A program made the position numbers and the translations under genes. Of a stretch of DNA of 64,000 bases, positions 1 through 64,000 are shown piece after piece; within the stretch, counting starts at the first letter, position 1; each line of letters starts with the position of its first letter. The notes under the pieces are model-generated. The model was not told the DNA's origin. It saw only the letters and a program-made list of their open reading frames with translations, and did no database searches. Source of the DNA: Euzebya pacifica. Lineage in GTDB: Bacteria; Actinomycetota; Nitriliruptoria; Euzebyales; Euzebyaceae. Where the stretch lies: contig NZ_CP031166.1 in the NCBI RefSeq assembly GCF_003344865.1, forward strand, positions 124,001 through 188,000, in the 5' to 3' direction.

Positions 1-140
1 GAGCCGGGCAGGGATGGACGGAATGGCGGTGGCATGAGCAGAGCCGTTTCCGCTCGACGGTGCTCCGGCAGGGCCGGAATCGGAGCGGCGTGCAACGGCA
101 CACGGCTGCCGCTCACCCGACTCCTTGAAGGACTGCTGCT

Positions 141-1160
141 GTGACTGCAACCTGCCAGGCCCCGACCGTTGGCGGGCACCGCTGCACCCAGAAGGTCGGG
201 CCTGCCGGCCGGTGCGCAGCCGGCCACCCGTCGGGACGCTCCGGTGTCACTGGTGCTGCGGCTGCCCCAGCGGCCGGGCCGGGTGTCGCGGCGGCCGACC
301 CGTTCGGTGACCGCACCGGCACGGGTTCGGCGTACCCGGCCGATGAGGTTCCGGTGTTGGCCGGCTACGACCTTGGGCGGTGGCCTTCCCGCGACACCGT
401 CGACATCGTGCTGGTCGACCCTGCCGGCCGGGTGCTGATGATCGAGCGGGGCAAGCCGCCCTACGCCGGACATGGGGCGCTGCCGGGCGGGTTCGTCGAC
501 CACGGGGAGGAACCGCAGGACGCCGCGGTCCGTGAACTGGCGGAGGAGACCGGGTTGGACGTGTCCGCTGATGACGTCGTGTTCGTGATGAACAGCTCCG
601 ACATCAGCCGGGACCCTCGAGGTCCGATCCGCACCACCGTGTACGCGGCCCGTGTGCCCGCCGAGGTGCTCGACCGGGCTGTCGGAGCTGATGACGCCCG
701 CGACGCCCGGCCCGTGCACGCCCACGACTTGGCCGGCATGAAGCTTGCGTTCGACCATCGCAACCTGCTCGCCCATGCCCTCGGGATGGAGCAGATGCGT
801 GACCGGGTGAACTGGCGTGACGCCGAGCGTCTGCTGGCCGGAGTGGCTTCGGATGCCGCCAGGAACTGGTCGTTCTCCGACGAGGTCCGTGCCGCCCGCG
901 CCGGCAGGATCGCGTCTGAACTGGCCGGCCATGGGATCGACACCTCTGTCATTGGTGGCCAGGTGGTGTGCCGACGGCAGCGGCATCCCGGATGGCCGGT
1001 GCACGAGATGCGGTGGGACACGGTGATGACCGGCCCCGCCGGCCGGCCGATCGTGTTCTGCGTCGACGGCCGGAAGGTCAGGGAGGAGCCCGCACCGGGC
1101 CCCGATGGTGTTGCGGCCCAGCTCGCTGACCTGTTCGACCGGCACGACCCGCGCCGATGA
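141..1160 (+). CDS. Nudix hydrolase with N-terminal CCCH module
   Basis: A GTG start at 141 is preceded by a purine-rich GAAGGA. Residues 1-29 hold four possible zinc ligands spaced C-x9-C-x9-C-x3-H, a module repeated at the start of three other proteins here. The middle, from about residue 80, is a Nudix domain: the box is seen as GGFVDHGEEPQDAAVREL followed by AEETG, which fits GX5EX7REUXEEXGU. Nudix enzymes hydrolyse nucleoside diphosphates linked to another group; the substrate cannot be read. The C-terminal 120 residues are unassigned. The stop overlaps the next ATG by four bases, so the genes at 141, 1157 and 2035 form one operon. The family call is secure and the exact reaction is unknown. 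Confidence 0.85.
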   Translation: MTATCQAPTVGGHRCTQKVGPAGRCAAGHPSGRSGVTGAAAAPAAGPGVAAADPFGDRTGTGSAYPADEVPVLAGYDLGRWPSRDTVDIVLVDPAGRVLMIERGKPPYAGHGALPGGFVDHGEEPQDAAVRELAEETGLDVSADDVVFVMNSSDISRDPRGPIRTTVYAARVPAEVLDRAVGADDARDARPVHAHDLAGMKLAFDHRNLLAHALGMEQMRDRVNWRDAERLLAGVASDAARNWSFSDEVRAARAGRIASELAGHGIDTSVIGGQVVCRRQRHPGWPVHEMRWDTVMTGPAGRPIVFCVDGRKVREEPAPGPDGVAAQLADLFDRHDPRR

Positions 1161-2038
1161 CCCGGTGCGGACGGACAACCGGGGCGGGGCGGCCGTGCCG
1201 CAACCCTGCCAGGACCAGCGACTGCGGACGCCACCGCCCGGCACCCATCGCCACTGGTGTGGCGGCAGCGCACACCAGTAGCGTTTGCGATCCCATGGCC
1301 CCACCCCCGACCGCCGCCCTCCCTTCGGCCGCACCAGGAGGGGCCGTGGTGCATCGTGAGGTCGATGCCGGCGACGTCGCCTACCGGGCGGTTGCGGCGT
1401 TCGTGGACGGTGCGGAGGTCGGCCGGTTGACCTGGCAGGAGGCCCCGGACTACAGCCACTACCCCGAGACCGGATGGCCCGACGACGCCGAGGAGACGGC
1501 AACGATCGCGATGGTGAAGGTCGATGAGGATCATCGGCGTCGCGGTGTCGCCACCGGGATGCTGGCGGCGGCACGGGCCGCCGTGGATGAGGACGGCTAC
1601 TCCATTCATCACTCCGGCGATCTGTGGCCCGACGGGGCCGCGTGGGCAGCAGCGGTCGACGGGCAGTCGGCATCGGAGGTCGTGGTCGATCTGGTCGGCC
1701 GGTTCGGCCGTCTCGAACCGGGGCTGGTGGCCCGGTGGGCCGACCCGGTGGGCGCGTCCGCCCAGTGCACCGACGCGGCCGAACGGTTTCGCGACTGGGC
1801 ATGGGACAACGACGTGGACGCGACCATCCGCGTCCACCACGACCCGACCGGTGAGGTGCGAAGGCCGAAGGGGTGGGCCGGCCGGGTCGGCCACGTCACC
1901 GTGTCGGTGGATGGCGCCACGGTCGACTTCACCGCAGCCCAGTTCTGGCCCGACGCGCCCTGCCCGCTTGTCGAACCCGACGACGTCTATGCGGCCCGTT
2001 GGTCCGAGACGGCCGACCGGGACCCGCAGGTCCGATGA
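1157..2038 (+). CDS. GNAT acetyltransferase fused to papain/transglutaminase-like domain
   Basis: The ATG overlaps the upstream stop (ATGA). Residues 4-25 form the same CCCH module (C-x9-C-x7-C-x2-H). At about residues 115-140, a VDEDHRRRGVATGML segment matches the acetyl-CoA-binding R/Q-x-x-G-x-G/A loop of GNAT N-acetyltransferases. The last third has a Cys in SAQC, a His in GHVTV and an Asp in VDFTA, in the order of a papain/transglutaminase catalytic triad; this second domain is inference from pattern. The substrate is unknown. Fusion of an acetyltransferase to a Cys-His-Asp domain beside Nudix and ADP-ribosyltransferase-like genes suggests a nucleotide- or protein-modifying cassette. Confidence 0.6.
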   Translation: MTRCGRTTGAGRPCRNPARTSDCGRHRPAPIATGVAAAHTSSVCDPMAPPPTAALPSAAPGGAVVHREVDAGDVAYRAVAAFVDGAEVGRLTWQEAPDYSHYPETGWPDDAEETATIAMVKVDEDHRRRGVATGMLAAARAAVDEDGYSIHHSGDLWPDGAAWAAAVDGQSASEVVVDLVGRFGRLEPGLVARWADPVGASAQCTDAAERFRDWAWDNDVDATIRVHHDPTGEVRRPKGWAGRVGHVTVSVDGATVDFTAAQFWPDAPCPLVEPDDVYAARWSETADRDPQVR

Positions 2039-2625
2039 CGGCACGGATGTGTGGCCGGATGGCCGCCAACGGGCTGCCTTGCACTCAGATGACCACCAAG
2101 GCCGACTGTGGACGCCACACCGCCCAGGGGCCAAGACGACTCGTTTCGGCCGCAATCCAGGCACCTGCGGTGGTGACCGCCGATCCGTTCGCCGCCCCCG
2201 CGCCGGCGTCGGACCCCGAACCGAAGGGCCGGACCGTCACCGCCCGATGGGTGGGCGACCCCGACGACCCACGGCGGCACTTCACCCGGTTCTTCCACGG
2301 CACCACCGTCGTGCTCGACGAAGGCGAGGAGATCCTGCCGGCGGAGGAAACCGGTGCCAAGCGGGCCCATTGGAACATGGGGCACGGGACGATGGCCTAT
2401 GCCACCGGCACCGAGGACGACGGCTGGCGTTGGGCCGAGCTCGCATGGAACAACACCGACGGCGGCCGGCCCCGCGTCTATGAGGTCGAGCCGGTGGGTG
2501 CGTGGCTCGGTGACGACGAGGACGACGCCGGCAGCTTGGCGGTGATGTCACCACACGGGTGGCGCGTCGTCCGGGCCGTGGGGTTCCCACCGGAGTGGGG
2601 CGGCGAGGACGCGGACTGGGAGTGA
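2035..2625 (+). CDS. Arr-like (rifampin ADP-ribosyltransferase-type) protein with CCCH module
   Basis: The start at 2035 is chosen because ATGA overlaps the previous stop and gives an N-terminal CCCH module (C-x9-C-x8-C-x2-H, residues 6-28). The rest resembles the Arr fold: FFHGTTVVLDEGEEILPA corresponds to the family's HGT-x-L-x-x-GD loop, YEVEPVGAW to its VEP strand, and SPHGWRVV to the C-terminal strand. Arr enzymes transfer ADP-ribose from NAD+ to rifampin; whether this one does is unknown, since the active-site Asp was not placed with confidence. The WLGDDEDDAGS segment (2503-2534) nearly matches a CRISPR spacer 240 bp downstream. Confidence 0.55.
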   Translation: MTARMCGRMAANGLPCTQMTTKADCGRHTAQGPRRLVSAAIQAPAVVTADPFAAPAPASDPEPKGRTVTARWVGDPDDPRRHFTRFFHGTTVVLDEGEEILPAEETGAKRAHWNMGHGTMAYATGTEDDGWRWAELAWNNTDGGRPRVYEVEPVGAWLGDDEDDAGSLAVMSPHGWRVVRAVGFPPEWGGEDADWE

Positions 2626-2682
2626 TGGTCTGATAGGCCACTCACACGGATCGTGACGACTCGCGGCGGCCACCTCATCAGA

Positions 2683-2829
2683 GGATCGCCCCGCCTGCGC
2701 GGGGAAGGGTTCGTGCACGTGCGAGGGCTACGGCCTGTGGGGATCGCCCCCGCCTGCGCGGGGAGAGGCTGCCGGCATCGTCGTCATCGTCGCCGAACCA
2801 GGGGTCACCCCCGCCTGCGCGGGGAGAGG
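2683..2829 (-). CRISPR. Three-repeat orphan CRISPR, type I-E repeat
   Basis: Three copies of a roughly 28-nt repeat lie at 2683-2709 (27 nt, one C missing and a changed 3' end), 2741-2768 and 2802-2829. Spacers are 31 nt (2710-2740) and 33 nt (2769-2801), so the repeat period is 58 then 61. The core CCCCGC-CTGC-GCGGGG forms a 6-bp stem with a 4-nt loop. The reverse complement ends GGGGGCGATCC, as in actinobacterial type I-E repeats, so the crRNA would be read from the minus strand. The degenerate copy is then at the trailer end, with the leader above 2830. No cas gene is in the window. The remaining bases of 2626-2954 show no gene. Confidence 0.8.
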
Positions 2830-2954
2830 TTCGCAGGTTCTGCGGGTCCGCCGGTTGTCGGCTGCGATTGGGCAGGCCGAGGGCCCGGTGGGGTCTTGCG
2901 GACTTCCGCATGCGCGGATCGGCGGGATGGTACTGGAGGGCTGTGACAGCAGCG

Positions 2955-3716
2955 TCAGATGGTGTGGTGTCGGTCGCGTTTGGCGGCGTACATGGCCTGG
3001 TCGGCGCGGCTGAGAGCGTCGTCGAGGGTGTCGTCGATGCATTTGGTTGCAGCGCCGATGGATGAGGTGACGCTGATGTCGCCCACCCGGACCGGCGCCC
3101 CCATCTGCTGGTGGAGTCGATCGAGGAACCCGGAGACCGAGTCGTGCGGCATTTCGGCGAGGACGACGAACTCGTCGCCGCCGATGCGGGCCACGATGTC
3201 GGTGGGGCGCACGGCTCCGCGGAGGTGGCCGGCGAGTTCGCGGAGCACCAAGTCGCCGGTGTTGTGGCCGTGTTGGTCGTTGACCTGCTTGAACCGGTCG
3301 AGGTCGGCGAGGACGATGACGACGGCTGTGTCGTGGCCGGTGGCGTTCCAGGCGTCGGTGAGCGCATCACGATTGGCGGACCCGGTGAGCGGGTCGGTGG
3401 AGGCGAGTTGGCGACACATGAGTTCGTGCTCGTTCCGGTGGATGGCCATGTCCAGGATCTCGGGGAGCCGGTCGATCTGGGACTTGGGCAGGTAGTCGGT
3501 GGCGCCGGCGCGCAGGGACCGCAGGCCCATGCCGGCTTCCTCTTGGCCGGACAGGACGACCAGGGGGAGGTCGGGCAGGTGGGTGGCGATGTCGGCGACG
3601 ACGTCGTGGCCGTCGTTGTCGGGCAGTCCGAGGTCGCAGGTGACGGCGTCGACGGGGCCGTCGAGGAGGACCGACAGCGCGGCGATGCGTGTCGGGACGG
3701 TCCGGACGGCCCACAT
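2955..3716 (-). CDS. Response-regulator diguanylate cyclase (REC-GGDEF), 5' end damaged
   Basis: The C-terminal half is a GGDEF domain: DRFKQVNDQHGH, the GGDEF signature at about residue 180, and a closing ADQAMYAAK. It should make cyclic di-GMP from two GTP. The N-terminal part is a receiver (REC) domain with CDLGLPDNDG carrying the phospho-Asp, VVLSGQ and the late Lys in YLPKS. The first ATG (3716) lies inside the REC domain. The frame stays open upstream to 3878 and reads VEDSPADTNLIASAL, the missing acidic pocket and first helix, but contains no ATG, GTG or TTG. The gene therefore starts abnormally or is decaying. No partner kinase is nearby. Confidence 0.75.
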   Translation of the reverse strand: MWAVRTVPTRIAALSVLLDGPVDAVTCDLGLPDNDGHDVVADIATHLPDLPLVVLSGQEEAGMGLRSLRAGATDYLPKSQIDRLPEILDMAIHRNEHELMCRQLASTDPLTGSANRDALTDAWNATGHDTAVVIVLADLDRFKQVNDQHGHNTGDLVLRELAGHLRGAVRPTDIVARIGGDEFVVLAEMPHDSVSGFLDRLHQQMGAPVRVGDISVTSSIGAATKCIDDTLDDALSRADQAMYAAKRDRHHTI

Positions 3717-3888
3717 GGGTAGGGCGGAGGCGATGAGGTTGGTGTCGGCGGGGGAGTCCTCGACGCCGACTGGGCTTGATGGTCCGGTCGTGGCGGCGGC
3801 CGGAGACAGGCCGTCCGGAGCGGTGCCCGTCCTTTCCGCTGTGGCGCGACCGGCCGACGTGACCGCCGATCCGACGACTCAAGACAAA

Positions 3889-3920
3889 TGCTAGACATGC
3901 TAGCGAAACGGTGATAGGGT
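3889..3920 (+). promoter_or_regulatory. Promoter with operator copy A (TGCTA-N7-TAGCG)
   Basis: The palindrome at 3889-3905 overlaps a -35 box TAGACA (3892-3897). A -10 box TAGGGT lies 17 nt downstream (3915-3920). It would drive the gene at 4136 through a leader of about 210 nt. The same -35-overlapping layout occurs at 48389 and 52164. Confidence 0.7.
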
Positions 3921-4135
3921 GGGGGCAGAAGTGCACGGAGCGCTTCGTGGCCCACATCAGGACCGACCCTCCGCTCCCCGGCGGCGGCGGTCCGGGCCCT
4001 CCGCCCCAGCAGGGGAGAGCAGACGCCACACGGCGGACGCATCCGGCCAGCAGACGCACACCATGACCGCACCTTGTCGGTCGTGCCGTTGTCGGGCCGG
4101 GGACGACGCAGCGCACGACCAGCAAAGGACCCGTC

Positions 4136-6778
4136 ATGACCAGCTCCCTGGCCGATGCCCGCACCGCCTACCTGGCCGCCCTCGCCGACGCCGCCGCGAT
4201 CGAACTGGCGGCCTTCCTCGCCGACTTCGGCCGCCCCGGCGCCACCGTCATCGTCGTCGAACCCGACCTTTTCCTCAGGTCCGTCGAACTGATCGAGGTG
4301 GTCTTCGCCGACGGGACCACCATGGGCCGCGATGACCTCGACGACGTCGACGTCCCCCTGTGCGTCCACCAGGGCTTCGACAACGTCGAGGCACTCGGGG
4401 AGTGGGCCGCCAACGCCGCACTGGGCAACATCGAGGAACTCCGCGTGCCCTCCGACCGGGCCGTGCGGGACGCGATCAATGGCATGCGGGCGGCGATCGA
4501 CACCGCCGCCTCCCACGACGCCGCATCGCTGTCGGACCTCATCGGGGCCACCAACGGCGTGGTCGCCGCGCTCCGGTCCGCCGGGACCGACAGCCCGATG
4601 ACGCAGGCGGCCCTGAACGCCATGGACGGCTGGCACGCCGACATCGACGCGGGATGCACCGAGTGCTTCGGCAACGGCGGGTTCGACGCAGACGGCGACG
4701 CCACCGAACACTTCGACCCCGACGACGGCGGTTCCGCCTGCGGCAACTGCGAGGGCAGCGGCTCCGAACCCGACGACGTCGTCACCGCCGCCACCATCGA
4801 GCTGTTCACGGCCCGGTGGGAGGCGGTCAACGCCGCCTACGGGGGCCACACCGCCCCTCGCGCCCCAGAGGCGTACACGCCGCTGCACGTGGCCGATGAG
4901 TGCGACGAATGCGGGGCCGACCTGACCGGCACCACCGCCATGCAGTCGTGGGCTCACGACCGGACCTGTTCGCTGTTCCCGGCCAACGAGGTCGGCTACG
5001 GGCAGGTGTTCGCCACGCTGGCCGCCGACGCCATGGGCGGTTCGGCCGCCTGGCACGGTTCCCGGCCGACCCGGTTGACCGTCCGCGCCGACGTGTCCGA
5101 CTCCGAGGTGGGGACCGGACGGGGTGTCTTCGACGTGATCGGTGCGAAGGGACCGGACTACGAACGGGCATACCGGGGCAACGACTGGTGGGGGTTGTGC
5201 GTTCCGGCAGATGTCGCCGACCCGACCCGCCGGGCGCTCTCGATGGCGGCTGGGGGGCTGCTGGCCGACATGCCGGAGGGACTGTTCGTCTTCGACCTCG
5301 ACGTCCCCCCGGCGGGCCCCGATGACGGTGACGGCGGCCTGGTTCCGGACGGGGACGGGCCCGAGGGCCGGCTGGCGGCCGCGCTGGCCGGTGAGATCGA
5401 ACGGCGCACTGGGGACCGTCCTGTCCGTATCGACGTCGCCGCAGAGGTCGCTGTCGACCAGGTCGGCTCCGGTTCCGGTGACGTGTTCGTCCTCAACTAC
5501 CGGACCACCGACGGCGCGGTCCATGTCCGCGAGCAGACAGCCGGTTGGGCGCTGCATCCGTTGGCCGACGATTCGGTCGCGCACGTCGCGGAGGTTCGCG
5601 GCGCCACCGAACGGTTCCTGGTCGACATGCCGGCAGGGGTCACCCCCGCCAACTTGGTCGTCCCGCAGCCGTGCGGATGGTGCGGTGCCGCAGGCGGTGC
5701 GGTGACCCAGCGGGCCGACCACGCCGCCGACTGCGCCGCCCGTGAGGCGTTCTGCGCCGCCTGCGATCAGATCGTGCGTGGCATTGACTGGGGCCACCTC
5801 CCCGAGGCGCACGCCAACGGTTGTCCCGACCCGGTTGCCCCTGCACGGCTCACCACCCCCGCGTCGCCGCACGCCGATCCGTGCCGGTGCGGCGGGGTGG
5901 AGGAGTGCGAGTGCCCGCCGCCGAAACCGTGCGACCACTGCCAGGTGGAGTTCGACGACCACGCCGCCGCGACCCGCCCGGCCCTCGGCCATGACCCGGC
6001 CTGCCCGTTCACCCTGGCCACGTTCACCGACCCGTTGATGGCTGACGTCGCCGTCGCACTCGCCGGCCGGGCCCCGGCCGGTGAGGCAGGCCGGTTGGTC
6101 CGGGCCATCGCCGCCCACGCCGAGGAACTCGCCGACCATCCGGTCGTCCTGTCCCGCCTGTTGCCGATGATCGACGCCGCTGCCGACGCCCAGCCGGTCG
6201 GGACCCGGCCGGACGGGCTGGCGGGGTCGGTCGCCGATGCCCTTGTCGCGCGGGGCGTCGAGCCTGGACGCGCGAACGGGTTGTGTGCCGACGGTGAGGC
6301 GTGGGCCCGGTGGATCGGCCCGATGGTCGAAGACGTCGGTGCGTGGGTCGGGCCGCTCGGCGGCATGTCCGACGCCGCCGTGGCTGACGCCGCCGTGGAA
6401 GCGGTCAAGCGCACCCGTGGGGTCAACGCCAAGGCGGCCCGCCGGCTCATCGGACAACTCGGCGGCCCCCACGCCGACGACACCGTGCGTCGAGTCGTCG
6501 CCGCGGCGGTCGGGCCGGTCACCCTCCACACCGTCGACGAGCTGTTGGCCCGCCTGCTGCCCGAGGGGTGGACCGTCGCTGGAGGCGACGGACGGGTCGT
6601 GCTTGTGCGGCCCGACGGGATCGACGTGTTCCTCGTGGGCCATGACGATTGGTCGGTCGCGGCGGTGCGTGGTGCCGATGGCCGGCACTGGTCGGTGTCG
6701 ACAGGGTTGCCGGCCGATGGCGGCTCACACCCTGTCAAGGCCGCCAGGCGGATCGCCGCACTCGCCGAACGGGACTGA
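4136..6778 (+). CDS. Large unknown protein with zinc-knuckle motifs
   Basis: The 880-residue product is not recognised. The first 60 residues are a helix (ADARTAYLAALADAAAIEL) followed by two strands (ATVIVVEPD, IEVVFADGTTM). This layout resembles the starts of the proteins at 28259 and 48641. Cys-rich patches follow: CTECFGNGG with CGNCEGSG near residue 165-205 (DnaJ-like C-x2-C-x-G-x-G), CDECGADL near 257, CGWCGAAGG near 510 with later paired Cys, and CDHCQ near 600. It lies alone behind operator A with a 215-nt leader (3921-4135) in which no convincing gene is seen. The PPAGPDDGD coding stretch at 5299-5332 is repeated exactly at 11179. Zinc binding is inferred. Confidence 0.75.
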   Translation: MTSSLADARTAYLAALADAAAIELAAFLADFGRPGATVIVVEPDLFLRSVELIEVVFADGTTMGRDDLDDVDVPLCVHQGFDNVEALGEWAANAALGNIEELRVPSDRAVRDAINGMRAAIDTAASHDAASLSDLIGATNGVVAALRSAGTDSPMTQAALNAMDGWHADIDAGCTECFGNGGFDADGDATEHFDPDDGGSACGNCEGSGSEPDDVVTAATIELFTARWEAVNAAYGGHTAPRAPEAYTPLHVADECDECGADLTGTTAMQSWAHDRTCSLFPANEVGYGQVFATLAADAMGGSAAWHGSRPTRLTVRADVSDSEVGTGRGVFDVIGAKGPDYERAYRGNDWWGLCVPADVADPTRRALSMAAGGLLADMPEGLFVFDLDVPPAGPDDGDGGLVPDGDGPEGRLAAALAGEIERRTGDRPVRIDVAAEVAVDQVGSGSGDVFVLNYRTTDGAVHVREQTAGWALHPLADDSVAHVAEVRGATERFLVDMPAGVTPANLVVPQPCGWCGAAGGAVTQRADHAADCAAREAFCAACDQIVRGIDWGHLPEAHANGCPDPVAPARLTTPASPHADPCRCGGVEECECPPPKPCDHCQVEFDDHAAATRPALGHDPACPFTLATFTDPLMADVAVALAGRAPAGEAGRLVRAIAAHAEELADHPVVLSRLLPMIDAAADAQPVGTRPDGLAGSVADALVARGVEPGRANGLCADGEAWARWIGPMVEDVGAWVGPLGGMSDAAVADAAVEAVKRTRGVNAKAARRLIGQLGGPHADDTVRRVVAAAVGPVTLHTVDELLARLLPEGWTVAGGDGRVVLVRPDGIDVFLVGHDDWSVAAVRGADGRHWSVSTGLPADGGSHPVKAARRIAALAERD
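5299..5332 (+). repeat. 34-bp exact direct repeat, copy 1
   Basis: This stretch inside the gene at 4136 is identical over 34 bases to 11179-11212, and the flanks diverge at once on both sides. Both copies are translated in the same frame, as a PPAGPDDGD segment. Confidence 0.95.
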
Positions 6779-7032
6779 CCGGTTCAGGCGGTCGACATGA
6801 GCGTGGACATCAGGGCCGATCCGAGCGGGGTCGGACCTCGTCGAGTCCCAAGTCGATTGAGTGGTGCGGGTTGCGAAACTGGCCGGTGCCCCACTCGGAC
6901 GTCTCCTCGGGCGGTCCCTGCCCGCACTGCAAGCCTGCGGGCAGGCGGCGTGGGTGCCGGGGAACCAGCGCATGGAACTGCAGGACGGTCCTCTTGCCGG
7001 TCACGCCTACGGTGTCACGACAGCTTCGGGCG

Positions 7033-7206
7033 TCATGCCTGCGATTGACTCGGCGGGTGGTTGATCCCCGGTTTGGGCGTGGTGGGAGCCGGACGAGGAT
7101 GTGGCCTGGTCGGGACTGCCATCAGCCACGCGCGAAGCACGTCCTCACGTCCCGACTCCACGGCACAGACGATCAGGTCGTCGTCGGGGAAGTCACCCGG
7201 CCGCAT
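7033..7206 (-). CDS. Small acidic ORF overlapping the AAA gene
   Basis: This 57-residue ORF starts with ATG at 7206, eleven bases before the end of the AAA gene at 7193, in a different frame. Its beginning, PGDFPDDDLIVCAVESG then REDVLRAWL, looks like a folded short domain; the tail is Pro-rich. The overlap suggests translational coupling with the AAA protein. It is unrecognised, and the codon pattern is the only support. The rest of the gap 6779-7032 shows no gene. Confidence 0.5.
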   Translation of the reverse strand: MRPGDFPDDDLIVCAVESGREDVLRAWLMAVPTRPHPRPAPTTPKPGINHPPSQSQA

Positions 7207-8758
7207 CGTTGACGTCCTCAGAGGTGATGGTCATCAGGGCAGTCCTGGTTGGGGCGGCGGTACCGGCGATGCGGTTGGCATGTGCGGTGATCAGGTCGTC
7301 GAACAGGTTGCGGACGTACCGGCCGTTGCCGAAGGCGTCGTTGGCCTCGGCGACTTTCTGCACAAGGAGCTGGCGGACTGCTTCCTCGCCGCTGCCGTCG
7401 AGGTGGTAGCCGTGCTTGATGATGTGGCCGTACAGCAAAGCGACGAGTTCATCGACGGCGTAGGGGGGAAACTCGACCGTTTCGGTGAACCGGCTCGCTA
7501 GACCAGGGTTGCTGTCCAGGAACGTCTTCATCGGCTTGGGATAGCCAGCTGCGATGACGACCAAGCGGTCGCGATCGTCTTCCATGCGCTTGAGCAGGCT
7601 GGCGATCGCCTCACTGCCGTACCTGTCGGTGTCGGCGGCCAGTGAGTAGGCCTCGTCGATGAACAGGACTCCATCCAATGCGGTGTCGATGATCTCGTTG
7701 GTCTTCAGGGCGGTCTGTCCGAGGTACCCGCCGATCAGGCCAGAGCGATCAATTTCGACGAGATGGCCGCGAGACAGCTCTCCTGCAGCGGCGAAGATCC
7801 TGCCCATGAGGCGTGCCACCGTGGTCTTCCCGGTTCCGGGAGGGCCAGTGAAGATGTAGTGGTGGGCGACGTCGACGGCTGGCAGTCCTTCGGCACGCCG
7901 CAGCGCGGAGACCTTCAGGAGGTTGGCGATGCCGCGCACTTGTGTCTTGATGTCCTCCAAGCCGATCAGGTTCTCGAGGGCCCCCATTGCCGCGTCCAGT
8001 TCGGTTCGGCCGTCCCCGACGAACGTCCTGTGCGCGTCCGCCGACGGTGGCGGGTCTGCATCGGCTTCATCGATCGGGGCGGGGGGCGGCGGCATGTGTT
8101 CGGACGGGGAAGCCGGCGGCAATGAAGTGTCAGTGGGTGCTGCTGTCTCCATGGCGTTCATGGCGTCACGGTGTGCTCTGATGGCTGCAGGGAGTTCTTT
8201 GATGACTTTCAGGGCTGCGGTCTTCTCTGCGGACTCTGAGGTGTTGTGGGCGCGCAGTTCCTGTTCCCATGTCGTGGCGGTCGGCTCGCGTCCGACCCAG
8301 GTGGTGATCACGGGGGTCGTGCGCCTGCTCCACGCGACGAATGACTTGTGGTTTGCCACGCGACTGCCCGCCGCAACCTTGCCGACGTGGTCGGCGTCCA
8401 CCATCGTCGCGTAGCCCTCGAGTGCTTTCAGGGTCAAGGCATTGCGGCTTCGCTGACCGGTGACAAGCATCCGGGCGACCCGGACCATTTCTGTTGCGTC
8501 TCGCTGAATCGGTGCTGGCAGCGGATCGGGAAGCACAGCAGCGCAAACGGCAAGGATCCGGCCGAGTTCAGATGCGTCAAACAGCTCTCGGTCGACTGGT
8601 TGCGCGTCGAGGGTGATGCCGATCGCTTTGCCCGTTTCGGCTTGCGAAGCGACTTCGAGCTGGATGAGCTGATAGATCCCCGTGAGCGTTGACTGCAACA
8701 CGAAGTGGTGAAACGGGCACCAGTCGAGGTGATAGCCGTAGTCGGCGGCTGACAGCAT
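7193..8758 (-). CDS. CbxX/CfqX-type AAA+ ATPase (EccA/CbbX-like)
   Basis: The 521-residue protein has a C-terminal AAA+ core. Walker A GPPGTGKT is at about residue 303, Walker B GVLFIDEAYSL at about 362, sensor I follows in VVIAAGYP, and the arginine finger region is GLASRF. The sequence ALENLIGLEDIKTQV before Walker A is typical of the CbxX/CfqX family, which includes the Rubisco activase CbbX and the type VII secretion ATPase EccA. No Rubisco or secretion gene is nearby, so the substrate is unknown. The 250-residue N-terminus is unassigned and rich in Pro near residues 190-225. GAGGAC lies just before the ATG. A small ORF overlaps its 3' end. Confidence 0.85.
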   Translation of the reverse strand: MLSAADYGYHLDWCPFHHFVLQSTLTGIYQLIQLEVASQAETGKAIGITLDAQPVDRELFDASELGRILAVCAAVLPDPLPAPIQRDATEMVRVARMLVTGQRSRNALTLKALEGYATMVDADHVGKVAAGSRVANHKSFVAWSRRTTPVITTWVGREPTATTWEQELRAHNTSESAEKTAALKVIKELPAAIRAHRDAMNAMETAAPTDTSLPPASPSEHMPPPPAPIDEADADPPPSADAHRTFVGDGRTELDAAMGALENLIGLEDIKTQVRGIANLLKVSALRRAEGLPAVDVAHHYIFTGPPGTGKTTVARLMGRIFAAAGELSRGHLVEIDRSGLIGGYLGQTALKTNEIIDTALDGVLFIDEAYSLAADTDRYGSEAIASLLKRMEDDRDRLVVIAAGYPKPMKTFLDSNPGLASRFTETVEFPPYAVDELVALLYGHIIKHGYHLDGSGEEAVRQLLVQKVAEANDAFGNGRYVRNLFDDLITAHANRIAGTAAPTRTALMTITSEDVNDAAG

Positions 8759-9104
8759 GTCCTCAGTATCGCGGGCCGAATGGCGAAAAGGGGCAGGTGT
8801 CGCCGCAGTTGGGCAAGGCCCGCCGGCCGTGGGTTGAGGGACGGTACCGAGACTTCGTCTGCTGCGCCGGCAGCCATCGAGTCGCGGCCTCGGGCCGGAG
8901 TCGCCTGATCACCGCATGGATGGCGCGCCCGGTGGCGCGCCCGGAGCAGGCAGGCAAGCCAGCCACCACCAAGGCAGATGCCGGGCGCTTCGAGGCGGCT
9001 CATCTGGTGCCACGGGGCGGTCGGTATGGCTGGCCTGGCCGGGGGGCGTACAGCGCCCCCGGCAGGTGGGGCCGGGATCGGTCGGTGGTGGGGGAGTCGG
9101 GTGG
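8759..9104 (-). other. 346-bp gap without a supported gene
   Basis: The stretch between two minus-strand genes has open frames on both strands, but they are low-complexity, rich in Pro, Arg and Gly, and lack a ribosome-binding site or known motif. No palindromic operator copy is present. The promoter of the AAA gene should lie here but no clear -35/-10 pair was found. Confidence 0.5.
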
Positions 9105-9515
9105 TCACCCGGTGCCGCGAAGGACGGCGAGGTCGACAAGGGCGCCTTCGGCGGGGCCGTGGCGGCCGGCTCCCCAGAGGGCCTTGTCGTCGCCGTGGGT
9201 TTCGCGGGCGATGATCGCTCGGGCGACGTCGGGGGTGATGGTGACGTTGCGGGGCTTGCCGTCGGGGCGGATGTAGTCCGGGGGGACCTTGCCGCCGTGG
9301 ATGGTGGCCTCGCGGTTGCGCATGGCGGTGAGGTACCGGTCGGCGGCGGCGGTGTCGCGGTGGATGGTCCAGCCGTCGGGGCGGAGGCCCCAGCCGGCCT
9401 CGGACTCGAGCCAGTCGATGACGACGGCCCGGTCGAAGGGTGCGGCTGCTGCCGTCATGGGGTCGACCGGGAGGGTCGTGGTGGCGGTGGGTCCGGGGGT
9501 GTAGCTGGCGGTCAT
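9105..9515 (-). CDS. Hypothetical protein, 136 residues
   Basis: The start at 9515 follows a good ribosome-binding sequence (GAGGCGAGGG). A longer frame to 9548 would run into the operator and is rejected. The protein is not recognised; its middle, FDRAVVIDWLESEAGWGL, and VTITPDVARAIIARETH suggest a small globular fold. It is transcribed away from the operon at 9632, the two sharing a control region with operator copies B and C. Confidence 0.65.
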   Translation of the reverse strand: MTASYTPGPTATTTLPVDPMTAAAAPFDRAVVIDWLESEAGWGLRPDGWTIHRDTAAADRYLTAMRNREATIHGGKVPPDYIRPDGKPRNVTITPDVARAIIARETHGDDKALWGAGRHGPAEGALVDLAVLRGTG

Positions 9516-9538
9516 TCCCTCGCCTCCTCGCTGCGGTT

Positions 9539-9578
9539 GGCTAATCATCGTAGCACATCACCGAGCGACTTGACGACC
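9539..9578 (-). promoter_or_regulatory. Operator copy B with minus-strand -10
   Basis: The sequence GGCTA-N7-TAGCA at 9539-9555 reads on the minus strand as TGCTA-CGATGAT-TAGCC, giving a -10 TACGAT preceded by TGC. The -35 match 17 nt upstream (CGTCAA) is weak. It would drive the gene at 9515. Confidence 0.55.
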
Positions 9579-9606
9579 CATGACGCAACTGCTAACATAG
9601 GTAGCA
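9570..9606 (+). promoter_or_regulatory. Promoter with operator copy C
   Basis: The -35 TTGACG (9570-9575), 17 nt, and -10 TAACAT (9593-9598) with extended TGC form a strong promoter. The palindrome TGCTA-ACATAGG-TAGCA spans 9590-9606 over the -10. It would drive the small-gene operon from 9632 to 13506. Confidence 0.8.
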
Positions 9607-9631
9607 CAACGATTTGGGAAGGGATCAGCGC

Positions 9632-10270
9632 ATGAGCACCGTCATCGAGACCGAAGCCTCCGAGCGGTACGTCCGTCGAGGTTTCGACGAGCTGCGCCTC
9701 AACGTCGCCCTCGCCGCCACCGAGGAGTGCGGCTCGTGCAGCGGCGACGGCGGTGAGCACGAGGACGTCGACTGCGCCGACTGCGGCGGCACTGGCGAGA
9801 CCGAGTGCGTCCTCTGCGACGGCGACGTCGACTGCGAGTCCTGCGACGGCACCGGCCAGGAGGCCTGCGAGGACTGCCACGGGAGCGGCACCACCAGCGA
9901 GTGGGTCGACTGCGGCTACTGCGAGGACGGCAAGGCCGTGGACGGCGAGGAGGTCGCTGATCGGGTCGAGGCCCTCCTCACCGCCTTGTCCCGCTTGTCC
10001 TTCGACGGCTTCAACGTCCTCGCCGCCGACTGGTGCTGCATGTCCTGCTCCTACGCCGCCGTGGACAGCACCCGGCCGCTCATCGGTTTCCACGAGCAGG
10101 ACGTCGAGGCGTCCCGCCTCGACCGTGGCGTGCACCTGTTCCACGACTTCGTCGTCGGCGGTGGCGACCCCGACACCAACCGCGACACCGCGCTCGCCGC
10201 ACTCGCCGACGCCGGCCTCACCATCGAGTGGGACCGTGACGCCACCAACCGCATCCTCGTAACCGTCTGA
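9632..10270 (+). CDS. DnaJ-like zinc-finger protein
   Basis: The start at 9632 is set by GGGAAGGG eight bases upstream. Residues 33-105 hold a run of C-x2-C pairs, several as C-x2-C-x-G-x-G (CGSCSGDG, CADCGGTG, CESCDGTG, CEDCHGSG, CGYCEDG), the pattern of the DnaJ cysteine-rich domain, which binds two zincs and grips unfolded protein. There is no J domain and no C-terminal DnaJ domain. The last 100 residues are unassigned. It is the first gene of the operon behind operator C, so it may be abundantly made. Zinc binding is likely; the role is unknown. Confidence 0.7.
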   Translation: MSTVIETEASERYVRRGFDELRLNVALAATEECGSCSGDGGEHEDVDCADCGGTGETECVLCDGDVDCESCDGTGQEACEDCHGSGTTSEWVDCGYCEDGKAVDGEEVADRVEALLTALSRLSFDGFNVLAADWCCMSCSYAAVDSTRPLIGFHEQDVEASRLDRGVHLFHDFVVGGGDPDTNRDTALAALADAGLTIEWDRDATNRILVTV

Positions 10271-10285
10271 CTCCGGAGAACCCCC

Positions 10286-10483
10286 ATGGCCACCTGGACC
10301 TGCAACGTCGACATCCCCGCCTCCGCCGGCCGCGTCGTCGAGATCGACTCCGAAACCGAACCAACCCCCGACCAGGTCGTCGCCGCACTCACGGCAGACG
10401 AGGCGCGGACCCTGTCCGCCACGGCCGGGGAGGACTTCGACTGCGCCGACGCCGACGTGCTGTCGGTGGAGGTGCTGACCTGA
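10286..10483 (+). CDS. Small acidic hypothetical protein
   Basis: This 65-residue product starts 15 bases after the previous stop behind CCGGAGAA. It begins with a strand-like WTCNVDIPA segment and is strongly acidic. Its TGA shares two bases with the next ATG. It is unrecognised; overlaps and codon pattern support it as real. Confidence 0.6.
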   Translation: MATWTCNVDIPASAGRVVEIDSETEPTPDQVVAALTADEARTLSATAGEDFDCADADVLSVEVLT

Positions 10484-11151
10484 TGCGCCTGCACATCGTC
10501 GCCACCGTCACCCACTACATCCACGAACAGGTCCGCGAGTTCGTCGTCGGCCCCATCGACGACGACACCATCGACGCCGCGATCGACACCGTGTTCCGGA
10601 ACAACCTCGACATGATCGGCGGCTGCGACTTCGAGTCCGCCGAGATCACCGTCGGCGGCTACGCCGAGTTCGAGGCCATCGACCTCGACGGCGGCGACCC
10701 GCCCGACCCCTACGACCTCGACCTTGAGGACATCCGCAACATCGAGCACGAACTGGCGTCGCGGTCCGGCCGCCTCGACGACATCATCGCCGAGGCCATC
10801 CGCCGGGCCAACGGCGACCGCGACCCTGATGACCCGCCGGCCGTCCCGCAGTCCCGTGTCGACGAGCTCGGCCCGTCCCCGATCCCGCTGTGGAACTGGT
10901 CCGACGCCGAGGTGTCGGCGCTGCTCGGCATGATCGACGCCATCGACACCCGCCCCGCCACCGACGGCCAGACCGTCGCCCTCCGTGCCGTGGAGGAGGG
11001 CTACAACGACCCGCGGTTCTGGCTGGTCGTCACCGACGACACCGGCCGTTCGGAGTTCCGCTGCGACGGGTTCCTTGCCCCCGTTGCACAGATCGACGCC
11101 GCCGTCCACGCCCATCGCAACGACCCCCGGGCCGCCCCGGCCACCGCCTGA
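10483..11151 (+). CDS. Hypothetical protein, 222 residues
   Basis: The ATG overlaps the preceding stop (TGATG). The first 60 residues alternate strands and helices (LHIVATVTHYIHEQVREFVVG). A helical stretch follows at 85-110, and a C-terminal part DPRFWLVVTDDTGRSEF looks like a beta sheet. No catalytic motif is seen. It is translationally coupled inside the operator C operon. Confidence 0.6.
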   Translation: MRLHIVATVTHYIHEQVREFVVGPIDDDTIDAAIDTVFRNNLDMIGGCDFESAEITVGGYAEFEAIDLDGGDPPDPYDLDLEDIRNIEHELASRSGRLDDIIAEAIRRANGDRDPDDPPAVPQSRVDELGPSPIPLWNWSDAEVSALLGMIDAIDTRPATDGQTVALRAVEEGYNDPRFWLVVTDDTGRSEFRCDGFLAPVAQIDAAVHAHRNDPRAAPATA

Positions 11152-11168
11152 CCCCAAGGGAACCCCGA

Positions 11169-11773
11169 TGCAGGCCTGCGACGTCCCCCCGGCGGGCCCC
11201 GATGACGGTGACCACCCGACCCGCCCCGAGGAGACGAACATGGACACCCTCGCCCAACCGGACGCACGGACAATCGACCCCCTCACCCTCGCTGCCGCAG
11301 CCGTCGGAGTCGTAGGCCCCGCACCCGGCGGGCGGATCACCCCCGCCTACCGCCTGGCGATCCGCGACGCCGCCTACGAACTCCGCCTCGTCATCGACAA
11401 CGAGATGTCGGAGGTGATCGAAGCCACGCAGAGCCGAGGGATCCTCCTCAACGTCGACATCTCCCCGGGCGGACCGCACTCCGGTGCAGACATCGGACGC
11501 ATCCGGCTGCACCTCGAGGGACGCCGCCTGTCCATGATCGTCGGCCCGTACGCCACCACCCTCTCGGGCCAGTCCTTCCTCGCCGCCGCCCAACCGCTCG
11601 TCGGCCGACATGTCGTGATCCATTTCACCGAGGACCACATCGGCCAGGAAACCCGGATGGTCGCCACCCACATCCTCAATGCCGGACCCGACCCGGTCGC
11701 ACCACCCACCCCCGCCGTTGCGACACCGACCCCGACCGTGTGGGCCCGTCTCGCGCGACGGTTCCGCCGCTGA
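11169..11773 (+). CDS. Hypothetical protein, possible inserted leader
   Basis: Two starts are plausible: 11169 (AAGGGA upstream) and 11240 (GAGGAGA upstream). The codons between them contain the 34-bp repeat shared with the gene at 4136, so the extra 24 residues may be an acquired insertion and 11240 the original start. The body has helices (YRLAIRDAAYELRLVIDNEM) and strands (RIRLHLEGRRLSMIVG), and the tail is Pro-rich and basic. It is not recognised. Confidence 0.55.
11179..11212 (+). repeat. 34-bp exact direct repeat, copy 2
   Basis: Identical to 5299-5332, which lies 5880 bases away in an unrelated gene. Here it occupies the leader-like segment between two candidate start codons of the gene at 11169. 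Confidence 0.95.
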
Positions 11774-11798
11774 ACTCCAGACGAAAGGAACCCACCGC

Positions 11799-12203
11799 AT
11801 GCAGACACTGACCACCTACCGGCTCAGCCCCGAGGAACGCCGCGAGGCCGCTGACCTGCTCGGCGGACTCACCAAGGTCTTCGAGGCCGACCCCGACCTC
11901 GACACCACGACCCGTGAGCGGCTGGAGACGTCGTTGACGTGGTTCTGGCGCAACGGTTCCAACCCGATCAGCGGCGAGAAGTTCGCCGCCAACCTCGCCG
12001 CACTCGACCTGCTCATCGAACGCCTCCACGCCCAGGCCGACCCCTCGTTCTGGGCGGCGGCTCTCCGGGCCGTCCCGCACACCCCCGACGCCCCCGAGAC
12101 GTTCGGTGCCGGCATGGCCGAATCGCGGCTCCGCCAAGCCGAACGGCTCACTGCCTTCCGCAACCGGATCGCCAACCCCGCTCCGACCACCGACGACGAG
12201 TAG
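11799..12203 (+). CDS. Helical hypothetical protein
   Basis: The ATG at 11799 follows AAAGGAA. The 134-residue product is mostly alpha-helical (SPEERREAADLLGGLTKVFE; AANLAALDLLIERLHAQ) with no Cys pairs and no membrane segment. It belongs to the operator C operon. Not recognised. Confidence 0.6.
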   Translation: MQTLTTYRLSPEERREAADLLGGLTKVFEADPDLDTTTRERLETSLTWFWRNGSNPISGEKFAANLAALDLLIERLHAQADPSFWAAALRAVPHTPDAPETFGAGMAESRLRQAERLTAFRNRIANPAPTTDDE

Positions 12204-12212
12204 GAGACCCCG

Positions 12213-12362
12213 ATGCCCCGCATCATCATCATCGGCACCGGACTGCCACGCCGAATCGTTCCCCGCGTCACCCCGGCACGATCCGGTGTCGGCGGCCACC
12301 TGCACGTCGGCACCGTCGGACTGTCCGGCTCCGCCACCCTCACGACGGGCGGCGGCCGATGA
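12213..12362 (+). CDS. Very small ORF (49 residues)
   Basis: It starts with ATG ten bases after the preceding stop, behind TAGGAGA. The protein opens with a hydrophobic PRIIIIGTGLP stretch and is then Gly- and Thr-rich. Its stop overlaps the next ATG by four bases (ATGA at 12359), the usual spacing in this operon, which is the main support. Confidence 0.5.
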   Translation: MPRIIIIGTGLPRRIVPRVTPARSGVGGHLHVGTVGLSGSATLTTGGGR

Positions 12363-13129
12363 CCGGCAACCTGCTCGTCGTGGACTGGGACTACTTCTTC
12401 CCGTCGCCCGACCCCGGCGATGACGACTGGGAGTACTTCGACTGGGCCCATCGGGAGAGCACGTTCTTCATCGAAGGGGTGTGGCCGTCCAGGGCGCAGT
12501 CGTTCCTCGCCAACGGCAGGCAGTTGCCGGGGCTCGTTGACGGGCCCGGATGGGCGACGCCCGCCGGGTTCTGGGACCGCGTGGACCTGGAGGACGGCGC
12601 CCACCTGATCGTCGTGGAGTCCAACGCCCGCGCACTGCTGGCCGGGTCCGGCTTCGACCACGTGTGGCTGTTCGACGCCCATCACGACTGCGGCTACACC
12701 AAGGGCCCCGACGCCGCCACCGCGTTGGCGCTGCGCGGCAGCGACCCAGGGGCGTTCTGGCAGTGCGGCGACTGGATGGTGCCGCTGCACGCCGCCGGCG
12801 CCGATCTGCACGTCCGCTACCCGACCTGGCGGACCCAGGCGATGACGATCGAACCCGAGCCGGTCGTCGAGGTCGACCGGGCCTTCGACGACGGCACGAG
12901 GCCGCCGGTGGCGTTCGACACCGTTGTGGTGTGCCGGTCCGGGGCTTGGGTGCCGCCCTGGCACGACCAGGCCTTCATCGGCTTCGTCGACGCCGCCCCC
13001 GTGGACACCATCGAGGTCCCCGAAGACGCCATCGACCCCATGACCCCCCGGCCCTTCGATGGCGACCTCGCGCGATCGCTTGCCGAGCAGACCCGCGAGC
13101 TCATGGCCGCCATGGAGGAGCGAGGATGA
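12359..13129 (+). CDS. Arginase-fold-like protein (UPF0489-type, tentative)
   Basis: The ATGA overlap fixes the start. Residues 5-12 read LLVVDWDYF and about 105 reads VWLFDAHHDCGY; the DAHHD cluster recalls the metal-binding D-x-H-x-D of the arginase/deacetylase superfamily and of UPF0489 proteins. A later DWMVPLHAAG follows. No second metal cluster was placed with confidence, so catalysis is uncertain. At 256 residues it is near the length of such domains. The substrate is unknown, and the neighbours give no pathway. Confidence 0.45.
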   Translation: MTGNLLVVDWDYFFPSPDPGDDDWEYFDWAHRESTFFIEGVWPSRAQSFLANGRQLPGLVDGPGWATPAGFWDRVDLEDGAHLIVVESNARALLAGSGFDHVWLFDAHHDCGYTKGPDAATALALRGSDPGAFWQCGDWMVPLHAAGADLHVRYPTWRTQAMTIEPEPVVEVDRAFDDGTRPPVAFDTVVVCRSGAWVPPWHDQAFIGFVDAAPVDTIEVPEDAIDPMTPRPFDGDLARSLAEQTRELMAAMEERG

Positions 13130-13506
13130 CGCTGCCCCCCACCCAGCACCTCCTCCTCGACCTGCTCGCCGCCCGCGCACGTCTGGGTGAGGCCGTCTGG
13201 ACAGTGCCGAACACCTGCCGGCAGGCCATCGACGCCCTCGCCGCGGACGGGTTGGTCAAGCACAAGTCGGCACCAGTCGCCGGGCACCAGCTGGTGTGGC
13301 TCACCGAGGCCGGCCGGGCGGAGGTGATGTCCGACGGGTACGTGCCGCCGCGCGACCGACCGACATGGGTGGCCGACACCGACGGGGCGATCACCGGGCC
13401 GTTCCACGACCAGCACGACGCCGACATCCACGCGGCCAGACACGGCGGAACCGTCCGACAGATCCACCCACCTGAACCCCTCGACCCCCAACCGAAAAAG
13501 AGCTAG
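13126..13506 (+). CDS. Possible winged-helix protein
   Basis: The ATGA overlap with the previous gene fixes the start. Residues 5-75 look like a small winged helix: QHLLLDLLAARARLG, then VPNTCRQAIDALAADGLV as a recognition-helix region, and LVWLTEAGRAEV as the wing. The 50-residue tail is hydrophilic. It could be a DNA-binding regulator, though the motif is weak. It is the last gene of the operator C operon; the stop falls inside operator D. Confidence 0.45.
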   Translation: MTLPPTQHLLLDLLAARARLGEAVWTVPNTCRQAIDALAADGLVKHKSAPVAGHQLVWLTEAGRAEVMSDGYVPPRDRPTWVADTDGAITGPFHDQHDADIHAARHGGTVRQIHPPEPLDPQPKKS

Positions 13507-13517
13507 TATTGATAGCA
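13481..13517 (+). promoter_or_regulatory. Promoter with operator copy D
   Basis: The -35 TCGACC (13481-13486) and -10 TAGTAT (13504-13509) are 17 nt apart. The palindrome GCTA-GTATTGA-TAGC (13502-13516) covers the -10. It drives the micro-ORF at 13554 and the genes after it. Confidence 0.75.
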
Positions 13518-13553
13518 CAACGCCAATGCTGACTTGGGAAGGGCTGGACCACC

Positions 13554-13625
13554 ATGATCGTCGCCGCAATCGCCATCGGCTTGCTCCTCACCGCCATCTG
13601 CAGCGGCGGCTCCGAGCAGCCGTAG
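13554..13625 (+). CDS. 23-residue hydrophobic microprotein
   Basis: A strong ribosome-binding site GGGAAGGG (13536-13543), the same as those of the genes at 9632 and 16143, stands 10 bases before this ATG. The peptide is a hydrophobic run (MIVAAIAIGLLLTAIC) followed by a short SGGSEQP tail, fitting one membrane helix. The Cys position recalls a lipobox, but residue -1 (Ile) does not fit. It may be a membrane microprotein or a leader peptide for 13631. The upstream signals are better evidence than the peptide itself. Confidence 0.55.
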   Translation: MIVAAIAIGLLLTAICSGGSEQP

Positions 13626-13630
13626 TCACG

Positions 13631-13867
13631 ATGGCCACCACCACGTCCGACACCGTCGGTGTACCCGCCCTCCGCCGCCGCAGCGGCGGACGCGTCCACC
13701 TCCGCAGGGGCCTCACCGAGACCACCTGGTGCGGCGCGCTGACCTGGACCGCCGGCGACACCGACCTCGACCTCACGCCCGTGGCCCACACCACCGGCCC
13801 CGACGTCTGCGGCACCTGCTCGCGGCTTCGCTCGGCACCCTCGCGCCGCGCAAGGAGAACCCGATGA
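13631..13867 (+). CDS. Small Cys-containing hypothetical protein
   Basis: This 78-residue basic protein starts six bases after the microprotein stop. It carries WCGALTWTAGDTDLD and CGTCS; three cysteines might bind a metal. The C-terminus is Arg-rich. Its end overlaps the next start by four bases. No family is recognised. Confidence 0.5.
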   Translation: MATTTSDTVGVPALRRRSGGRVHLRRGLTETTWCGALTWTAGDTDLDLTPVAHTTGPDVCGTCSRLRSAPSRRARRTR

Positions 13868-14376
13868 CCGACACGATCGCCGGCCAGGCGACCGACCGCG
13901 TCCCCGTCCACTTCGTCGAGGTCGACACCGACCCGTTGGACACCGACACCCGAGTCGTCCTCGCCATCGTCATGCGGTCGGCCGCCTCGGGCGAGGGCGC
14001 GTGGCCCGACATCGCCGGTCTCGCCACCATCGACGACGACCGAGGCACCATCGAGATCGTCCGTGTCGACGAGAAGTGGCGCCGCCACGGGATCGGCAAG
14101 GCGCTCGTCACCGCCGCCGAGATCGCCGCCGGAACCGAACTCGGCCCGTCGCGGGAGTTCTCCCCCAACGGCAAGCGGCTGTGGCGCTCCCTCGGCCGCA
14201 CCGTCCCCGCCACCGCCCGGTCCTGCCCCGCCCGCGAGGGCGACTCGTGGGGTGCGATGCTGATGGCCGAGGTCTGGTGGGCCCACGGCAAGGGCGACCT
14301 GGCCACCACGACGGTCCTGACCGAGCAGGTGCACGACCGCTGCGGCGGCGTCACCGTCCCCAACCCCGACAGCTGA
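13864..14376 (+). CDS. GNAT-family acetyltransferase
   Basis: The ATGA overlap fixes the start. At about residues 63-80 the sequence VRVDEKWRRHGIGKALV matches GNAT motif A, the R/Q-x-x-G-x-G/A pyrophosphate loop that binds acetyl-CoA, preceded by the usual beta strand. At 170 residues it is a typical single GNAT domain. The acceptor is unknown. It resembles the GNAT segment of the gene at 1157 in the motif only. It lies in the operator D operon. Confidence 0.7.
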   Translation: MTDTIAGQATDRVPVHFVEVDTDPLDTDTRVVLAIVMRSAASGEGAWPDIAGLATIDDDRGTIEIVRVDEKWRRHGIGKALVTAAEIAAGTELGPSREFSPNGKRLWRSLGRTVPATARSCPAREGDSWGAMLMAEVWWAHGKGDLATTTVLTEQVHDRCGGVTVPNPDS

Positions 14377-14387
14377 CAGGAACAGCC

Positions 14388-14735
14388 ATGACCATCACCG
14401 TCAGCCCGGTGCAGACCACCGGGGAATCAGACCGGTTGCAGACCGCCTTCCAAGCCGTCCACGACGCCGAGCGGGCGGCCCTGGCGGTCATCGAGGCGAG
14501 CCTGCGGGCCGCCTGCAACCGTGTGCTGCCCCATCTGGAAGCGGTCATCGTCGACTCGCTCGAGGACGACTGCGCGGGCACCGTCAACGGTACCGACCAG
14601 CCCACCGCCCACCTCCCCGAGGCCGACCGCGACACCGTAGAGGCGCTCAACGAGGCCCTGTGGGCGGAGATGTCGTCGTTGCACCCCCACGCCGACGACC
14701 AGGGCCTGATCCGCATCGGACCAACCGATGCGTGA
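14388..14735 (+). CDS. Helical hypothetical protein, 115 residues
   Basis: The ATG follows CAGGAACAGCC. Residues 15-65 form a long amphipathic helix or helix pair (LQTAFQAVHDAERAALAVIE). It is acidic and overlaps the next gene by eight bases. Not recognised. Confidence 0.6.
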   Translation: MTITVSPVQTTGESDRLQTAFQAVHDAERAALAVIEASLRAACNRVLPHLEAVIVDSLEDDCAGTVNGTDQPTAHLPEADRDTVEALNEALWAEMSSLHPHADDQGLIRIGPTDA

Positions 14736-14991
14736 GGTCACCCGCGGCCCGGTCGTCGACGTCCCCGACGGCCAGGGACTGGTGATCCGCCGCCGCGAGA
14801 TCCTCGTTGACGGCGTCCCCGTCGGGGCGGTGTCGGCCGCCGGTCAGACCGACGGCCCCGACGGGAAGTGGCGGCTGTTCGCCGGTGAGGGCTGGGGTGC
14901 GGAGGACGTCAACGGCAACAGACTGTGGGACATCAACCACACCACCCAGGCCGGGGCCGTCGACGCGCTCGTGCGTCACGCCACCCGGTAG
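14728..14991 (+). CDS. Small beta-rich hypothetical protein
   Basis: This 87-residue product overlaps the preceding gene by eight bases. It has alternating strands (GLVIRRREILVDGVPVGAV, GKWRLFAGEGWG), and its C-terminal GAVDALVRHATR is helical. There is no known motif. Position inside a tightly packed operon supports it. Confidence 0.55.
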   Translation: MREVTRGPVVDVPDGQGLVIRRREILVDGVPVGAVSAAGQTDGPDGKWRLFAGEGWGAEDVNGNRLWDINHTTQAGAVDALVRHATR

Positions 14992-15004
14992 CACAGGAGC
15001 AGCA

Positions 15005-16066
15005 GTGCCGATCGACCCGCTCAACCCCGGAGCCGCCGTCATGAAGATGGTCGCCGACACCATCAAGGAACACGGCCGGTGCATCCAAGGAGTCGGCTAC
15101 AGCGACCCCATCTCGGTGCCGTTCACCTACACCATCGGTAACCACCCGGACAGCCCCGAGCTCATCATGTTCGGCTTGTCGATGCGTGACGCCGGACACC
15201 TGCTCAACCGGTTGAGCGACACCCGGACCGACGACATCCATCGGGCCGTGTCGAGCGGACCGACCACCATCACCCTCACCGACCCGGCTGCCCCCAACTG
15301 GTCGCTACGGGTCCGGCTGTCCCCGGTCGCGCCACGATGGGTGCTCGCCCACGCCCACCAGGCCCGCTACTACCACCGCACCGACGACCTGCCGTTCGTC
15401 CACGTCGAGGCCGCCGACGCCGGCGGACGGCTCCCCGGTGAGCGCGGCGTCGACGCCAAGTGGGAACAAGCGACACCCGTGCTCACCGGCGACGGGCCGG
15501 CCTATCGCGCGGCATGGCAGGCCAAGCCGGACGACCTCGCCATCGAGGTCGGCCCCCACGAACCCGACTGCGTCCTCCTCGTCCCCGTCTGCGAGGACCT
15601 GCCGGGCGGCCAGCCGTCGGTGTGGCTCGGGGCCCATGAGGCCGTCCCCGCACGTATGGAGTCCGACACGACGGCCACACCGCTGCGTCCCCCGTTGGCC
15701 ACCTCGACCTGCCTGCCCGGCGACATCGTGACGGTCCGGCCGCGCCGCGACGACGACCCGTCGGCCGACGGCGAGGGGCTCCCCGTCCTGGTCGCGACCG
15801 GCCGAGTGAAGGAAACGACGGACAGGCGGATCGACTACGCCGTGACCGTGCCTGACGACGCCGCCTTCGACCGGGTCGGCGACTTCGTGGAGAACCTGGC
15901 CGGGGAGCCCGGCGCGTCGCTGGTGTGGCACCTCGGCGGCGTGTCGCTGATGGCCGCGCCCGACCGGGCGGCGCAGGTGGACCGTATGGCGCGGCGGCTG
16001 GTGCGCGACGGGCTGCTGCGGGAGGGCCAGTCAACGGGGCGGTTCTGGGCGGCCGACATCGCCTGA
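15005..16066 (+). CDS. DUF4262-like protein
   Basis: A GTG start at 15005 follows AGGAGCAGCA. Residues 20-65, with FTYTIGNHPDSPELIMFGLS, match the start of DUF4262, a domain of unknown role found in Actinobacteria and phage-like regions. The remaining 280 residues include LVPVCEDLPGGQPSVWLGAHE and a C-terminal beta-rich and helical part, unassigned. The ORF is longer than usual for the family, so it may be a fusion. It is the last gene of the operator D operon. Confidence 0.6.
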   Translation: MPIDPLNPGAAVMKMVADTIKEHGRCIQGVGYSDPISVPFTYTIGNHPDSPELIMFGLSMRDAGHLLNRLSDTRTDDIHRAVSSGPTTITLTDPAAPNWSLRVRLSPVAPRWVLAHAHQARYYHRTDDLPFVHVEAADAGGRLPGERGVDAKWEQATPVLTGDGPAYRAAWQAKPDDLAIEVGPHEPDCVLLVPVCEDLPGGQPSVWLGAHEAVPARMESDTTATPLRPPLATSTCLPGDIVTVRPRRDDDPSADGEGLPVLVATGRVKETTDRRIDYAVTVPDDAAFDRVGDFVENLAGEPGASLVWHLGGVSLMAAPDRAAQVDRMARRLVRDGLLREGQSTGRFWAADIA

Positions 16067-16076
16067 CCGGGGACCC

Positions 16077-16115
16077 TTGACCCACCCCACCCATGAGTGC
16101 TACGATAGGTAGCAC
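16077..16115 (+). promoter_or_regulatory. Promoter with operator copy E (perfect palindrome)
   Basis: The -35 TTGACC (16077-16082), 18 nt, and -10 TACGAT (16101-16106) are present. The palindrome here is the longest, with perfect arms GTGCTA and TAGCAC (16097-16115, 7-nt centre). It drives the operon 16143-19758. Confidence 0.8.
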
Positions 16116-16142
16116 TACGTCGCTTCGGGAAGGGAGCACACG

Positions 16143-16547
16143 ATGAAGATCCTCGTCGCCACCGCCAAGGGGCAGGGCATCCGCACCTCGGACTACCACT
16201 TCGCCACCGAGGGGGAGCACGTCGTGTTCGCCTCCGAGTGCGACCGCCGCGAGTCCATCGACGGCCGCTGCGGCTGCAAGCGCGGGTTGGCGGGCACCAC
16301 CAGCCGCAAGGTCACCACCACCGCCCTCGTCATCGACGCCGACATCGACCGGCAGGACTACATCGACGGGATCGTCGCCGCGCAGGCCGAGGCGTGGGCG
16401 GATCTCATCCCCACCGAAGAACTGGTCGAGGAAGCCGAGGAGATGCTCCGCATCGCCGACTGCTTCCCCGTCGGCGCGGTCGTGGAGAAGCGCGGCACCT
16501 CCATCAAGATGCGCGACCCCCGCGCCGTCACCGCAACGTCCGCCTGA
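16143..16547 (+). CDS. DUF7715-like small protein
   Basis: GGGAAGGG sits nine bases before the ATG. The start KILVATAKGQGIR, the middle CDRRESIDGRCGCKRGLAG and VTTTALVID fit a widespread actinobacterial family of about 130 residues (I recall it as DUF7715) with a conserved G-C-G-C-x-R-G-F/L-x-G core. Its function is not known to me. The C-terminal helix (TEELVEEAEEMLRIAD) is acidic. It is the first gene of the operator E operon. Confidence 0.55.
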   Translation: MKILVATAKGQGIRTSDYHFATEGEHVVFASECDRRESIDGRCGCKRGLAGTTSRKVTTTALVIDADIDRQDYIDGIVAAQAEAWADLIPTEELVEEAEEMLRIADCFPVGAVVEKRGTSIKMRDPRAVTATSA

Positions 16548-16768
16548 TGGGCCCCCGCAAGCCACTCACCGCCGCCGACCGGGCCGCCGAACACACCGTC
16601 CGGCAAGCCGTCGACCGCTTCGCCGACCACGTCGAACCCCACGGCTACGTCGTTGCACGGGGCGGGCCGCACCGGGCCGACCGCGTCCTGCTCATCCTCA
16701 CCCCCGACCAGGCCGACGACCTCGGCCCGCAACTCGCCGCACTCCTCGCAGAACGAGACACCCCATGA
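16547..16768 (+). CDS. Small hypothetical protein, 73 residues
   Basis: The ATG shares one base with the previous stop (TGATG). The product is a basic N-terminal helix (AADRAAEHTVRQAVDRFADH), a strand (HGYVVARGG) and a C-terminal helix. The end overlaps the next start by four bases. Not recognised. Confidence 0.55.
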   Translation: MGPRKPLTAADRAAEHTVRQAVDRFADHVEPHGYVVARGGPHRADRVLLILTPDQADDLGPQLAALLAERDTP

Positions 16769-16938
16769 CCGCGACCGCCACCCAGACCGTGCACCCCTGG
16801 CGGGTGCACGACACCCACACGGGCCAGACCATCCTCACCAGCGGCGACCAGACCTTCGCCCGCAGCATGGCCGCCGCCCACGAACCACGCCTCGAGCCCG
16901 GCTCCGCCATCCGCCGGTGGGCGGTCGAGCGGCCGTGA
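16765..16938 (+). CDS. Small hypothetical protein, 57 residues
   Basis: Four-base overlaps at both ends (ATGA at 16765, GTGA at 16935) place this short ORF firmly in the operon. The sequence has WRVHDTHTGQTILTSGD at the start and IRRWAVERP at the end. No motif is seen. Confidence 0.55.
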   Translation: MTATATQTVHPWRVHDTHTGQTILTSGDQTFARSMAAAHEPRLEPGSAIRRWAVERP

Positions 16939-17366
16939 ACACCAACACCATGAACACCCGTGTGCTGCTGAGGTATCGCGACGGGGCCAACTGCAAGCAG
17001 GACTGCTCCGTCGTCGTCACCGGCCCGCCCGACGGCAACCTCGTCGCACGGCTCACCGCGACCCTCGACTCCGGCGAGTTCCTCATCCCGCAGGACTGCG
17101 GACTCGAGGACCTCCGACCACAACTGGCCTTCACCGGATACCTCAACCCCGACGACCACTGCTGGGTGGAAGTCGAGGGGGTCGAGGCGACCACCGAAGA
17201 CGCCAGACCCATGACGTTCGCCGCCCTGGTCGACCGTGCCGAGGCGGCCGCAGCCGCCGGATGGCCCTCCCAAGGCGTCGACCTGGACGACCTCCTCGAC
17301 GCCGAAGCGGTCGTCTACGACGACAACGGCTCCGCCTGCACCCCCGCCGGCGAACTCGTCGCCTGA
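16935..17366 (+). CDS. Hypothetical protein, 143 residues
   Basis: The GTG at 16935 overlaps the previous stop; an ATG at 16950 is an alternative. The N-terminal half is beta-like (RVLLRYRDGANCKQDCSVVV, HCWVEVEGVEA) and the C-terminal half helical and acidic. Four cysteines are scattered without a zinc pattern. Not recognised. Confidence 0.55.
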   Translation: MNTNTMNTRVLLRYRDGANCKQDCSVVVTGPPDGNLVARLTATLDSGEFLIPQDCGLEDLRPQLAFTGYLNPDDHCWVEVEGVEATTEDARPMTFAALVDRAEAAAAAGWPSQGVDLDDLLDAEAVVYDDNGSACTPAGELVA

Positions 17367-17379
17367 CCGGAGAACACCG

Positions 17380-17646
17380 ATGCCCAACAACCCCGCCGAC
17401 GCGGACGACCGCCTCGCCGTGCCCGACCACGCCATCCACCGGATGGACTTCGAGTCCGTCGCCCAGCGCCGCACCGACGGCGGCGTTGACTGCTTCGTGT
17501 ACCTGTCCGGCGAGGTCGTGTGGGCCTCCACCGGACATGCCGCCGAGGAGTTCCCCGCAGGACTCGACGACGCCGCCGGATGGGCCGGCAAGGCCTACGC
17601 CAAGCGGTTGGCCGACCTCGTCGACCGGGCAGGGAGGGGCCGATGA
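17380..17646 (+). CDS. Small hypothetical protein, 88 residues
   Basis: The ATG follows CCGGAGAACACC. A strand segment GVDCFVYLSGEVVWAS is followed by a helix AGWAGKAYAKRLADLVDRA. The stop overlaps the next start. Unrecognised member of the operator E operon. Confidence 0.55.
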   Translation: MPNNPADADDRLAVPDHAIHRMDFESVAQRRTDGGVDCFVYLSGEVVWASTGHAAEEFPAGLDDAAGWAGKAYAKRLADLVDRAGRGR

Positions 17647-18110
17647 CCACCACGACCACGGCCGCGCCACGCCCCAGCGACCTGGTCGGCCTCGACGGGG
17701 AGGACTGGGTGCGGGCCCACCAGCGGATCCTCGACGGCCTCCCCTACGGCTTCCCCTGCGCCAAGCCGAACCCGTCAACGGGCGAGTCGTGCAGCTCCGG
17801 CGGCGCCGGTGGCTGCGACGCCCCTGCGGTGCTGTACGGGCGCTGCCCGGCCCATCTGCCGCCGTCGTACTGCTCGCGCGCGGGTTGCGCGTCACCCCCG
17901 GCCCGCAACGGCCGCTGCGGCGACCACCAGGCCGGATGCGGAACGCCGCTGGTCACCTCCACCGTCGTCGGCCCGATGGTCGTCTGCGGCCGCAACGAGA
18001 CCTGCACCACCTGCCTTTGCCGGTGGGAGGATGACTCCTACATGCGGGCGCTGTACCCCGCGCCGTACCGGACCGACGGGACCGTCCGCAAGAGCGGTGT
18101 TGCCGCATGA
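17643..18110 (+). CDS. Cys-rich hypothetical protein
   Basis: The ATGA overlap fixes the start. From residue 39 the sequence is rich in Cys and His (FPCAKP, ESCSS, GRCPAH, YCSRAGC, GRCGDH, AGCG, CTTCLC), with two C-x2-H pairs at GRCPAH and GRCGDH. This resembles two or three short zinc-binding modules in a row, related in style to the CCCH module at 141-2625 and 57690. Metal binding is inferred. Confidence 0.55.
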   Translation: MTTTTTAAPRPSDLVGLDGEDWVRAHQRILDGLPYGFPCAKPNPSTGESCSSGGAGGCDAPAVLYGRCPAHLPPSYCSRAGCASPPARNGRCGDHQAGCGTPLVTSTVVGPMVVCGRNETCTTCLCRWEDDSYMRALYPAPYRTDGTVRKSGVAA

Positions 18111-18340
18111 TGGCCGCGCTGCACCGCAGGCAACCCGCCGACTCCACCGCACCCGCCGACGAACCGTTGGTCCACTGGGTCGACATGGGCGACCGGTTGA
18201 TCGCGTGGGACGAGACGGCCGGGGCCGGATGGGTCGACGTCGACGCGTCCGCCCTGCCGCACGACTGGGGCGGCTGGACCACCTGTGCCTCGGACGGGGC
18301 CCCGTGGCCGCGCAGCCCCGTCGGGGAGGTCAACCCGTGA
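18107..18340 (+). CDS. Small Trp-rich hypothetical protein
   Basis: The ATG overlaps the upstream stop and the end overlaps the methyltransferase start. The 77-residue acidic product carries several Trp (VHWVDMGDRLIAWDE, HDWGGWTTC). It may help the methyltransferase downstream, but only position suggests this. Confidence 0.5.
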   Translation: MMAALHRRQPADSTAPADEPLVHWVDMGDRLIAWDETAGAGWVDVDASALPHDWGGWTTCASDGAPWPRSPVGEVNP

Positions 18341-19758
18341 CCGGCATGGCCACCGTCACGCCGCTGAGGACCTGCTCCGGGCCGGTGCTCACCGACATCG
18401 GCATCGCCGTCCGCGCCGCCGTGCCCACCGACCCCACCGCCGCGATGCGCCGCCTGTTCGGCGGTCTCGGCGAACTCGCCGCCGACGGGGACCTGGACGG
18501 GCCCGCGTTCACCGACGCGCTCGGCAGCAGCGACCCGCACGTCGTGGAGGTCGCCGCCGAGGTGCTCGCCTCGATCGCGGTCGACGCCGGACATGCCGTC
18601 CTGCGCGGGGCCGCCCTCACCGCTGCGGAGGTCGCCGACCACATCGGCAGCGTCACCTGGGCCGCCGCGGAGGCGTTGGACGCCGACGGCATCGACGGCA
18701 CGTCCGCTGTGGTTGACGCTGCCGCCCTCATCGGCAGGGCCCATGAGGCCGCACGCCTCGGGTCCGCCGCGTTCGTCGACCTCGGTGACGGGTTCGCTGG
18801 GCTGGTGTTCGACGTCGGCGACGGCATCGTGCTCGACTGCTTCGCCGGGCCGGGCGGATGGTCGGAGGGTGCCCGGTCGATCGGGATCGACGACCTCGGT
18901 GTGGAGTGGGACGAGTGGGCCTGCGCGACCCGCGCCGCAGCCGGGCACTCCACGATCCGCGGTGACGTCGCCGCCCTGGACCTGTCGGGACTGCGTGGCC
19001 GCGTCACCGGGCTGATCTCCTCCCCGCCATGCCAGGCCTGGTCGGCAGCCGGGTCGAAGAAGGGGATGGACGACCCGCGCGGGGTGTTGATCGGCCAGCT
19101 CGAACGCTATGCCGTGGAGTTGCGTCCCCGCTGGGTCGCCGCGGAGCAGGTCGCCACCTCGGCGACGCGGTCGGTGTTCGACGGGGTCGCCGCCACCCTG
19201 GGTGCGATGGGGTACGCGACGTGGGTCGGGACGCTCAACGCCGCCGACTTCGGTGTCGCCCAGACCCGCAACCGCCTGTTCCTGATGGCGTCGCGGATAC
19301 GCGCCGATGTCGGCCCGCCAGAGCCCACCCACGGCCAGGACGGCCCCACGCTGCTGCGTCCCGACCTGGCCCGGTGGACCACGATGGCGGAGGCCGTCGG
19401 CTGGGGGCTCGTTGACCGGCCCGCCTACACCATCCCGTCGCAGCGGTCGGGGTCGGGGGAGCGGTTGGAGGGCGGGTCGGGGGCGCGGCGGCTGTACGCG
19501 GCCGCGCAGGCCGCCGGTCGGTGGAAGCCCCGGTTCTCCGGAGGCCCGCCGGACCCGAAGGACATCAAGGCCTACGCGGCCGACGGGGGCACGATCGGCC
19601 GTCCCGACCCCGGCGAACTCGGTGTGCTGCAGGGGTTCCGGCCCGACTACCCGTGGCAGGGGCCGCTGCCACGTGCGCGCAAGCAGCAGCTCGCCCAGAT
19701 CGGCAACGCCGTCTGCCCGCCGGTGGCGGCACGGGTGATCGGTGACCTCGTTGCGTGA
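18337..19758 (+). CDS. C5-cytosine DNA methyltransferase
   Basis: The GTG at 18337 overlaps the previous stop; the frame is open further upstream but that part is a shadow. Conserved blocks are seen in order: motif I LDCFAGPGGWSEG (residue 169), motif IV SPPCQAWSAAG with the catalytic Cys (about 230), motif VI-like AEQV, motif VIII QTRNRLFLM (309) and motif X QIGNAVCP (about 455). The enzyme should transfer methyl from S-adenosylmethionine to cytosine C5. A helical 150-residue N-terminus precedes the core. No cognate endonuclease is beside it, so it may be an orphan protective methyltransferase. It closes the operator E operon. Confidence 0.85.
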   Translation: MTGMATVTPLRTCSGPVLTDIGIAVRAAVPTDPTAAMRRLFGGLGELAADGDLDGPAFTDALGSSDPHVVEVAAEVLASIAVDAGHAVLRGAALTAAEVADHIGSVTWAAAEALDADGIDGTSAVVDAAALIGRAHEAARLGSAAFVDLGDGFAGLVFDVGDGIVLDCFAGPGGWSEGARSIGIDDLGVEWDEWACATRAAAGHSTIRGDVAALDLSGLRGRVTGLISSPPCQAWSAAGSKKGMDDPRGVLIGQLERYAVELRPRWVAAEQVATSATRSVFDGVAATLGAMGYATWVGTLNAADFGVAQTRNRLFLMASRIRADVGPPEPTHGQDGPTLLRPDLARWTTMAEAVGWGLVDRPAYTIPSQRSGSGERLEGGSGARRLYAAAQAAGRWKPRFSGGPPDPKDIKAYAADGGTIGRPDPGELGVLQGFRPDYPWQGPLPRARKQQLAQIGNAVCPPVAARVIGDLVA

Positions 19759-19769
19759 CCCCGCCGACC

Positions 19770-19806
19770 TTGACCTCCAAACGATGAAGTGCTAAGATAG
19801 GTCGCA
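19770..19806 (+). promoter_or_regulatory. Promoter with operator copy F
   Basis: TTGACC (19770-19775), 17 nt, TAAGAT (19793-19798). The operator reads TGCTA-AGATAGG-TCGCA (19790-19806), with one base changed in the right arm. It drives 19833-21243. Confidence 0.75.
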
Positions 19807-19832
19807 CAGCAGTCGAGCAGAGGAGACAGAAG

Positions 19833-20102
19833 ATGGCCGCCACCAGCACGATCACCCTGACCGGGGACACCGAGACCACCCTGACCATCCCCGAGGTCGC
19901 CGCACTCCTGCTGGACGCCGCCGGCAAGTCCGGCACGGTCCTGATCGCCTACAGCCACCCGCGCAACGGCGTCACCGCCCGCGTCATCCGCCCCCGCACC
20001 GTCCTGCTCGACAAGGGCATCGTCCGCGCCTGGGACGCCGTCCGCAACGACTGGCGCTCCTTCAAGCTCGACGGCATCCGTTCCATCGACACCGTCAACT
20101 GA
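19833..20102 (+). CDS. Stand-alone WYL-like domain protein
   Basis: GAGGAGA precedes the ATG. Residues 40-89 (LIAYSHPRN, ARVIRPRTVLL, GIVRAWDAVRNDWRSFKLDG, IRSID) follow the WYL-domain pattern: I-x-Y, R-x-I-x-P, a strand with W/Y and an R-x-F-x-L-D-R-I end. WYL domains sense ligands, often nucleic acids or nucleotides, in regulators of CRISPR and phage defence; they normally sit behind an HTH. Here no HTH is present in the 89 residues. It may work with a partner. This is a family call by eye. Confidence 0.55.
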   Translation: MAATSTITLTGDTETTLTIPEVAALLLDAAGKSGTVLIAYSHPRNGVTARVIRPRTVLLDKGIVRAWDAVRNDWRSFKLDGIRSIDTVN

Positions 20103-20104
20103 CC

Positions 20105-20428
20105 GTGGCCGGAGCCGTGCGGACCCGGAGCGCCGAACGGCTCTGGGTCCGCCTCCACTTCACGGCCCCCGGCAACACCGCCGAACGTGCGGCCCTCGTC
20201 GATGCGATCAAGGACGCCTTCGACGTGCCCGACGACGTGCAGATGTACCTCGTCCGCCACCACTGGCTCAACGTCAACCCGGTGCCAGCGGTCGCTGACG
20301 AGGTGCTTGGGTGGCTGGCCGAGAACCTGCCCGGCAACGTCATCGCGGTCTACGCGATGAACCCGGCCGCTGCCGCCAGCCCCGCCTTGGCCGCACTGTC
20401 CGACCACGTGGCCGGTTCGCGACGGTGA
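20105..20428 (+). CDS. Hypothetical protein, 107 residues
   Basis: The GTG start lies two bases after the WYL gene stop. The product has ERLWVRLHFTAPGN and a helix ERAALVDAIKDAFDV, then VQMYLVRHHWLNVN, like a small alpha/beta fold. The end overlaps the next start (GTGA). Not recognised. Confidence 0.55.
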   Translation: MAGAVRTRSAERLWVRLHFTAPGNTAERAALVDAIKDAFDVPDDVQMYLVRHHWLNVNPVPAVADEVLGWLAENLPGNVIAVYAMNPAAAASPALAALSDHVAGSRR

Positions 20429-21243
20429 CGATGGCCATACCCCCCGATCCGGCGGCCCTGACGGGGAGCGGCCGGATGCGGCTGTTCCACGCCACCCCCG
20501 TCCACCTCGGGCCGGGCGATGAACTGCTGCCCGCCTCGCGGTCGGGCACGAGCGTCTGGGGCGACGGGTTCCCCGGTGAGGAGTGGCGCCGCGCCCGTGT
20601 CTGGCTGTCCGCCACCCCGCAGGACGCCGCCGACTGGCTGGGCGGCTGGTACGACGGAGGGCCGACCAGGGTCGTGGAGGTCCGCGCGCCCGATGCCGTT
20701 CGCCTCGAGGTCGACCCCGACGACGAGGAATCGCTCGACCACGGAATGACCGGGCAGTGGCACGCCCCGACCGCGACGATCGTCGGTGTCGTCCCGCCAC
20801 CCCCTGCTGAGGAACGTGAGCGCATGAACGGTGATGCCGCCGAGTTCGACCCCGACGACCTGGACCTGTCGGCGTTGACCGACGAGGAGCTCGACTCGTT
20901 GCGCCGACGCGTCGATGCCGAGCGGATGGCCCGGCACGCTGCCCAGTTCACCATCGGCGACACGATCACGATCAACGGCCGGATCGAACCGGCCAAGCTG
21001 GCCGGCGCGACCGGCACGGTGGTGAAGGTCAACGCCCGGACGGTCGCGGTGGTGCTCGACGACGAGGGTCTCGTCGCACCGTCGTACCGAAACGCCGACG
21101 GATCGGTGAACGTCCGCTTGGCGCGGTCACCGCCGAGTAGCGGCAGCCACGCGGGGCCGGACGACCATCCACACAAGGAGTGCCCGTGGTTCGGGCGGAC
21201 GTCGATGAGGAAGCCCTTGACGCCCCTCGAACCCCTTTGCTAA
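20425..21243 (+). CDS. Arr-like ADP-ribosyltransferase domain plus KOW-like tail
   Basis: The GTG at 20425 overlaps the previous stop; an ATG at 20431 is also possible. Residues 13-30 (RMRLFHATPVHLGPGDELLP) resemble the HGT-x-L-x-x-GD loop of Arr proteins and the gene at 2035; RVVEVRAPDAVRLEV matches the later VEP strand and IVGVVPPP the end. After an acidic helical linker, residues 170-220 (IGDTITINGRIEPAKL, GATGTVVKVN) look like a KOW/SH3-type barrel. The last 30 residues run into promoter G and may be extra. The activity is unproven. Confidence 0.5.
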   Translation: MTMAIPPDPAALTGSGRMRLFHATPVHLGPGDELLPASRSGTSVWGDGFPGEEWRRARVWLSATPQDAADWLGGWYDGGPTRVVEVRAPDAVRLEVDPDDEESLDHGMTGQWHAPTATIVGVVPPPPAEERERMNGDAAEFDPDDLDLSALTDEELDSLRRRVDAERMARHAAQFTIGDTITINGRIEPAKLAGATGTVVKVNARTVAVVLDDEGLVAPSYRNADGSVNVRLARSPPSSGSHAGPDDHPHKECPWFGRTSMRKPLTPLEPLC

Positions 21244-21254
21244 GATTACTAGCA
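21217..21254 (+). promoter_or_regulatory. Promoter with operator copy G
   Basis: TTGACG (21217-21222), 18 nt, TAAGAT (21241-21246). The operator TGCTA-AGATTAC-TAGCA spans 21238-21254. The -35 lies within the 3' end of the upstream gene. It drives 21341-22808. Confidence 0.75.
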
Positions 21255-21340
21255 CAAAGGCGGGAGCGACGAGCCCGGCGCCGTCGCCCCGCCTCACCAA
21301 ACTTCACCCCGCCACTGCGAACACGGGAAGGGCGCAGCCG

Positions 21341-21778
21341 ATGACCACCCCACTCCTCAGCCAACCCCTCACCCTGGGCGACCTGCCCATCGGCGCGACC
21401 GTCACCTGGCGCGGCAAGGACCGGGCGATCCTCGGCCACGACCGCACCACCGGAGAGGTCCTCCTCGACCCCTGCGGCGAGGGCAACCGGGTCGGCGTGT
21501 CACCCCACTGCCCCGTCCCCGGCAGCAAGGACCCGACCCCCGTCGTCGCCAACCGGCCCGCCGGCCGGACCGGCCAGATCGTCTTCGCCGTCACCGGCGG
21601 CGGGATCGCCTACCCCGACCGGTTCTGGGGTCCCGTCCCTGCCGACGCCCCCGACACCGCCCTCATCGCCGTGCAGGAACGGGCCCGCGCCCACCTTCTC
21701 GCCGACGCCACCGGCACGGTCCCCCGGACCGTCACCGGGACGTGGCACCCGCTGACCGCCCCGGAAGGGGCCGCATGA
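21341..21778 (+). CDS. Hypothetical protein, 145 residues
   Basis: GGGAAGGG stands a few bases before the ATG. Residues 10-35 (LTLGDLPIGATVTWRGKDRA) suggest a small beta barrel; the C-terminal half includes a helix ALIAVQERARAHLLADA. The end overlaps the next start (ATGA). Not recognised. First gene after operator G. Confidence 0.55.
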   Translation: MTTPLLSQPLTLGDLPIGATVTWRGKDRAILGHDRTTGEVLLDPCGEGNRVGVSPHCPVPGSKDPTPVVANRPAGRTGQIVFAVTGGGIAYPDRFWGPVPADAPDTALIAVQERARAHLLADATGTVPRTVTGTWHPLTAPEGAA

Positions 21779-22092
21779 CCGCCGTCCACGACCCCGCCGC
21801 CACCCTGCCCTCAACCGTCCAGCAGCTCTGGGGCCACTGGGAAGCCCGGCACGGCGGGCACCCGCAGTACGGGCACTGGCGCACCGACGCCGTCCCGGCA
21901 CGGATGACCCGCAGGATCGGCGGCGGCGACACGTTCGTCCGCACCGAACCCGGCGACCTGGTCCTCGTCCACAGCGACATCGACGGGTTGGCCATGCGCG
22001 CCACCCGGCACGCCTACTGCCCACGCGTCGGCGGCAACGTCGCAGTCCGCTACGGCGACTACACCCCACTCGAAACGGAGGACACCCCATGA
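21775..22092 (+). CDS. Hypothetical protein, 105 residues
   Basis: Four-base overlaps at both ends fix its limits. It holds a His- and Trp-rich segment (LWGHWEARHGGHPQYGHW) and a later GDLVLVHSDIDG. No motif of known meaning is seen. Confidence 0.55.
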   Translation: MTAVHDPAATLPSTVQQLWGHWEARHGGHPQYGHWRTDAVPARMTRRIGGGDTFVRTEPGDLVLVHSDIDGLAMRATRHAYCPRVGGNVAVRYGDYTPLETEDTP

Positions 22093-22808
22093 CCGCCACC
22101 GCCACCCTGACCGTTCCCGCGGAACTGATCGGCGCGCTCAGGACCGTGCTCGGACTCGCCCACACCGACGTCTCCGACGGGCTGCGCGACTGGGGCCAGC
22201 AGGACTGCCTCGACTGCGGAGCCGACGACGAACCCTGCGAGGACCACATCGGCGACCACGATCTGGTCGCGGACATCGGTGCCCTGCTCGGACTGCTGCC
22301 CGCCGAAACCAACCCCGCGACGACGGCGGTAGTGACGGCGACCGTCGCGCTGAACGTCACGATCGACCTTGAGAACGCCATGCCGAGCGGCGTCACCGGA
22401 CAGGCCACCGATGCCGAACAGGGAACGGCCCGTTGGCTCGTCGCCTCGCTGCTCGGGGTCCTGGGGACGCCGGGCGGCCGGATCACCAACATCGACGTCA
22501 CGACCGACACGACCACCACCCTCGACGCTGCGGCTGCCGTCCCTTTCGCCGAGTACGTCCGGGACCTGCTCACCCTCACCGACGAGTGCGACGCCCCAGG
22601 CGACCACCTCGAATGGATTCACAGCGACCTGTTCAGCCGCGCCCGGGCGATCTGGGGTCCCCGGCGGATCGTCGCCGACGCGACGGTCGAGGTCGCACTC
22701 GCAGCCGACCAGCTCAAGCGGCTCAACGGCTCCGACTTCATCGCCGGCGCCGCCCGTGACCTCGGGGGGACCGTCACCGTTGACGTGCGGCGCATCGACC
22801 TGCACTGA
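22089..22808 (+). CDS. Hypothetical protein, 239 residues
   Basis: The ATGA overlap fixes the start. The N-terminal 60 residues are helical with a Cys cluster CLDCGADDEPCEDH that could bind a metal. From residue 78 there are strands (ATVALNVTIDL, TNIDVTTDTTTTLD), then helices. The protein is acidic, with no known domain. The 190-bp gap after it (22809-23000) shows no gene or operator copy. Confidence 0.55.
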   Translation: MTATATLTVPAELIGALRTVLGLAHTDVSDGLRDWGQQDCLDCGADDEPCEDHIGDHDLVADIGALLGLLPAETNPATTAVVTATVALNVTIDLENAMPSGVTGQATDAEQGTARWLVASLLGVLGTPGGRITNIDVTTDTTTTLDAAAAVPFAEYVRDLLTLTDECDAPGDHLEWIHSDLFSRARAIWGPRRIVADATVEVALAADQLKRLNGSDFIAGAARDLGGTVTVDVRRIDLH

Positions 22809-23000
22809 CGCCGGGCCGACGCCGTCGCACCCCGGTCCGTGTCGGGAGAACTGGATCGGGGGTGAGGATGGCCCCCTCCATCATCGGCAACAGCAGGGCC
22901 GGGGGTCTCGCCGCCGGAAAGGTGGTCCCGTGTGGCCCCGGTGCGTCGGGGGCCGCCGCTACGATCCGGACGTGCGGACGCGACCCATCCGCCGCTCAGC

Positions 23001-23588
23001 ATGACCGACACCACCCACCACGCCACCCCGAGCCGCGACGACATCGTCGACCGGCTCGTCTCCGCCGGCTCGTCCGCAACCGACGCCCACCAGGACGCTG
23101 ACCTGCTGCTGGCCAACGCCGCTGAACTCGACCCTGACCACCGGCCCGGCTATCTCGCCCGGATGCTCGCCGGGGAGGAGTTGCGCGGCTTCGTCGCCGC
23201 ATCCGGCCGCGTCACGATCGCCACTGGCGACGCGGACTCCGCCGTTCTGGTGTCCACCGGTCCGGGCAGGTGGCACGGCCCCGAATGCGGCGACGACACC
23301 ATCGGATGGGTGCGGGCCGCCCGGATCAACCGGACCGTTGCCGACCGTGCCGGCGACGGACTTCTCGGCGAGCTCGTCGCGCTCCTCAACGGCTTCGACG
23401 ACATCGTCATCACCCACCGGTGGGCGTTGACGCTCGACGGGACGCCCGTGACCCCCGACGACCTCGCCAGCGACGACGTCCGCTCCGCCGTCCGGGCCGC
23501 CATCGAGACACTGCTGGACGCCCCCGACCCGACGGACGCCCCCCTTCGCGGGATCGTGCTGGACCCGGCCGGGGGGCCGCTGGGATGA
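23001..23588 (+). CDS. Hypothetical protein, 195 residues
   Basis: The ATG at 23001 was chosen because the protein is coherent from there; no strong ribosome-binding site is seen. Residues 10-65 are helical (RDDIVDRLVSAGSSATDAHQ), followed by a beta segment GRVTIATGDADSAVLVST and a second helical half. The end overlaps the next start (ATGA). A TACGAT hexamer 30 bases upstream could be a -10, without a clear -35. Confidence 0.55.
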   Translation: MTDTTHHATPSRDDIVDRLVSAGSSATDAHQDADLLLANAAELDPDHRPGYLARMLAGEELRGFVAASGRVTIATGDADSAVLVSTGPGRWHGPECGDDTIGWVRAARINRTVADRAGDGLLGELVALLNGFDDIVITHRWALTLDGTPVTPDDLASDDVRSAVRAAIETLLDAPDPTDAPLRGIVLDPAGGPLG

Positions 23589-24202
23589 GTGGCGACACCA
23601 TCATCGGCCACGGCTTGGGTGCACGGGCCAAGGACGCTCGGGCGCTGTTCGAGCGGTACTGCCCGAACGGTGCCGAGGACGAGACACGCGCCCTGTACGA
23701 GTACCTGTGCCTGCTCGCGGCGATGGACCACCGCGACGGCAGCGACGGTCGGGCAGAGTCGCCCTACCGGCTCGTCATCGAGTACGGCACCCCGTTCACC
23801 TGCGACAACAGCGACGCGGGCCTTGCTGCGGCCGGGTTGGCCCGCGGTCAGCGGCGCGAATGCGCCAAGAACGCGTGGCGGGCCATGTCCGACCACCGGT
23901 TGGTCTACGTCGAGGGGTACGGCCGCAACCTGATCCCCGGGACCTGGCACGCCTGGAACCACGACCCGGTGGGGTGCCGGTCCTTTGACCTGACCTGGCG
24001 TCCCGACCCCGACACCACGCCCGCCTGGATCGGCATCCCCTTCACCACCGCCGCCGTCACAGCCACCTCCGGCCACACCGGCCGCTACGGACTCCTTCCG
24101 GAAGTGGCGCTCACCCGCGACCGTCTCCACGACATGATCCACCCCTGCCTCAACGACCTGCGTGCCGCCAACGGCCAGCCACCGATCGGACAGACCCGAT
24201 GA
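23585..24202 (+). CDS. Phage-type hypothetical protein (YVEGY/HAWN family)
   Basis: The ATGA overlap fixes the start. Residues 95-135 (HRLVYVEGYG, IPGTWHAWNHDP, FDLTW) match a pattern I recall from phage and actinobacterial proteins in which Y-x-E-G-Y is followed by HAWN and a later D-x-T-W. The His and Asp, with an upstream Cys (the NDPVGC region differs), may echo a transglutaminase-like core, but this is not shown. Function unknown. It is coupled to the zinc-ribbon gene downstream. Confidence 0.5.
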   Translation: MSGDTIIGHGLGARAKDARALFERYCPNGAEDETRALYEYLCLLAAMDHRDGSDGRAESPYRLVIEYGTPFTCDNSDAGLAAAGLARGQRRECAKNAWRAMSDHRLVYVEGYGRNLIPGTWHAWNHDPVGCRSFDLTWRPDPDTTPAWIGIPFTTAAVTATSGHTGRYGLLPEVALTRDRLHDMIHPCLNDLRAANGQPPIGQTR

Positions 24203-24459
24203 CACGATGCTGCATCCGTTGCAACGCCGAGGTCGCCGACGCACTCCGGACCGACCCGGCCAACGGGCCCGTCCCGGCCGAACGGGCCGTGGTGTTCACC
24301 TCCTCCGGCAACTACGGCTCGGCCGTGTTCGACCCCGACGAACCCGGCAAGACCCTCGAGGTCGTCGTGTGCGACGACTGCCTGGCCGACCCCACCACGC
24401 CGGTGCAGGCATGGACGACCCGCACCCGGATCATCCGCGAATCCGACCGCCGGCCCTGA
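24199..24459 (+). CDS. Small zinc-ribbon-like protein
   Basis: The ATGA overlap fixes the start. Two Cys pairs, CCIRC near residue 5 and CDDC near 60, are placed as in a zinc ribbon, with strands between (AVVFTSSGNYGSAVFD). 86 residues. Zinc binding is likely from the pattern; the role is unknown. Confidence 0.55.
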   Translation: MTRCCIRCNAEVADALRTDPANGPVPAERAVVFTSSGNYGSAVFDPDEPGKTLEVVVCDDCLADPTTPVQAWTTRTRIIRESDRRP

Positions 24460-24530
24460 CCGGCGGGCCGAAGGCCGCCGACCATCGGCCGACAACACCG
24501 AAGACGCCCCGCGACCGCCCCGAGGACACC

Positions 24531-24965
24531 GTGAACACCGCACCGATCGCCCACGACCGCGTCGCCGTCACCGTCAACGGGGCCGACATCGACCTCGTCA
24601 GCGTTGGCGACCACTGGATCGGCTCCGTCGCCGACACCGTCAACCCGGCACCCACCGTCCTGGTGCTGGCCCCGATGCGGTCGGGGGCGTGGCGGGTCAT
24701 GGCCGACCACGCGCGCGGATGGCACGTCTCGGGCTGTCGTCCGCTGCGCCACGCCCCCTACGTCGCGACCCACCGGACCCGCGAAGCAGCACTGATCGAC
24801 CTCGGAAGCGCTGCGGAGATGCACCGGGCCGCCGCCGGACGGCGCTCCATGCCCGACCCCCACCCGTGCCCGTCCGGTGACTGCTGGTCCCACGTCGGGC
24901 ACGGCGGGCCGTTCGACGGTCCGATGGTCGCCACCGCCGCCCAGCGCCTCGGCAAGGTCGGGTGA
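24531..24965 (+). CDS. Hypothetical protein, 144 residues
   Basis: A GTG at 24531 preceded by CGAGGACACC is preferred to an in-frame ATG at 24411 that would lie inside the previous gene. It has strands (DRVAVTVNGADIDLVSVGD, TVLVLAPMRSGAWRVM), a helix, and a His/Cys-rich end (HPCPSGDCWSHVGH) that could bind a metal. Unrecognised. Confidence 0.55.
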   Translation: MNTAPIAHDRVAVTVNGADIDLVSVGDHWIGSVADTVNPAPTVLVLAPMRSGAWRVMADHARGWHVSGCRPLRHAPYVATHRTREAALIDLGSAAEMHRAAAGRRSMPDPHPCPSGDCWSHVGHGGPFDGPMVATAAQRLGKVG

Positions 24966-24996
24966 CCACCCCCCACCACCATCCAACATAGCCTAG

Positions 24997-25025
24997 TTGC
25001 TAATAACGCTAGCACTTGCTAGTCT
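24997..25025 (+). promoter_or_regulatory. Promoter with operator copy H, leaderless layout
   Basis: The operator TGCTA-ATAACGC-TAGCA (24998-25014) overlaps a -35-like TTGCTA (24997-25002); a -10 TAGTCT follows after 17 nt (25020-25025). Transcription would start near 25032, exactly at the GTG start codon. Confidence 0.65.
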
Positions 25026-25031
25026 GTGGGT

Positions 25032-25310
25032 GTGGCCGACGCACTCGCGACCGAACTCCTCATCCGCTTCACCGGTGTCATCCTCGCGGTCGGCTGCGGC
25101 GTCGGGGCACTCCTCGCCGCCACCGACCGGCGGTGGCTGACCGGCGCCGCCCTCGCCATTGCCCTGGTCGCCGTGCCCGCCACCGCAGGTGCCATCGCCG
25201 ACGGCATCACCGGTGCCGGATGGGCCCCCGCGCTCCGGTCCGCCGCTGCCCTGGCCATCCCCGCATGGCTGCTGTACGAGGACCGCGACCACTTCGACCC
25301 CGTCCGCTGA
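25032..25310 (+). CDS. Small membrane protein
   Basis: The GTG at 25032 lies seven bases after the -10, so the message is probably leaderless; an in-frame GTG at 25026 would be upstream of the likely transcript start. The 92 residues contain about three hydrophobic helices (IRFTGVILAVGCGVGALLAA, LTGAALAIALVAVPATAGAI, ALRSAAALAIPAWLLY), with a charged end DRDHFDPVR. There is no signal peptide and no known family. Confidence 0.65.
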   Translation: MADALATELLIRFTGVILAVGCGVGALLAATDRRWLTGAALAIALVAVPATAGAIADGITGAGWAPALRSAAALAIPAWLLYEDRDHFDPVR

Positions 25311-25337
25311 CCAGGACCGCACACGAGAGGCCACCCC

Positions 25338-25874
25338 ATGCCCGGAACGCTGCCCGCCTACCAACTCCAACCCTACGGCCGCCACGCCATGCAGTTCACC
25401 CGCCCCGACGACGGCGCGCCCCTGCTGGACCTCGCCCCGCCCTACCAGCGCGGCCGCGTGTGGACGCCCGAGCAACGGGTCAACCTGATCCGCTCCCTGC
25501 AGATGGGCCTGCCCATCGGCGCCGTGCTCACCAGCTTCCGGGGCTGGGAGACCACCGACGGGACCTACGCCGTCGTCGACGGACGCCAGCGCATCGAAAC
25601 GCTCCGCGCATGGGCCGCCGGGGACCTGCGCGTCCCCGCCGACTTCTTCAACGACGACAACATCCAGCAGGTCGCCGAGGACGGCACCGTCTCCTCCGCC
25701 GACCTGACCGCGCGTGGCACCAGGAACTGGCAGCGGTGGCCCGTCAACGAACTGCAGGCATCTGGCCTGTCCCTCGCCGAGGAGGCAAACCTGTACCTCC
25801 TCATCAACTTCGGTGGCACCCCCCAGACCGACGCAGACCGGCTCCGCGCGGCGACCGTGGCTTCCCGTGGATGA
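25338..25874 (+). CDS. DUF262 (ParB/Srx-fold) protein, short
   Basis: GAGAGGCC precedes the ATG. Residues 32-62 (LAPPYQRGRVWTPEQRVNL, IRSLQMGLPIGAVL) and VVDGRQRIETL near 75-85 are the DUF262 signature, the ParB/Srx-like nucleotidase/nuclease core also used in GmrS. At 178 residues it holds only this domain, without the DUF1524 or HNH partner seen in the gene at 45762. Short DUF262 proteins are common in actinophages. It may be a nicking or NTP-hydrolysing protein; the exact role is unknown. Confidence 0.75.
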   Translation: MPGTLPAYQLQPYGRHAMQFTRPDDGAPLLDLAPPYQRGRVWTPEQRVNLIRSLQMGLPIGAVLTSFRGWETTDGTYAVVDGRQRIETLRAWAAGDLRVPADFFNDDNIQQVAEDGTVSSADLTARGTRNWQRWPVNELQASGLSLAEEANLYLLINFGGTPQTDADRLRAATVASRG

Positions 25875-25995
25875 CCCCCACGTCCTGCCGGTGACGCACC
25901 TGCCGGGCACCGACACCCTGCCCGTCCACATCGATCAGCCAACCGACACGACGTCCTGCCTGGTCGATGTCGCCCGGTCCCCGCACGGACGGTGA
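25867..25995 (+). CDS. Possible 42-residue ORF
   Basis: A GTG at 25867 overlaps the end of the DUF262 gene by eight bases. The short product (starting VDDPHVLPVTHLPGTD) has normal codon usage and no motif. It is given with low confidence. Confidence 0.3.
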   Translation: MDDPHVLPVTHLPGTDTLPVHIDQPTDTTSCLVDVARSPHGR

Positions 25996-26143
25996 CACCG
26001 GCCGGGTCCACACCGTGCCCACCGGACTCGACGCCGACGTGGACTCGGGAACGATCCGGCTGGTGTGGGCCGACGTGCGGAACCACGACCTCGCCTGGCC
26101 GCCCGACAGATCCCCGATGACGCAACGACACAAGGAGGCCCTC

Positions 26144-26635
26144 ATGGGCTGGTGGAGCACAGACCTCATGGGCGGCGACGCCCCAATGGACATCCACGGC
26201 TGGTGGACCGACAAGGCCGGCCTCGACTTCGACGACCTGCCCTATCCGGGCCGGGCGCTCACCACCGCCCAGGCCGACGCGGTCGCCGCCGTCCTCCCCG
26301 CCGACCTCGACGCCGCCAAGGCCACCCTCAGCCGATGGGAGACCCACGGGCCCGACCCCGTCGCCCGGCATCTCCTCGGGATCGTCTGGATGCAGACCGG
26401 ACGGCCCATGCCCGACGACATCAAGGCCCACGTCGTGTCGCTCAACGACACCGACCTGGCCGCCTGGCACGGCGACCCCGACCGCGAAGCCGCGCTGGAC
26501 GCCTTCGCCGATACCGTGAACGCCTACACGGGCGGCCAGCGGATGGAGTTCACCTCCAAGGGACTGTTCGCCGCAATCAACGACCTGGTCACCGACGGTC
26601 GCCCCGGCTTGGTCAACCATCCGGTCGACCACTGA
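26144..26635 (+). CDS. Phage-type hypothetical protein (MGWWSTDLMGGD start)
   Basis: AAGGAGG five bases before the ATG at 26144 decides the start, although the frame is open upstream to about 25967. The opening GWWSTDLMGGDAPMDI resembles the starts of a common family of phage-related proteins (M-G-x-W-x-T/N-D-x-M-x-G-D-x-P-x-D). The body is helical (AKATLSRWETHG, EAALDAFADTVNAYTGG). Function unknown. The next 200 bases (26636-26840) show no gene. Confidence 0.55.
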   Translation: MGWWSTDLMGGDAPMDIHGWWTDKAGLDFDDLPYPGRALTTAQADAVAAVLPADLDAAKATLSRWETHGPDPVARHLLGIVWMQTGRPMPDDIKAHVVSLNDTDLAAWHGDPDREAALDAFADTVNAYTGGQRMEFTSKGLFAAINDLVTDGRPGLVNHPVDH

Positions 26636-26840
26636 CACCCGTCAGGACGACCCGCCGTCCGGCACGGGCAAGCGGCGGACCCGCCGCCACCTGACCGCGG
26701 CCACCGACACCCCCGTCCCCAGCGGCCGCCTCACCGCCGTCACCCGAGGCATCGGCGATCGCGGTCGCGGTCGCGTACCAGTTGCGCACCCGACCACGGC
26801 CGACGGTGTCGGCGCCGGTGACGACAATGAAGACCACGAC

Positions 26841-28025
26841 ATGGGCCCATCCAGACGACACATCGCCGGGCTGCTGCACGACGGCCTCGGTTGGGACGCC
26901 ATCGGCGGCAGGTACGGCCTCACCGCCGCCGCCGCACGAGCCCGGTGGCGCGACGCCGTCACGCCACACCTGCGCGAGCTCGCCGCAGCCGATGATGGCC
27001 CCGACCACGACCGGGCGTCCTGCGGCAACGGTGCCGGCTGCCGGCACGAGCTGTGCCGAGCCCGCTACGCCACCTGGACGCGGCGATGGCGGGCCGAACA
27101 GGCCGGCCGGGCCCCCGACCTGCCAACCGATGACGCCGCCATGCTGGACCGCACCGCCAAGGAGCTGCACACCGGGCTCGTCGACTGGGACGATCTTGGC
27201 GACCGGTACGACCGCACCGGCGGATGGGTGCGCCGCCGGCTCGAACGGCTCCTGTTCGACCGGTTCGTCGCGCTCGAGGAGGCCGACGACCCGACGGGAC
27301 GGCACGGCACCAACGCCGGCTACCGGGCGGGGTGCCGGTCCTTGGGGTGCACCAGGGCCCACACCGACAACCGGCTCGCCAACGAGAACATCCGCATCGC
27401 TGGCCGCGGCCGACGGCTGACCGCACGGCCCGTCGCCGACCACATCGCACGGCTAAGGGCCAGCGGCGTGTCGCTCAGGGCCATCGCCGCCGCATCGGGC
27501 CACCACCCGGGACACCTGTCGCGCATCGCCAGCGGCGGCCAGGCACGGGTGTCACCCGAACTCGCCGACGCCGTCCTCGCCGTCACCCCCGACGCCTCCC
27601 CGTTCGTCCCCGCCGACCGGACCCACGCCGTCATCGACATGCTGCTCGAGGCCGGCTGGACACGGGCCGGCCTCGGCCGGGCCCTCGGCACCGCCCGGCC
27701 CGACGCGACCACCCTCGGCATCGGCAAGCACCGCCGGGTCAGACGCGACCGCCACGACCGCCTCGTTGCGCTCCTGGATCGGCCATGGCCGGGGTCGGAC
27801 GCCATCCCACGACCCGCCGGCCCCCACGACCGGCTCGTCGGCTCCGGACCGACCAAGGAACTCGTGCGGCTCCTCTTCGCCCACGGATGGACCGAACAGC
27901 AGATCGCACGGGCCGCAGGCCTCCCCCAGGGGTCGGTGCGGCTCATGGGAACCGCGACCAGCCAAGCGGTCCACCGCAGCCTCGTTGCGCTCATCGACCG
28001 GACCCGGAGCCGCACGGCCGCCTGA
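26841..28025 (+). CDS. Multi-HTH protein, paralogue of 44521
   Basis: The 394-residue product contains several helix-turn-helix-like segments: DGLGWDAIGGRYGLTAAAAR (residues 13-32), LVDWDDLGDRYDRTGGWVR (about 113), ASGVSLRAIAAASGHHPGHL (about 210), AGWTRAGLGRALG (about 272) and HGWTEQQIARAAGLPQGSVR (about 350). Between them is a GRHGT-x4-YRAGCRSLGC motif, a Cys-containing element known from many actinophage proteins. The gene at 44521 has the same order of parts. It may be a sequence-specific DNA-binding protein with repeated modules. It is a candidate regulator of the palindromic operators, though no evidence links them. Confidence 0.6.
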   Translation: MGPSRRHIAGLLHDGLGWDAIGGRYGLTAAAARARWRDAVTPHLRELAAADDGPDHDRASCGNGAGCRHELCRARYATWTRRWRAEQAGRAPDLPTDDAAMLDRTAKELHTGLVDWDDLGDRYDRTGGWVRRRLERLLFDRFVALEEADDPTGRHGTNAGYRAGCRSLGCTRAHTDNRLANENIRIAGRGRRLTARPVADHIARLRASGVSLRAIAAASGHHPGHLSRIASGGQARVSPELADAVLAVTPDASPFVPADRTHAVIDMLLEAGWTRAGLGRALGTARPDATTLGIGKHRRVRRDRHDRLVALLDRPWPGSDAIPRPAGPHDRLVGSGPTKELVRLLFAHGWTEQQIARAAGLPQGSVRLMGTATSQAVHRSLVALIDRTRSRTAA

Positions 28026-28211
28026 ACGGCCCCGGGGTGGCGTGCGGAATGGCAGTGGCGACAACAGCACACCGTCGGCCACGGCTACCCCATTCATGTC
28101 TCTGGGCTAAGGGGAGCCTGCCGTACCGCACCCCCGCGGGCGCGAACGGTCAACGCCACCCGGACGCATGACGGGACGAAGGCACCCGCCGCATCGGCCG
28201 ACAACGCACCA

Positions 28212-28244
28212 GAAGCCCCCGACCCGTCAGGGATCGGGGGCTTC
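28212..28244. terminator. Bidirectional terminator between convergent genes
   Basis: Arms GAAGCCCCCGACCC and GGGATCGGGGGCTTC with a GTCA loop form a GC-rich hairpin between the ends of the genes at 26841 (+) and 28259 (-). There is no U-run, as is usual in high-GC Actinobacteria. The remaining 28026-28211 shows no gene. Confidence 0.7.
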
Positions 28245-28258
28245 CGGTCCTGTCCGGG

Positions 28259-29248
28259 TCAGCCGGTCCGGTCCAGCAGACCGTTGTCGCGGATGACGTC
28301 CTGCACGGCTTCGTCGACCGCCATCCACATGGCGTCCATGACCACCTCGCCGGTCAGCCCGCGCGACCAGAACCAGTTGGTGCGGACCTGCGCCCACACC
28401 TCGTCGGTGAACGCCACGTCGGCAGGCAGTTCGCCGTTGTCGTCGGCGAGGTGCTCGAAGTGCTGCTCCCACTTCTCGGCGGCGTCCTCGCGGCTCATCA
28501 CGGTGCCCTCGGCCCAGGTGGCGGCCTTGAACGCGGCGAACACGTCGTGGGCGTAGCGACCGTCCTCTGCGGTGCACAGGACGGTCGTGATGGCGGTGGC
28601 GGTGGTGTGGTCGAGCGTGACGATGCCGTGCAGGACGGTGTCCTTGGCGGCCTCGGCGATCCGGCGGGCCGCCTCGTCGTCACGGGTCGCCCGGACCGCA
28701 TCGAGGCAGGCGTTGTAGCCGGTGCCGGTGAGCGCGTTGAGGGCACGGGCGAGGTGCTTCTCGGCCTTGGCGGTGGCGAACAACACCGGGTCGGGTCCGA
28801 GGGGCACCGTCGGGATGGGACGCAGCGAGTCCGGCGACGACGACCAGTCCGCCGTCCGGGTCGCGGCGGCGGGCAGCTCGATGAACGTGCCGTCCTCGGC
28901 GTCGGAGGGGAAGAAGTCCGCGAGTGATGTTGCGGGGCCGGAGCAGGCCTGCGCGAAGTCCTCGCCGACGCCGTCCCACTCGTCGGCGTCGACCAGGTCG
29001 GTCCAGCCGTCGGGGCCGGCGACGGGCCGTCCATGGCCGTCCTCGATGCCGCCGAAGCGGTCGATGTGCAGGTTACGGCCGTCGGGGAAGACGACGACGC
29101 CGACGGTCATCACCGGGCCGTCGTCGTTGTCGCCGGACTCATCAGCGAGGTGGACGGCGGTGGCGGTGGGGAAGAAGGCACGGACAGCGGTGGCGATGTC
29201 AGCGACCAGGGCGGCGCGGAGGTTGTCGAGCGCGGTTCGGGTGTTCAT
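28259..29248 (-). CDS. Unknown 329-residue protein, operator-linked
   Basis: The ATG at 29248 follows GAGGAGCACACGCC. The first 55 residues (ALDNLRAALVADIATAVRAF, then VMTVGVVVFPDGRNLHI) have the helix-strand-strand layout seen at the starts of the proteins at 48641 and 4136. After a DGWTDLVDADEWDG acidic part, the C-terminal 200 residues are mainly helical. No catalytic motif was seen. It lies alone behind operator I with a leader of about 180 bases (29249-29430) that shows no gene. Confidence 0.65.
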   Translation of the reverse strand: MNTRTALDNLRAALVADIATAVRAFFPTATAVHLADESGDNDDGPVMTVGVVVFPDGRNLHIDRFGGIEDGHGRPVAGPDGWTDLVDADEWDGVGEDFAQACSGPATSLADFFPSDAEDGTFIELPAAATRTADWSSSPDSLRPIPTVPLGPDPVLFATAKAEKHLARALNALTGTGYNACLDAVRATRDDEAARRIAEAAKDTVLHGIVTLDHTTATAITTVLCTAEDGRYAHDVFAAFKAATWAEGTVMSREDAAEKWEQHFEHLADDNGELPADVAFTDEVWAQVRTNWFWSRGLTGEVVMDAMWMAVDEAVQDVIRDNGLLDRTG

Positions 29249-29430
29249 GGCGTGTGCTCCTCGTGTGTGTCGACACCCGGCATGCCGACACGGTTGGAGG
29301 GGCGCCACGCGGCGCTGCGTTCGTGTCGAGATGTGCCTTGCAGGTGTCAGCCCTGGGGGTTCGCGGCCCGACTCCCGTCCTGCCGGGTGGGGGAGTGGTT
29401 GTGGTGCCGCCGGCCTCCTGACAGGCCATC

Positions 29431-29467
29431 TGCTAATAACCGTAGCACATGGGCATCGTTGGTTCAA
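29431..29467 (-). promoter_or_regulatory. Promoter with operator copy I (minus strand)
   Basis: On the minus strand, TTGAAC (29467-29462), 17 nt, TACGGT (29444-29439). The palindrome TGCTA-N7-TAGCA covers 29431-29447 over the -10. It drives 28259-29248. Confidence 0.75.
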
Positions 29468-29550
29468 GGCCCCGTGCGCCGGTCGGACTGCGGACGGCCG
29501 ACCATCACCGCCCCACCCGTCGGAGATGCCTCGCCCGGAATGACCGGCCC

Positions 29551-30111
29551 ATGACCACCCGCTCGGCCCACACCCGCACCGACCCCGCGACCGGCCGTCG
29601 CATCCCGGTCCGCGCCCACCGGGTACGAACCGGACCGCCCGCACCACCCGCACCCCTCACCCCGGAAGCAGCCGACCGGGCCTTCGGTCCGGCCGCCACC
29701 ACCGACCCACTCGACGACGCCCGGACCACCGCCGTCGCCGCCGCGTTCGCCGACCCCGACGTGCGACTGTGGCCCGCCACCGCACCCGTGCACGACCAAT
29801 GGGTCGTCCGCGCCGACGGCGCAACCGTGGTGGTGTCCACCCACCGCGACAACCCCGACGGCGACGGCCTCATCGAACACGTCGCCGTCGGCACCATCGT
29901 CCCCGCCGGCACGAGATGGGGCTACCCGGCCGACGAGGCCGACATGTGGATCATGTGGGACCACCAGACCAACCACGTGCCCCTCGGCCGCCCCGACGAC
30001 GTGGGTGCGGTGCGGACCATCGCCCTGCGCGACGGCGAAGCCACCCCGTTCACCACCGTCTCCGACGTCCTCACGGCCGTCACCACCGAAGCCGCCGCCG
30101 GCCACCAGTAG
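29551..30111 (+). CDS. Hypothetical protein, 186 residues
   Basis: The ATG at 29551 gives a basic start (DPATGRRIPVRAHRVR). After a Pro-rich linker, the second half is beta-rich (DQWVVRADGATVVVSTH, MWIMWDHQTNHVP) and may be a jelly-roll or barrel. No motif is known. It is divergent from 28259 but shows no own operator copy. Confidence 0.55.
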   Translation: MTTRSAHTRTDPATGRRIPVRAHRVRTGPPAPPAPLTPEAADRAFGPAATTDPLDDARTTAVAAAFADPDVRLWPATAPVHDQWVVRADGATVVVSTHRDNPDGDGLIEHVAVGTIVPAGTRWGYPADEADMWIMWDHQTNHVPLGRPDDVGAVRTIALRDGEATPFTTVSDVLTAVTTEAAAGHQ

Positions 30112-30589
30112 CCACCACCCGCACCCGTCCAAGGAGCATCCACGCGGCCGGCCACCTCATCGGCGCGGCGTTCCTCGTCTTCGCCTTCCGGACCGCAACG
30201 ACCAGCCGTCTCCGTGGCGGGGGAACGGCCATGGTCGGGCACCGTGACCGAGGAGGTGTCGCGCCGCTCCACCCAGACGGGACGGCGGACACGCGTTCAC
30301 GCGCCACGGGTCGCCTCCTACTCCCATCCCGACAAGTCGCCGACGCCACCCTGGAACCAACGACGTTCGGCACCCGCCGGTTCGCCGTCGGCGACACCGT
30401 CGAACTGGCCCACGACCCGGCAACGGGGGCCGTGCGGCACCACCACCTCCAAGGACATCATCGTGCTGACCGCCGTCGGCGTCGGCCATCATCGCCGAGT
30501 TGCTGTCCGACCCGTCGACGTTGCGACCCGGGTGGACCCTGCGACGACCGTCACCGGACACGCCCCTCCGTCACGGGAACAACAGCCAC
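30112..30589 (+). other. 480-bp stretch with fragments of a decayed gene
   Basis: AAGGAG at about 30131-30136 is followed by ACG where a start codon would be expected. Pieces that look coded occur in different frames: RRFAVGDTVELAHDPATG near 30380-30430 in one, GTTTSKDIIVLTAVGVG near 30440-30490 in another. No frame is good throughout. A frameshifted or eroded gene is the simplest reading, but random open frames in high-GC DNA are possible. Confidence 0.3.
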
Positions 30590-30940
30590 ATGGGCAAACG
30601 GTGGAACGACGTCACGGTCAACGCCCCCGGTGTCGCCGAGCTCGGTGACACCGGCATCGTCCTTGACATCGACCGGCCCACAACCGGCCGCATGGGGTTC
30701 GTGTTCGCCGACGTCCACACACCAGACGGCACCACACGCAGGCTCATCGAGCCCCGCTACGCCCTGACCCACGACACCGTCCGGTACCAAATCACCCGCA
30801 TCGACGGCGACGACGTCACCATCGCATGGCGGACCGTCCCCCACCGGTTCGCCCCCCGCATCCAAGGATTCCTGCGCCGCATCCGACCCCGGCCGTCCGT
30901 ACCGGCTCCCGGGGCGGCCACCGTCCCACCATCGGTCTAG
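30590..30940 (+). CDS. Hypothetical protein, 116 residues
   Basis: The ATG at 30590 is preferred; a TTG at 30500 in the same frame is possible. It is beta-rich (RWNDVTVNAPGVAELGDTG, VRYQITRIDGDDVTIAWR), with a basic Pro-rich tail. This could be a small barrel protein. Not recognised. Confidence 0.5.
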   Translation: MGKRWNDVTVNAPGVAELGDTGIVLDIDRPTTGRMGFVFADVHTPDGTTRRLIEPRYALTHDTVRYQITRIDGDDVTIAWRTVPHRFAPRIQGFLRRIRPRPSVPAPGAATVPPSV

Positions 30941-31005
30941 CGTCCCCTTCACAACGGCACCGGCCGACCGGTCCACGCCGACACGACCTCCCAGGAGCAC
31001 CACCC

Positions 31006-31281
31006 GTGAACAAGAGCGAACTCGTCGACCGGATCGCCTCCGGCACCGACATGTCCAAGGCCGACGCCTCCGCCGCACTGGACGCCACCATCGACGCGAT
31101 CGTCGAGGCGGTCGCCGCCGGCGACGCCGTCAAGATCCCCGGCTTCGGCAACTTCGACGTCCGCGAGAACGCCGCCCGCAAGGGCCGCAACCCCGCCACC
31201 GGCGAGGAGATGGACATCGCCGCCTCCAAGACGCCCCGGTTCAAGCCGCTCGGCAAGTTCAAGGACGCTGTCAACAGCTGA
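31006..31281 (+). CDS. hup: HU-family DNA-binding protein
   Basis: A GTG start follows CCAGGAG. The 91-residue product is a full HU: an N-terminal dimerisation helix (NKSELVDRIA), AGDAVKIPGFGNFDVRE, and the arm RKGRNPATGEEMDIAASK with the intercalating Pro, then PRFKPLGKFKDAVN. HU bends and compacts DNA and helps replication and repair. It lacks the Lys/Ala-rich tail of mycobacterial and streptomycete HupB/HupS, so it is the short bacterial type. A terminator follows directly. HU genes of this kind are common on large plasmids and phages. Confidence 0.95.
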   Translation: MNKSELVDRIASGTDMSKADASAALDATIDAIVEAVAAGDAVKIPGFGNFDVRENAARKGRNPATGEEMDIAASKTPRFKPLGKFKDAVNS

Positions 31282-31325
31282 TCCAGTCCCCGCTGCCCAC
31301 CCCCCCACCCCGGGACAGCGGACCC

Positions 31326-31369
31326 AGAGGCCCCCGCCGCCGGCACCCCAGCCGATGACGGGGGCCTCT
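31326..31369 (+). terminator. Terminator of the HU gene
   Basis: Arms AGAGGCCCCCG (31326-31336) and CGGGGGCCTCT (31359-31369) match perfectly around a 22-nt loop, 45 bases after the HU stop, followed by a short CTTCGT. Confidence 0.75.
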
Positions 31370-31535
31370 CTTCGTGGGTGCCTCCTGCCCCCGCTCTGCG
31401 GTACGGCCTGTACCGTTGAACGTCGAAACGACCGGCAATGGGGCCTGTCGGGCCAGCCAACAGGCATCCTCCCGCCGCTGGGCGACTGCCTGTCACGGGC
31501 CCGGCCTCATCGACGGGCGCACAGGAGGACAGGGC

Positions 31536-32399
31536 ATGAAGGACCTCGCTGAGAGCCCCGACAACACGATGCAGCTCTCGGAGGTGGCGTATCAGCTCCT
31601 CGAGGAGATCCTGCTGATCGGAGTCAACGGGGCCGGGCCGCTCGGATCGGCACGGACCGTGGCCGAAGAAGCCATGCGTCGCCACGACAGCAAGGACCGG
31701 GCGATCAGGTCACTCATCCGCATGCACGTGCAGCTTGCCGGCGCGCAAGGCTTCCTCACCAACCTCGGCGGATTCCTGACTCTTCCTGTGGCGCTGCCCG
31801 CAAACATCGGTGCCTGCTACATCCTGCAGACACGCCTGGCCGCATCCATCGCAATCGTCCACGGTCAGGACCCGGCGGAGGAACAGGTCCGGTCGGCCTT
31901 GCTGCTGTGCCTGCTCGGCAACACAGCGGCGGAGGCGGCGAAGAAGGTCGGGGTGCAGATCGGCCAGAAAGTGGCGATGAACGCGATCAAGAAGCTGCCG
32001 ATCGAGGTGCTCCGCGCGATCAACAAGAAGATCGGGTTCATGCTGCTGACCAAGTACGGATCCAAGCGAGGGGTGATCGTGCTTGCCAAGGGCGTCCCTG
32101 TCGTGGGTGGCGCCGTCGGCGGCGGCTTCGACGCCACCAGCACCTACGCGGTCGGCCGATACGCAGCGAGCATGTTCGGCGACCAGGAGGGCAGCGACGA
32201 CGCCCTCGTGGATGCTTCGGATGATGTCTTGGTGGATGCCTCAGCGGTCGACGTGCCGCTCACCGATCCGAACCCGACCACACGGGGTCTGCCCGACGCC
32301 TCGTCAGGCCGCCAGCGACCCGTCGCTGCTGGCGGCAATGACCAGGGTGGCGACGACAGCCCGGCGGACGGCTTCGCGGGCGGCGGCCATCGACCCTGA
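31536..32399 (+). CDS. EcsC-family protein
   Basis: AGGAGGA sits eight bases before the ATG. Residues 55-200 fit the EcsC family: LIRMHVQLAGAQGFLTNLGG, LTLPVALPANIGACYILQTRL, then IAIVHGQDPAEEQV, with GAVGGGFDATSTYAVGRYA near 200. EcsC proteins are peripheral or integral membrane proteins of unclear role, first named in the Bacillus ecs transporter operon. The last 65 residues are acidic and disordered. The 3' end overlaps the minus-strand gene at 32304 by 96 bases. An upstream leader of 160 bases contains TTGAAC but no operator copy. Confidence 0.7.
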   Translation: MKDLAESPDNTMQLSEVAYQLLEEILLIGVNGAGPLGSARTVAEEAMRRHDSKDRAIRSLIRMHVQLAGAQGFLTNLGGFLTLPVALPANIGACYILQTRLAASIAIVHGQDPAEEQVRSALLLCLLGNTAAEAAKKVGVQIGQKVAMNAIKKLPIEVLRAINKKIGFMLLTKYGSKRGVIVLAKGVPVVGGAVGGGFDATSTYAVGRYAASMFGDQEGSDDALVDASDDVLVDASAVDVPLTDPNPTTRGLPDASSGRQRPVAAGGNDQGGDDSPADGFAGGGHRP

Positions 32400-32633
32400 C
32401 GACCCTGCGGCCAGCAGTCCGTCGCGGGCCGTGACGGGCACGCGGAACACCCGGACACGCCCGACCGGCAACCCGTTCACCAGCACGCTCGCAGGCGACC
32501 CGGCATACGCCACCAGGGCGTCGGTGACGAACTGATCGACGTCGGCACCCACAACAGCTGCTGCCGAATCGATGGCGGCGGCGATCTCCGGGTGAAGCCG
32601 GATCGGCAGGTCCACACAGTCAGCATCGTTCAC
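32304..32633 (-). CDS. Ribbon-helix-helix-like small protein
   Basis: A GTG at 32633 gives a start VDLPIRLHPEIAAAIDSAA, then VGADVDQFVTDALVAYAG, the strand-helix-helix layout of MetJ/Arc-type antitoxins and plasmid repressors. The 109-residue size is larger than a bare RHH. It overlaps the end of the EcsC gene convergently. It might be a repressor or antitoxin without a visible toxin partner. It is one possible source of the palindrome-binding regulator; nothing confirms it. Confidence 0.45.
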   Translation of the reverse strand: MNDADCVDLPIRLHPEIAAAIDSAAAVVGADVDQFVTDALVAYAGSPASVLVNGLPVGRVRVFRVPVTARDGLLAAGSSGSMAAAREAVRRAVVATLVIAASSDGSLAA

Positions 32634-32697
32634 GGTCGGCTCCCTCGGATCGCTGGTCCCCCAGCCATTCCGCCCCGGGTGGGCCGACGTCGTCTGG

Positions 32698-33828
32698 CTA
32701 CCGGGTCCGCCCCGCCGCGACCAACGCGACAACGGCCACGTCGGGAAGGCCGCGGCGGCCCGCGAGCGCCTCAACGACCTCCTCGCGGGGATCGGTGGCG
32801 AGGTCGATCAGCACCTGAGGGGCGGCGTCCAGCGGCACCCGGCCGGCCAGGATCGCCCTGACCCGGTAGGACCGGTCGGCAGCGAGCCCGACGATCACCG
32901 CAGGGTCGAACCGGTGAAGGTCGCTGCGTCCCGCCAATGCCGACCGGACCTTGCGGTTGGCGTCGGTGGCCAGCATCGGCACGGCGGCGTCGTCGGGCGC
33001 CACCGTCTGCGCCAGTTCGACGCGCACAGCAACCGACAGCGTTGTGCCGAGCAGGTCCGCCGCGTCCTGGGTGGTCTGAAGACGTTGCAACGCCAACACT
33101 CGGATGGTGTCATCGTCGTCGTTCAGCAGGTTGCGGAGGTGGCCGTCGCCGATCGGGGAGGGGCCGGCCAGCACCGCCCGTCGCGCCGAGGGGACCGGGT
33201 CGCACAGCAGTGCCGTGACGAGCTCGTCGGGCAGGTCGTCACGCCCGGCGACGACCGTCCGCACCCCGGCATCAAGAGACTGTGCGGCGACCGCCACGAG
33301 GTCGGCGGGCAGGTCGGCACGGCGTACCGCCATCTCCCACAGCCGCGGTTCGTTGGACCGCTCCAACAGCATTCGCACTGTTGCCGCCTTGGTGGCTCTG
33401 CGAGCGACCATCGACACCCACACCTCAGCCGACAGCTCGGGTTCGACGATCCGGTCGAAGTCGTCGTCGGGCAGCAACGGGTTGAGGACGGCGACGGCAC
33501 GGACAGTCGGGTCGGGGTCGAACGCCAGACCGATGACCAGCGCCGGGTCGATGTCGGTGCGGCGGGCCAGGGCAGACCGGACCGCCGCTGAGGGGTCGGC
33601 GGCCAGCCGGGCGGCGACCGGGCCGGTGAGGGGGTGCCGCAACGCGATGCCGCGCCGGACCGCCCGGTCATCATCGGCGGCGAGGGCGGTCACGGCCCAT
33701 TCGGGCAGCGACCCGGCCGGCCGGCCCATCAGCGCCCTGCGGACCTCCACCGACCGGTCGCCGACCAGCGCCTCGATCCGGTCGGGGTCGTTGGTGTTGG
33801 CCGCCTCGGCCACCCGGCGGCCGTTCAC
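32698..33828 (-). CDS. Leucine-rich-repeat-variant/HEAT-like repeat protein
   Basis: The GTG start overlaps the stop of the upstream gene at 33825. The 376 residues are a chain of about 13 repeats of 24-26 residues with the pattern D-x4-VR-x2-LA-x-R-x-D/L-x4-x2-L (e.g. VRRALMGRP, VRSALARRT, VRAVAVLNP, VRSALAGRS, VRAILAGRV). This is the LRV/HEAT-like solenoid seen in many protein-binding scaffolds. There is no enzyme domain. It is translationally coupled to the large protein upstream and probably works with it. Confidence 0.7.
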   Translation of the reverse strand: MNGRRVAEAANTNDPDRIEALVGDRSVEVRRALMGRPAGSLPEWAVTALAADDDRAVRRGIALRHPLTGPVAARLAADPSAAVRSALARRTDIDPALVIGLAFDPDPTVRAVAVLNPLLPDDDFDRIVEPELSAEVWVSMVARRATKAATVRMLLERSNEPRLWEMAVRRADLPADLVAVAAQSLDAGVRTVVAGRDDLPDELVTALLCDPVPSARRAVLAGPSPIGDGHLRNLLNDDDDTIRVLALQRLQTTQDAADLLGTTLSVAVRVELAQTVAPDDAAVPMLATDANRKVRSALAGRSDLHRFDPAVIVGLAADRSYRVRAILAGRVPLDAAPQVLIDLATDPREEVVEALAGRRGLPDVAVVALVAAGRTR

Positions 33829-35816
33829 CCGGCCTCACCCGAGAGGCGGGCGATCCGGTCGGCGACCTTCGCCGGATCCGGCGATGACGAGGCGGTCAGC
33901 CGCTGACCGTCGGCGGTCTCCACCACCAGCCCGTCCGGACCCCACCAAGCCGCCTTGGCACGGTCGTGGAAGACCACCAGCACCTGGTCGCCGTCATCGG
34001 CGTCCCAGGCCGCATCGATGCCGTGCACCGCAGCCAGCAGACGGGCGACAACGATCGCGTCTGGCGTCCGTGTCGCGTAGGCCTCCACGACACGGCCGAC
34101 GAGCATCGCGGTGTCACCGGCGGGGTCGCCGGTGCCGTCGATCAGGTTGCCGGCGTCGGCCCGTGACACCCCGAGGATCGCCGCGACCGTGCCGACCGCT
34201 GCCTTGCGGGCTGCCGGCGGCAGCGACACCGAACCCGCCACGGGGGAGGGGACCGGGGCCTCGTCGTGGGCGGCGGTGCAGCCGACGTCGCCGCAGCCCA
34301 ACTCGGGGTGCGCCTGGACGTGTCCAACGGCGGCGCAGTCCTCGCAGTGGCCCGGCAGCCCCACCGACCCGCGTTCGGGATCCGATCCCGTGTGGGTGGG
34401 GGAGGGTCGTCCGGCGGTCAGCCACCGGCCCACCGCCACGTCGGCGTCGTCCCGTGACGCCCCGGCCGGCAGGACCGCCACGATCTCACCGGTCACCGAC
34501 AGCAGCACCCGGACACGGCCGTCCTCGGTCGCCTCCACCCGACTCATCCCCACGAACTCGATGCCCGCGACGGCCGTGCTGTGGCCACGGCCGTCAGGGC
34601 CGTGCCGGCGGACCAGCAGGTTCGCGGCCTCCCGCCGGGTCTCGTGCCCGGCCGACTCGATGCCGCAGACCTTGCAGTGCGCGTCGAACAGGCCGTCCAC
34701 CGCGTCGATCCCACCGGCCCACTCCCGCGTCCACGTCCCGTCGGCCGCCTCCTGCTCGCGGTACACCAGCCACGACCGGCCCGGCACCACCGTCACCAGG
34801 GCCGGTTCGGCAAGGTCACCGGACAACGTCGCCCGCACCTCATCGGTCGACACGCCCATCGCCTCGGCGATCTTGGCCACGCCCGCCTCCGACCAGGACT
34901 CCACCATCCGGCCGGTCTGGGACTGCCCGGCGGCGATCTCATCAGCGAAGTAGGACGCCAGGATCGCCCGGACCACCCCACCGGGAATCCCGTAGCCGAC
35001 GATCCCCTCGAGGATGTCGTCGTCCATCTGCTCGACCGACCCGAGGATCCATCCGGCCGACTGGCAGTCCGCCATCGCCGAACCGGGCAGGTCGCCCTGC
35101 ATGACGGCCGTTTCGGCGTTGGCCTGCTCGGCCTCACGGACCCGCCCGACGATTGTCTCCACGGCCGACTCGGGGTCGGTCCCACCGATGATGTCGGCGG
35201 CGAGGTGGGCGTGGCCGGTCCGCCGCACCCACAGGCCGGCGGGCACCCCAGCCGACCCGCCGTCGGTGTGCAGCCCAACGACACGGTCGTTCTCCCGGAC
35301 CGCCGACTCGACCTGCGCGAGCTCAAACGGTGCGGACGGCTCGATCGACAGGATTGGCACCGTTGACAGGTCAACGACGTCCCCATCGACCAGATCGGCC
35401 GCGCGGACCCACTCGTCGGAATCGCTGTCGTCGGACTGCTCCACGGACAGGTCGCCGATCCAGTCCAACAGGTCGCCGTTGCGGCCCGGCTCGTAGCCCA
35501 GCACCCACAGGTCGTCCTTGTCGGGCCGGACCACGACATCCACCCCATGGCGGATCGGAGCGATGCCGGTGGCACCGAGCTGGTGGGCGTTGGCGATGCG
35601 GCTGCGGACCTCGACGGCGGTCGGCAGGTTGGGCACGGCGATGCCGACGGGGGATGGGTCAGTGACGACCTCCGCACCTGCGGTGGTGAACCGGACCGCT
35701 CCGCCGACGATCGCGGCGGCAAGGACCGTGACGTCGTCGAGGTCGCTCACCCCCCGGTCGGCGTTGAGGTCGGCAACAATGCGCCGGAGGTGGTCGTGTG
35801 CGGTGACGATGGTCAT
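33825..35816 (-). CDS. Large unknown protein with Cys patches, operator-linked
   Basis: The ATG at 35816 follows AGGGAGAGATCCGCC. The 663 residues are not recognised. The start (AHDHLRRIVADLNADRG) is helical; repeated strands follow. Cys-rich motifs occur at AHCKVCGIESAGHETRRE (about 380) and at LPGHCEDCAAVGHVQAHP with CGDVGC (about 500), each plausible as a zinc site. The C-terminus holds helices with DAGNLIDGTGDPAGDTAML. It is the first gene after operator J and is followed by the coupled repeat protein. The 181-base leader (35817-35997) shows no gene. Confidence 0.65.
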   Translation of the reverse strand: MTIVTAHDHLRRIVADLNADRGVSDLDDVTVLAAAIVGGAVRFTTAGAEVVTDPSPVGIAVPNLPTAVEVRSRIANAHQLGATGIAPIRHGVDVVVRPDKDDLWVLGYEPGRNGDLLDWIGDLSVEQSDDSDSDEWVRAADLVDGDVVDLSTVPILSIEPSAPFELAQVESAVRENDRVVGLHTDGGSAGVPAGLWVRRTGHAHLAADIIGGTDPESAVETIVGRVREAEQANAETAVMQGDLPGSAMADCQSAGWILGSVEQMDDDILEGIVGYGIPGGVVRAILASYFADEIAAGQSQTGRMVESWSEAGVAKIAEAMGVSTDEVRATLSGDLAEPALVTVVPGRSWLVYREQEAADGTWTREWAGGIDAVDGLFDAHCKVCGIESAGHETRREAANLLVRRHGPDGRGHSTAVAGIEFVGMSRVEATEDGRVRVLLSVTGEIVAVLPAGASRDDADVAVGRWLTAGRPSPTHTGSDPERGSVGLPGHCEDCAAVGHVQAHPELGCGDVGCTAAHDEAPVPSPVAGSVSLPPAARKAAVGTVAAILGVSRADAGNLIDGTGDPAGDTAMLVGRVVEAYATRTPDAIVVARLLAAVHGIDAAWDADDGDQVLVVFHDRAKAAWWGPDGLVVETADGQRLTASSSPDPAKVADRIARLSGEAG

Positions 35817-35997
35817 GGCGGATCTCTCCCTGGCGGGTGCATGGTCTGGCGTCCCGGCTCCGCCGTCGCACCCAGGTGAGAAGGTCCACTGGTGTCCATC
35901 GGCGGTCGTGTCCGCGTTCCGCGGTGAGGGCCCGGAGCCGCCGTGTTTGCCGGGGGCGGTCCGTTGCAGGTCCCACAGCCACACAACCGTGGCTGTC

Positions 35998-36035
35998 TGC
36001 TATCAATCCTAGCAGATATCCGGTGCCAAGGTCAA
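35998..36035 (-). promoter_or_regulatory. Promoter with operator copy J (minus strand)
   Basis: On the minus strand, TTGACC (36035-36030), 18 nt, TAGGAT (36011-36006). The palindrome TGCTA-TCAATCC-TAGCA covers 35998-36014. It drives 33825-35816 and 32698, away from the defence operon that starts at 36130. Confidence 0.75.
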
Positions 36036-36129
36036 GGACGGGTGGAAAGGCAACCGGAAGCGAGAACCTGCGGCTTCCAATCGGCGTGAGTGCGGGACTC
36101 TGTCCGCGCGGCATGCAAACCTTGCGCCC

Positions 36130-39100
36130 ATGACCGACCTGCTGCCCGACCTCTACGACCGCGAACGCGCCTGGACAGACCCCGCCAAGCACGGCATCAG
36201 TCCCCGAGCCCAATGGTCCGGGAACGGCAAGAACGCCCTGTGGGTCTGCCACGCCACCGCCAACAAACGGCCCGCCAACGGCCACGTCATCGACGTCTGG
36301 AGGCAACGGCAGGGCAACGGCGCAGCCCCTGTCCTGCTCGTCATCACCCACCACGGTGGCGCGGTCCTGTGCGGCCCGTCCGGGGATTCTCCACCGGTGG
36401 TCGACTTCGATGCCGACGTCGCCCGACGCATCGCCACCACCGCCTTGGAACTGCCCACCCGGCACGCCGCCGCCCGCAAAGTCTTCGGCTACCTCGACAC
36501 CGACGGCGAGGAAGCGACCGGCATCATAAACCGGGGTCTGTTCGCCACTCACCACCTCCGTACCGGTGTGCCCGATCGGCCCGACTGGGACGATGCCCGC
36601 ACCACCGCCGAACCGGCCATGGACAAGGTGGACCGCGAACTCGTCGCCGCCCTCGGCTGGACCATCGAACCCCAAGGCGTCCACGAGGTCCTGCGCGACC
36701 CCGATGACCAGACCGCACGGGCGGTCGCGGTCTTCCTCGCCCCTGACGAATCGGCCGACGTCGCCTCGGTCAAGCGCAACAACACCAGTCCCGTCTCCTG
36801 GGCGATGACCCACGCGGACCGCAATAACATCCCATGGGTCGTCACCGTCCAGGACCGGGCGATCCGCCTGTACTCCACCGCCACCTCCGGCGCCGCCGGA
36901 CAGGGGTCCCGCGAAACCACCTACGCCGAGCTGGACCTCACCATCCTGCCCGGTGAGCTCGCCGGCTACCTCACCCTGCTGTTCTCCGCCGACGCCCTCG
37001 CACCGGGCGGTACCGCCGAACAGATCCGCGAAGCCTCAGCCGACTACGCTGCCGCGCTTGCCGAACGGCTCCGCGAACGCGTCTACGACCAGGTGATCCC
37101 CGCCCTGGCCACCGCCATCGCCGCCAAGGACTCCGGCCCGGAGGGGCCGGACCTCGACGCCGCCTACAGGACCGCCCTCACGGTGCTGTTCCGCCTGCTG
37201 TTCCTAGGCTACGCCGAGTCGAAGCGCCTGCTGCCCTACAAGCGCAACACCGACTACACCGACGCCTCCCTGGCCAAGCAAGCCCGACGGCTCGCCGACC
37301 TCCATAACGAAGGCGCCGATCTCGGGTTCGACAACCCCCTCACCCCCCAGATCGAGGCGCCCACCGACACCGACCAGACCGACCTGTGGGACACCTGCGC
37401 ACGGCTGTTCCGCGTCGTTGACAAGGGCCACACCCGCTACGGGGTCCCCGTGTACAACGGCGGACTGTTCTCCGACGACCCCGACGTCAACCCCGCCGGC
37501 GCCACCATCGCCGACCTGGCGCTGTCCAACACCGAGTTCGGCCCGCCGCTCATGGCCCTGCTCATCGACCACACCCCCGACGGGGGCGCCGGGCCGATCG
37601 ACTTCCGCAGCCTGTCAGTCCGCGAGTTCGGCACGATCTACGAAGGCCTGCTCGAATCCGAACTCGCCCTCGCCGACCAGGACCTCACCCTCGTCAAGCG
37701 AGGCAACGACCAGGTCTATGAACCCGCAGGAGCGATGGATGAGGTGGTCGTTGCCGAGGGCGAGGTGTACCTCCACAACGCCTCCGGCGCCCGCAAGGCC
37801 TCCGGGTCCTACTTCACCAAGCCCTTCGCCGTTGAACACCTCATAGGCACCGCGCTGCTACCAACCCTCGACGAGCACCTCGACCGGATCGCCGACCTCC
37901 TTGGGCAGGGCCAGGAAGCCGATGCAGCCGAGCAGTTGTTCGACTTCCGCGTCGCCGACATCGCGATGGGCTCCGGGCACTTCCTCACCGCCGCCGTTGA
38001 CGAGATTCACGCCCGCATCTCCGCATGGCTCGCCGACCATCCGATCGCCGGTGTCGACATCGAGATCGACAACCTCCGCAGGGCCGCCCGGCAATCGCTG
38101 CCCGAAGGGCAGCACGACCTCGTCGAAGACGCCGCCCTCCTGCGACGCCTCATCGCGCGCCGGTGCGTCTACGGCGTCGACCTCAACCCGATCTCTGTGG
38201 AACTCGCCCGCGTATCGATGTGGATCCACACCTTCGTGCCCGGACTCCCGCTGTCCTTCCTCGACCACAACCTCGCCATTGGCAACAGCCTCACTGGGGT
38301 GGCCAGCCTCGATGAGGCTCTGGACGCGTTGTCCCCACGCGCAGAAGGCGCTGCTGACGGGAAGACGATGCTCACCGCATCTTTGGGTATGGACGTGCTG
38401 CGCAGTCACCTGGCTGCCGCTGAACAACCCCTCAGCCGACTCGGCCAGATCCTGGACACTACGACCTCCGACATCGAGGAGTCCCGGCTCCTGGCGCACG
38501 AAGCCGCAGCGGCCATCGCACCCCTTGAGCGGTTGCTAGACGCCGTGGTGGCCGCGCGTCTTGGGGAGACCCCCATGCCCAACATCCTCGTCGAGAGCGA
38601 CGTGCTGGACGCCGGCAGCGACCAGGCCAGCACCGCCGCCGCCGAGGTGGACGCGTTGCACTTCCCGATCGCTTTCCCCGAGGTGTTCATACGCGACCGG
38701 GCAGGGTTCGACGTGCTGATAGGCAACCCCCCATGGCAGGAGGCAACGATCGAGCGGCACGGGTTCTGGGCGCTACGGTTCCCCGGCCTTCGCAGCCTCG
38801 ACCAAGCCAAGATGGAAGCCGAGATCGACGCCCTTGCCCGATCCCGACCTGACCTCGTGGCGGGCTACGAGCAGGAGGTCTCCGACATGGAAGCCATCCG
38901 GGCGACACTGCACGCCGGACCGTACCCAGGCATGGAGACCGGCGACCCAGACCTCTATAAGGCGTTCGCTTGGCGATTTTGGCACCTGCTGCGGCTCGGC
39001 GGGCGCACCGGAGTCGTGCTGCCCCGTGGGGCCATCGCGATGCTCGGATCCCAGGCCTGGCGGCAGGAACTGCTCGACCACGGGGCGTTGGAGCAGATCG

Positions 39101-40221
39101 TGCAGCTCACCAACAAGGGCGGCTGGGTGTTCGATGGTGTCGAACCCCGGTACACGGTCGCATTCAACGTGCTGCGTCGAAACCCACTGGGGACCGTCAC
39201 CGATCTGCGCCTCTACGGACCCTATGACAACCGGATGGACTACGACACTGGGATCGCCGGGCCAGGAGCGGTCGTCCCGACCGACGAGCTGCGTAAGTGG
39301 ACCCAAGCGGCCTCGGTGCCATTGATGGCCTCCGAGCGTCACGCCGAGGTTTTCCGGGTGCTTCGTCGCCACCGGAAGGTCGCCGAGTTGCCCTTCGCGT
39401 ATATCCGGGAACTCGACGCGACCAACGACAAGAAGCACATGATCCTCAACCCAGGTGCCACAACCGGACTGTGGGAGGTCTGGAAGGGCTCGTCGTTCGA
39501 CATCTGGCAACCGGGCACCGGCGAGGTGTACGCATATGCCGATCCGGCCTACATGACCGAGGTGTTGGAGAAGAAGCGCACCCGTAGTCGCAACATGAAG
39601 ATCATGCCGCCCGCATGGCGCACCGACCCGGACACCCTCCCCGTTCTGAACTACCGCATCGCCTTCCGCGACATCGCCCGCGCCACCGACTCCCGCACCA
39701 TGCGGGCATGCCTCATCCCACCCGAGAAGCCACTGACCAACAAGGCACCGTACCTGCTGCGCAGCGACAAGGCGACGGTGCAGGACGAGGCTTACCTCCT
39801 CGGCGTGCTCTGCACGCGCGTGTTTGACTGGCAGGCCCGATGCACCGTCGAGACGAACGTGAACAAGTACGTCCTTGACGACTTTGCCGTCCCGTGGCCC
39901 ACCAACCCGGACCATCCGGGACGTCGACGGGTAGTTGAGATCGCCACTCGTCTGGCCGCGCAGACACCCGACTACACCGAGTGGGCGAAGCCACTCGGCC
40001 ACGAACCCGAACCAGTCAGCGCAGCCGACACCGCGGAACTGCTGGTGGAACTCGACGCCACCGTCGCCCGTCTCTACGGCCTCACCCGAGACGACCTCAC
40101 CCACCTCTACGCGACCTTCCACCCCACCGGCGGCCATGAAGCGTTCGGTCAAAAGGTCATCGCCCACTTCGACACGCTGGACTTCGGTTCCGCCCACCCC
40201 ACCGACAAGGTCACCGCATGA
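36130..40221 (+). CDS. Eco57I-type adenine-N6 DNA methyltransferase, large
   Basis: The 1363-residue protein carries S-adenosylmethionine motif I as VADIAMGSGHFLTAAVDEI (about residue 609) and the catalytic N-P-P-W motif IV as DVLIGNPPWQEA (about 865). The N-terminal 550 residues and the C-terminal 450 are accessory, the latter with CTRVFDWQARCTVE and FAVPWP as in target-recognition parts of type I/IIG enzymes. The order methyltransferase then helicase recalls type ISP, BREX and class 1 DISARM (DrmMI) enzymes. It should methylate adenine in a specific site and protect the host. The stop overlaps the helicase start (ATGA). Confidence 0.85.
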   Translation: MTDLLPDLYDRERAWTDPAKHGISPRAQWSGNGKNALWVCHATANKRPANGHVIDVWRQRQGNGAAPVLLVITHHGGAVLCGPSGDSPPVVDFDADVARRIATTALELPTRHAAARKVFGYLDTDGEEATGIINRGLFATHHLRTGVPDRPDWDDARTTAEPAMDKVDRELVAALGWTIEPQGVHEVLRDPDDQTARAVAVFLAPDESADVASVKRNNTSPVSWAMTHADRNNIPWVVTVQDRAIRLYSTATSGAAGQGSRETTYAELDLTILPGELAGYLTLLFSADALAPGGTAEQIREASADYAAALAERLRERVYDQVIPALATAIAAKDSGPEGPDLDAAYRTALTVLFRLLFLGYAESKRLLPYKRNTDYTDASLAKQARRLADLHNEGADLGFDNPLTPQIEAPTDTDQTDLWDTCARLFRVVDKGHTRYGVPVYNGGLFSDDPDVNPAGATIADLALSNTEFGPPLMALLIDHTPDGGAGPIDFRSLSVREFGTIYEGLLESELALADQDLTLVKRGNDQVYEPAGAMDEVVVAEGEVYLHNASGARKASGSYFTKPFAVEHLIGTALLPTLDEHLDRIADLLGQGQEADAAEQLFDFRVADIAMGSGHFLTAAVDEIHARISAWLADHPIAGVDIEIDNLRRAARQSLPEGQHDLVEDAALLRRLIARRCVYGVDLNPISVELARVSMWIHTFVPGLPLSFLDHNLAIGNSLTGVASLDEALDALSPRAEGAADGKTMLTASLGMDVLRSHLAAAEQPLSRLGQILDTTTSDIEESRLLAHEAAAAIAPLERLLDAVVAARLGETPMPNILVESDVLDAGSDQASTAAAEVDALHFPIAFPEVFIRDRAGFDVLIGNPPWQEATIERHGFWALRFPGLRSLDQAKMEAEIDALARSRPDLVAGYEQEVSDMEAIRATLHAGPYPGMETGDPDLYKAFAWRFWHLLRLGGRTGVVLPRGAIAMLGSQAWRQELLDHGALEQIVQLTNKGGWVFDGVEPRYTVAFNVLRRNPLGTVTDLRLYGPYDNRMDYDTGIAGPGAVVPTDELRKWTQAASVPLMASERHAEVFRVLRRHRKVAELPFAYIRELDATNDKKHMILNPGATTGLWEVWKGSSFDIWQPGTGEVYAYADPAYMTEVLEKKRTRSRNMKIMPPAWRTDPDTLPVLNYRIAFRDIARATDSRTMRACLIPPEKPLTNKAPYLLRSDKATVQDEAYLLGVLCTRVFDWQARCTVETNVNKYVLDDFAVPWPTNPDHPGRRRVVEIATRLAAQTPDYTEWAKPLGHEPEPVSAADTAELLVELDATVARLYGLTRDDLTHLYATFHPTGGHEAFGQKVIAHFDTLDFGSAHPTDKVTA

Positions 40222-43200
40222 GCCACAAGCCCGAGGTCGTCTCCAACCGTCACGGCACCGTCGCTGACGCCATCGGCGGTTACTGGGACCACTTCCTGAC
40301 GCACCGTCCCGGCGACCTCGCCCTCGCGATCGCGTCGGCTTACTTCAACCCCGGCGGGTTCAAGCTCCTCGCTGACCGGCTCGAGGCCGCCGCCAAGGTC
40401 CGGCTGCTCATCGGGGCCGAGCCAGACGTGGCCGCCGACATGTTCAGGCGCCGGTCCCTGGCCGCGTCGCGTCCAGGGCACACGATGAAGGCCCGACTTG
40501 CCGAAGCACTAAAGGAGCACCTTGCAGAGATCGAGGTTGACCGTGACCTCATCGCCTTCACCCCCGGCAACGACGCGCTCGTCGAACGGCTCATCGCGTG
40601 GCTGCGCAGCGACGCCGTGGAGACTCGACGGCTCACCAGCCAGTTCCTCCACGGCAAGGCCTACATCCTTGAGACCGACAGCGAAGGTGTGGTTGCCGGG
40701 TCGTCCAACTTCACCTACGCCGGGCTGGCCCGCAACGTCGAACTCAATCTCGGCCACTACGAGCCCTACAAGGTCAAGCAGGTCCAAGACTGGTTCGAAG
40801 AGTTGTGGGACGAGGCCGAGGCCTACGACCTTGCGCGCCTCTACGAACGTCGTTTCGAGGACCACCAGCCATGGATCGTGTTCCTCAGGATGCTCTACGA
40901 ACGCTACGGCGACGACCTCGACGTCAGCGACGAGTCCTTCGGCATCCCGATGCTGCCCTTCCAGGCCGAAGGGGTCATGCGGGCCCGGAGGTTCCTTGCC
41001 CGCTACAACGGTGTCGTGATCGCCGACGGCGTCGGGCTCGGCAAGACCTTCACGGCCGGCCAGCTCATATGGGAAGCCGTGCACGACCGCCGCCAACGGG
41101 TCCTGCTCATCGCCCCCGCAGCACTGCGTGACGGTCCTTGGGCCAAGTTCCTCGTAGAGCACGACCTCGAAGCCGTCACCTCGATCTCCTATGAGCAACT
41201 CTGCAACGACATTCGTCTGGGTGGCACCAAGGAGGTCTTGAAGCACGACCCCGACGACTACGCCATGGTCGTCATCGACGAGGCCCACGCCTACCGCAAC
41301 ACCGGCACCGAACGAGCAGGGGTGCTCCGCGAACTGCTGAAGGGCTCGCCACAGAAGGACCTCGTGCTGCTGACCGCCACCCCGGTCAACAACAGCCTGA
41401 TCGACCTCTACAACCTGCTCGCCTACTTCATCCGCAACGACGGAGAGTTCATGCCCGTCGGCATCCCGTCGCTGCGCAAGCACTTCGCCGCAGCCCAGGC
41501 TGCAGACCCCGAGGACCTCTCCCCAGACCTTCTCTTCGACGTCCTCGACGCCGTTGCCGTCCGGCGCACCCGACGGTTCGTCAAGAAGCACTACGCCGGC
41601 ATGGAACTGCCTGGCCTGGGACCCATCCGGTTCCCCGAGCCGAAGGTCACCCGCGTCGACTACGACCTCGACGCCGTCATCCCAGGCTTCTTCAACGACT
41701 TCGCCCACGCCCTCGGGATGGACCCGGACGACCCCGACACGCCCATCCCCACCCCCGACCAGTTCGACTACCAATCCGGCCAGCTCACTCTCGCCCGCTA
41801 CGCCCCCTCTGCCTTCCTGGCCGACCCCGACGCCGATCCGGAACCCTATGAGATGCAGGCCGCAGGCCTGCTGCGCTCCGGCCTGCTCAAGCGATTCGAG
41901 TCCTCCTCTGCGGCGTTCGCCAAGACCTGCCGCAAGATGGCCGCCTCACACGACCTGTTCCTCGACGCACTCGACGACGGATGGGTGCTGACCGGTGACG
42001 CCCTTGCCGAGTACGCAAGGACCGACACCGACTACGACCCGTCTGACTACGACGGCGGCGGCACCCGCGGTGACGCTGCCGACTACGACCTCGACGAGCT
42101 CCGTGCGGCCGTCGAGGCCGACAGGAACCTGCTGGAGGAGTTCGCCGGCCGGGCCGAGGCGATCGGTGTTGCCGACGACCCCAAGCTCGACGCCCTGATC
42201 GAGGCGCTCGCCGCGATCGCCGAGCAGGCCGACCATGACGGACTCACCCCACGCGAGCAGCAAGACAACCGCAAGGTGCTGCTGTTCAGCTACTACGGCG
42301 ACACCGTCGACTGGATCATGGAACGCCTCGCCGATGCAGTCGTCACCGACCCGAGGCTTGCGGCCTACACCGGTCGGGTCACATCGGTCACCGGCGACGA
42401 CGGCGACAAGAAAGAGGTCATGTACGGGTTCGCGCCACGGACCGCCGGGGCGCCGGACGGGTGGACCGACAACTACGACATCCTCGTTGCCACCGACGTT
42501 CTGGCGGAGGGCGTCAACCTCCAGCAGGCACGCCACATCATCAACTACGACCTGCCGTGGAACCCGATGCGGCTTGTTCAACGGCACGGACGCATCGACC
42601 GTATCGGCTCTCCGCACCCCAAGGTGTGGATGCGTTGCTTCTTCCCCTCCGATGTCCTCGACGACCTCCTCGGTCTCGAAGCACGCATCCAACGAAAAAT
42701 CGCCCAGGCCGCCGCCTCGATCGGTGTGGAGGACGAGATCATCCCCGACTCCGCGGTCGCCGAGGTGGTGCTCGCCCACACCAAGGAACAGATCCAGGCG
42801 ATCCACGACGAGGACGCCGCCCTGCTCGACGACGACCATGCCCCCGGTGCCCTGTCGGGCGAGGAGTTCCGCAAGATCCTCGCCGACGCCATGGACAACG
42901 CGACCACACGCGCCAAGGTCCTCGGGTTGCCGTGGGTCGCTGGATCCGGGTTCCGCAGCAGTGGCAACCCCGGGTTCGTGTTCTGCGCCCGAGTGGGCGA
43001 CCACCCCGAAGCGGTGTTCCGGTGGGTCCCCATCGACACCGACGGCAACACCCTCGTGGAGGCGGACGGCACCACGATCCTTTCGGACCAGACGCTGCAG
43101 GCCATCGCGCGCGCCCAGTGCGAACCAGCCACCGACTTCGACCTGCCCGACGCGGCACGGGACAAGGCGTACACGGCCTGGGAAGCGGCACGTGACGACA

Positions 43201-43610
43201 TCCTGGCGAAGTGGGCCGACCTGTCGGACCCGACCAACGTTGTGGTGCCGGTCCCGAAGACGATGCGACGGGCCAAGGAGCTGCTCATCAACCACCCCCC
43301 GGCCGGCGTCACCCAGGACAAGCTCGACTGGTACGACGAAGCCCTCTCAGCCCCCTACGACCACCGCACCCAGAGGATCCTGCGGCAAGCAATCATCGAC
43401 CATGACAACCCAGCTGACCAGGCCGTCGAGATCGTCAAGGTCATCCACGACCTGGGACTCGAACCCCAACCGGAGGTCCAACCCCTCCCGGAGATCGAAG
43501 CCGACGACATCTACCTGGTGTGCTGGATGGCCGTGTTGCCCGAATCCAACAGCGCTTCAGACGTGCTGTTGGAGCAGCCTGAGGGCCTTCCTGCGCAGAT
43601 CGACTCATGA
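40218..43610 (+). CDS. PLD-nuclease/SNF2-type helicase fusion
   Basis: The ATGA overlap with the methyltransferase fixes the start. Residues 1-190 are a phospholipase-D-like domain with one HKD motif: HGKAYILETD and, six residues on, GSSN (about 145-165), so a dimer would be needed for cutting. A helicase follows: Walker A GVGLGKT (about 272), DEAH box VVIDEAHAYRN (about 353), motif III TATPVNN, and motifs V-VI ATDVLAEGVNLQQA and QRHGRIDRIG (about 755-800). SNF2-like enzymes translocate along double-stranded DNA. Likely role: ATP-driven scanning and cutting of unmethylated invading DNA. It shares features with DISARM DrmD and other PLD-helicases. Confidence 0.85.
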   Translation: MSHKPEVVSNRHGTVADAIGGYWDHFLTHRPGDLALAIASAYFNPGGFKLLADRLEAAAKVRLLIGAEPDVAADMFRRRSLAASRPGHTMKARLAEALKEHLAEIEVDRDLIAFTPGNDALVERLIAWLRSDAVETRRLTSQFLHGKAYILETDSEGVVAGSSNFTYAGLARNVELNLGHYEPYKVKQVQDWFEELWDEAEAYDLARLYERRFEDHQPWIVFLRMLYERYGDDLDVSDESFGIPMLPFQAEGVMRARRFLARYNGVVIADGVGLGKTFTAGQLIWEAVHDRRQRVLLIAPAALRDGPWAKFLVEHDLEAVTSISYEQLCNDIRLGGTKEVLKHDPDDYAMVVIDEAHAYRNTGTERAGVLRELLKGSPQKDLVLLTATPVNNSLIDLYNLLAYFIRNDGEFMPVGIPSLRKHFAAAQAADPEDLSPDLLFDVLDAVAVRRTRRFVKKHYAGMELPGLGPIRFPEPKVTRVDYDLDAVIPGFFNDFAHALGMDPDDPDTPIPTPDQFDYQSGQLTLARYAPSAFLADPDADPEPYEMQAAGLLRSGLLKRFESSSAAFAKTCRKMAASHDLFLDALDDGWVLTGDALAEYARTDTDYDPSDYDGGGTRGDAADYDLDELRAAVEADRNLLEEFAGRAEAIGVADDPKLDALIEALAAIAEQADHDGLTPREQQDNRKVLLFSYYGDTVDWIMERLADAVVTDPRLAAYTGRVTSVTGDDGDKKEVMYGFAPRTAGAPDGWTDNYDILVATDVLAEGVNLQQARHIINYDLPWNPMRLVQRHGRIDRIGSPHPKVWMRCFFPSDVLDDLLGLEARIQRKIAQAAASIGVEDEIIPDSAVAEVVLAHTKEQIQAIHDEDAALLDDDHAPGALSGEEFRKILADAMDNATTRAKVLGLPWVAGSGFRSSGNPGFVFCARVGDHPEAVFRWVPIDTDGNTLVEADGTTILSDQTLQAIARAQCEPATDFDLPDAARDKAYTAWEAARDDILAKWADLSDPTNVVVPVPKTMRRAKELLINHPPAGVTQDKLDWYDEALSAPYDHRTQRILRQAIIDHDNPADQAVEIVKVIHDLGLEPQPEVQPLPEIEADDIYLVCWMAVLPESNSASDVLLEQPEGLPAQIDS

Positions 43611-44455
43611 TCGGCCAACCCTTGGCGGGTTTTGATCGGCTCAACCGTGCGGTGGTGCGTGGCCGTCGGGCCCCGCACAAGCCACTGCTGGTGCTTGTGA
43701 TGCTCGGCTATCTCTCCCGCGGTAGGGACCGGGTCGCTTATGACGAAGTGGAACCGGTCCTTCGTCGACTGCTTGCCCGGTACAACGCCCAACGGTCCGC
43801 CCAGACCCCGTTCAACCCGTGGCTTCGGCTGCCCGCTGACGGCGTGTTCGAGGTGGCGGGGTGGTCACCGGACCGCGGGTACAGCGACGTTGCGGCCCGC
43901 GGGACCGTCGGCGGGTTCGTGCCGGGAGTCCGGGCTGCGCTGTCGATGGATCCGTTGGCCGTCCCGGCCCTGGCCGCCTCCATGCTGGCCGAGAACTTCG
44001 CGTCGTCGCTGCACGCCGACATCCTCACGACCTGCGGGTTGGCCAACACGGTGCCGGCGGGGCTGCTCGGCACGGGCGGCCGGCCGCGGGACCACGGGTT
44101 TCCCGACCGGGTGTTCGACGCCTGGGGGAGGGCCTGTGTTGTGTGCGGCTGGGACGCTGGCGACGGCACCGACGAGGGGATCGGGGTGCAGGCCGCCCAT
44201 GTCCAGTGGCATTGCTTCGACGGGCCAGACACTGCTGACAACGGCCTGCCGTTGTGCGCGTTGCATCATGTCTGCTTCGACCGTGGCCTGTGGGGCATCA
44301 GCGAGGACTGGACGATCCGGGTTGCATCGAGCGTGGAGGGCGGCCCTGAGGTCCTCCGTGGCCTGATCGACCGGCACAGCCATCCCTTGCGGGGCGAGGG
44401 GACGCTGGCCTCCCACCATGTCGAGTGGCACACCACACAGGTGCTGGCCGTCTGA
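43607..44455 (+). CDS. SBD-HNH restriction endonuclease (ScoMcrA-like)
   Basis: The ATGA overlap with the helicase makes this the third gene of the operon. The N-terminus (FDRLNRAVVRGRRAPHKPLL, GYLSRG, then ENFASSLHADIL near 127) matches the sulfur-binding-domain region of phosphorothioate-dependent McrA enzymes such as ScoMcrA. The C-terminus is an HNH nuclease: CVVCGWD, VQAAHVQWH and CALHHVCFDRG give C-x2-C, the catalytic His and the N/H residues (about 180-226). Family members cut phosphorothioate- or methyl-modified DNA. Whether this protein reads sulfur-modified DNA or has been adapted to the methylase/helicase pair is unknown. At 282 residues it is complete. Confidence 0.8.
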   Translation: MIGQPLAGFDRLNRAVVRGRRAPHKPLLVLVMLGYLSRGRDRVAYDEVEPVLRRLLARYNAQRSAQTPFNPWLRLPADGVFEVAGWSPDRGYSDVAARGTVGGFVPGVRAALSMDPLAVPALAASMLAENFASSLHADILTTCGLANTVPAGLLGTGGRPRDHGFPDRVFDAWGRACVVCGWDAGDGTDEGIGVQAAHVQWHCFDGPDTADNGLPLCALHHVCFDRGLWGISEDWTIRVASSVEGGPEVLRGLIDRHSHPLRGEGTLASHHVEWHTTQVLAV

Positions 44456-44520
44456 CCTCCGGTCAGACGGCCGTCCCCGGGTGGCGGTGGGTGTCGGGGG
44501 GCCGGTCGACCATCTGCCAC

Positions 44521-45726
44521 ATGCCCGTTGTGCCGTGTGCGGAGATCCCGTCGACTGCGGTGATTGCTGCGCATCGGTTGGACGGCCGATCGTGGAAGTG
44601 GGTCGCCGATCGGTACGGGATGACGATCACCGCGGCGCGAAACGAATGGATGATGACGGTCCGACCCCTCCTGGTTGCGGCGTCCAGGGCGGAGGGCAGC
44701 GACCACTGGCGGCTGCGGCACGGCCGGTCGTGCACAGCGGCGGTGTGCGCGGACCGTCAGCTGGAGATGGAGCGTCGGCGGCGTGCCGAGCAGCGGGGCG
44801 ACGCCGCCCCGGTCCCCACCGACGACGAGGCCCTCCTCGACGACGTGGCGGCCGGGATGGTGGCCGGGACCATCGACTGGTACGACGTTGCGGACCGGTT
44901 CGGCCGGTCCCTTGGGTGGGTCCGTGACAGCTGGGAACCACTTCTGATGACGCGGTGGGTGGTGCTGGAGGAGCAGCGGGCTCCTTCTGGGCGGCACGGC
45001 ACCGTCCATGGGTACGTCAAGGACGGGTGTCGAGGGCCTGGCTGCGCTGCTGCGATGAAGGATGACAGCCGCCGGCGCCGCCGGGCTGTTGCCTATGGCC
45101 GGCCTGCGCTGGTTCCGGTCGGCCCGATCGGCGAGCACCTCGACGACCTGGCGGCGGCAGGTGTGGGGATGCCCACGGTGTCCAGACAGGCCGGGGTGGC
45201 GTTGTCGACGGTGCAGTCGATCCGCAGTCGGTCCCGGCCGATGGTCCAAGCCACGACGGCTGATCGGCTCCTGGGGGTCTCCGCATCGATGGCTGCGACG
45301 GTTGACTCGTCCGACACGCGGGCCGTGATCGCCGAGCTGCTCCTGCGCGGGTGGACGAAGGCAGGGATCGCTCGTCAGGTCGTTTCGCCGGGCGCGACGG
45401 TGCTGCACATCGGGGTGCGTCCTCGCACCAGCCGAGCCAACCATGACGCCGTGGCGGCGTTGCTTGACCGGCCGTGGCCCGGCACGCCATCGCTGCCTGC
45501 GCCGATGTGGCCCGACGACCGGGTCGTCTCCTCTGAGTCCGCGAAGGCACTCCTGCTGCTGCTTGCCGAGGCCGGTGTCAACCCACGCCGGGCTGCTGCC
45601 CGGATTGGCGTCGACGCCGATGCACTCGTGGCGATGGGTGAACGGACCACCTTGGGGGTCATCGGCCGGCTCCGGCGGCTGGCGGCAGCACCGCACCAGC
45701 CGATCGTCCGGCCACGGGCCGCCTGA
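44521..45726 (+). CDS. Multi-HTH protein, paralogue of 26841
   Basis: The ATG at 44521 is chosen because the frame before it lies in the nuclease gene's 3' end. The 401 residues repeat the layout of the protein at 26841: DGRSWKWVADRYGMTITAAR (residues 20-39), TIDWYDVADRFGRSLGWVR (about 119), a GRHGT-x3-YVKDGCRGPGC motif (about 160), then GVGMPTVSRQAGVALSTVQ (about 217), RGWTKAGIARQVV (about 278) and AGVNPRRAAARIGVDADAL (about 350). Stretches such as AALLDRPWPG are nearly identical (VALLDRPWPG in the other). Probably DNA-binding; its target is unknown. It lies between two defence genes. Confidence 0.6.
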   Translation: MPVVPCAEIPSTAVIAAHRLDGRSWKWVADRYGMTITAARNEWMMTVRPLLVAASRAEGSDHWRLRHGRSCTAAVCADRQLEMERRRRAEQRGDAAPVPTDDEALLDDVAAGMVAGTIDWYDVADRFGRSLGWVRDSWEPLLMTRWVVLEEQRAPSGRHGTVHGYVKDGCRGPGCAAAMKDDSRRRRRAVAYGRPALVPVGPIGEHLDDLAAAGVGMPTVSRQAGVALSTVQSIRSRSRPMVQATTADRLLGVSASMAATVDSSDTRAVIAELLLRGWTKAGIARQVVSPGATVLHIGVRPRTSRANHDAVAALLDRPWPGTPSLPAPMWPDDRVVSSESAKALLLLLAEAGVNPRRAAARIGVDADALVAMGERTTLGVIGRLRRLAAAPHQPIVRPRAA

Positions 45727-45761
45727 CCGCTGCCTCCTCTACGGCTGGCCCCGGTGGGGGC

Positions 45762-47894
45762 TCAGTCGGTGGCCGGGGGGAGGCTGGTGGATTCCAGGTA
45801 GGCGTCTCGGAGGTCGTCGAGGCGGACGTAGGTTCCGTTGCGTTCGACCGCCCAGGTCTCCCAGCCGTTGACGTTGCCGTTGGCCAGCGTCGCACCGGCC
45901 CCCGACGGGGTGGCGTAGCGGACCCCATCGAGGATGATTGCACCGTCGGTGCTGACGGTTCCGCTGCCCGGTGCCGTTGACCGCAGGTGGGTGATCGTTT
46001 CGTCAGCGAACAGCAGTTCCGCTGCGATGAGGTCGGCAAGGCTGATGTGGCTGCGGTCAACGGAGGTTGCATGCGGGGTGCTGTGACCGTCCCCGACGAC
46101 GATGGGGGCGTCTTCGGGTTCGACGTCTGGGGCAACGGGACTGCGGTCGACGAGGGTCTGGTAGCCACGATGGATGACGTCGGCCATCAGCTTCCGGCGT
46201 GTCTCGCAGAAGGTGTCGTAGTCATCGGTCCACCATCCGTCGTAGAGGGCATGGTCGGCCATCTGTGCGGCCAGGGTCGCGTGGGGGAGGGTGTCGGCGT
46301 GCAGGGGCCAGTAGTGGGCGGGGGCGTCATCGGAGATGTCGCCGTTCTCCACCCAGTCAACGAGGGCGGCGTTGGCAGGACGGTTGGCGAGCGCCGACCA
46401 CTGGGCGCCGGACAGGCCGGTCTGGTGGCGCAGGTAGGCCTTGGGGAACAGGTGATGGCGTTCGATGCCCTTGGCTGCGGTTGAGGGGCCCAGCCGATGG
46501 GAGACCCGTTCGTCGTTGGGGGCGAACAGCACTGGCGCGTCGATGACCACTTGGGCGGCCTCGTAGGCCATGAGGGCCCGGTTGGACCACGACCGCGAAT
46601 CGAGGGCTTCGGGCAGCGACGTGGTGAAGAAGTCGGGGGTCATGATCGCGGCGAGCCGACGTTCGGTTGCGCTGATCAGGTCGACGTCGTCGCGGGTCAT
46701 GGCGTACAGGTCCGCGGCGAGGGTCGATTCGCCCGACCCGGAGTAGCGGCCCGTGACCGATGCGGCGTAGAACCATCGGGCCATGAGGTTCTGCAGATGG
46801 CGTCGGTCGATGCCGCGTTGGCGGCCGTGGGTCCAGATCGCATAGGTCGCAAGGACCGCAAAGTCGCTGTTGACCTGACGGGAGGACCGGTATCCGGCGG
46901 TGTCCAGGACGCGGAGGAACTCGTGCCAGTGGTGGGTGGACAGGACCTCCTCCTGGGCAACTGACCAGGCGGCGAACCGTTCGGCCCGAGTCTGGGTGTC
47001 GTCGTCACCGCGAAGGAACGCGTACACGTCGGAGAGGGCGGCACGACGAAACGCCACCGCGGCGACGACCCTGACCAGCTGGGTGGCGTCGGGGAGGATG
47101 TGGGGGTTGTGCGGGGTCCTGGCGGCCTTGTACGGGCTGTCGGTGTGGGCGGCACGAACCCATTCCTCCAACGCGATCCGGTCCTTCTGGGCATGCACTG
47201 ACATGAGGGTCAGGACGAAGTCGGACTGCCCCAGCGACTTGCCGCCGTTGTTGGTGCGGACAAACACCTCTGCGACGTCCTCCACGTCGGCGTGTTCCTT
47301 CAGCTCAACGACTGCAAGCTTGAACTTGGGAAGGTCAGTCAAGCGGGACAGGTGGGTCTGGACGGTCGCGAGTTCGGTGTCGGTCAGGTCCCTGCCGGTG
47401 GCCTTGAGCCCCTCGACGTAGCCGTTGACCACGGTGAAGGCGTTCTCCGCAAAGGCCTTGGTGATGTCGGGAATCCATTCGGCGTTCTTGGCGATGGCGC
47501 TGTTGGAGGTCTCGAACCGGCCGGTGAGCGGGTTGAACGCGATGCGGATCCGCTGCGACTTGTAGTCCTTGTTGAGGACCTCCGCGCCGTGCAGCACCGC
47601 ATAGATCGACGTGACCCGCTGCTGCCCATCGATCAGCAGCAACGACGGGTCGGCCTCCTTGGTGTCGGTTCCGATGGTCCGGACCGACTCCGACCTCGTG
47701 CGCCACGTCATGATGTTGCCGACCGGGTAGCCCCGGAACAGGCTGTCGAAGAGATCGCGGACATCGACGTTCTTCCACACGAACGGCCGCTGCAGCTCGG
47801 GGAGGGCCAGTTCGCCAGTGGCGACCTGCTCTGCGAGTCGGGACAGCGAAGCGCTCGTGTCGACGAACTTGTCTTCCAGAGCGACAGCGACCAC
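45762..47894 (-). CDS. GmrSD-like DUF262/HNH-type restriction protein
   Basis: A GTG start at 47894. Residues 30-70 (LPELQRPFVWKNVDVRDL, FRGYPVGNIMTW) and LLIDGQQRVTSIYAVLHG near 85-105 are the DUF262 (GmrS) NTPase/nuclease core. About residue 475, GIERHHLFPKAYL is the H-x3-P nuclease motif of DUF1524 (GmrD). Fused in 710 residues, this matches single-chain GmrSD type IV enzymes, which restrict glucosylated or otherwise modified phage DNA. The C-terminal 170 residues include a ISLADLIAAELLFADETI part followed by a strand-rich RAMA-like tail (GAIILDGVRYATPSGAGATL, GWETWAV), a domain typical of modified-DNA readers. It is convergent with 44521. Confidence 0.85.
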   Translation of the reverse strand: MVAVALEDKFVDTSASLSRLAEQVATGELALPELQRPFVWKNVDVRDLFDSLFRGYPVGNIMTWRTRSESVRTIGTDTKEADPSLLLIDGQQRVTSIYAVLHGAEVLNKDYKSQRIRIAFNPLTGRFETSNSAIAKNAEWIPDITKAFAENAFTVVNGYVEGLKATGRDLTDTELATVQTHLSRLTDLPKFKLAVVELKEHADVEDVAEVFVRTNNGGKSLGQSDFVLTLMSVHAQKDRIALEEWVRAAHTDSPYKAARTPHNPHILPDATQLVRVVAAVAFRRAALSDVYAFLRGDDDTQTRAERFAAWSVAQEEVLSTHHWHEFLRVLDTAGYRSSRQVNSDFAVLATYAIWTHGRQRGIDRRHLQNLMARWFYAASVTGRYSGSGESTLAADLYAMTRDDVDLISATERRLAAIMTPDFFTTSLPEALDSRSWSNRALMAYEAAQVVIDAPVLFAPNDERVSHRLGPSTAAKGIERHHLFPKAYLRHQTGLSGAQWSALANRPANAALVDWVENGDISDDAPAHYWPLHADTLPHATLAAQMADHALYDGWWTDDYDTFCETRRKLMADVIHRGYQTLVDRSPVAPDVEPEDAPIVVGDGHSTPHATSVDRSHISLADLIAAELLFADETITHLRSTAPGSGTVSTDGAIILDGVRYATPSGAGATLANGNVNGWETWAVERNGTYVRLDDLRDAYLESTSLPPATD

Positions 47895-48046
47895 AGGTCG
47901 TGTCCTTTCATCCAGTCCAGAGGCAGGGCTGGGTGAGCATACGGGACGACCTGCGCAGGATCGTGGGCAGCGTGCCCGTCACCGGCCCCCTCGGCCGCAG
48001 CAGGGTCGCTGTGACCCGCGGCCTGCTGGGCCGGGGCGTGACCTGG

Positions 48047-48289
48047 TCAGTACTCGTCGACCTCGATGGTGTAGCTGGCGTCTGGATCCAAGTGGTGCCA
48101 GCCGTCCAGGGCCTTGGCGATCTCCGATCCGGTCACCTCGAGTCGGTGGGTCAGGTTGCTCACGTGGGTGCGGGCGGGGTGGCGCATCACCCAGCCGTGG
48201 ACCTCGGCGGCGTCGGACTTCCAGCCCGATTCCTCGGTGAACACCGGGGTGCCGTCGGGTGCGGTGATGTTGGCGTAGAACGTGGTCAC
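48047..48289 (-). CDS. Small beta-rich hypothetical protein
   Basis: A GTG at 48289 gives 80 residues beginning TTFYANITAPDGTPVF; an in-frame ATG at 48385 lies in the promoter K region and is rejected. The end is acidic (SYTIEVDEY). It could be a small immunity-type or antirestriction-size protein, but no motif supports this. It is divergent from 48641. The gap 47895-48046 shows no gene. Confidence 0.5.
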   Translation of the reverse strand: MTTFYANITAPDGTPVFTEESGWKSDAAEVHGWVMRHPARTHVSNLTHRLEVTGSEIAKALDGWHHLDPDASYTIEVDEY

Positions 48290-48388
48290 GGTCCCATTGT
48301 CACGGTTGGGTGCGACATGCGCTTGCTTGCCCGGCGCAACAGCCCAAGTTGAACAACCCTGTCCGCCCACTTCCACCCCGCTCACAAG

Positions 48389-48420
48389 TGCTAGACATCA
48401 TAGCGGTACAATGCTATGGT
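48389..48420 (+). promoter_or_regulatory. Promoter with operator copy K
   Basis: The operator TGCTA-GACATCA-TAGCG (48389-48405) overlaps -35 TAGACA (48392-48397); -10 TATGGT follows after 17 nt (48415-48420). It drives the gene at 48641 through a leader of about 220 nt, as at 3889. Confidence 0.7.
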
Positions 48421-48640
48421 GGGGGTGTGGCACCGAGGCGGTGCCCGATGGCCAACAGGGACCGACCCCGCCCGGTGGGGGAGGAACCGTTCACCGGCCC
48501 CAACCGCACACCAGCGGAATCGCCATCACCCCACCACACGTTAGACAGGCACCCCCTGGCCGACGGATTCGTGGGCGGATGGACACCGGGCACCCAAAGC
48601 CGTCCGCCCGCAGCACACGTCGTGCCGGAGAGGAACCGCC

Positions 48641-50689
48641 ATGTCCACGACCACCGACGCCTTCACCGCCGCGCTCGAGGCCGCCCGAGATGCCGCGATC
48701 ACCGAACTCACCCGTCAGGTCCGCACCCGGATCCCGGCCGCCGTTGCCGTCCAGATCGACATCGAGGACGAGGACCTGCCGGGCCACCAGATCACCTTCA
48801 TCGGAGCCGTCCGGCTCGCCGGCGGCCGCGTCCTCCACACCGACCCCGGCGGGCTGCCGTGGGACGACGGCTGCGACTTCGCCGGCGAGGACCGCCACCT
48901 GATCGCCGATGCCGCCGACTGGGATCCCGACAACGACCCGGCCGATGAGTTCCACCAGTGGGTGGAGGAGTTCCGTGACGACACCCGCGAGTGGCCCACC
49001 TCGCTGGTGGACACCTTCCGGTACGCCGACGGCGCATGGATCGACCTGGACGGCCCGTCCGTCAACACCGCCGATCCGGTCGACGGCGACGGTGACGGCC
49101 CGGTTGAACGGCGGGCGGTCGAGTTCGGCATCGAGCACCTGCCCGACGGCACCATCGAGTCGCTGATCGACCAGGCCGGGGTGACCAGTGACGTCATCGA
49201 CGGCGTGCACATCCGCAACGCGGCCGCCCACGGGATCACCCTGCGGGTCCACGAGGGGTTCGCCGCCGACTGGGATCCCGACGGCACCGGGGCCATCGAC
49301 TGGGACGCCGTTCTCGCCGCACTCGTTGCCGATGCCGACTACTCGGCGCTGCTCGGGCCGATCCGTGCCGCCGTGGAGGGCGGCTTCGACGTGGTGATGT
49401 TCGTTCAGGACGGCCCCCGCCCACCGGCCCCCAACACCGGCCGGATCACCGGCATCGCCACGGGACGGATGGTGCACGGACCGGTGGCGGAGCGGGTCGT
49501 GGCCGATCTCGCCGGCGCGGTCGGTTCGGAGGTCCCCGGCGGGCTGACCGTGGTGGCCGATGACCGGGCGGCACGCCGGTTCGACGGTGGCGAACCGCAG
49601 TCGGTGTGGCTTGCCCCCACCGGGCCGGTCGACCCCGACGCGATCGGCGACGGGAACTTCCGCAACGTCGTCGGCAACGCAGCCGCACGGTTCGCCGATC
49701 TCATCGAGGTGTCCAACCTCGAACAGCACCGCACCAGCACCTACATGGACGCCACCGTCGTGTTCACCGCAGCCGACCGGCGGCTCATCGACAACCGGTC
49801 GGGCCGGTGCATCTTCGATGGCGTGTGGATCGACGGGGGCGACCCGTCGGGGGCCGACCCGATGTACCTGACCGTTGACGGCCCGTCGGTCAGTGAGGCC
49901 ATGCGGCTGCTCGCCGGAGAGGGCGCCTACGGACTGCTGGCCGTCACGGCACTGGCCCGTGCCAACGAGGCCACCACCGTCCGGGTCGTCGCAATCGGCT
50001 GGAACGACGCGGTCGGTTCGGTGGCCCGGTGGGCCGAGTCGATGGCACCGTCGCAGACCGCCGGCGTCGTGGGCGGCATCGGGTCGGTCACGCTGGAGGT
50101 CACCGGCGGCGTCGCACGACTGGTCGGGTTCACCGAGGCCGACGGCCGGCGTTGGGTGTCCGGCCCGCCGACCGATGGGCTTGCGGAGGCGTTCGTTGGC
50201 AGCGACGCCCGCCTCCTCGTTCAGATGGCGTCCAACGGCGCGGCTTGGGACCTGCCCGCAGGGTCAAGAGGCGAGTTCGTCGTCACGACCGCCGGGACAT
50301 GGGAGGCCGGCACCAAGGCGGGGTTGCGGGCGGACGGGCCGATGTGGCGGATCGCCTGCCGCGACGGCCTGACCGACGGCAACGGTTTGGTGTTCTGGTC
50401 CGATGAGGACGGCTGGGGGACCGATGACGGGACGTGGGCGACCCGCTACACCGACGCGCAGAAGGCCGCCGGCGACCTGCCGCTGCCCGACGGCGACGGT
50501 CCGGTGTGGTGGGTGCCAGACGCGCCCACGGGACGGCAGCACACCAAGGCCGTCGATGACCTCGCTGCCATGGGGGTGTCGCGCCGGCTGGCCGGCCGGA
50601 TCATCACCCAGGGGATCTATGACCGGGCCCCTGACCCGGTGGCGGCGGCCGACGCTGTGGCGGCCCGGACCCGCTCGCAGCGCCGCTAG
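48641..50689 (+). CDS. Large unknown acidic protein, operator-linked
   Basis: The ATG follows GGAGAGGAACCGCC. The first 60 residues (AFTAALEAARDAAITELTRQ, then HQITFIGAVRLAGGRVLH) share the helix-strand-strand plan of the proteins at 28259 and 4136, and DGAWIDLDG is followed by an acidic linker. The rest of the 682 residues alternates strands and helices with many Asp and Trp; no Cys clusters, no Walker motif and no nuclease signature were seen. The last 40 residues (DDLAAMGVSRRLAGRIITQ) form helices resembling a helix-hairpin-helix. The 220-nt leader shows no convincing gene. Confidence 0.65.
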   Translation: MSTTTDAFTAALEAARDAAITELTRQVRTRIPAAVAVQIDIEDEDLPGHQITFIGAVRLAGGRVLHTDPGGLPWDDGCDFAGEDRHLIADAADWDPDNDPADEFHQWVEEFRDDTREWPTSLVDTFRYADGAWIDLDGPSVNTADPVDGDGDGPVERRAVEFGIEHLPDGTIESLIDQAGVTSDVIDGVHIRNAAAHGITLRVHEGFAADWDPDGTGAIDWDAVLAALVADADYSALLGPIRAAVEGGFDVVMFVQDGPRPPAPNTGRITGIATGRMVHGPVAERVVADLAGAVGSEVPGGLTVVADDRAARRFDGGEPQSVWLAPTGPVDPDAIGDGNFRNVVGNAAARFADLIEVSNLEQHRTSTYMDATVVFTAADRRLIDNRSGRCIFDGVWIDGGDPSGADPMYLTVDGPSVSEAMRLLAGEGAYGLLAVTALARANEATTVRVVAIGWNDAVGSVARWAESMAPSQTAGVVGGIGSVTLEVTGGVARLVGFTEADGRRWVSGPPTDGLAEAFVGSDARLLVQMASNGAAWDLPAGSRGEFVVTTAGTWEAGTKAGLRADGPMWRIACRDGLTDGNGLVFWSDEDGWGTDDGTWATRYTDAQKAAGDLPLPDGDGPVWWVPDAPTGRQHTKAVDDLAAMGVSRRLAGRIITQGIYDRAPDPVAAADAVAARTRSQRR

Positions 50690-51018
50690 GCGGATGAGGG
50701 GACCGTCGAACGGGTCTGCGGTAGCGATGGGTGGGCAGGCCGCGGCCGGGGTGCGGGCGACAGGAGGCGGCGATGCGGGCGGTAGCCACGTGGCCGGCCC
50801 CGCCCAGGTCGTCACCGGTGAGCACCTTGGCTGCGACGGCGAGACCCAGGCGTTGATGGACGGGCCGCGCCCGTGACTGAATCAGGTCCGTTCCATGTCG
50901 GGTCGCATTGGTATTGGACCGGCTGACTTCCAAGGCTTACTCGTCCAACCACCCGAGAGGGACTTGTCTGGCATGACCCAGGAGGACCGGGGGCTGGTGC
51001 GGTGCCACGGCTCTCTGG
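50690..51018. other. 330-bp gap without a supported gene
   Basis: A 60-codon plus-strand frame (50694-50876) is Gly-rich and has no ribosome-binding site. Minus-strand frames are Arg/Pro-rich. No operator copy or clear hairpin was seen. Confidence 0.45.
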
Positions 51019-51276
51019 TTACGGGTTGGCCAGTCCGGTCAGCGCTGCGGCAACCGCGGCGACCGCGGTGGCGTGTGAGGATGCGGCGGCGGCTCGTTTG
51101 GCGAGGTCTTCGAATGCGGCTGCCGGATTGGCGCACACGGCTGCTGCGACGACGTCGGCCTGCCGGTCCGACCCGACGGGCCGGCCGATCGCATCCAGTG
51201 CGTCGGCCAGTATGCGGCAGGCCGCTTCTGGCCCATCGACGACCGTCGGGTGTGACTCGACGAGGTTGGTTGCCAT
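51019..51276 (-). CDS. Small helical hypothetical protein
   Basis: CAGGAG seven bases before the ATG at 51276 decides the start over an upstream ATG at 51348. The 85-residue product is Ala-rich and helical (EAACRILADALDAIGRPVGS, FEDLAKRAAAASSHATAVAA). It is divergent from the dCTP deaminase gene. Not recognised. Confidence 0.5.
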   Translation of the reverse strand: MATNLVESHPTVVDGPEAACRILADALDAIGRPVGSDRQADVVAAAVCANPAAAFEDLAKRAAAASSHATAVAAVAAALTGLANP

Positions 51277-51376
51277 GGTGAACTCCTGGACTGCGGGGTG
51301 GCAAGCGACCAACCCATCGGCCGGGCCCAACGAACTGTGAGCGGTCATGTCGTCGGGCGGGTGCACCATCGTGGTG

Positions 51377-51946
51377 ATGATCCTCTCCGACACCGCCATC
51401 AGGGAAGCCATTGACGCGGGCCAGTTGACGCTGGACCCGATCGACCTGGATCGGGCGTTGCAGCCGACCAGCGTCGACGTCCACCTCGCCGCATCCTTCA
51501 GGACCTTCGACAGCCACCGGCATCAGGTCATCGACCCCCGGCGGTTGCCCGGCGACCTGACCAGCGAGGCGACCGCGTCCACGGAGGACCCTTTCGTGCT
51601 GCATCCGGGCGAGTTCGCGCTCGCCTCGACCGTGGAGACCGTCGGGTTGCACGGCCCCATCGTTGGACGGGTGGAGGGCAAGTCGAGCCTCGGCAGGTGC
51701 GGCTTGGCGATCCACGCGACCGCTGGATTCATCGACGCCGGGTTCCACGGCAACATCACCTTGGAGTTGTCCAACGTGGCGAACCTGCCGGTCCTGTTGT
51801 ATCCGGGGATGCCCATCGCCCAGTTCGCCTTCTTTGCTGTCCAGGGCAAGATCGCCCGCCTCTACGGCCACCCCGACCTGCGCTCCAAGTACCAGGGGCA
51901 GGCCGGCCCCACCGCCTCGGCCTACCACCGCAACTTCGACCGGTGA
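51377..51946 (+). CDS. dcd: dCTP deaminase (possibly bifunctional, dUMP-forming)
   Basis: The ATG at 51377 starts with ILSDTAIREAI, the usual Dcd N-terminus. The family core is seen: LQPTSVDVHLA, VEGKSSLGRCGLAIHATAGF (about 100-120), IDAGFHGNITLELSNVA with the catalytic Glu, and the C-terminal GQAGPTASAYHRNF. The enzyme converts dCTP to dUTP, or in bifunctional forms to dUMP, feeding thymidylate synthesis. With ThyX at 52641 this makes a dTMP supply pair, common in phages and large plasmids. At 189 residues it is of normal length. The stop overlaps the next GTG. Confidence 0.92.
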   Translation: MILSDTAIREAIDAGQLTLDPIDLDRALQPTSVDVHLAASFRTFDSHRHQVIDPRRLPGDLTSEATASTEDPFVLHPGEFALASTVETVGLHGPIVGRVEGKSSLGRCGLAIHATAGFIDAGFHGNITLELSNVANLPVLLYPGMPIAQFAFFAVQGKIARLYGHPDLRSKYQGQAGPTASAYHRNFDR

Positions 51947-52161
51947 CCGCCGACCTGCCGAAGGTCGGCGCGCCTGCCGGCCGTGCCCTTGCCGCCCACG
52001 GCATCCACACCCTCCGGGACGTGGCACGACACACCGAGGCCGAACTCCGAGCGATGCATGGCGTCGGCCCGAAAGCGGTCGGAATCCTGCGCGAATCCCT
52101 GGAACGCCACGGACTGGCGTTGCGCAACGAGGACCTCGACAGACCCACCCGCAAAGAATGA
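51943..52161 (+). CDS. Helix-hairpin-helix protein
   Basis: The GTG overlaps the dcd stop. The 72 residues read as one HhH unit: VGAPAGRALAAHGIHTLRDV, HTEAELRAMHGVGPKAVGIL and RESLERHG. The G-V-G-x-K-A turn is the hairpin that grips the DNA backbone. Such small proteins are often annotated as DNA-binding, without enzyme activity. It is coupled to dcd. Confidence 0.75.
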   Translation: MTADLPKVGAPAGRALAAHGIHTLRDVARHTEAELRAMHGVGPKAVGILRESLERHGLALRNEDLDRPTRKE

Positions 52162-52163
52162 AG

Positions 52164-52195
52164 TGCTAGACGTGCGAGCACAGCATTGCTAGGGT
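52164..52195 (+). promoter_or_regulatory. Promoter with operator copy L, leaderless layout
   Basis: The operator TGCTA-GACGTGC-GAGCA (52164-52180) overlaps -35 TAGACG (52167-52172); -10 TAGGGT (52190-52195) follows after 17 nt. Transcription should begin near 52202, the A of the start codon. Confidence 0.7.
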
Positions 52196-52201
52196 TTGGG
52201 C

Positions 52202-52552
52202 ATGACCGACAACCACCGCGTCCTCGACCCCTCCACCGGCCCCGCAGTGGCCGCACGGATCCTCTGGGGCGACGACGCCTACGACTCCACCCGTCAGGGC
52301 GGCATCGGCGAGACCGACATCGACGATGTCCGTCCGTGGCTCGCCGAACTCCCGACAGAACGGGTTGACGCCATCGCCGCCGCCACCGGGCCGCACTGGG
52401 GCGAGGTCATCGACGCCACCACCGACGAGATCAAGGCGGTCGCCAACCTCGGCCTCGACGGCCTGCAGGGCGTCGCCGCCCACTCCGACCTCGAGATCGA
52501 CGGCGAGGCCCTCGCTGCCTTCCTCCACGCCAACCGGACCCGCACCGCCTGA
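52202..52552 (+). CDS. Acidic helical hypothetical protein, leaderless
   Basis: The ATG lies seven bases after the -10 box, so the message probably has no leader. The 116 acidic residues are mostly helical (VRPWLAELPTERVDAIAAAT, EIKAVANLGLDGLQGVAA). It lies directly upstream of thyX and may be co-transcribed with it. No known motif. Confidence 0.6.
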   Translation: MTDNHRVLDPSTGPAVAARILWGDDAYDSTRQGGIGETDIDDVRPWLAELPTERVDAIAAATGPHWGEVIDATTDEIKAVANLGLDGLQGVAAHSDLEIDGEALAAFLHANRTRTA

Positions 52553-52640
52553 AACGACCGACGGTCCCACCCTGAGGGGCTCGGCCATCGCGTGTTCGCA
52601 GCAGGCGTCAGCTGCGGCCGTGTCGGACCGGTGGGCGACC

Positions 52641-54200
52641 ATGCGTTGCATGGAGATGCTCACCGACGACGAGGCACGGCTGATCGCCCCGTACGTGTCC
52701 AACACGACTGCCGGCGTGTTCGCCATCCACGGGCTGCCAGAAGCCGTGAAGGCCGGCCTGTTCGCCCGCTACTCCCGCTCCACCAAGGGACTGCGCCGAC
52801 TGCTGCTCGACGAGTTCGCCGACGTCCTCGATCCCGACCGGACCGACGACCTCGACGAGGGCGACCGGGCACGCGAACTCCTCGACCGAGTCGTGGTCCA
52901 GTTCGGCGACGACTCGGTGGCCGCCGGGGGCGGGGCCCACGCCGCCGTGGAGGGCGCGTCGAACCTGCTGGCCAAGCAACTCGAATGGGGCCGCCTCGCC
53001 GCCTACCTGGAGAAGTCCACCCGCTACGTCCCCTACGACGACAAGGTCGATGGCCGCTACCGGTACGTCCGGCCGCCCGAGATCATCGACGGCCCCCACC
53101 TGGCCGAGTACGAACGCGTCCTCGACAACGTCTTCGACATCTACTCCGGGCTGATCGGCCCGCTGGAAGCCATGTACCGGGCCCGCCACCCCCAAGACGC
53201 CCAGACGTCGGCTGAGGCGTACCGCAACACCATCCGTGCCAAGGCCCTGGACACCGCACGGGGGCTGCTGCCCGCCGCCACCGCCACCAACGTCGGCATC
53301 TTTGCGTCCGGGCAGGCGTGGGAGAACATGCTCATGCGGATGCGCGGCCACGACCTCGCGGAGGTCCGCACCACCGGCGACGCCCTCCTTGGCGAGCTCC
53401 GCACCGTCATCCCGTCGTTTCTCCGCCGCGTCGACATGCCCGACCGCGGCAACGTGTGGACCGCCTACCTGGCGTCGTTGCGGGCCATCGCCAAGGACGT
53501 CCACACCAGCGAGATCCGGCCGACGTTCGGGCCTGACCGTCCCGGACGGCCCGGTGTCCGACTCGTCGCGCACGGCCCCGATGGCGCCGACATCGACGTC
53601 ATCGCCGGACTGCTCTATGGCGTCTCTGACCTCCCCGAGGACGAGCTGCGGTTCACCGTGGCCCGGATGCCCGCAGCCCAACGGGCTGACCTGCTGAAGC
53701 GGCTCGCTGGTGACCGGACCAACCGGCGGCACAAGCCCGGCCGCGGCCTCGAACGGGCCTGGTACCGGTTCGAGCTCGTGTCGGACTACGGCGCGTTCCG
53801 CGACCTGCAACGCCACCGCATGGCCACCATCGACTGGCAACTCCTCTCACCGGTCCACGGCTACACGATCCCCGATGACATCATCGACCTGGGCGGCACC
53901 CACGCCAAGGCCTACAAACGGGCGCTGTGGTCACAAGCGGACCTGCACCGCACCCTGCTGAGCACCCACGGTCCCGAAGTGGCCCAGTACGCCGTCGGGT
54001 TCGCCTACAACCTGCGGTACACCATCCAGATCAACGCGCGGGCCCTCATGTTCATGCTCGAGCTGCGAACCCAACCGCAGGGCCACCCCTCCTACAGGCG
54101 GGTCTGCCAGGAAATGCACCGGCTCGTGGACGGGGTCACCCCCTCGATCGCAGCGATCATGCTACGTCGACCATCGCGACTACGAACTGGAACGCCTTGA
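52641..54200 (+). CDS. thyX: FAD-dependent thymidylate synthase, tandem-domain type, frameshifted end
   Basis: The product has two ThyX-like halves. The first contains VQFGDDSVAAGGGAHAAVEG and LEKSTRYVPYDD. The second carries FRDLQRHRMATIDW (R-H-R motif, about residue 390) and INARALMFMLELRTQPQGHP. ThyX makes dTMP from dUMP using methylene-tetrahydrofolate, NADPH and FAD. ATGs at 52641, 52650 and 52656 are all possible starts. The frame ends at 54200 with RRPSRLRTGTP, but deleting C54162 continues the normal end MYVDHRDYELERLDAER to a stop at 54229-54231. This is a single-base insertion or a sequencing error. Only the last 20 or so residues are affected. Confidence 0.85.
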   Translation: MRCMEMLTDDEARLIAPYVSNTTAGVFAIHGLPEAVKAGLFARYSRSTKGLRRLLLDEFADVLDPDRTDDLDEGDRARELLDRVVVQFGDDSVAAGGGAHAAVEGASNLLAKQLEWGRLAAYLEKSTRYVPYDDKVDGRYRYVRPPEIIDGPHLAEYERVLDNVFDIYSGLIGPLEAMYRARHPQDAQTSAEAYRNTIRAKALDTARGLLPAATATNVGIFASGQAWENMLMRMRGHDLAEVRTTGDALLGELRTVIPSFLRRVDMPDRGNVWTAYLASLRAIAKDVHTSEIRPTFGPDRPGRPGVRLVAHGPDGADIDVIAGLLYGVSDLPEDELRFTVARMPAAQRADLLKRLAGDRTNRRHKPGRGLERAWYRFELVSDYGAFRDLQRHRMATIDWQLLSPVHGYTIPDDIIDLGGTHAKAYKRALWSQADLHRTLLSTHGPEVAQYAVGFAYNLRYTIQINARALMFMLELRTQPQGHPSYRRVCQEMHRLVDGVTPSIAAIMLRRPSRLRTGTP

Positions 54201-54260
54201 CGCCGAGCGGCGCATCACCGTCCGAAGCTGAGCCAACGCGTCCCCTGCCGCTCCACGACC

Positions 54261-54560
54261 ATGCCCCGCCGCACGGGCCCGCACGGCGCCGGAGATGACG
54301 TTCCAGGATCGGCCCCGCACGACGGTCCCACCAAGGACACCAACTGGCCGAAGATCGACTCCAAGGCGATCGGCCGGCTCGGTGACGCACCGGTGGACGT
54401 CATCGCCAACCCCAGCCTTGCGACCGTCGAGTGGGCAGTTGGTGGCGACACGGCACGCCACGGGGTGCCTGTGGTGGTGCTGATGGGCGGCAACCTGCTC
54501 GAGGCGGACGTGGACCGTCCCACCCGCCCCGAGGATTTCGACGATATGGCGGCGCGTTGA
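54261..54560 (+). CDS. Hypothetical protein, 99 residues
   Basis: The ATG at 54261 gives a hydrophilic start, then strands (DAPVDVIANPSLATVEWAVG, GVPVVVLMGGNLLEADVD). It follows thyX by 30 bases once the corrected stop is used. Not recognised. Confidence 0.5.
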   Translation: MPRRTGPHGAGDDVPGSAPHDGPTKDTNWPKIDSKAIGRLGDAPVDVIANPSLATVEWAVGGDTARHGVPVVVLMGGNLLEADVDRPTRPEDFDDMAAR

Positions 54561-54654
54561 AGCTGCTGGCCCGGCGCACCAGCAGGCCGGTCCTCTGGCG
54601 TTCACCACGTCCGACCCCGGTGCGGGACGGCTTGCTGCTGACACCCGTATCGGC

Positions 54655-54909
54655 TTGGCCACAGGGGGGTACGGGGCGGTCCACGCCGACGTGTGGTCCG
54701 CCACCGGCAGCCACGACACCGTGGCCCTGACTGGTCTCCCGGCACAGGCACGGGTCGCCATCGCACGGCCGGTGCAACCGGGTCCGGCCGGACTGTTCGG
54801 GGTGGCACACCCGTACCGGCTGCGACCCGGATGTGGGGTGTGGTCTGCGTCCGGTGCGGGTCGCGGTCAGGTGCTGGAGCCGGCGTCGCGCAGGTGGGCG
54901 CCGACGTGA
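54655..54909 (+). CDS. Possible hypothetical protein
   Basis: A TTG start gives 84 residues with a coherent middle (GYGAVHADVWSATG, VALTGLPAQARVAIARPVQ, VAHPYRLRPG). The frame is open upstream and no ribosome-binding site is seen. It overlaps the end of the minus-strand gene at 54867 by about 40 bases. Weak call. Confidence 0.35.
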   Translation: MATGGYGAVHADVWSATGSHDTVALTGLPAQARVAIARPVQPGPAGLFGVAHPYRLRPGCGVWSASGAGRGQVLEPASRRWAPT

Positions 54910-55625
54910 CCGACCGCGACCACCCGTTCAGCCCCGTCGACGTACCAGTAGGTCCGCATGATCTGATTGGCTGGGCCGACCCGGCGTGCCAGATGGGGTC
55001 CGAGCATGATCTCGCGGTCGCCGTAGCGGCGGATGTAGTCGGCCGTGTAGGTGGTTGCAGCCGTCTGGGAGATCCCTGGCCGGTATCCCGACAGGCCGTA
55101 CTCGGGTGCGGCGATGCGCATCGCTGTCCCAAGCGTCCCTGACGCCCATGCCTCAGCGAGTCGGTTGAGGGCGAGAAGGTCGGCGAGGACCCGATCAGGG
55201 TCGGGGTATTCACTGGCGGCCGCTGAGGTGTGGGCATCGGGAAGGAAGACGAGATGGGTGCAGCGGTCGGCTGCGATCCGGACCGCATCAGCAACATCGG
55301 TGGGGGTGGGAAACGACGGTTGTGGCGGCCTGTCGGGTCGGATCGTGCCCACAACGGCATCGCCGTCGGCTGGGGCCGTGTCGTCGGGCGAAGAGACATC
55401 TGGGGAAGGGTCGGGCGGTGCCGCACGCCGGCGTTCAACCGGGACGACCGGGCTCCTGTCCACCCCGGCGTCGCAGGCCAGCGTGTCGATGACGGCCGAG
55501 GAGACGCCGAACTCGCGGTCGAGCCGTTGCAGGGCCCCACGTCGTCGCCGGTCGATGCTGGCCAGCAGTTCGTCGGCGGGCATACCGAGGGTCCGGGCGG
55601 ACGCCACGAGCGTGTCGCCCTCCAC
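54867..55625 (-). CDS. Hypothetical protein with HTH-like start
   Basis: A GTG at 55625 gives 252 residues. Residues 1-60 (VASARTLGMPADELLASIDR, FGVSSAVIDTLACDAGV) look like two helix-turn-helix-type segments. A disordered Pro/Asp linker follows (about 70-105). The C-terminal domain (HLVFLPDAHTSAAASEYP, TYTADYIRRYGDREIMLGP, YWYVDGAERVVAVGHV) is conserved-looking but not recognised. It might be a DNA-binding protein with a catalytic tail. Confidence 0.5.
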   Translation of the reverse strand: MEGDTLVASARTLGMPADELLASIDRRRRGALQRLDREFGVSSAVIDTLACDAGVDRSPVVPVERRRAAPPDPSPDVSSPDDTAPADGDAVVGTIRPDRPPQPSFPTPTDVADAVRIAADRCTHLVFLPDAHTSAAASEYPDPDRVLADLLALNRLAEAWASGTLGTAMRIAAPEYGLSGYRPGISQTAATTYTADYIRRYGDREIMLGPHLARRVGPANQIMRTYWYVDGAERVVAVGHVGAHLRDAGSST

Positions 55626-55724
55626 GACCGGTGACCCGGCAGGGTTCGGCGAGTGGCATCGTCGCGGCAGGGGCCGACCGATCGCTTGCGCAGCAGGTCA
55701 GTCCAGGCCGATGCCGGGTTGGAG

Positions 55725-56216
55725 TCAGATCGCTCGTTGACGCCCGCCCGTTGAGGGAAGCGGGTTGGCGGGTTCGGTGGGGATGCCGACCACATCGGCG
55801 GTCACGCTCTCCCGCAACGGTGTCAACGCGATGGCGAACACCCCCTGGCCCGACATCAGTACGTCGAAGACCTCCTGCTGTTCGGTGCAGACGTACAGGT
55901 CGGTGCCGTCGTTGAGGAGGGTCACGTCATCGAGGGTCTGGCCACGATCAGCGAGGGCATCCAGCACCTTGGTGATCTTCTGCAACGACACACCGGCATC
56001 ACGAAGCCGCTTGACCATCCGCAGACGGACGATGTCCTCGAAGCCGTACAGCCGCTGGCTTCCCGACCCGACCGCATCCTGCACGCTGGGCACCACGACC
56101 CCGCGGGTGGTCCAGTGGTCGAGCTGCCGGTAGGTGATGCCGGCCAGCTTCGCAGCCACCGGACCCCGGTAGCCCTCGCGGTCATCGCGGAACAACGGCG
56201 TCTGCCCCACCGCCAT
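55725..56216 (-). CDS. MerR-family regulator, FtsR/Rv1828-like
   Basis: The ATG at 56216 is chosen; the frame is open to 56303. Residues 15-80 (GYRGPVAAKLAGITYRQLDH, a GVVVPS wing, GSGSQRLYGFEDIV) are the MerR helix-turn-helix with wing of the actinobacterial Rv1828/FtsR group. RLRMVKRLRDAGVSLQKITK is the second helical unit. The C-terminal part (VFDVLMSGQGVFAIALTPL) resembles that group's sensor region. FtsR is a known regulator of cell division gene ftsZ in Corynebacterium; this copy may control the divergent AAA gene at 56326. Confidence 0.8.
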   Translation of the reverse strand: MAVGQTPLFRDDREGYRGPVAAKLAGITYRQLDHWTTRGVVVPSVQDAVGSGSQRLYGFEDIVRLRMVKRLRDAGVSLQKITKVLDALADRGQTLDDVTLLNDGTDLYVCTEQQEVFDVLMSGQGVFAIALTPLRESVTADVVGIPTEPANPLPSTGGRQRAI

Positions 56217-56260
56217 CACCTGCCCTTGCGTGTAGTTCCCTGTGTCGGTTTCGCACTGAC

Positions 56261-56345
56261 GAGCGTACGCTCGCCCGAGCATCCCCGTCGAGAGAATCCT
56301 CATGCTCTGATAATGTTTTCAGCGTATGGCTGATAAGCTTTTCAG
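56261..56345. promoter_or_regulatory. Divergent control region with duplicated AT-rich palindrome
   Basis: A GAGCGTACGCTC perfect palindrome (56261-56272) is followed by two near-identical 16-mers, CTGATAA-TG-TTTTCAG (56307-56322) and CTGATAA-GC-TTTTCAG (56330-56345), 23 bp apart. The second overlaps the first codons of the AAA gene at 56326. Each is an imperfect inverted repeat (CTGA...TCAG). They suit binding by the divergent MerR protein. Confidence 0.6.
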
Positions 56346-57552
56346 GACTCCCGAGGGCAATCCGTTCGTGCCCGGCCACGATGCCGTGCCCGACGTATGG
56401 GCAGGCCGCGCCCGCGAGCTTTCTGACTACACCGGGTACGTCCGGGCTCGCCGCGTCAACGGCGTGTTCGAGCGCGGCCGCGCCGTGCTCGGCCAGCCAG
56501 GGATCGGCAAGTCCGTCCTGGTCAACCGGATCGCCAGAGAAGCCAGCGAACTCGGCGACATCGTCCTGCCGCCCGTACGACTCCACCGGGGGGCCGACCC
56601 GCTCGCCGGTGTGGCCGCCGCACTCGTCGCCGCCGCCGAGTCACAAGACCTTGCCGGCCGAGTATCCAAAGCCGCGATGGAGGTGTTGCGCACCATCGCG
56701 TCGCTCCGCATCGGCGACGCCGCAGTGGCGATCAACGCGCCGGCTGCCGAGTCGGCCCCCCGAGCGATCACCACCGCCCTGACCGACCTCGCCGGGGCGG
56801 CACGCGCCAGGGGCAGCGTCGTGCTGGTCCGACTCGACGAGGTCCAGAACGCCACCGCCGACCCCGTCACCCTGTCGTCGTTGCTCATCGCCCTGGGCGA
56901 TGCCAGCGCCGCAACGGTCACCGATCGCGACTTCGCTGGCAACGCCCACGACCACCACCTGCCCGTCGTCGTGTACCTGACCGGCCTGCTCGACTTCGTC
57001 GACAGCGTCGAGGGCGACCCGATGCAGCGAGCAGGCGCAACGTTCGGACGGCGATTCGCCAAGACCTACCTCGACTGGCTCGCCGACGACGAGGTCCGCG
57101 ACGCCCTGGTGCCGTTCACCACGAGCGGCTGGCCGACCAACGACCATCGGGTGACCGCTACAGCCGACGCCATCGACGCGCTCATCGAGGCGACCGCTGG
57201 CGACCCGTTCGTCTTCCAGCTCCTCGGGGCTGCCGCCTGGAACGCACGGCCGGATCATTCGGTCATCAACGCCGCCGACGTCGCTGCTGCCGAGGCCACA
57301 TGTGCCGAGGAGATCGAGGACCACGTCGCCCGGATGCTCGACCCGCTCCCCGACCTCGAGCGGGCCGCGTTCGAGGTCCTCGTTGGCCTCGACCCCGCCA
57401 ACCGGTCGACCAAGGCCGTCGCTGACGAGCTCGGCAAGACGTCGTCGCAGCTCGGCCCGACGATGCGACGCCTCGAACGCCGACGGCTCGTCCGCCGCGA
57501 AGGACGACGTACCCATGTCGCTGCCCGACTCGTGGAACGCCACCTGCCCTGA
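56326..57552 (+). CDS. AAA+/STAND-type ATPase with C-terminal winged helix
   Basis: Walker A is GQPGIGKSVLVNRIA (about residue 56), Walker B VVLVRLDEVQNA (about 166), sensor I VVVYLTGLLDF (about 223). The C-terminal 70 residues (LERAAFEVLVGLDPANRSTK, ELGKTSSQLGPTMRRLERR) form a winged helix. This is the plan of archaeal-type ATPases (AAA_16/ORC-like), often found with MerR or HTH regulators and in mobile elements. The second CTGATAA palindrome lies over its start codon, suggesting repression by the MerR protein. Its partner or DNA target is unknown. Confidence 0.75.
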   Translation: MADKLFRTPEGNPFVPGHDAVPDVWAGRARELSDYTGYVRARRVNGVFERGRAVLGQPGIGKSVLVNRIAREASELGDIVLPPVRLHRGADPLAGVAAALVAAAESQDLAGRVSKAAMEVLRTIASLRIGDAAVAINAPAAESAPRAITTALTDLAGAARARGSVVLVRLDEVQNATADPVTLSSLLIALGDASAATVTDRDFAGNAHDHHLPVVVYLTGLLDFVDSVEGDPMQRAGATFGRRFAKTYLDWLADDEVRDALVPFTTSGWPTNDHRVTATADAIDALIEATAGDPFVFQLLGAAAWNARPDHSVINAADVAAAEATCAEEIEDHVARMLDPLPDLERAAFEVLVGLDPANRSTKAVADELGKTSSQLGPTMRRLERRRLVRREGRRTHVAARLVERHLP

Positions 57553-57689
57553 CCGACCCGGTCGTCGGTGGGGGATGGCTCTCGCCGTCGTGCCCGGTGG
57601 CTTGGCCGGGTCCGGTTCGACCGTCCGCCGCCTGCCTGCCCCACCACCACGATGTCGTGGTGTTCCCCGGGCGGCCCGGCCGGAATGCC

Positions 57690-58595
57690 ATGCCCATGAC
57701 GTCGCACCCCTGTCCTCGCAGCACCCAGGCCGGCCAGCCGTGCCGCAACACCATCACCGCTGGTCGGGCCGACTGCGGACGCCATGTCGCCGACACCACC
57801 TGCTGGACGTGGGGTGGCGGGACAGGCGGCCTTGCCACCGCGATGCAGGACCCGATGGCCACACCGGCCAGCCCTGCGGTGATCGCGGGTCCAGTTGCCC
57901 CTACCGGACCGCGGCTTGATGGCGCCAACGGGCCCGGCTCCGCAGCCCTGCGCGGGGCCCGCCGCCAGCAGACCGCAGAGATCCGCCGGATGGCAGTCCC
58001 CGACGACGTCACCGTTGGCCCTGCCCGCTACATGCCCGCCCGGGACGCCGTCGTTGCCTGGGTCGCCGGCGACCGAGATCTGCTGGACCGGATCGGCGAC
58101 GGACGGGCCAGCGGCCCGGTCCCGGTGACCGTCGGCGGGATCGTCGGCAGGGTCGAGGACGGCCGTCTCGTGTGGCGCAACGGACGCACCATCGAGGAAG
58201 GCGACATCATCGAGTCCTACCGGACGTTCCCGACCGCCCAGGCTGCCCTGGACGACCTGACCGGTACCGCCACACCGGCCATCACCGGCCGGTTCGGCCA
58301 CTACGGGCCGCACCACCAGACCGACTACGACGACGCCATGGCGTTGCTGCGTGAGCACAAGGGCCATGTCACGAGCCACCGGGACCCCTACGGCTCGGCG
58401 GATGCGACGGTGGTCGACGCCGATCTCTGGCGGGATGGGGCCGATCTCCCGGTCATCTCGATGAGCATCGCCTACGACGACACCGGCGCCGAGGTTCGGG
58501 CGTGGTGGGCCAACGACACCTACGCGTCGGCGTCTGCGCTCGCCGAACTCCTCGCCCACCGCAACGCAACCCGGCAGGCCAGCACAGCCGCCTGA
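57690..58595 (+). CDS. CCCH-module protein, function unknown
   Basis: The ATG at 57690 (or 57696) gives residues 8-32 as C-x9-C-x10-C-x2-H, the same module as at 141, 1157 and 2035. Most of the remaining 270 residues are alternating strands and helices (RYMPARDAVVAWVAGDRDLL, HHQTDYDDAMALLREHKGHV). No catalytic motif is placed with confidence. It follows the AAA gene by about 140 bases (57553-57689, no gene seen). Confidence 0.55.
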   Translation: MPMTSHPCPRSTQAGQPCRNTITAGRADCGRHVADTTCWTWGGGTGGLATAMQDPMATPASPAVIAGPVAPTGPRLDGANGPGSAALRGARRQQTAEIRRMAVPDDVTVGPARYMPARDAVVAWVAGDRDLLDRIGDGRASGPVPVTVGGIVGRVEDGRLVWRNGRTIEEGDIIESYRTFPTAQAALDDLTGTATPAITGRFGHYGPHHQTDYDDAMALLREHKGHVTSHRDPYGSADATVVDADLWRDGADLPVISMSIAYDDTGAEVRAWWANDTYASASALAELLAHRNATRQASTAA

Positions 58596-58829
58596 GCCCG
58601 CTGCAGGGCGTCAGCGGGCCCCACCGTCGCGAGGTGGCTCCAGAGGATGAAGCAGCCGACGCCGAACAGCAGCGTCAGCGGCACCTGCGACAGGATGCCC
58701 CTCCAGTCGATGTCGTCGAACGGGAGGGTGCCCGGCGAACACGACCCCGCCGCCGACGAGCCAGACCCCGTCGGTCCGGACGTCCCAGAGGATGAGGAAG
58801 CCGAACGCGATCTTTGCCACCAGTCCCAT
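58520..58829 (-). pseudogene. Small two-helix membrane protein, frameshifted
   Basis: AGGAG precedes an ATG at 58829 on the minus strand. The first half (GLVAKIAFGFLILWDV, VWLVGGGVVFAG) reads in one frame. The second half (TLPFDDIDWRGILSQVPLTL, LFGVGCFILWSHLA) continues in another. Removing one G from the GGG run near 58731 joins them as VVFAGTLPFDD. The restored protein has two membrane helices. Its 3' end would overlap the convergent gene at 57690 by about 75 bases, so the true stop is uncertain. Either a natural pseudogene or a sequencing error. Confidence 0.6.
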
Positions 58830-58853
58830 GCCGGTGGCTCCTGACATACGAAA

Positions 58854-58880
58854 GGCCGCACCCCGTGATGGGGTGCGGCC
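58854..58880 (-). terminator. Terminator of the secreted metalloprotease gene
   Basis: Arms GGCCGCACCCC (58854-58864) and GGGGTGCGGCC (58870-58880) are perfectly paired with a 5-nt loop. On the minus strand the hairpin is followed by TTTCG, a typical intrinsic terminator. Confidence 0.85.
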
Positions 58881-58912
58881 CCGTCCCTACCAGGGACGGT
58901 GTGGGTCGCCTG

Positions 58913-61084
58913 CTACCAGGCGACGTGGTTGGACTCCGCGCCGCCGCCGGTGACCCAGTGGTCGGGCCCGTCAGCGGACCAGCACAACGTCGAGTCGCCG
59001 CCGCTGCCCGACCCGTTCAACCCGATGGTCTGGGTCCAGAAGCCCTGCGGGTCAACCGAGTCGTGGCAGGTCACCGTGACGCTGCCGCCGGCGGGGCCGT
59101 GGCTGACCGACAGCGAGTACCAGTAGCCGCCGTTGATCGGTGCGCCGCGCGTCAGCGACAGCGTCAGGCCCGGCGGAGGCGGTGGGGGAGGAGGCGGGGG
59201 CGGCGGGGTCCCCCCACCACCACCCCACGTCACGTGATTGGACTCCATGCCGCCGCCGGTGACCCAGTGATCGGGCCCGTCGGCGGAGTAGCACAGCGTC
59301 TGGTCACCGCCACGCCCGGCGGCGTTCAGCCCGATGGTCTGGCTGTAGAAGCCCTGCGGGTCCACCGAGTCGCGGCAGGTCACCGTGACGCTGCCTCCCG
59401 GCTGCCCGCAGACCGACACGTCGTACCAGTAGCCGGCGGGTGCCGCGGAACCCCGCGCCAGCACGATCCCCTGGGGCGAACAGGCGGGCACCGGGTCTGG
59501 GCCGGGACCGGGGTCTGGATCGGGGCCGGGGGTGGGCCCGCCGGTGCCGTACAGCGCCCTGACGGCGGCGATGTCGTCACCGTGCAGGCCCTGCGGGCCG
59601 TCGTAGTAGGCGTACATCATCGCGTCGCGGACGTCGCTGTGGTGGATGCCGAGGGAGTGGCCGAACTCGTGGGCGGCGACGGTCCACAGGTCGGTGCCGG
59701 GGACACCGAACTCGCCCCAGTCGTCGGCCTCGTCGAACCAGATGTAGTTCTGGCCGCCGACGACCTCGCCGAGGTGGGCTCGGGCCAGCACCCCGCCCCG
59801 GCCACCGAACCCCTCGGCGGCGGTGGTCCACTGGACCAGGACGTCGGCGTTGCCCGGCGACCCCTGGGTGACGGTGACCCCGGACACCGACGCCCACTCG
59901 CGGGCCGCCGCCAGCACCAGCTCGTGCTCGCGGCTGCCCGACAGGTCCGGGGTGCCGTTGACGAACCCGATGGAGATCGGCAGCGACGTCCACTTCTGGC
60001 CGCCGAGCACGTACTCCTCGGTGTCTGCAGGCCCCGACGCCGACGCCGCCGGGGCGGCCGACACCACCTCGTCGACGACGGACTCACAGATCGCCGCTGC
60101 ACCACCGAGGACCCGGATGGCGTCCGGCTCGAGGTCGGCGACGACGTCCAGGACGAGGTCGTCGACCGGGCCGCAGGAGTCGACCAGCAGCAGCGGGCCG
60201 TCCTCCACGCTGGTCGCGGCCAACGCATCGGCGTAGCCCGCCGAGGTGGCGAGCGTCACGGCCGCGACCCCCGGCGACCAGGCCTCGGCGGCGAGCGCCG
60301 CAGCGAGCACGATGTCGTTGCCGGCGGTCCGGTGACCCGACGGGATCCCGAACCGGTTGTCGATGTCACGCATCGCGTCGGAGGAGATCCGCCCGCCGAC
60401 GTACTGGATGTAGCCGGGCCGCAGGCGGTCGATGGCGTCCAGGACCGCAGCCGGTGCAGGTCCGGAGGAGGGGAGCAGCAGCACCGCACGACCGGTGGTG
60501 CCGGCCGCGAGCGCGCCGGCGAAGGTGTCACCGGAGGCGATGTACAGCACGTCGTTGGGGACCCCGGAGGACACCGCGACACCGACGACCGCGGCGGCGG
60601 TCTCGAACCGGGAGGCCCCGGCGACGCGGGTCACCGTCCTGCCGGCGGCGGCGTCACGGGCAACGCCGTCGGAGATGGCGGCCGGGCCGCCGAGGACGAG
60701 CACCCGGCCGGGGTTCAGGGTGGCGATGGCGTCGGTGACCGCCTGGGGGACCGAACCGGTCGGCGGGACCGCCAGGACCGGCACGTCCAGCGGGCCGGCG
60801 GCAAGCGCATCCGGGTAGTTGGCCCCCGACACCAGCACGACGGTGCCGGCGGACTCGAAGGAGTCCAACGCCACCGCCGCAGCGGTCTCGTAGCGGGACG
60901 GACCGGACAGCCGGAACGCCACCGGGGCGTCGGCCACGGTCACCCCGACCACCGGCAACGAACCCGGCCCATGCTCGGGGCCGTCCGCCACCACAGGGGC
61001 GGCGGCATCGGGAAGGGGGGCGAGGGTCAGCAGGCCGGCGATCGACGCCACGGCCACCACCCATGCGATCAACGTGCGGCGCAT
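58913..61084 (-). CDS. Secreted matrixin-like metalloprotease with cell-wall-binding repeats
   Basis: The ATG at 61084 starts a signal peptide (RRTLIAWVVAVASIAGLLTL). Residues 55-330 are three cell-wall-binding repeat 2 units (SRYETAAAVAL, ASRFETAAAVVG, then a diverged one, each with a V-L/Y-x-GG strand). Residues 360-520 are a matrixin-type zinc protease: VAAHEFGHSLGIHHSD is the H-E-x2-H-x2-G-x2-H zinc site, with a later Met in DAMMYAYY. After a Pro/Asp linker, two copies of an 80-residue unit end the protein (both with VTVTC-x-DSVDPQGF and DGPDHWVTGGG). It likely acts at the cell surface, cutting an extracellular protein. It is 723 residues and has its own terminator. Confidence 0.85.
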   Translation of the reverse strand: MRRTLIAWVVAVASIAGLLTLAPLPDAAAPVVADGPEHGPGSLPVVGVTVADAPVAFRLSGPSRYETAAAVALDSFESAGTVVLVSGANYPDALAAGPLDVPVLAVPPTGSVPQAVTDAIATLNPGRVLVLGGPAAISDGVARDAAAGRTVTRVAGASRFETAAAVVGVAVSSGVPNDVLYIASGDTFAGALAAGTTGRAVLLLPSSGPAPAAVLDAIDRLRPGYIQYVGGRISSDAMRDIDNRFGIPSGHRTAGNDIVLAAALAAEAWSPGVAAVTLATSAGYADALAATSVEDGPLLLVDSCGPVDDLVLDVVADLEPDAIRVLGGAAAICESVVDEVVSAAPAASASGPADTEEYVLGGQKWTSLPISIGFVNGTPDLSGSREHELVLAAAREWASVSGVTVTQGSPGNADVLVQWTTAAEGFGGRGGVLARAHLGEVVGGQNYIWFDEADDWGEFGVPGTDLWTVAAHEFGHSLGIHHSDVRDAMMYAYYDGPQGLHGDDIAAVRALYGTGGPTPGPDPDPGPGPDPVPACSPQGIVLARGSAAPAGYWYDVSVCGQPGGSVTVTCRDSVDPQGFYSQTIGLNAAGRGGDQTLCYSADGPDHWVTGGGMESNHVTWGGGGGTPPPPPPPPPPPPGLTLSLTRGAPINGGYWYSLSVSHGPAGGSVTVTCHDSVDPQGFWTQTIGLNGSGSGGDSTLCWSADGPDHWVTGGGAESNHVAW

Positions 61085-61227
61085 GGTGCGCTCCTTGTCT
61101 CTGGTAGGGACCGGCCACCCGAACGGGGCCGATGGAGCAACAGTGGGGACCCGGCACGCCCGGGGTAAGCCCGTCAGCCCGGGCGTCGCGCCCGGGAGAG
61201 TCGGGTCGATGTGGGAACATCGAGCTG

Positions 61228-63879
61228 ATGTCGCTGATGAAGCACTGGGAGGCCGCAGGAGTGGTCGCGGTCGCACGGCGGTCTTCGCCGGGTGACTGGC
61301 TCAGGCTGCTTCGCGATCAGGAGCGCACCGACGTAGAGGCGTTGCTGGCGGCCCGACTCAACGTCGAACCGGCGACGGTCGAAGGTCTCGTCGCGAGTGC
61401 CGAGTCCTGGCTGGCCAACCTGTTGGCGCACAGACTCGACAAGGGCAAGGGGACTCGGTGGGCGAGGTCGGAGGCCGCCGCCCGACGCGACCTGGCCGTG
61501 TGGCCCCCAACGGTCCCTTCAGCAATGGCGATCGACGCCTACTTCAAGCTGCACGGCGCAGTGGAACGTCTCCGCCGCAGCCACCAACGAATCGCCGTCC
61601 ACGCCGTGCTCGACCTCATGTCGCTTGACAACGACCCCCGCGCCTCCCGCTACCGCGACAGCGCCCGCGACGTCGCCACCCGACGCGGCACGACCACCGA
61701 GATCCGTGAACGCAGGTTCAAGGAGATCCGCCATGACAACGACACCCGCAGGGCGCGCCTGATCGAGTTGCTGTCCGCCCGGCACATGGACGGCGGGAGC
61801 CCAGAGCGGTTGCTGGAGGCCACATGGAGCAACGGGGCGGGCCGGGCCGGATGGTTCACCGCCCTCGACCGGGTGATGATCGAAGTCGCCCGAGAACGGC
61901 AGGTTCTCCACGCCGCCCCATGGGCCACACGGTTCAACCCCGAGACGGCACACCCGTCCAACGCCTACCCCCAAGAGGTCCGGGCCTACCTGGACGGGAT
62001 CATCGAACGCTACTCGTCGCTGCCGGGCGCCTGGCATGCACCGGACCGGATCGTTGCCGGTCACCGCCGCCACGTCGGCCGCAGGTTCGTCCGACCCATC
62101 ACCTTCGGGGAAGAACGGACCGAATGGGACGACTGGATCGGCACCCTGCCGGGAGACACCACCGGGATCCTGGTGCTGGGAGACCCCGGCTACGGCAAGT
62201 CCACCCTCACCCGGTGGGAGACCGCCAGCCGGGCCGCAGAATCGCTCCGCGAACCCATCCCACCCAAGGGTGGGGTGCCGGTCCTGGTCACGTGCGCCGC
62301 ACTGGTCGAACACCTCCCCTCCGACGGCAAGGGCGGCCTCCTCGGTCCCGCCCTGACCGCCCTGTACAACGACCACGTCGACCTCGATCCCACGTTCCAC
62401 ACCTGGGCAACCTCCCACCCGGACCTTCTTTGCATCGTCCTGGACGCATTCGATGAGGTCGAACGCGGATGGGGCAAGATCGAAGGCGCCCTCGCTAAGG
62501 AAACCGGGTTGGGCCGGATCATCGTCACCTCACGGCCCGTCGGGCGTCCCGATCGGTTCGCTGCCACCTCCGGTACCACGACGGTGAACCTCGCCCCCCT
62601 GACCGCCGAACAGGCCGCAGGGATGATCAGCGACTGGTTCGCCAAACCGATCCGCACCGACGCGAACGGGCAGGCCCGGACAGCCACCCCCGATGAGGAT
62701 GCCCTCGACGGCAGCCGGGCACGTGCCAGGGACCGACTGCTCATGGCCCTGGACGCCGAACCGCAACTCGCTTCACTCACCCGGATCCCGCTTTTTGCGG
62801 TCCTCGCCTGCACCATCGTCGATCCGGCACGTGCCGGCGACACCACCCACCCCGGCTTCCCCTTCCACCGTGAGATGCCAGTCGGATGGGTGCCGCGAAA
62901 CCGCACCGAACTGCTGTGGGCCGCCGTCATCGACCGGCTCTACGGCGTCGGCATCGACGGCGGCTACAACGCCCCCCGAGCTGACCTCCTCGACCGGCTC
63001 CTCCGCGACGCCGCCGCCATCGCCTTCCACATCTCCATCGGTAACAAGGGCAGGAACGACCCGCGCCGCAACCGCCGACTGCTCGACCACCACCTCCGCA
63101 CCACCCTTGGCGACCGAATCGCCGACACCGCCGGACTCCTGCTGCTCAAGGTCGGCGACGATGGCGGCTCGGGACTTCTGACCGAGAACCGGGAAAGCAT
63201 CGACTGGCTCCACAAGCAGGTCGGCGAGTACCTCACCGCCCACCACCTCGCTGCCAACCCCGACCTCCGCAACGGCACCGGGATCCAGGACCTCATCGAC
63301 AGCCCGGACCAGACGGAAGTCGTCCGTCTCCTCATCGGAGAACTCGCCCGGCTCCGCGACTCCTCATTCGAGGAACTGATCGAACGGATCGCCGACGGCC
63401 ACGACCTCGGGATGATGCACAGCCGACTGCTGTGGCGCGCACTCGGTGAACTTCCCGCCCCTCTCGCCGACGATCTGCGCCACCGCTACGCCCGCACCTA
63501 CATCCGCCGGCTCGAGGACGCTCGGACGTTCAATCCCGACAAGTCCGATCAGAACCAGATCATCCGCGAACTCGCCGACGTCGCCGAAGCCGTCGGTGCC
63601 ACGGAAACGGTCCGGCCATGGACTGCGGAACGCCAACCGCACCGCATCCGCGAGGAAGGACAGCTGCTCCTCGACCCCCAGGTCACCGTTGTGGACTGGC
63701 TGCGCACAACCGCACCCACCAACTTCGACACCGCCAACCCCAACGACATCGCCACGGTCATCGACGTCGTCAAGGCCTACCGCAAACTCCGGGCCGACGG
63801 CCAATGGGACGACACCAACGCGGTCGCCACCGAACTCGCCGCCATGGGCATCGACCCGTGGCTCGTCTGGACGGGCTGA
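61228..63879 (+). CDS. NACHT-domain STAND NTPase
   Basis: The start at 61228 is preferred to one at 61132, which would begin in the upstream gene's promoter; an ATG at 61237 is also possible. Walker A is VLGDPGYGKSTLT (about residue 316) and Walker B CIVLDAFDEVERG (about 400), with the small D-x-x-D/E pattern of NACHT domains, then IIVTSRPVGRPDRF. The 300-residue N-terminus and the 400-residue helical C-terminus carry no known effector or repeat. Bacterial NACHT proteins often sense phage proteins and stop infection. At 883 residues it is of typical size. No partner gene is visible before the window ends. Confidence 0.8.
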   Translation: MSLMKHWEAAGVVAVARRSSPGDWLRLLRDQERTDVEALLAARLNVEPATVEGLVASAESWLANLLAHRLDKGKGTRWARSEAAARRDLAVWPPTVPSAMAIDAYFKLHGAVERLRRSHQRIAVHAVLDLMSLDNDPRASRYRDSARDVATRRGTTTEIRERRFKEIRHDNDTRRARLIELLSARHMDGGSPERLLEATWSNGAGRAGWFTALDRVMIEVARERQVLHAAPWATRFNPETAHPSNAYPQEVRAYLDGIIERYSSLPGAWHAPDRIVAGHRRHVGRRFVRPITFGEERTEWDDWIGTLPGDTTGILVLGDPGYGKSTLTRWETASRAAESLREPIPPKGGVPVLVTCAALVEHLPSDGKGGLLGPALTALYNDHVDLDPTFHTWATSHPDLLCIVLDAFDEVERGWGKIEGALAKETGLGRIIVTSRPVGRPDRFAATSGTTTVNLAPLTAEQAAGMISDWFAKPIRTDANGQARTATPDEDALDGSRARARDRLLMALDAEPQLASLTRIPLFAVLACTIVDPARAGDTTHPGFPFHREMPVGWVPRNRTELLWAAVIDRLYGVGIDGGYNAPRADLLDRLLRDAAAIAFHISIGNKGRNDPRRNRRLLDHHLRTTLGDRIADTAGLLLLKVGDDGGSGLLTENRESIDWLHKQVGEYLTAHHLAANPDLRNGTGIQDLIDSPDQTEVVRLLIGELARLRDSSFEELIERIADGHDLGMMHSRLLWRALGELPAPLADDLRHRYARTYIRRLEDARTFNPDKSDQNQIIRELADVAEAVGATETVRPWTAERQPHRIREEGQLLLDPQVTVVDWLRTTAPTNFDTANPNDIATVIDVVKAYRKLRADGQWDDTNAVATELAAMGIDPWLVWTG

Positions 63880-63979
63880 CAGGCCCACCCGCGCGGGCAT
63901 GTCGGCACCTGCCGCGACCATGGACCCGGCACGGAATGACCGGGACACACCGTCCCGACCCGTGCCGAGGAACCCACCG

Positions 63980-64000
63980 ATGGCAGACCCGTTCGTCCAC
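63980..64000 (+). CDS. Start of a gene cut by the window end
   Basis: An ATG at 63980 preceded by GAGGAACCCACCG opens a frame of seven codons (MADPFVH) to the end of the sequence. The spacing fits the other starts here, so it is a plausible partial gene. Nothing can be said about its product. The 100 bases before it hold a possible hairpin (about 63930-63966). Confidence 0.4.

Follow-up and report, generated by a model that had tools for sequence, protein, structure and literature searches.

The three CRISPR repeats near the start of the window (the whole stretch of 64,000 nucleotides that was analysed, C2:124001-188000) raise the question of which Cas proteins would serve them. The initial annotation described an orphan type I-E mini-array on a mobile element, which could borrow the Cascade of its host to attack rivals. 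The locus was compared with the cas genes and arrays of the complete genome (6.37 Mb in two contigs, C1 and C2, the latter of 571,580 bp), with the gene that adjoins it and with plasmid, phage and viral collections. Coordinates are given in Table 1.

The mini-array and the cas operon of its replicon

All three repeats share an identical 17-nt core, CCCCGCCTGCGCGGGGA (starts at 2689, 2748 and 2809), and the core stem folds in each of them; these are genuine type I-E repeats. Core-to-core spacing was 59 and then 61, instead of the constant 61-bp period described initially. The crRNA sense is the minus strand, placing R3 next to the leader and R1 on the trailer side. The earlier reading of R1 as a trailer repeat that lacks one base and has an altered end thus holds: one C of its C5 run is missing, and it departs from the main-array repeat by an indel and several changes, while R2 and R3 each differ from that repeat at two positions. 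Repeats of approximately 29 nt with the I-E stem (degraded in R1) and unique spacers of approximately 32 nt, as expected of an array of the plasmid's I-E system, are both present; spacers A and B each occurred at a single place in the genome when up to three mismatches were allowed.

Table 1. Features of the mini-array, its surroundings and the type I-E cas operon (window positions, unless C2 is named)
Feature	Position	Strand	Remarks
Arr-like (rifampin ADP-ribosyltransferase family) gene, N-terminal Cys/His tag	2035..2625	+	contains the stretch matched by spacer A
Protospacer-like stretch	2503..2534	+	27 of 32 bases shared with spacer A; spacer positions 4, 9, 15, 18 and 24 differ
Repeat R1, trailer side	2681..2709	-	one C lost, altered ends, core stem retained
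Spacer B, 30 nt	2710..2739	-	single place in the genome at ≤3 mismatches
Repeat R2	2740..2768	-	27/29 to main-array repeat
Spacer A, 32 nt	2769..2800	-	27/32 to 2503-2534 in the adjoining Arr-like gene
Repeat R3, leader-proximal	2801..2829	-	27/29 to main-array repeat; would supply the 5′ handle of crRNA A (GTGACCCC vs GTGATCCC)
Possible decayed leader end	2830..2855	-	ACCCGCAG in register with the cas3-side leader end; 14/26 identical, longest in-register run 8
Response-regulator/GGDEF gene	2955..3716	-	upstream of the array, co-directional
Cas3	C2, before window		TIGR01587, 3.9e-50
Cse1	C2, before window		TIGR02547, 2.9e-16, below curated cut-off
Cse2	C2, before window		8.9e-10
Cas7	C2, before window		7e-61
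Cas5	C2, before window		1.6e-35
Cas6	C2, before window		4.2e-12
Cas1e	C2, before window		2.5e-62; just under its own model's curated cut-off, above that of the general Cas1 model
Cas2	C2, ends 121882		PF09707, 1.3e-20

A complete type I-E operon (cas3, cse1, cse2, cas7, cas5, cas6, cas1 and cas2) was found on C2 just before the window. The earlier statement that no cas gene lies within the 64 kb agrees with the searches, in which the Cas7e and Cas1 matches fall outside the window, but the operon ends with cas2 approximately 2.1 kb beyond its edge. The orphan status of the array is an artefact of the window edge, as the replicon has the full set of eight I-E cas genes as well as an array of 14 copies of the same repeat. 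In a whole-genome search, the sole matches for Cas7e and for Cas1 were on C2, C1 giving none for either. With a full I-E system on the plasmid there is therefore no need to borrow Cascade from the host. Type I-E Cas7 occurs commonly on plasmids (189 of 72,556 plasmid records), and a search of genome contigs for Cas7e relatives gave 34 pattern matches, none of them confirmed. Two ATPases, one ParA-like and one of the AAA_10 family, are also encoded on C2; because the latter is read as VirB4-like, C2 is taken to be a conjugative-type megaplasmid, in line with the mobile-type replicon proposed at the outset.

The search for cas genes and same-repeat arrays elsewhere in the genome, suggested in the initial annotation, located both on C2. 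The main array (C2:121901-122722) follows cas2 in the orientation of the operon and consists of 14 repeats and 13 spacers of 32 nt; the core is exact in all 14 repeats, 11 of which equal the consensus and three of which differ by one base. Three worn repeats lie ahead of cas3 (the cas3-side array, C2:112998-113147) and two worn repeats form a third small array at C2:346411-346500. The mini-array lies approximately 4 kb from the main array, in opposite orientation and with more worn repeats. Genome-wide, the exact core occurred 20 times, each time on C2 and within one of these four array sites, which rules out a dispersed palindromic repeat; of two further cores with one mismatch, one lies in the cas3-side array and one on C1.

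A run of 16 is common to the leaders of the cas3-side and main arrays, between which the cas operon lies. Leader likeness of the mini-array is short and modest, and best to the cas3-side array: identity of 14/26 over the 26 nt upstream of R3 was reached by 0.36% of 19,600 random C2 stretches, and an in-register run of 8 including ACCCGCAG by 0.08% (both uncorrected, with six pairs compared). No sigma-70-type promoter was found at 2550-3050, although for a genome of actinobacterial type this test is a weak one. Transcription of the mini-array by read-through from the GGDEF gene is possible. Among 61 genomes searched for the mini-array only its own matched, and Rfam gave no match in the window.

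Partial match of spacer A to the adjoining gene

The gene that adjoins the array resembles Arr weakly (PF12120, 1.5e-5; 25.5 bits, with the cut-off at 25), and the nearest solved structure for it is a rifampin ADP-ribosyltransferase (E 0.03). Spacer A and the stretch that it matches in this gene (hereafter arr) are 234 bp apart. Four of the five differences fall at third codon positions and three, as read from the codons, are silent. The bases at the PAM position of the arr stretch (2500-2502) are GCG. In E. coli the consensus PAMs are AAG and ATG (PMC6568314); that of the system on C2 may differ.

Chance was ruled out as the source of this match by codon-preserving shuffles of the arr gene, none of which (0 of 20,000) came within six mismatches of spacer A. 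Likewise, 15.4 Mb of block-shuffled C2 open reading frames contained no site at up to six mismatches, three at seven and 25 at eight. On C2 itself, arr matched with five mismatches and the next-best site with seven. A merged pattern of spacer A and arr, with up to three further mismatches allowed, recovered only those two places in the genome, and its reversed control none. Spacer A is rich in GAC/GAT, and 170 of 72,556 plasmid records (7.3 Gb) match at least 80% of its length at a single place; with partial matches so abundant in plasmids, the significance of the arr match is therefore read from the local control alone. Since the match is far beyond chance and its differences fall mostly at third codon positions, spacer A derives from this arr gene or a close homologue.

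When the 18 spacers of the four arrays were compared with C2 at up to six mismatches, self-matches were obtained only for spacer A and one cas3-side spacer, and for none of the 13 main-array spacers. As a yardstick, a second match on C2 at this level was found for 1 of 60 random C2 32-mers and 1 of 18 reversed spacers. The cas3-side spacer (C2:113087-113117) agrees at 27/31 positions with a tRNA-Met gene of the plasmid itself (C2:348242-348272), which belongs to the tRNA gene cluster described below; this is a second partial self-match in a worn array. The spacers of the cas3-side array and of the array at 346 kb (n = 3) were searched on C2, one of the three also in its own genome.

Searches of plasmid, phage and viral collections with spacers A and B gave no target above the low-complexity background, and spacer B in particular matched nothing convincing in plasmids, phages or viral contigs. 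For two of the 13 main-array spacers, the search was extended beyond C2 to exact matches in viral contigs, with no target.

Self-targeting spacers as described in PMC6990116 are similar in that the spacer is related to the genome that carries it, and mismatches together with a changed PAM position would avoid autoimmunity; spacer A differs from them in that its match is partial (27/32) rather than exact and its target lies so close to the spacer.

Origin of the mini-array

The mini-array is probably a decayed satellite (off-site) array of the plasmid's own complete type I-E system, because it shares the core and the replicon with the main array, lies approximately 4 kb from it, has more worn repeats and holds a spacer of arr lineage. 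It is one of three small arrays and, we think, mostly a relic. While the array was active, Cas1-Cas2 would have captured spacer A either next door, from arr itself, or from a close homologue that a related element carried, after which gene and spacer would have diverged. Adaptation is known to sample the surroundings of CRISPR loci. If the array is transcribed, for instance by read-through from the GGDEF gene, the plasmid's Cas6e should still be able to cut its repeats, and the plasmid's Cascade to take up the products; a live array would yield minus-strand crRNAs of approximately 61 nt with the handles GUGACCCC and GCGAUCCC. The two seed mismatches and the GCG at the PAM position should now spare the plasmid's own arr gene, and spacer B may still guide immunity.

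As to the source of spacer A, capture from the gene next door is plausible since spacer hotspots at the CRISPR locus itself are reported for E. coli (PMC12539621, citing earlier work). Alternatively, a rival plasmid or phage with an arr homologue supplied spacer A, in which case it would be ordinary anti-rival memory and its likeness to arr a by-product of shared genes. This alternative competes solely with the self-capture part of the satellite-array explanation; it is possible, and we lean somewhat against it. Differences concentrated at third codon positions are what homologous genes would show, plasmid-borne CRISPRs prefer plasmid targets according to PMC9071438, and the tRNA-Met matched by the cas3-side spacer is a gene type that related elements could share. 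However, among plasmids, phages, viral contigs, genome contigs and 65 further genomes of the class, no homologue encoding the spacer's version was found. No homologue of the arr gene at all was found in 72,556 plasmids, 50,697 phages and the viral contigs, and 3 of the 65 other class genomes gave weak matches only (E 3.6e-5 to 9.5e-4). Moreover, the chance that a spacer from a random gene of a related 571-kb plasmid would fall within 1 kb of the array is estimated at <1%. The searches having found no gene that encodes the spacer's version, the two routes of capture are inseparable; self-capture is slightly preferred because arr adjoins the array.

On either source, the match between spacer A and arr would preserve, in legible form, the uptake of DNA by a CRISPR system from its own surroundings or from the corresponding region of a sister element. 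The pair would show drift between gene and spacer without loss of the gene, a fossil of targeting of self or near-self. The satellite-array reading fits plasmid-borne type I-E CRISPR-Cas as surveyed in PMC9071438, where a complete I-E locus on a plasmid is likewise accompanied by extra small arrays. The same survey describes plasmid-borne orphan arrays as shorter, and as possible remnants; the mini-array differs from these in not being an orphan and in having one spacer that resembles an adjoining gene.

A domesticated guide was also considered, in which arr, next to the array, is repressed by Cascade under the guidance of crRNA A, in a circuit like CrePA/CreTA or CRISPRi. The resemblance to CreTA, CrePA and CreR (PMC8501985, PMC9458426, PMC12737573) lies in the small number of worn repeats, their position close to a type I cas locus and the partial complementarity to a neighbour. 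The non-chance match to the directly adjoining gene, the intact Cas6-type stem of the worn repeats and the ADP-ribosyltransferase family of the neighbour would all suit such a role. We nevertheless regard it as highly unlikely. Repression by Cascade in CreTA requires seed positions 1-5 and 7-11 of CreA to match the promoter (PMC8501985), whereas positions 4 and 9 mismatch here, so that neither cleavage nor strong repression is expected. The matched site lies deep within the coding region with GCG at the PAM position, and the full seed of spacer A or B occurs at no other site in C2:106001-132000. A CreTA/CrePA-type module was rejected as unlikely, there being no seed match to any nearby promoter including that of the adjacent gene. 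For CreR the guide should recognise the cas promoter; the region just upstream of cas3 contained no seed match, not even a partial one, for spacers A and B. The repeats themselves are also far less degenerate than the two of haloarchaeal CreTA/CrePA, which are only 11/30 to 16/30 identical to each other. That crRNA A holds down the ADP-ribosyltransferase-like gene via the plasmid's Cascade, with mismatched binding sparing the DNA, is thus very improbable; if true, it would extend the Cascade-guarded modules known from type I-B to a protein effector.

A mobile mini-array that hijacks host Cascade against rivals is rejected: a small array does lie on a plasmid-like replicon, and mini-arrays on mobile elements that depend on host Cas are described for viruses (PMC8616872), but C2 has a cas operon of its own and C1 no Cas7e or Cas1 match. 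With this false lead of a Cas-less mini-array removed, its place is taken by a plasmid with a full I-E system, one intact array and three worn ones. The literature search covered phenomena rather than the organism and found no paper on this locus.

Additional features of the replicon

The same gene tail, ending in DPMG-stop, abuts the trailer ends of the cas3-side and main arrays (C2:112940-113010 and C2:122723-122790), hinting at a duplication around the CRISPR locus. A region at C2:345478-359104 holds 32 predicted tRNA genes with many anticodons, and the two-repeat worn array lies inside it.

Defence-type genes in the window were a type IIG restriction-methyltransferase (36130-40218), an SNF2/DrmD-like helicase (40218-43607) and an HEC-05-like protein (45765-47894). 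The phage-terminase family PF04466 had no match in the genome. An FtsK-like and a DnaB-like protein (C2:536358-541721 and C2:545638-548988) each match several PHROG families that are unrelated to one another. In the FtsK-like protein these matches fall on a single common stretch; both proteins may contain inteins.

The Cys/His tag of the Arr-like gene, approximately C-x8-G-x-C-x(8-11)-C-x(2-4)-H, occurs on C2 as a fusion to many enzymes that are otherwise unrelated (NUDIX, GNAT-like, Arr-like, ADP-ribosylglycohydrolase and polyA-polymerase-like), usually at the N-terminus and sometimes at the C-terminus; examples in the window are 141-1160, 1157-2038, 2035-2625 and 57597-58592. No Pfam model covered the tag in the eight tagged proteins scanned. 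In 342 chosen open reading frames, which do not include the Arr-like gene, the motif was matched 32 times in 30 frames, and 26 of the 32 matches were followed by xDP[FM] within 16-24 residues. The tag looks like a shared sorting or loading signal.

Follow-up and report, generated by a model that had tools for sequence, protein, structure and literature searches.

What is the role of a 17-bp palindrome, TGCTA-N7-TAGCA, that recurs in front of genes in a 64-kb stretch of DNA from Euzebya pacifica? The stretch, which we call the window, covers positions 124001 to 188000 of C2 (NZ_CP031166.1), a plasmid contig of 571,580 bp. A sequence-only reading had listed twelve copies of the palindrome in the window. 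We found all twelve at the coordinates given, but only six are perfect (9590 to 9606, 16098 to 16114, 21238 to 21254, 24998 to 25014, 29431 to 29447, and 35998 to 36014). The other six differ from the palindrome at one base, in most cases the outermost (3889 to 3905, 9539 to 9555, 13501 to 13517, 19790 to 19806, 48389 to 48405, and 52164 to 52180). The chance expectation from shuffles was 0.00 perfect and 0.11 one-mismatch copies, and the largest shuffle gave 2.

We found that the palindrome belongs to the plasmid as a whole. C2 carries 28 perfect and 23 one-mismatch copies (51 sites), and the chromosome, C1, which at 5.8 Mb is 10-fold larger, carries no perfect copy and 8 with one mismatch. 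In an unbiased dyad scan of C2 (all 5-mers, spacers of 0 to 20), TGCTA-N7-TAGCA ranked first, with 28 occurrences versus 0.01 expected. Enrichment was confined to the 7-base spacer: the other spacers from N3 to N13 gave no perfect copy and never more than 4 with one mismatch. The shorter form GCTA-N7-TAGC gave 46 matches, 44 of them intergenic, and 0 to 3 at other spacers. Although noncoding DNA makes up only 18.2% of C2, 49 of the 51 sites are intergenic (log10 P of about −33); an equal density in coding DNA, set beforehand as a refutation, was thus not what we observed. Within the window, ten of the twelve sites are wholly intergenic, and the other two, at 13501 and 21238, reach into the final 6 bp of the gene before them. 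The majority face plus-strand genes, the copy at 9539 faces a minus-strand gene, and several lie between divergent genes, in agreement with the earlier description of intergenic or operon-edge sites on both strands.

The extended consensus of the operator is about WWKTGCTANNAWTNNTAGCAMWW. When the sites were symmetrised, G2 and C3 were invariant and T4 was conserved at 99%. The right arm is as conserved within C2 as the left, and the two arms are equally conserved at the sites that lie off the −10 element. The proposal that the arms, not the centre, are recognised is thus largely borne out; the centre, however, is biased, with A at position 8 in 62% and A or T at position 9 in 80% of symmetrised sites. 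The position 8 preference is also seen at sites lying clear of a −10 element.

To place the sites relative to promoters, we relied on our own gene caller and on matches to consensus sequences rather than mapped transcripts, and the promoters and gene boundaries given here are to be read as such. In class 1, comprising 26 of the 51 sites, the palindrome overlaps the −10 element and the start point, a TTGAC-like −35 element lies at 16 to 18 bp, and the left arm reads TGC-TAnnnT. Fourteen of the remaining 25 sites (class 2) lie 3 to 9 bp upstream of a TAnnnT element, compared with 1.1 to 1.5% of random positions and only 2 of the 26 class 1 sites. Consensus matching found no recognisable −10 element for the other 11 of these 25. 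C2 has 14 promoters of the form TTGAC-N17/18-TGCTAnnnT, and in each of them the right arm is present with no more than one mismatch. Because no such promoter has the left arm without the right, we ruled out the reading of the site as just an extended −10 element. As had been argued from the window, an extended −10 element does not explain TAGCA, and half of the sites have no such overlap. What we observed directly is the motif, how many copies there are, their confinement to the plasmid, and their geometry relative to promoters.

Both arrangements can be seen in the window. The perfect copy at 9590 (plus strand) overlaps an extended −10 element, TGC-TAACAT, with the −35 element TTGACG at 17-bp spacing; it is paired with the minus-strand copy at 9539, which faces the gene at 9105 to 9515. 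The plus-strand copy at 13501 is also of the −10 type. The promoter elements are TTGACC-N18-TACGAT at 16098, TTGACC-N17-TAAGAT at 19790, and TTGACG-N18-TAAGAT at 21238, all on the plus strand. Other plus-strand copies lie upstream of the −10 element: 9 bp from TAGGGT at 3889 (TGCTAGACATGCTAGCG) and at 52164, 9 bp from TATGGT at 48389, and 5 bp from TAGTCT at 24998. The copies at 29431 and 35998 are flanked by divergent genes.

We used operon walking to predict which genes lie behind the sites. In the window this gave 42 called genes, somewhat above the earlier estimate of about 35. They include an 880-residue protein gene without a Pfam match (4136 to 6778, plus strand, behind 3889), a DUF7715 gene (16143 to 16547, plus strand, behind 16098), a stand-alone WYL-domain gene at 19833 (behind 19790), a gene at 48641 (behind 48389), and a type IIG restriction enzyme-methyltransferase gene (36130 to 40221, plus strand) that begins 115 bp after the site at 35998. 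The second gene downstream of 52164 encodes a ThyX-like thymidylate synthase (52650 to 54200, plus strand). An Rfam search of the window gave no match. Across C2, about 134 of the 539 called genes, in roughly 50 operons, lie behind operator sites. Among them are dnaB, dnaG, and genes for an NAD-dependent ligase, a nicotinate phosphoribosyltransferase, and a C5 methylase, as well as restriction-modification genes, the thyX operon, a WhiB gene, and a multi-HTH gene. A 32-tRNA array probably lies behind a site as well. The predicted type IV secretion region of C2 (about 495 to 549 kb) has no copies inside; the nearest is at its edge, at 548971.

We consider it probable that one dimeric helix-turn-helix regulator, encoded by the plasmid and active throughout C2, most likely as a repressor, uses TGCTA-N7-TAGCA as its operator. 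That a single protein acts, that the plasmid encodes it, that it represses, and that it answers to an inducing signal are parts of the model that we infer. According to this model, the dimer would cover the −10 element and the transcription start at about half of the sites, where the left arm also serves as the extended −10 element. At most other sites the dimer would sit immediately 5′ of the −10 element, over the spacer and the −35 region. These are the two classical operator positions for steric repression, and RNA polymerase would be blocked from either. The roughly 50 operons would be repressed jointly and released once the regulator is missing or has lost its activity, as might happen when the plasmid enters a new cell. 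The sequence-only reading had likened the pattern to a phage immunity system or a plasmid-wide switch. The second likeness is supported by plasmid-specific, almost entirely intergenic sites in fixed promoter geometry; since C2 encodes ParA together with proteins that resemble VirB6/TrbL and VirD4, "plasmid regulon" seems to fit better than "phage immunity."

Which protein might bind the site? The best, if weak, candidate is an XRE (Cro/CI-like) protein encoded at C2:254123-254617, although we think it doubtful that this particular protein is the repressor. In a genome of the same genus (G001), one perfect copy precedes an XRE gene by 27 bp, and the best C2 match of that gene's product is the XRE protein at 254123, with which it has the helix region AAAxAGVxLxTWxxxE in common. 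Among 396 genomes and a plasmid collection, both this C2 protein and the motif were limited to C2. However, the similarity between the two XRE proteins is weak (phmmer E value, 0.0016) and does not establish orthology, and the promoter of the C2 XRE gene has no site (the best match has 4 mismatches). Homologues of the G001 gene lack the site upstream, the lone G001 copy may be due to chance, and a relative of the XRE helix in IMG/VR has no site nearby. We also weighed multi-HTH proteins, one of them encoded at C2:53530-54774, WhiB, other XRE proteins, and the small gene that comes last before the site at 13501 (13126 to 13506, plus strand); position alone was not decisive among these. The small protein, a candidate by position only, looks winged-helix-like by eye and has no Pfam match. 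The partner of ParA appears by eye to be a ribbon-helix-helix protein.

A MerR- or GlnR-like regulator that is mainly an activator, or dual, could use the same site, activating from the spacer and repressing from the −10 position. With 17 bp, 5-bp arms, and N7, the site is laid out exactly like the GlnR/TnrA box, TGTNA-N7-TNACA (PMC6191146), a MerR superfamily site; length, arm size, and spacer are alike, and TGxxA-N7-TxxCA is common to both. MerR-type activators occupy the spacer between the −35 and −10 elements (PMC6683498), and the 14 sites just upstream of a −10 element could suit such a protein. We nevertheless regard this alternative as unlikely. Activation is not expected at the half of the sites that overlap the −10 element and the start. 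All copies have C as the third base of the arm (100% of symmetrised sites), whereas the GlnR box has T, so the sites do not fit a GlnR/TnrA regulon. The C2 motif is also plasmid restricted, and we found no GlnR-type protein among the C2 proteins scanned. The MerR proteins that we did find are an atypical one at C2:439301-439984 and, in the window, a paralogue of FtsR (55725 to 56216, minus strand). The published FtsR site is a 25-bp inverted repeat, AACCCTAAAGTAAAGGTTGAGGGTA (PMC6683498), unrelated to TGCTA-N7-TAGCA. We rejected the FtsR paralogue as the regulator: in recognition helix and wing it agrees with chromosomal FtsR, and the FtsR site is different.

It is very improbable that the palindrome is a promoter part instead of an operator, for example, the extended −10 element of a plasmid sigma factor joined to a start-site motif. 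The class 1 promoters would suit this, as would an alternative sigma factor, c382, encoded on C2. Against it, the other 25 sites retain both arms, with a separate −10 element downstream of 14 of them, and dyad symmetry with an exact N7 is not a sigma factor signature. Least probable of all is a replicon maintenance site for partition or organisation that is intergenic by coincidence: the sites are dispersed and C2 restricted, like some ParB/KorB sites, but they keep a fixed spacing to −10 elements, and a different C2 palindrome, GGTGTG-N9-CACACC, clustered with iteron-like repeats beside parA, is a better fit to a centromere or origin.

The plasmid-wide repressor that we favour has precedents. 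In the IncP plasmids RK2/RP4, the plasmid-encoded global repressors KorA and KorB act at dispersed palindromic promoter operators, coordinating replication, maintenance, and transfer genes, and these genes are derepressed in new recipients (PMC7314908, PMC4889941). The C2 operator is likewise palindromic, present in many copies at promoters, and plasmid restricted, and we read its regulator as probably working like KorA/KorB. The scale and sequence differ: RP4 has 7 KorA and 12 KorB operators, and C2 has about 51 copies of one operator of another sequence on 571 kb. RP4 is roughly 60 kb in size, and Kor operators are TTTAGC based, with no or one central base, unlike the TGCTA/TAGCA arms and N7 of C2. 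In the part of the 539 C2 proteins that was scanned, we identified no KorA/KorB homologue; c321 gave a subthreshold KORA match over its HTH (E value, 0.0028). As with phage P1 C1, for which one repressor serves many operator copies over a large replicon (PMC8198154), and the mycobacteriophage stoperators, we propose one repressor with many sites for C2. C2 differs from these systems in encoding ParA and type IV secretion-like proteins. P1 and stoperator sites are also asymmetric.

We found no homologous element with the motif among the relatives searched. Genomes of the same genus, family, order, and class have 0 to 2 perfect copies each, and eight actinobacterial plasmids that encode a related coupling protein lack perfect copies and have 0 to 2 with one mismatch. 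The site is absent upstream of distant homologues of the regulated DUF7715 gene. Dyad scans of two such plasmids (one complete, one covered for 400 of its 546 kb) revealed no dispersed promoter palindrome like that of C2; TA-rich repeats and ACAGA-N1-TCTGT occur in one of them. A motif scan of IMG/VR returned mostly single matches. It also brought up a family of AT-rich contigs (about 5 to 15 kb) in which TTTAGCA repeats are clustered, and one contig of 73% GC holding two copies of one repeat; none of these matches looks related.

What would such a regulon mean for the plasmid? We suggest, tentatively, that a near-complete accessory information-processing set (replicative helicase, primase, ligase, nucleotide and NAD enzymes, methylases, and the 32-tRNA array) may be silenced by one repressor at about 50 near-identical operators and released as a burst when the plasmid reaches a new host. 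If true, this burst would be the plasmid counterpart of zygotic induction in phages, and we know of no plasmid with such a release on this scale. To our knowledge, how hundreds of genes are kept quiet on very large plasmids is poorly understood beyond a few Gram-negative plasmids and H-NS-like silencers. On C2 the DNA side is unusually clear, with a high-information operator in about 50 copies and a chromosome without a perfect one. This megaplasmid may rely on one specific repressor, and not on a nucleoid protein, for the control of its replisome genes and of its tRNA array.

All twelve window positions that the sequence-only reading had assigned to the palindrome TGCTA-N7-TAGCA were correct. 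Six of these 17-bp sites are perfect and six carry one mismatch, against 0.00 and 0.11, respectively, expected by chance from dinucleotide shuffles. The window covers positions 124001-188000 of the 571,580-bp plasmid contig (C2); the chromosomal contig (C1) measures 5.80 Mb. We found 28 perfect copies in the genome, every one on C2 and none on C1. When one mismatch was allowed, there were 51 copies on C2 versus 8 on C1. With any other spacer from N3 to N13, perfect copies were absent and one-mismatch copies never exceeded four. When we counted every 5-mer dyad on C2 with spacers of 0 to 20, TGCTA-N7-TAGCA ranked first by a wide margin (28 observed versus 0.01 expected). The 40 two-mismatch copies on C2, 12 of them intergenic, are near background, and thus most true sites carry at most one mismatch. 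Our searches of other genomes and plasmids turned up no related plasmid carrying the motif.

A codon-composition gene caller predicted 539 genes and their starts on C2 (82% coding). Equal density of the palindrome in coding DNA, which would have spoken against an operator, was not seen: 49 sites lie between genes (p ~10^-33 at 18% non-coding), and the remaining two of the 51 fall inside doubtful gene calls. The count for the core GCTA-N7-TAGC is 46 (44 intergenic), versus 0 to 3 with other spacers.

The sites fall into two classes relative to predicted promoters. In the first (26 sites), an extended -10 takes its TGC from the left arm and continues as TAnnnT; a TTGACA-like -35 is spaced 16 to 18 bp away, which puts the right arm at the predicted transcription start. 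In the second (25 sites), TAnnnT lies 3 to 9 bp downstream, towards a gene, in 14 cases, placing the site over the spacer and -35 region; this spacing occurs at 1.1 to 1.5% of random positions and in 2 of the 26 first-class sites. It had been argued that an extended -10 leaves the right arm unexplained. Consistently with this, the right arm is present in every one of the 14 TTGAC-N17/18-TGCTAnnnT promoters on C2. Both arms of second-class sites, whose left arm is outside any -10, are conserved nearly as well as those of the first class. In the symmetrised matrix, G2 and C3 are invariant, followed by T4 (99%), A5 (95%), and T1 (83%); at the centre, A is preferred at position 8 and A or T at position 9. 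A subclass, mostly TGCTAGACAT..TAGCG (window 3889 and 48389; C2:53443, 84782, and 86322), lies 9 bp upstream of a -10 and is followed by large unannotated genes whose leaders span ~210 to 235 nt; its window copies gave no Rfam match.

Walking along same-strand predicted genes from each site placed ~134 of the 539 C2 genes, 42 of them in the window, behind sites. A DnaB helicase gene interrupted by an intein sequence (splicing and LAGLIDADG domains; C2:545635-548952) has a site 18 bp upstream. This is the site nearest to the predicted T4SS region (C2 ~495-549 kb), at its edge; there is none inside. Directly downstream of other sites or in their operons are genes for DnaG primase, an NAD-dependent ligase, nicotinate phosphoribosyltransferase, a C5 cytosine methylase, and a DinG-like helicase and, in the window, a ThyX-like protein and a type IIG restriction enzyme-methyltransferase. 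The latter sits beside an SNF2-type helicase resembling DISARM DrmD in a defence-like module (window 36130-43610) with an operator copy immediately before it. The site at C2:345060 is ~400 bp upstream of a run of 32 tRNA genes (C2:345478-359104) covering most amino acids.

C2 has other repeated features. A second palindrome, GGTGTG-N9-CACACC, forms a cluster of seven copies alongside 'AAACCGCAGGTCA' iteron-like repeats at C2:556873-557204, with parA and a ribbon-helix-helix-like gene ~0.4 kb upstream; seven more are dispersed on C2 (including window 1256-1276) and one is chromosomal. This arrangement resembles a plasmid centromere or origin accompanied by outlying sites. CRISPR-like arrays (repeat core CCCCGC-GCAG/CTGC-GCGGGG, period ~61 bp) lie in the window (2689-2824), at C2:121906-122714, and within the tRNA array (C2:346416-346492). 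Many otherwise unrelated C2 proteins (for example, at 36341, 42620, 95872, 111608, 259276, 338484, 461822, 468974, and 507520) have a cysteine-rich N-terminal segment (C-x-x-x-T-x-x-G-x-x-C ... C-x-x-G/D-H) and then a DPFA-like motif, which could be a shared tag or targeting domain.

The best reading of the sequence is that TGCTA-N7-TAGCA is the operator of one dimeric, plasmid-encoded regulator. The lack of perfect chromosomal copies suggests that the regulator belongs to the plasmid, and the coverage of -10/start or -35/spacer favors repression, in which the bound protein would block RNA polymerase. We infer that one protein would bind all the sites, that it would repress, and that a signal would release it.

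The best lead for this regulator, a weak one from sequence comparison, is an XRE protein (C2:254123-254617) that, in the genomes and plasmids we searched, occurs only on C2. In a same-genus genome, the one perfect copy of the palindrome precedes an XRE gene by 27 bp, and the C2 protein closest to that gene's product is this one (phmmer E 0.0016). The lead is weak because the promoter of the C2 gene has no site and homologues of the same-genus XRE protein have none either. Three genes with known or suspected DNA-binding domains are close to sites: two, for the multi-HTH protein c58 and for the WhiB protein c78, come directly after a site, and the third, for a small protein (window 13126), immediately precedes one. 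A protein family built from tandem homeodomain-like HTH units, at most six per protein, is encoded on C2 near 27426 (c28, C2:27426-28325, six units), 53530, 267192, 270552, 273960, and 306922. The GlnR/TnrA box, TGTNA-N7-TNACA (PMC6191146), has the same arm-and-spacer architecture, but the third base of the C2 site deviates from it in every copy, and we found no GlnR/TnrA-type protein on C2. We rejected the window MerR protein, an FtsR paralogue (55% identity to chromosomal FtsR), because it shares the recognition helix and wing of chromosomal FtsR, and the site published for FtsR is another sequence, a 25-bp repeat (PMC6683498).

Systems that repress a whole plasmid from dispersed operators are already known, with the IncP Kor (KorA/KorB) network and P1 C1 as examples. 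C2 differs from these in scale, with ~51 copies on a single replicon, in operator sequence, in regulon content, and in having no recognised regulator. We did not assign the C2 system to the Kor family, since its operators differ in sequence and the C2 proteins scanned included no recognised homologue of the Kor regulators. RP4 has 7 KorA and 12 KorB operators, and its KorA/KorB-controlled operons are transiently induced in transconjugants (PMC7314908). By analogy with RP4, entry into a new cell would be a reasonable trigger for releasing repression on C2.

Follow-up and report, generated by a model that had tools for sequence, protein, structure and literature searches.

A conserved methyltransferase and PLD-SNF2 helicase gene pair, followed by an accessory gene for a predicted SBD-HNH nuclease, in Euzebya pacifica

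We analysed a stretch of 64,000 nucleotides of Euzebya pacifica (hereafter called the window), which belongs to a contig of 571,580 bases in a genome of two contigs and 6.37 Mb. It harbours three codirectional genes whose products we called MT, HEL and HNH (Table 1). Both junctions are 4-nt ATGA overlaps, at 40218 for MT/HEL and at 43607 for HEL/HNH. A first, sequence-only reading had described a tight operon of a methyltransferase, a PLD-SNF2 helicase and an SBD-HNH nuclease gene; both overlaps are present, and the domain matches obtained with Pfam, PADLOC and NCBIfam agree with the three gene identities. Each of the three proteins has homologues of equal extent in other genomes, and thus none of the ORFs is a chance frame. 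We infer that the three genes are co-transcribed. Searches yielded no promoter or terminator signals above chance, and no Rfam RNA family matched across 30-52 kb of the window. The HTH-rich ORF that follows was considered as a fourth gene of the operon and rejected, as it is 38% identical to another ORF of the window and belongs to a family found on this replicon.

Table 1. Genes of the operon and other features of the window
Feature	Position	Strand	Remarks
Relative of the HTH-rich ORF at 44425-45726	26841-28025	+	
ORF matching a PADLOC candidate defence family	31374-32399	+	341 aa; PDC-S29, E 1e-76
MT, Eco57I-type N6-adenine DNA methyltransferase	36130-40221	+	1363 aa; gene 1
HEL, PLD-SNF2 helicase	40218-43610	+	1130 aa; gene 2
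HNH, SBD-HNH enzyme	43607-44455	+	282 aa; gene 3
HTH-rich ORF	44425-45726	+	Start probably inside this range; no PADLOC match
GmrSD-family (DUF262) enzyme with C-terminal RAMA domain	45762-47894	-	PF03235, E 2e-27; PF18755, E 1e-12
dCTP deaminase-like gene	51347-51946		
ThyX-like gene	52326-54200		

The survey of HEL relatives covered 396 genomes of the phylum, all 66 genomes available for the class, 72,556 plasmids and viral contigs. We tabulated 17 further loci with intact or nearly intact pairs, among them five plasmids and three viral contigs. The MT gene precedes the HEL gene on the same strand in all of them, and the two genes are at most 60 nt apart in 15. The 4-nt MT/HEL overlap is also present in other genomes (loci L038, L041, L149 and L153). 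Regarding the two spacing exceptions, the MT gene of L035 is apparently frame-shifted near its end, and the viral contig L176 has an ORF of 286 residues (5477-6337, +) between MT and HEL. The product of this inserted ORF looks trypsin-like (NRHVV). At fragmented or decayed loci such as L037, L039 and L158, pieces of MT still precede HEL. In PLSDB, the same five plasmids cover at least 80% of HEL and at least 80% of MT. The pair is found on the plasmids pCRE138 of Rhodococcus erythropolis, pJCM6399 of Mycobacterium gallinarum and pTC1 of Paenarthrobacter aurescens, as well as on the haloarchaeal plasmids pHLAC01 of Halorubrum lacusprofundi and one Halalkalicoccus plasmid. The public annotations of these plasmids label MT 'hypothetical protein' and HEL 'helicase-related protein' or 'helicase, SNF2 family'. 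The pair is present in all three close HEL matches on viral contigs. Phage genomes contain distant HEL relatives only, and a single-sequence search of genome contigs with HEL detected no relative. MT and HEL are a conserved two-gene unit. In the class survey, three genomes of the same genus were found to lack the helicase, and therefore the system was probably acquired.

MT matches Eco57I (PF07669, E 5e-15). In the alignment of 10 MT sequences, motif I (D..MGS.HF, comprising D610, M613-G614-S615 and H617-F618) and motif IV (GNPPW) are invariant. The target-recognition region (TRD) is C-terminal, at approximately residues 1001-1262. In this region the proteins are of two identity types that cut across lineages, bacteria and archaea included: L038, L149 and L151 have one type, and the window, L034, L035, L150, L152 and L153 have the other. 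In the TRD region, identity is 42% between the Mycobacterium and Halalkalicoccus proteins but only 23% between those of Halalkalicoccus and Halorubrum, which share 65-66% identity in their first 870 residues. This pattern looks like an exchange of target-recognition regions.

MT residues 36-1347, i.e. the full length of the protein, match the PADLOC model REase_MTase_IIG (PDLC03620, E 2e-230). According to this label, MT could be a stand-alone type IIG restriction-modification (R-M) enzyme and HEL an independent neighbour. Like the type IIG enzymes (PDLC03620, BpuSI, DrdV), MT has an N-terminal domain and a C-terminal TRD in one chain, and its residues 166-301 resemble the nuclease domain of BpuSI with a Z score of 7.0, which is within the noise range of the tool and was obtained with a low-confidence model. 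However, the strand expected to bear the ExK motif reads RAVAVFL, and neither an acidic residue nor a lysine is conserved there across ten sequences. In addition, a PLD-SNF2 partner is encoded next to MT in every locus tabulated. We consider it very improbable that MT works on its own as a type IIG enzyme. No fold matched the N-terminal model of MT beyond the noise range, which does not argue against a known fold for this domain; it may be a degenerate PD-(D/E)XK fold. As the putative ExK strand is devoid of conserved acid or lysine residues, this nuclease-like domain is probably dead.

HEL combines PLDc_2 (PF13091), SNF2-rel_dom (PF00176) and Helicase_C (PF00271) domains. The PLD motif HGK...GSxN, the Walker A motif GLGKT, the DExH box, the SAT-like ATP motif and motif VI (QRxGRxxR) are all kept in nine sequences. 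HEL is thus predicted to be a restriction subunit, with a PLD nuclease domain of the HKD type fused to an SNF2-family SF2 motor. Given that the nuclease strand of MT is apparently dead, the nuclease duty most likely falls on the PLD domain of HEL.

We compared the pair with known systems. DISARM class 1, in which DrmD and DrmMI occur with DrmA, DrmB and DrmC, likewise has an adenine methyltransferase next to an SNF2 helicase, and a distant similarity is clear (212 bits between MT and DrmMI, 171 bits between HEL and DrmD). However, the cut-off of the DrmD equivalog NF038317 is 610 bits, and in our locus a PLD domain is fused to the helicase. The locus and ten neighbouring genes yielded no DrmA, DrmB or DrmC, the SNF2 and PLD cross-matches being located inside HEL only. 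Domain and PADLOC searches thus agree with the sequence-only reading that these three proteins are absent nearby. Their absence and the low DrmD score exclude membership in DISARM class 1.

The BREX-related (BR) type 2 and Hma (BR type 1) systems comprise a DUF499 ATPase, an N6-methyltransferase and a Swi2/Snf2 helicase. In type 2 BR systems, the Swi2/Snf2 helicase bears an HKD nuclease at its N-terminus and is paired with the N6-methyltransferase (PMC12839542). HEL and MT share this architecture, and the likeness is one of architecture only. HEL scores 154 with the PLD-helicase equivalog NF042964, as compared with a cut-off of 1100, and the pair consists of two genes only. A search of the whole genome for DUF499 (PF04465) gave no match; one control genome was positive. 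The absence of DUF499 excludes a BREX-related or Hma system. A type ISP system is also excluded, as the nuclease and motor on the one hand and the methyltransferase and TRD on the other are encoded by two genes with a 4-nt overlap rather than in a single polypeptide. Our literature search for a named two-gene system made of a methyltransferase and a PLD-SNF2 helicase returned BR/Hma and DISARM only, in line with the sequence-only reading, which knew of no named system with this gene order. The MT-HEL pair would act like its ATP-dependent R-M relatives, yet it fits none of the systems compared.

The product of the third gene matches HNH_2. It also scores 187.5 bits, against a cut-off of 180, with the NCBIfam model NF045808, 'phosphorothioated DNA-binding restriction endonuclease'. 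With that protein alone as a query, phmmer against the PDB yielded a weak match to TagI only; the sulfur-binding domain (SBD) emerged from the profile and the structure model. The AlphaFold model (pLDDT 87.3) superposes through residues 3-150 on the SBD of ScoMcrA (5zmo; Z 19.1, rmsd 2.2 over 145 residues). It also matches 7cc9 (Z 17.2), and its C-terminal half matches the HNH domain of TagI (6ghs; Z 14.7). The relationship to ScoMcrA put forward from sequence is therefore borne out by both profile and model. The sulfur-pocket residues H24, K25 and P71 are invariant in 34 sequences, and so are the HNH and zinc residues C177, C180, H198, N212, C217, H220 and H221. The former three correspond to H116, R117 (Lys in our protein) and P165 of ScoMcrA, which matter for phosphorothioate (PT) binding according to mutagenesis, R117 being replaced by lysine in most homologues (PMC6224610). 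With its pocket, HNH site and zinc ligands intact, the third protein is a genuine SBD-HNH enzyme, predicted to be a PT-dependent endonuclease.

This protein is about 31-41% identical to its relatives, and it departs from them at a few positions of the SBD. Tyr164 of the ScoMcrA lid, reported to be only partly conserved in the family (PMC6224610), corresponds to N70; Tyr is found in 20 of 33 relatives, and Asn is among none of the residues listed for them. W72 and F81 replace a near-invariant Phe and an invariant Trp, respectively, of the 33 relatives. Inspection of the sulfur pocket in the structure model, proposed together with the sequence-only reading, gave the same picture, with the His, Lys and Pro kept and the lid Tyr replaced by Asn. 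That reading had also suggested that the SBD might have changed its target. At most the lid and the neighbouring positions point in this direction, as the essential His/Lys/Pro pocket is intact; the sequence preference of the enzyme is possibly altered. Compared with the SBD-HNH endonucleases SprMcrA and EcoWI and the SBD of ScoMcrA, the protein thus shares the fold, the pocket, the HNH site and the zinc ligands, and it differs by its lid and a shorter specificity loop. Those endonucleases are encoded alone, in contrast with a gene placed behind an R-M-like pair. A search of the genome for DndC (TIGR03183) gave no match at E 1e-3; no control genome passed the curated cut-off, and the sensitivity of this search is thus only partly checked. 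Such a result is expected if PT marks stand for foreign DNA. Less than 3.6% of such enzymes are reported to be encoded near dnd genes (PMC7461809).

To what extent the three genes belong together was addressed in both directions. When every ORF of 24 further HEL loci was searched with the profile built from 34 SBD-HNH proteins, no convincing homologue was found; the sole weak match (E 3e-6), in L037, is a protein of 426 residues encoded roughly 2 kb away from HEL. Conversely, 80 SBD-HNH loci on genome contigs were read with flanks of up to 10 kb, and none has MT or a HEL of this type. The gene behind HEL varies: it codes for a GmrSD-family protein in G408 and G011, an SF1 helicase-nuclease in G143, a CoiA-type nuclease in G076, a transposase in G058 and a TetR regulator in R. 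erythropolis, and at other loci there are unknown or opposite-strand genes. The protein of 334 residues encoded behind HEL in G226 was considered as a hidden SBD-HNH enzyme, and the similarity test gave no support for this. Genome G129 was set aside as a possible second case, as its SBD-HNH gene and its HEL-like gene are on separate short contigs of 3.5 and 3.0 kb, which show no linkage either way; its HEL-like protein falls in a more distant group of HEL proteins. The sequence-only reading regarded the three genes as one system, and the neighbourhood survey that it had itself named as a refuting test went against the triplet: MT-HEL is widespread at loci that lack the HNH gene, and so are SBD-HNH genes at loci that lack MT-HEL. 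The third gene is accessory rather than a conserved partner and, among the loci surveyed, is behind the pair at this locus only.

A few SBD-HNH loci have noteworthy neighbours of their own. In L083 (Paenibacillus glycanilyticus), a PLD-DEAD-DUF3427 helicase gene (7004-9907) precedes the SBD-HNH gene (9944-10810) with a gap of 37 nt; this is a different PLD helicase from HEL. L099 has two consecutive HNH_2 genes (504-2691), the second of which codes for an SBD-HNH protein. The gene preceding the SBD-HNH gene codes for a weakly DndB-like protein, below the Pfam cut-off, in L117 (7578-9977) and for a PAPS-reductase-family protein in L103 (9141-9971). L117 and L103 may be rare examples of a PT-dependent nuclease gene with PT modification genes next to it.

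There are two ways in which the three proteins might nevertheless work together. In one of them, the genes form a single system in which MT and HEL recognise and translocate DNA and the HNH protein is the nuclease, its SBD being re-purposed to read the system's own m6A state or normal DNA. The ATGA overlaps at both junctions fit this model, and so do residues N70, W72 and F81, which occur almost never or never in the 33 relatives. However, the HNH gene is present at no other MT-HEL locus that we read, HEL already supplies the pair with a PLD nuclease whose catalytic residues are invariant, and the sulfur pocket is fully kept, which together make such a machine rather improbable. In the other, the triplet is restricted to a narrow lineage that captured the SBD-HNH protein as a coupled effector, its altered lid reading a non-classical mark, so that both unmodified and foreign-modified DNA are restricted. 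The HEL/HNH overlap, found in this window only, implies translational coupling, and HEL and HNH could therefore be more closely linked in function in this lineage. A limitation of the triplet to a narrow lineage is possible because the nearest HEL relatives are 57-60% identical and the same-genus genomes lack the system; we give little credence to the coupled-effector model as a whole.

Another candidate partner is encoded two genes away from the pair. The GmrSD-RAMA gene is probably a second accessory, type IV-like nuclease gene of the same island. Alternatively, it might be the functional partner of MT-HEL, the SBD-HNH gene having come in between. A GmrSD-RAMA relative with 46% identity is encoded directly behind MT-HEL on the same strand in G408 (L157), and a more distant GmrSD gene is behind the pair in G011 (L035). 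Of the 66 genomes in the class survey, three have a GmrSD protein of this type and four have HEL, with two genomes in common; in G408 the genes adjoin each other, and in the window they share an island. In contrast, the GmrSD gene of the window is on the opposite strand, no GmrSD homologue adjoins the pair on the annotated plasmids or in the three viral pairs, and a relative with 66% identity in G370 is on a short contig without sign of MT-HEL. A dedicated GmrSD partner is thus unlikely, even if the link of GmrSD to MT-HEL is more suggestive than that of HNH, with still only two or three cases. The genome to which the window belongs harbours a second GmrSD paralogue (G000:C1:334304-336106).

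We therefore favour, with a probability of roughly three in four, a two-gene R-M-like defence system, MT-HEL, with a separately acting accessory SBD-HNH nuclease encoded in the same operon. We infer the activities of the three proteins and their division of labour as follows. The C-terminal specificity region of MT would recognise a short motif, and MT would methylate adenine in the host DNA. As the intact motifs of HEL suggest, its SNF2 motor would move on invading, unmethylated DNA, and its only PLD domain, of the HKD type and probably dimeric, would cut this DNA. The HNH protein, recruited into the same transcript, would act separately and cleave foreign DNA bearing PT marks, which is not an expected target of a methylation-based system. 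The locus would thus be a layered island, with one layer against unmodified DNA and another against foreign-modified DNA, and not a single machine made of three proteins. Auxiliary type IV nucleases are known to adjoin modification systems, e.g. GmrSD with BREX, and SRA- or SBD-HNH proteins with Dnd and BREX (PMC12839542, PMC10853773). The third gene follows the same theme, the modification system being here an MT/PLD-SNF2 pair.

The MT-HEL pair recurs on plasmids, on contigs classified as viral and on chromosomes of actinobacteria and haloarchaea. As MT is annotated as hypothetical and its best PADLOC model is that of a lone type IIG enzyme, this two-gene system is probably counted as half of a system. 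That bacteria and archaea share two TRD types suggests that the R-M role is real, and it makes the target motifs accessible to methylome sequencing. With its attached SBD-HNH and GmrSD-RAMA genes, the locus is a clear example of modification-dependent nucleases gathering round modification systems. Finally, the window also codes for a candidate defence protein, and genes for dCTP deaminase-like and ThyX-like proteins are near the island on the same replicon (Table 1).
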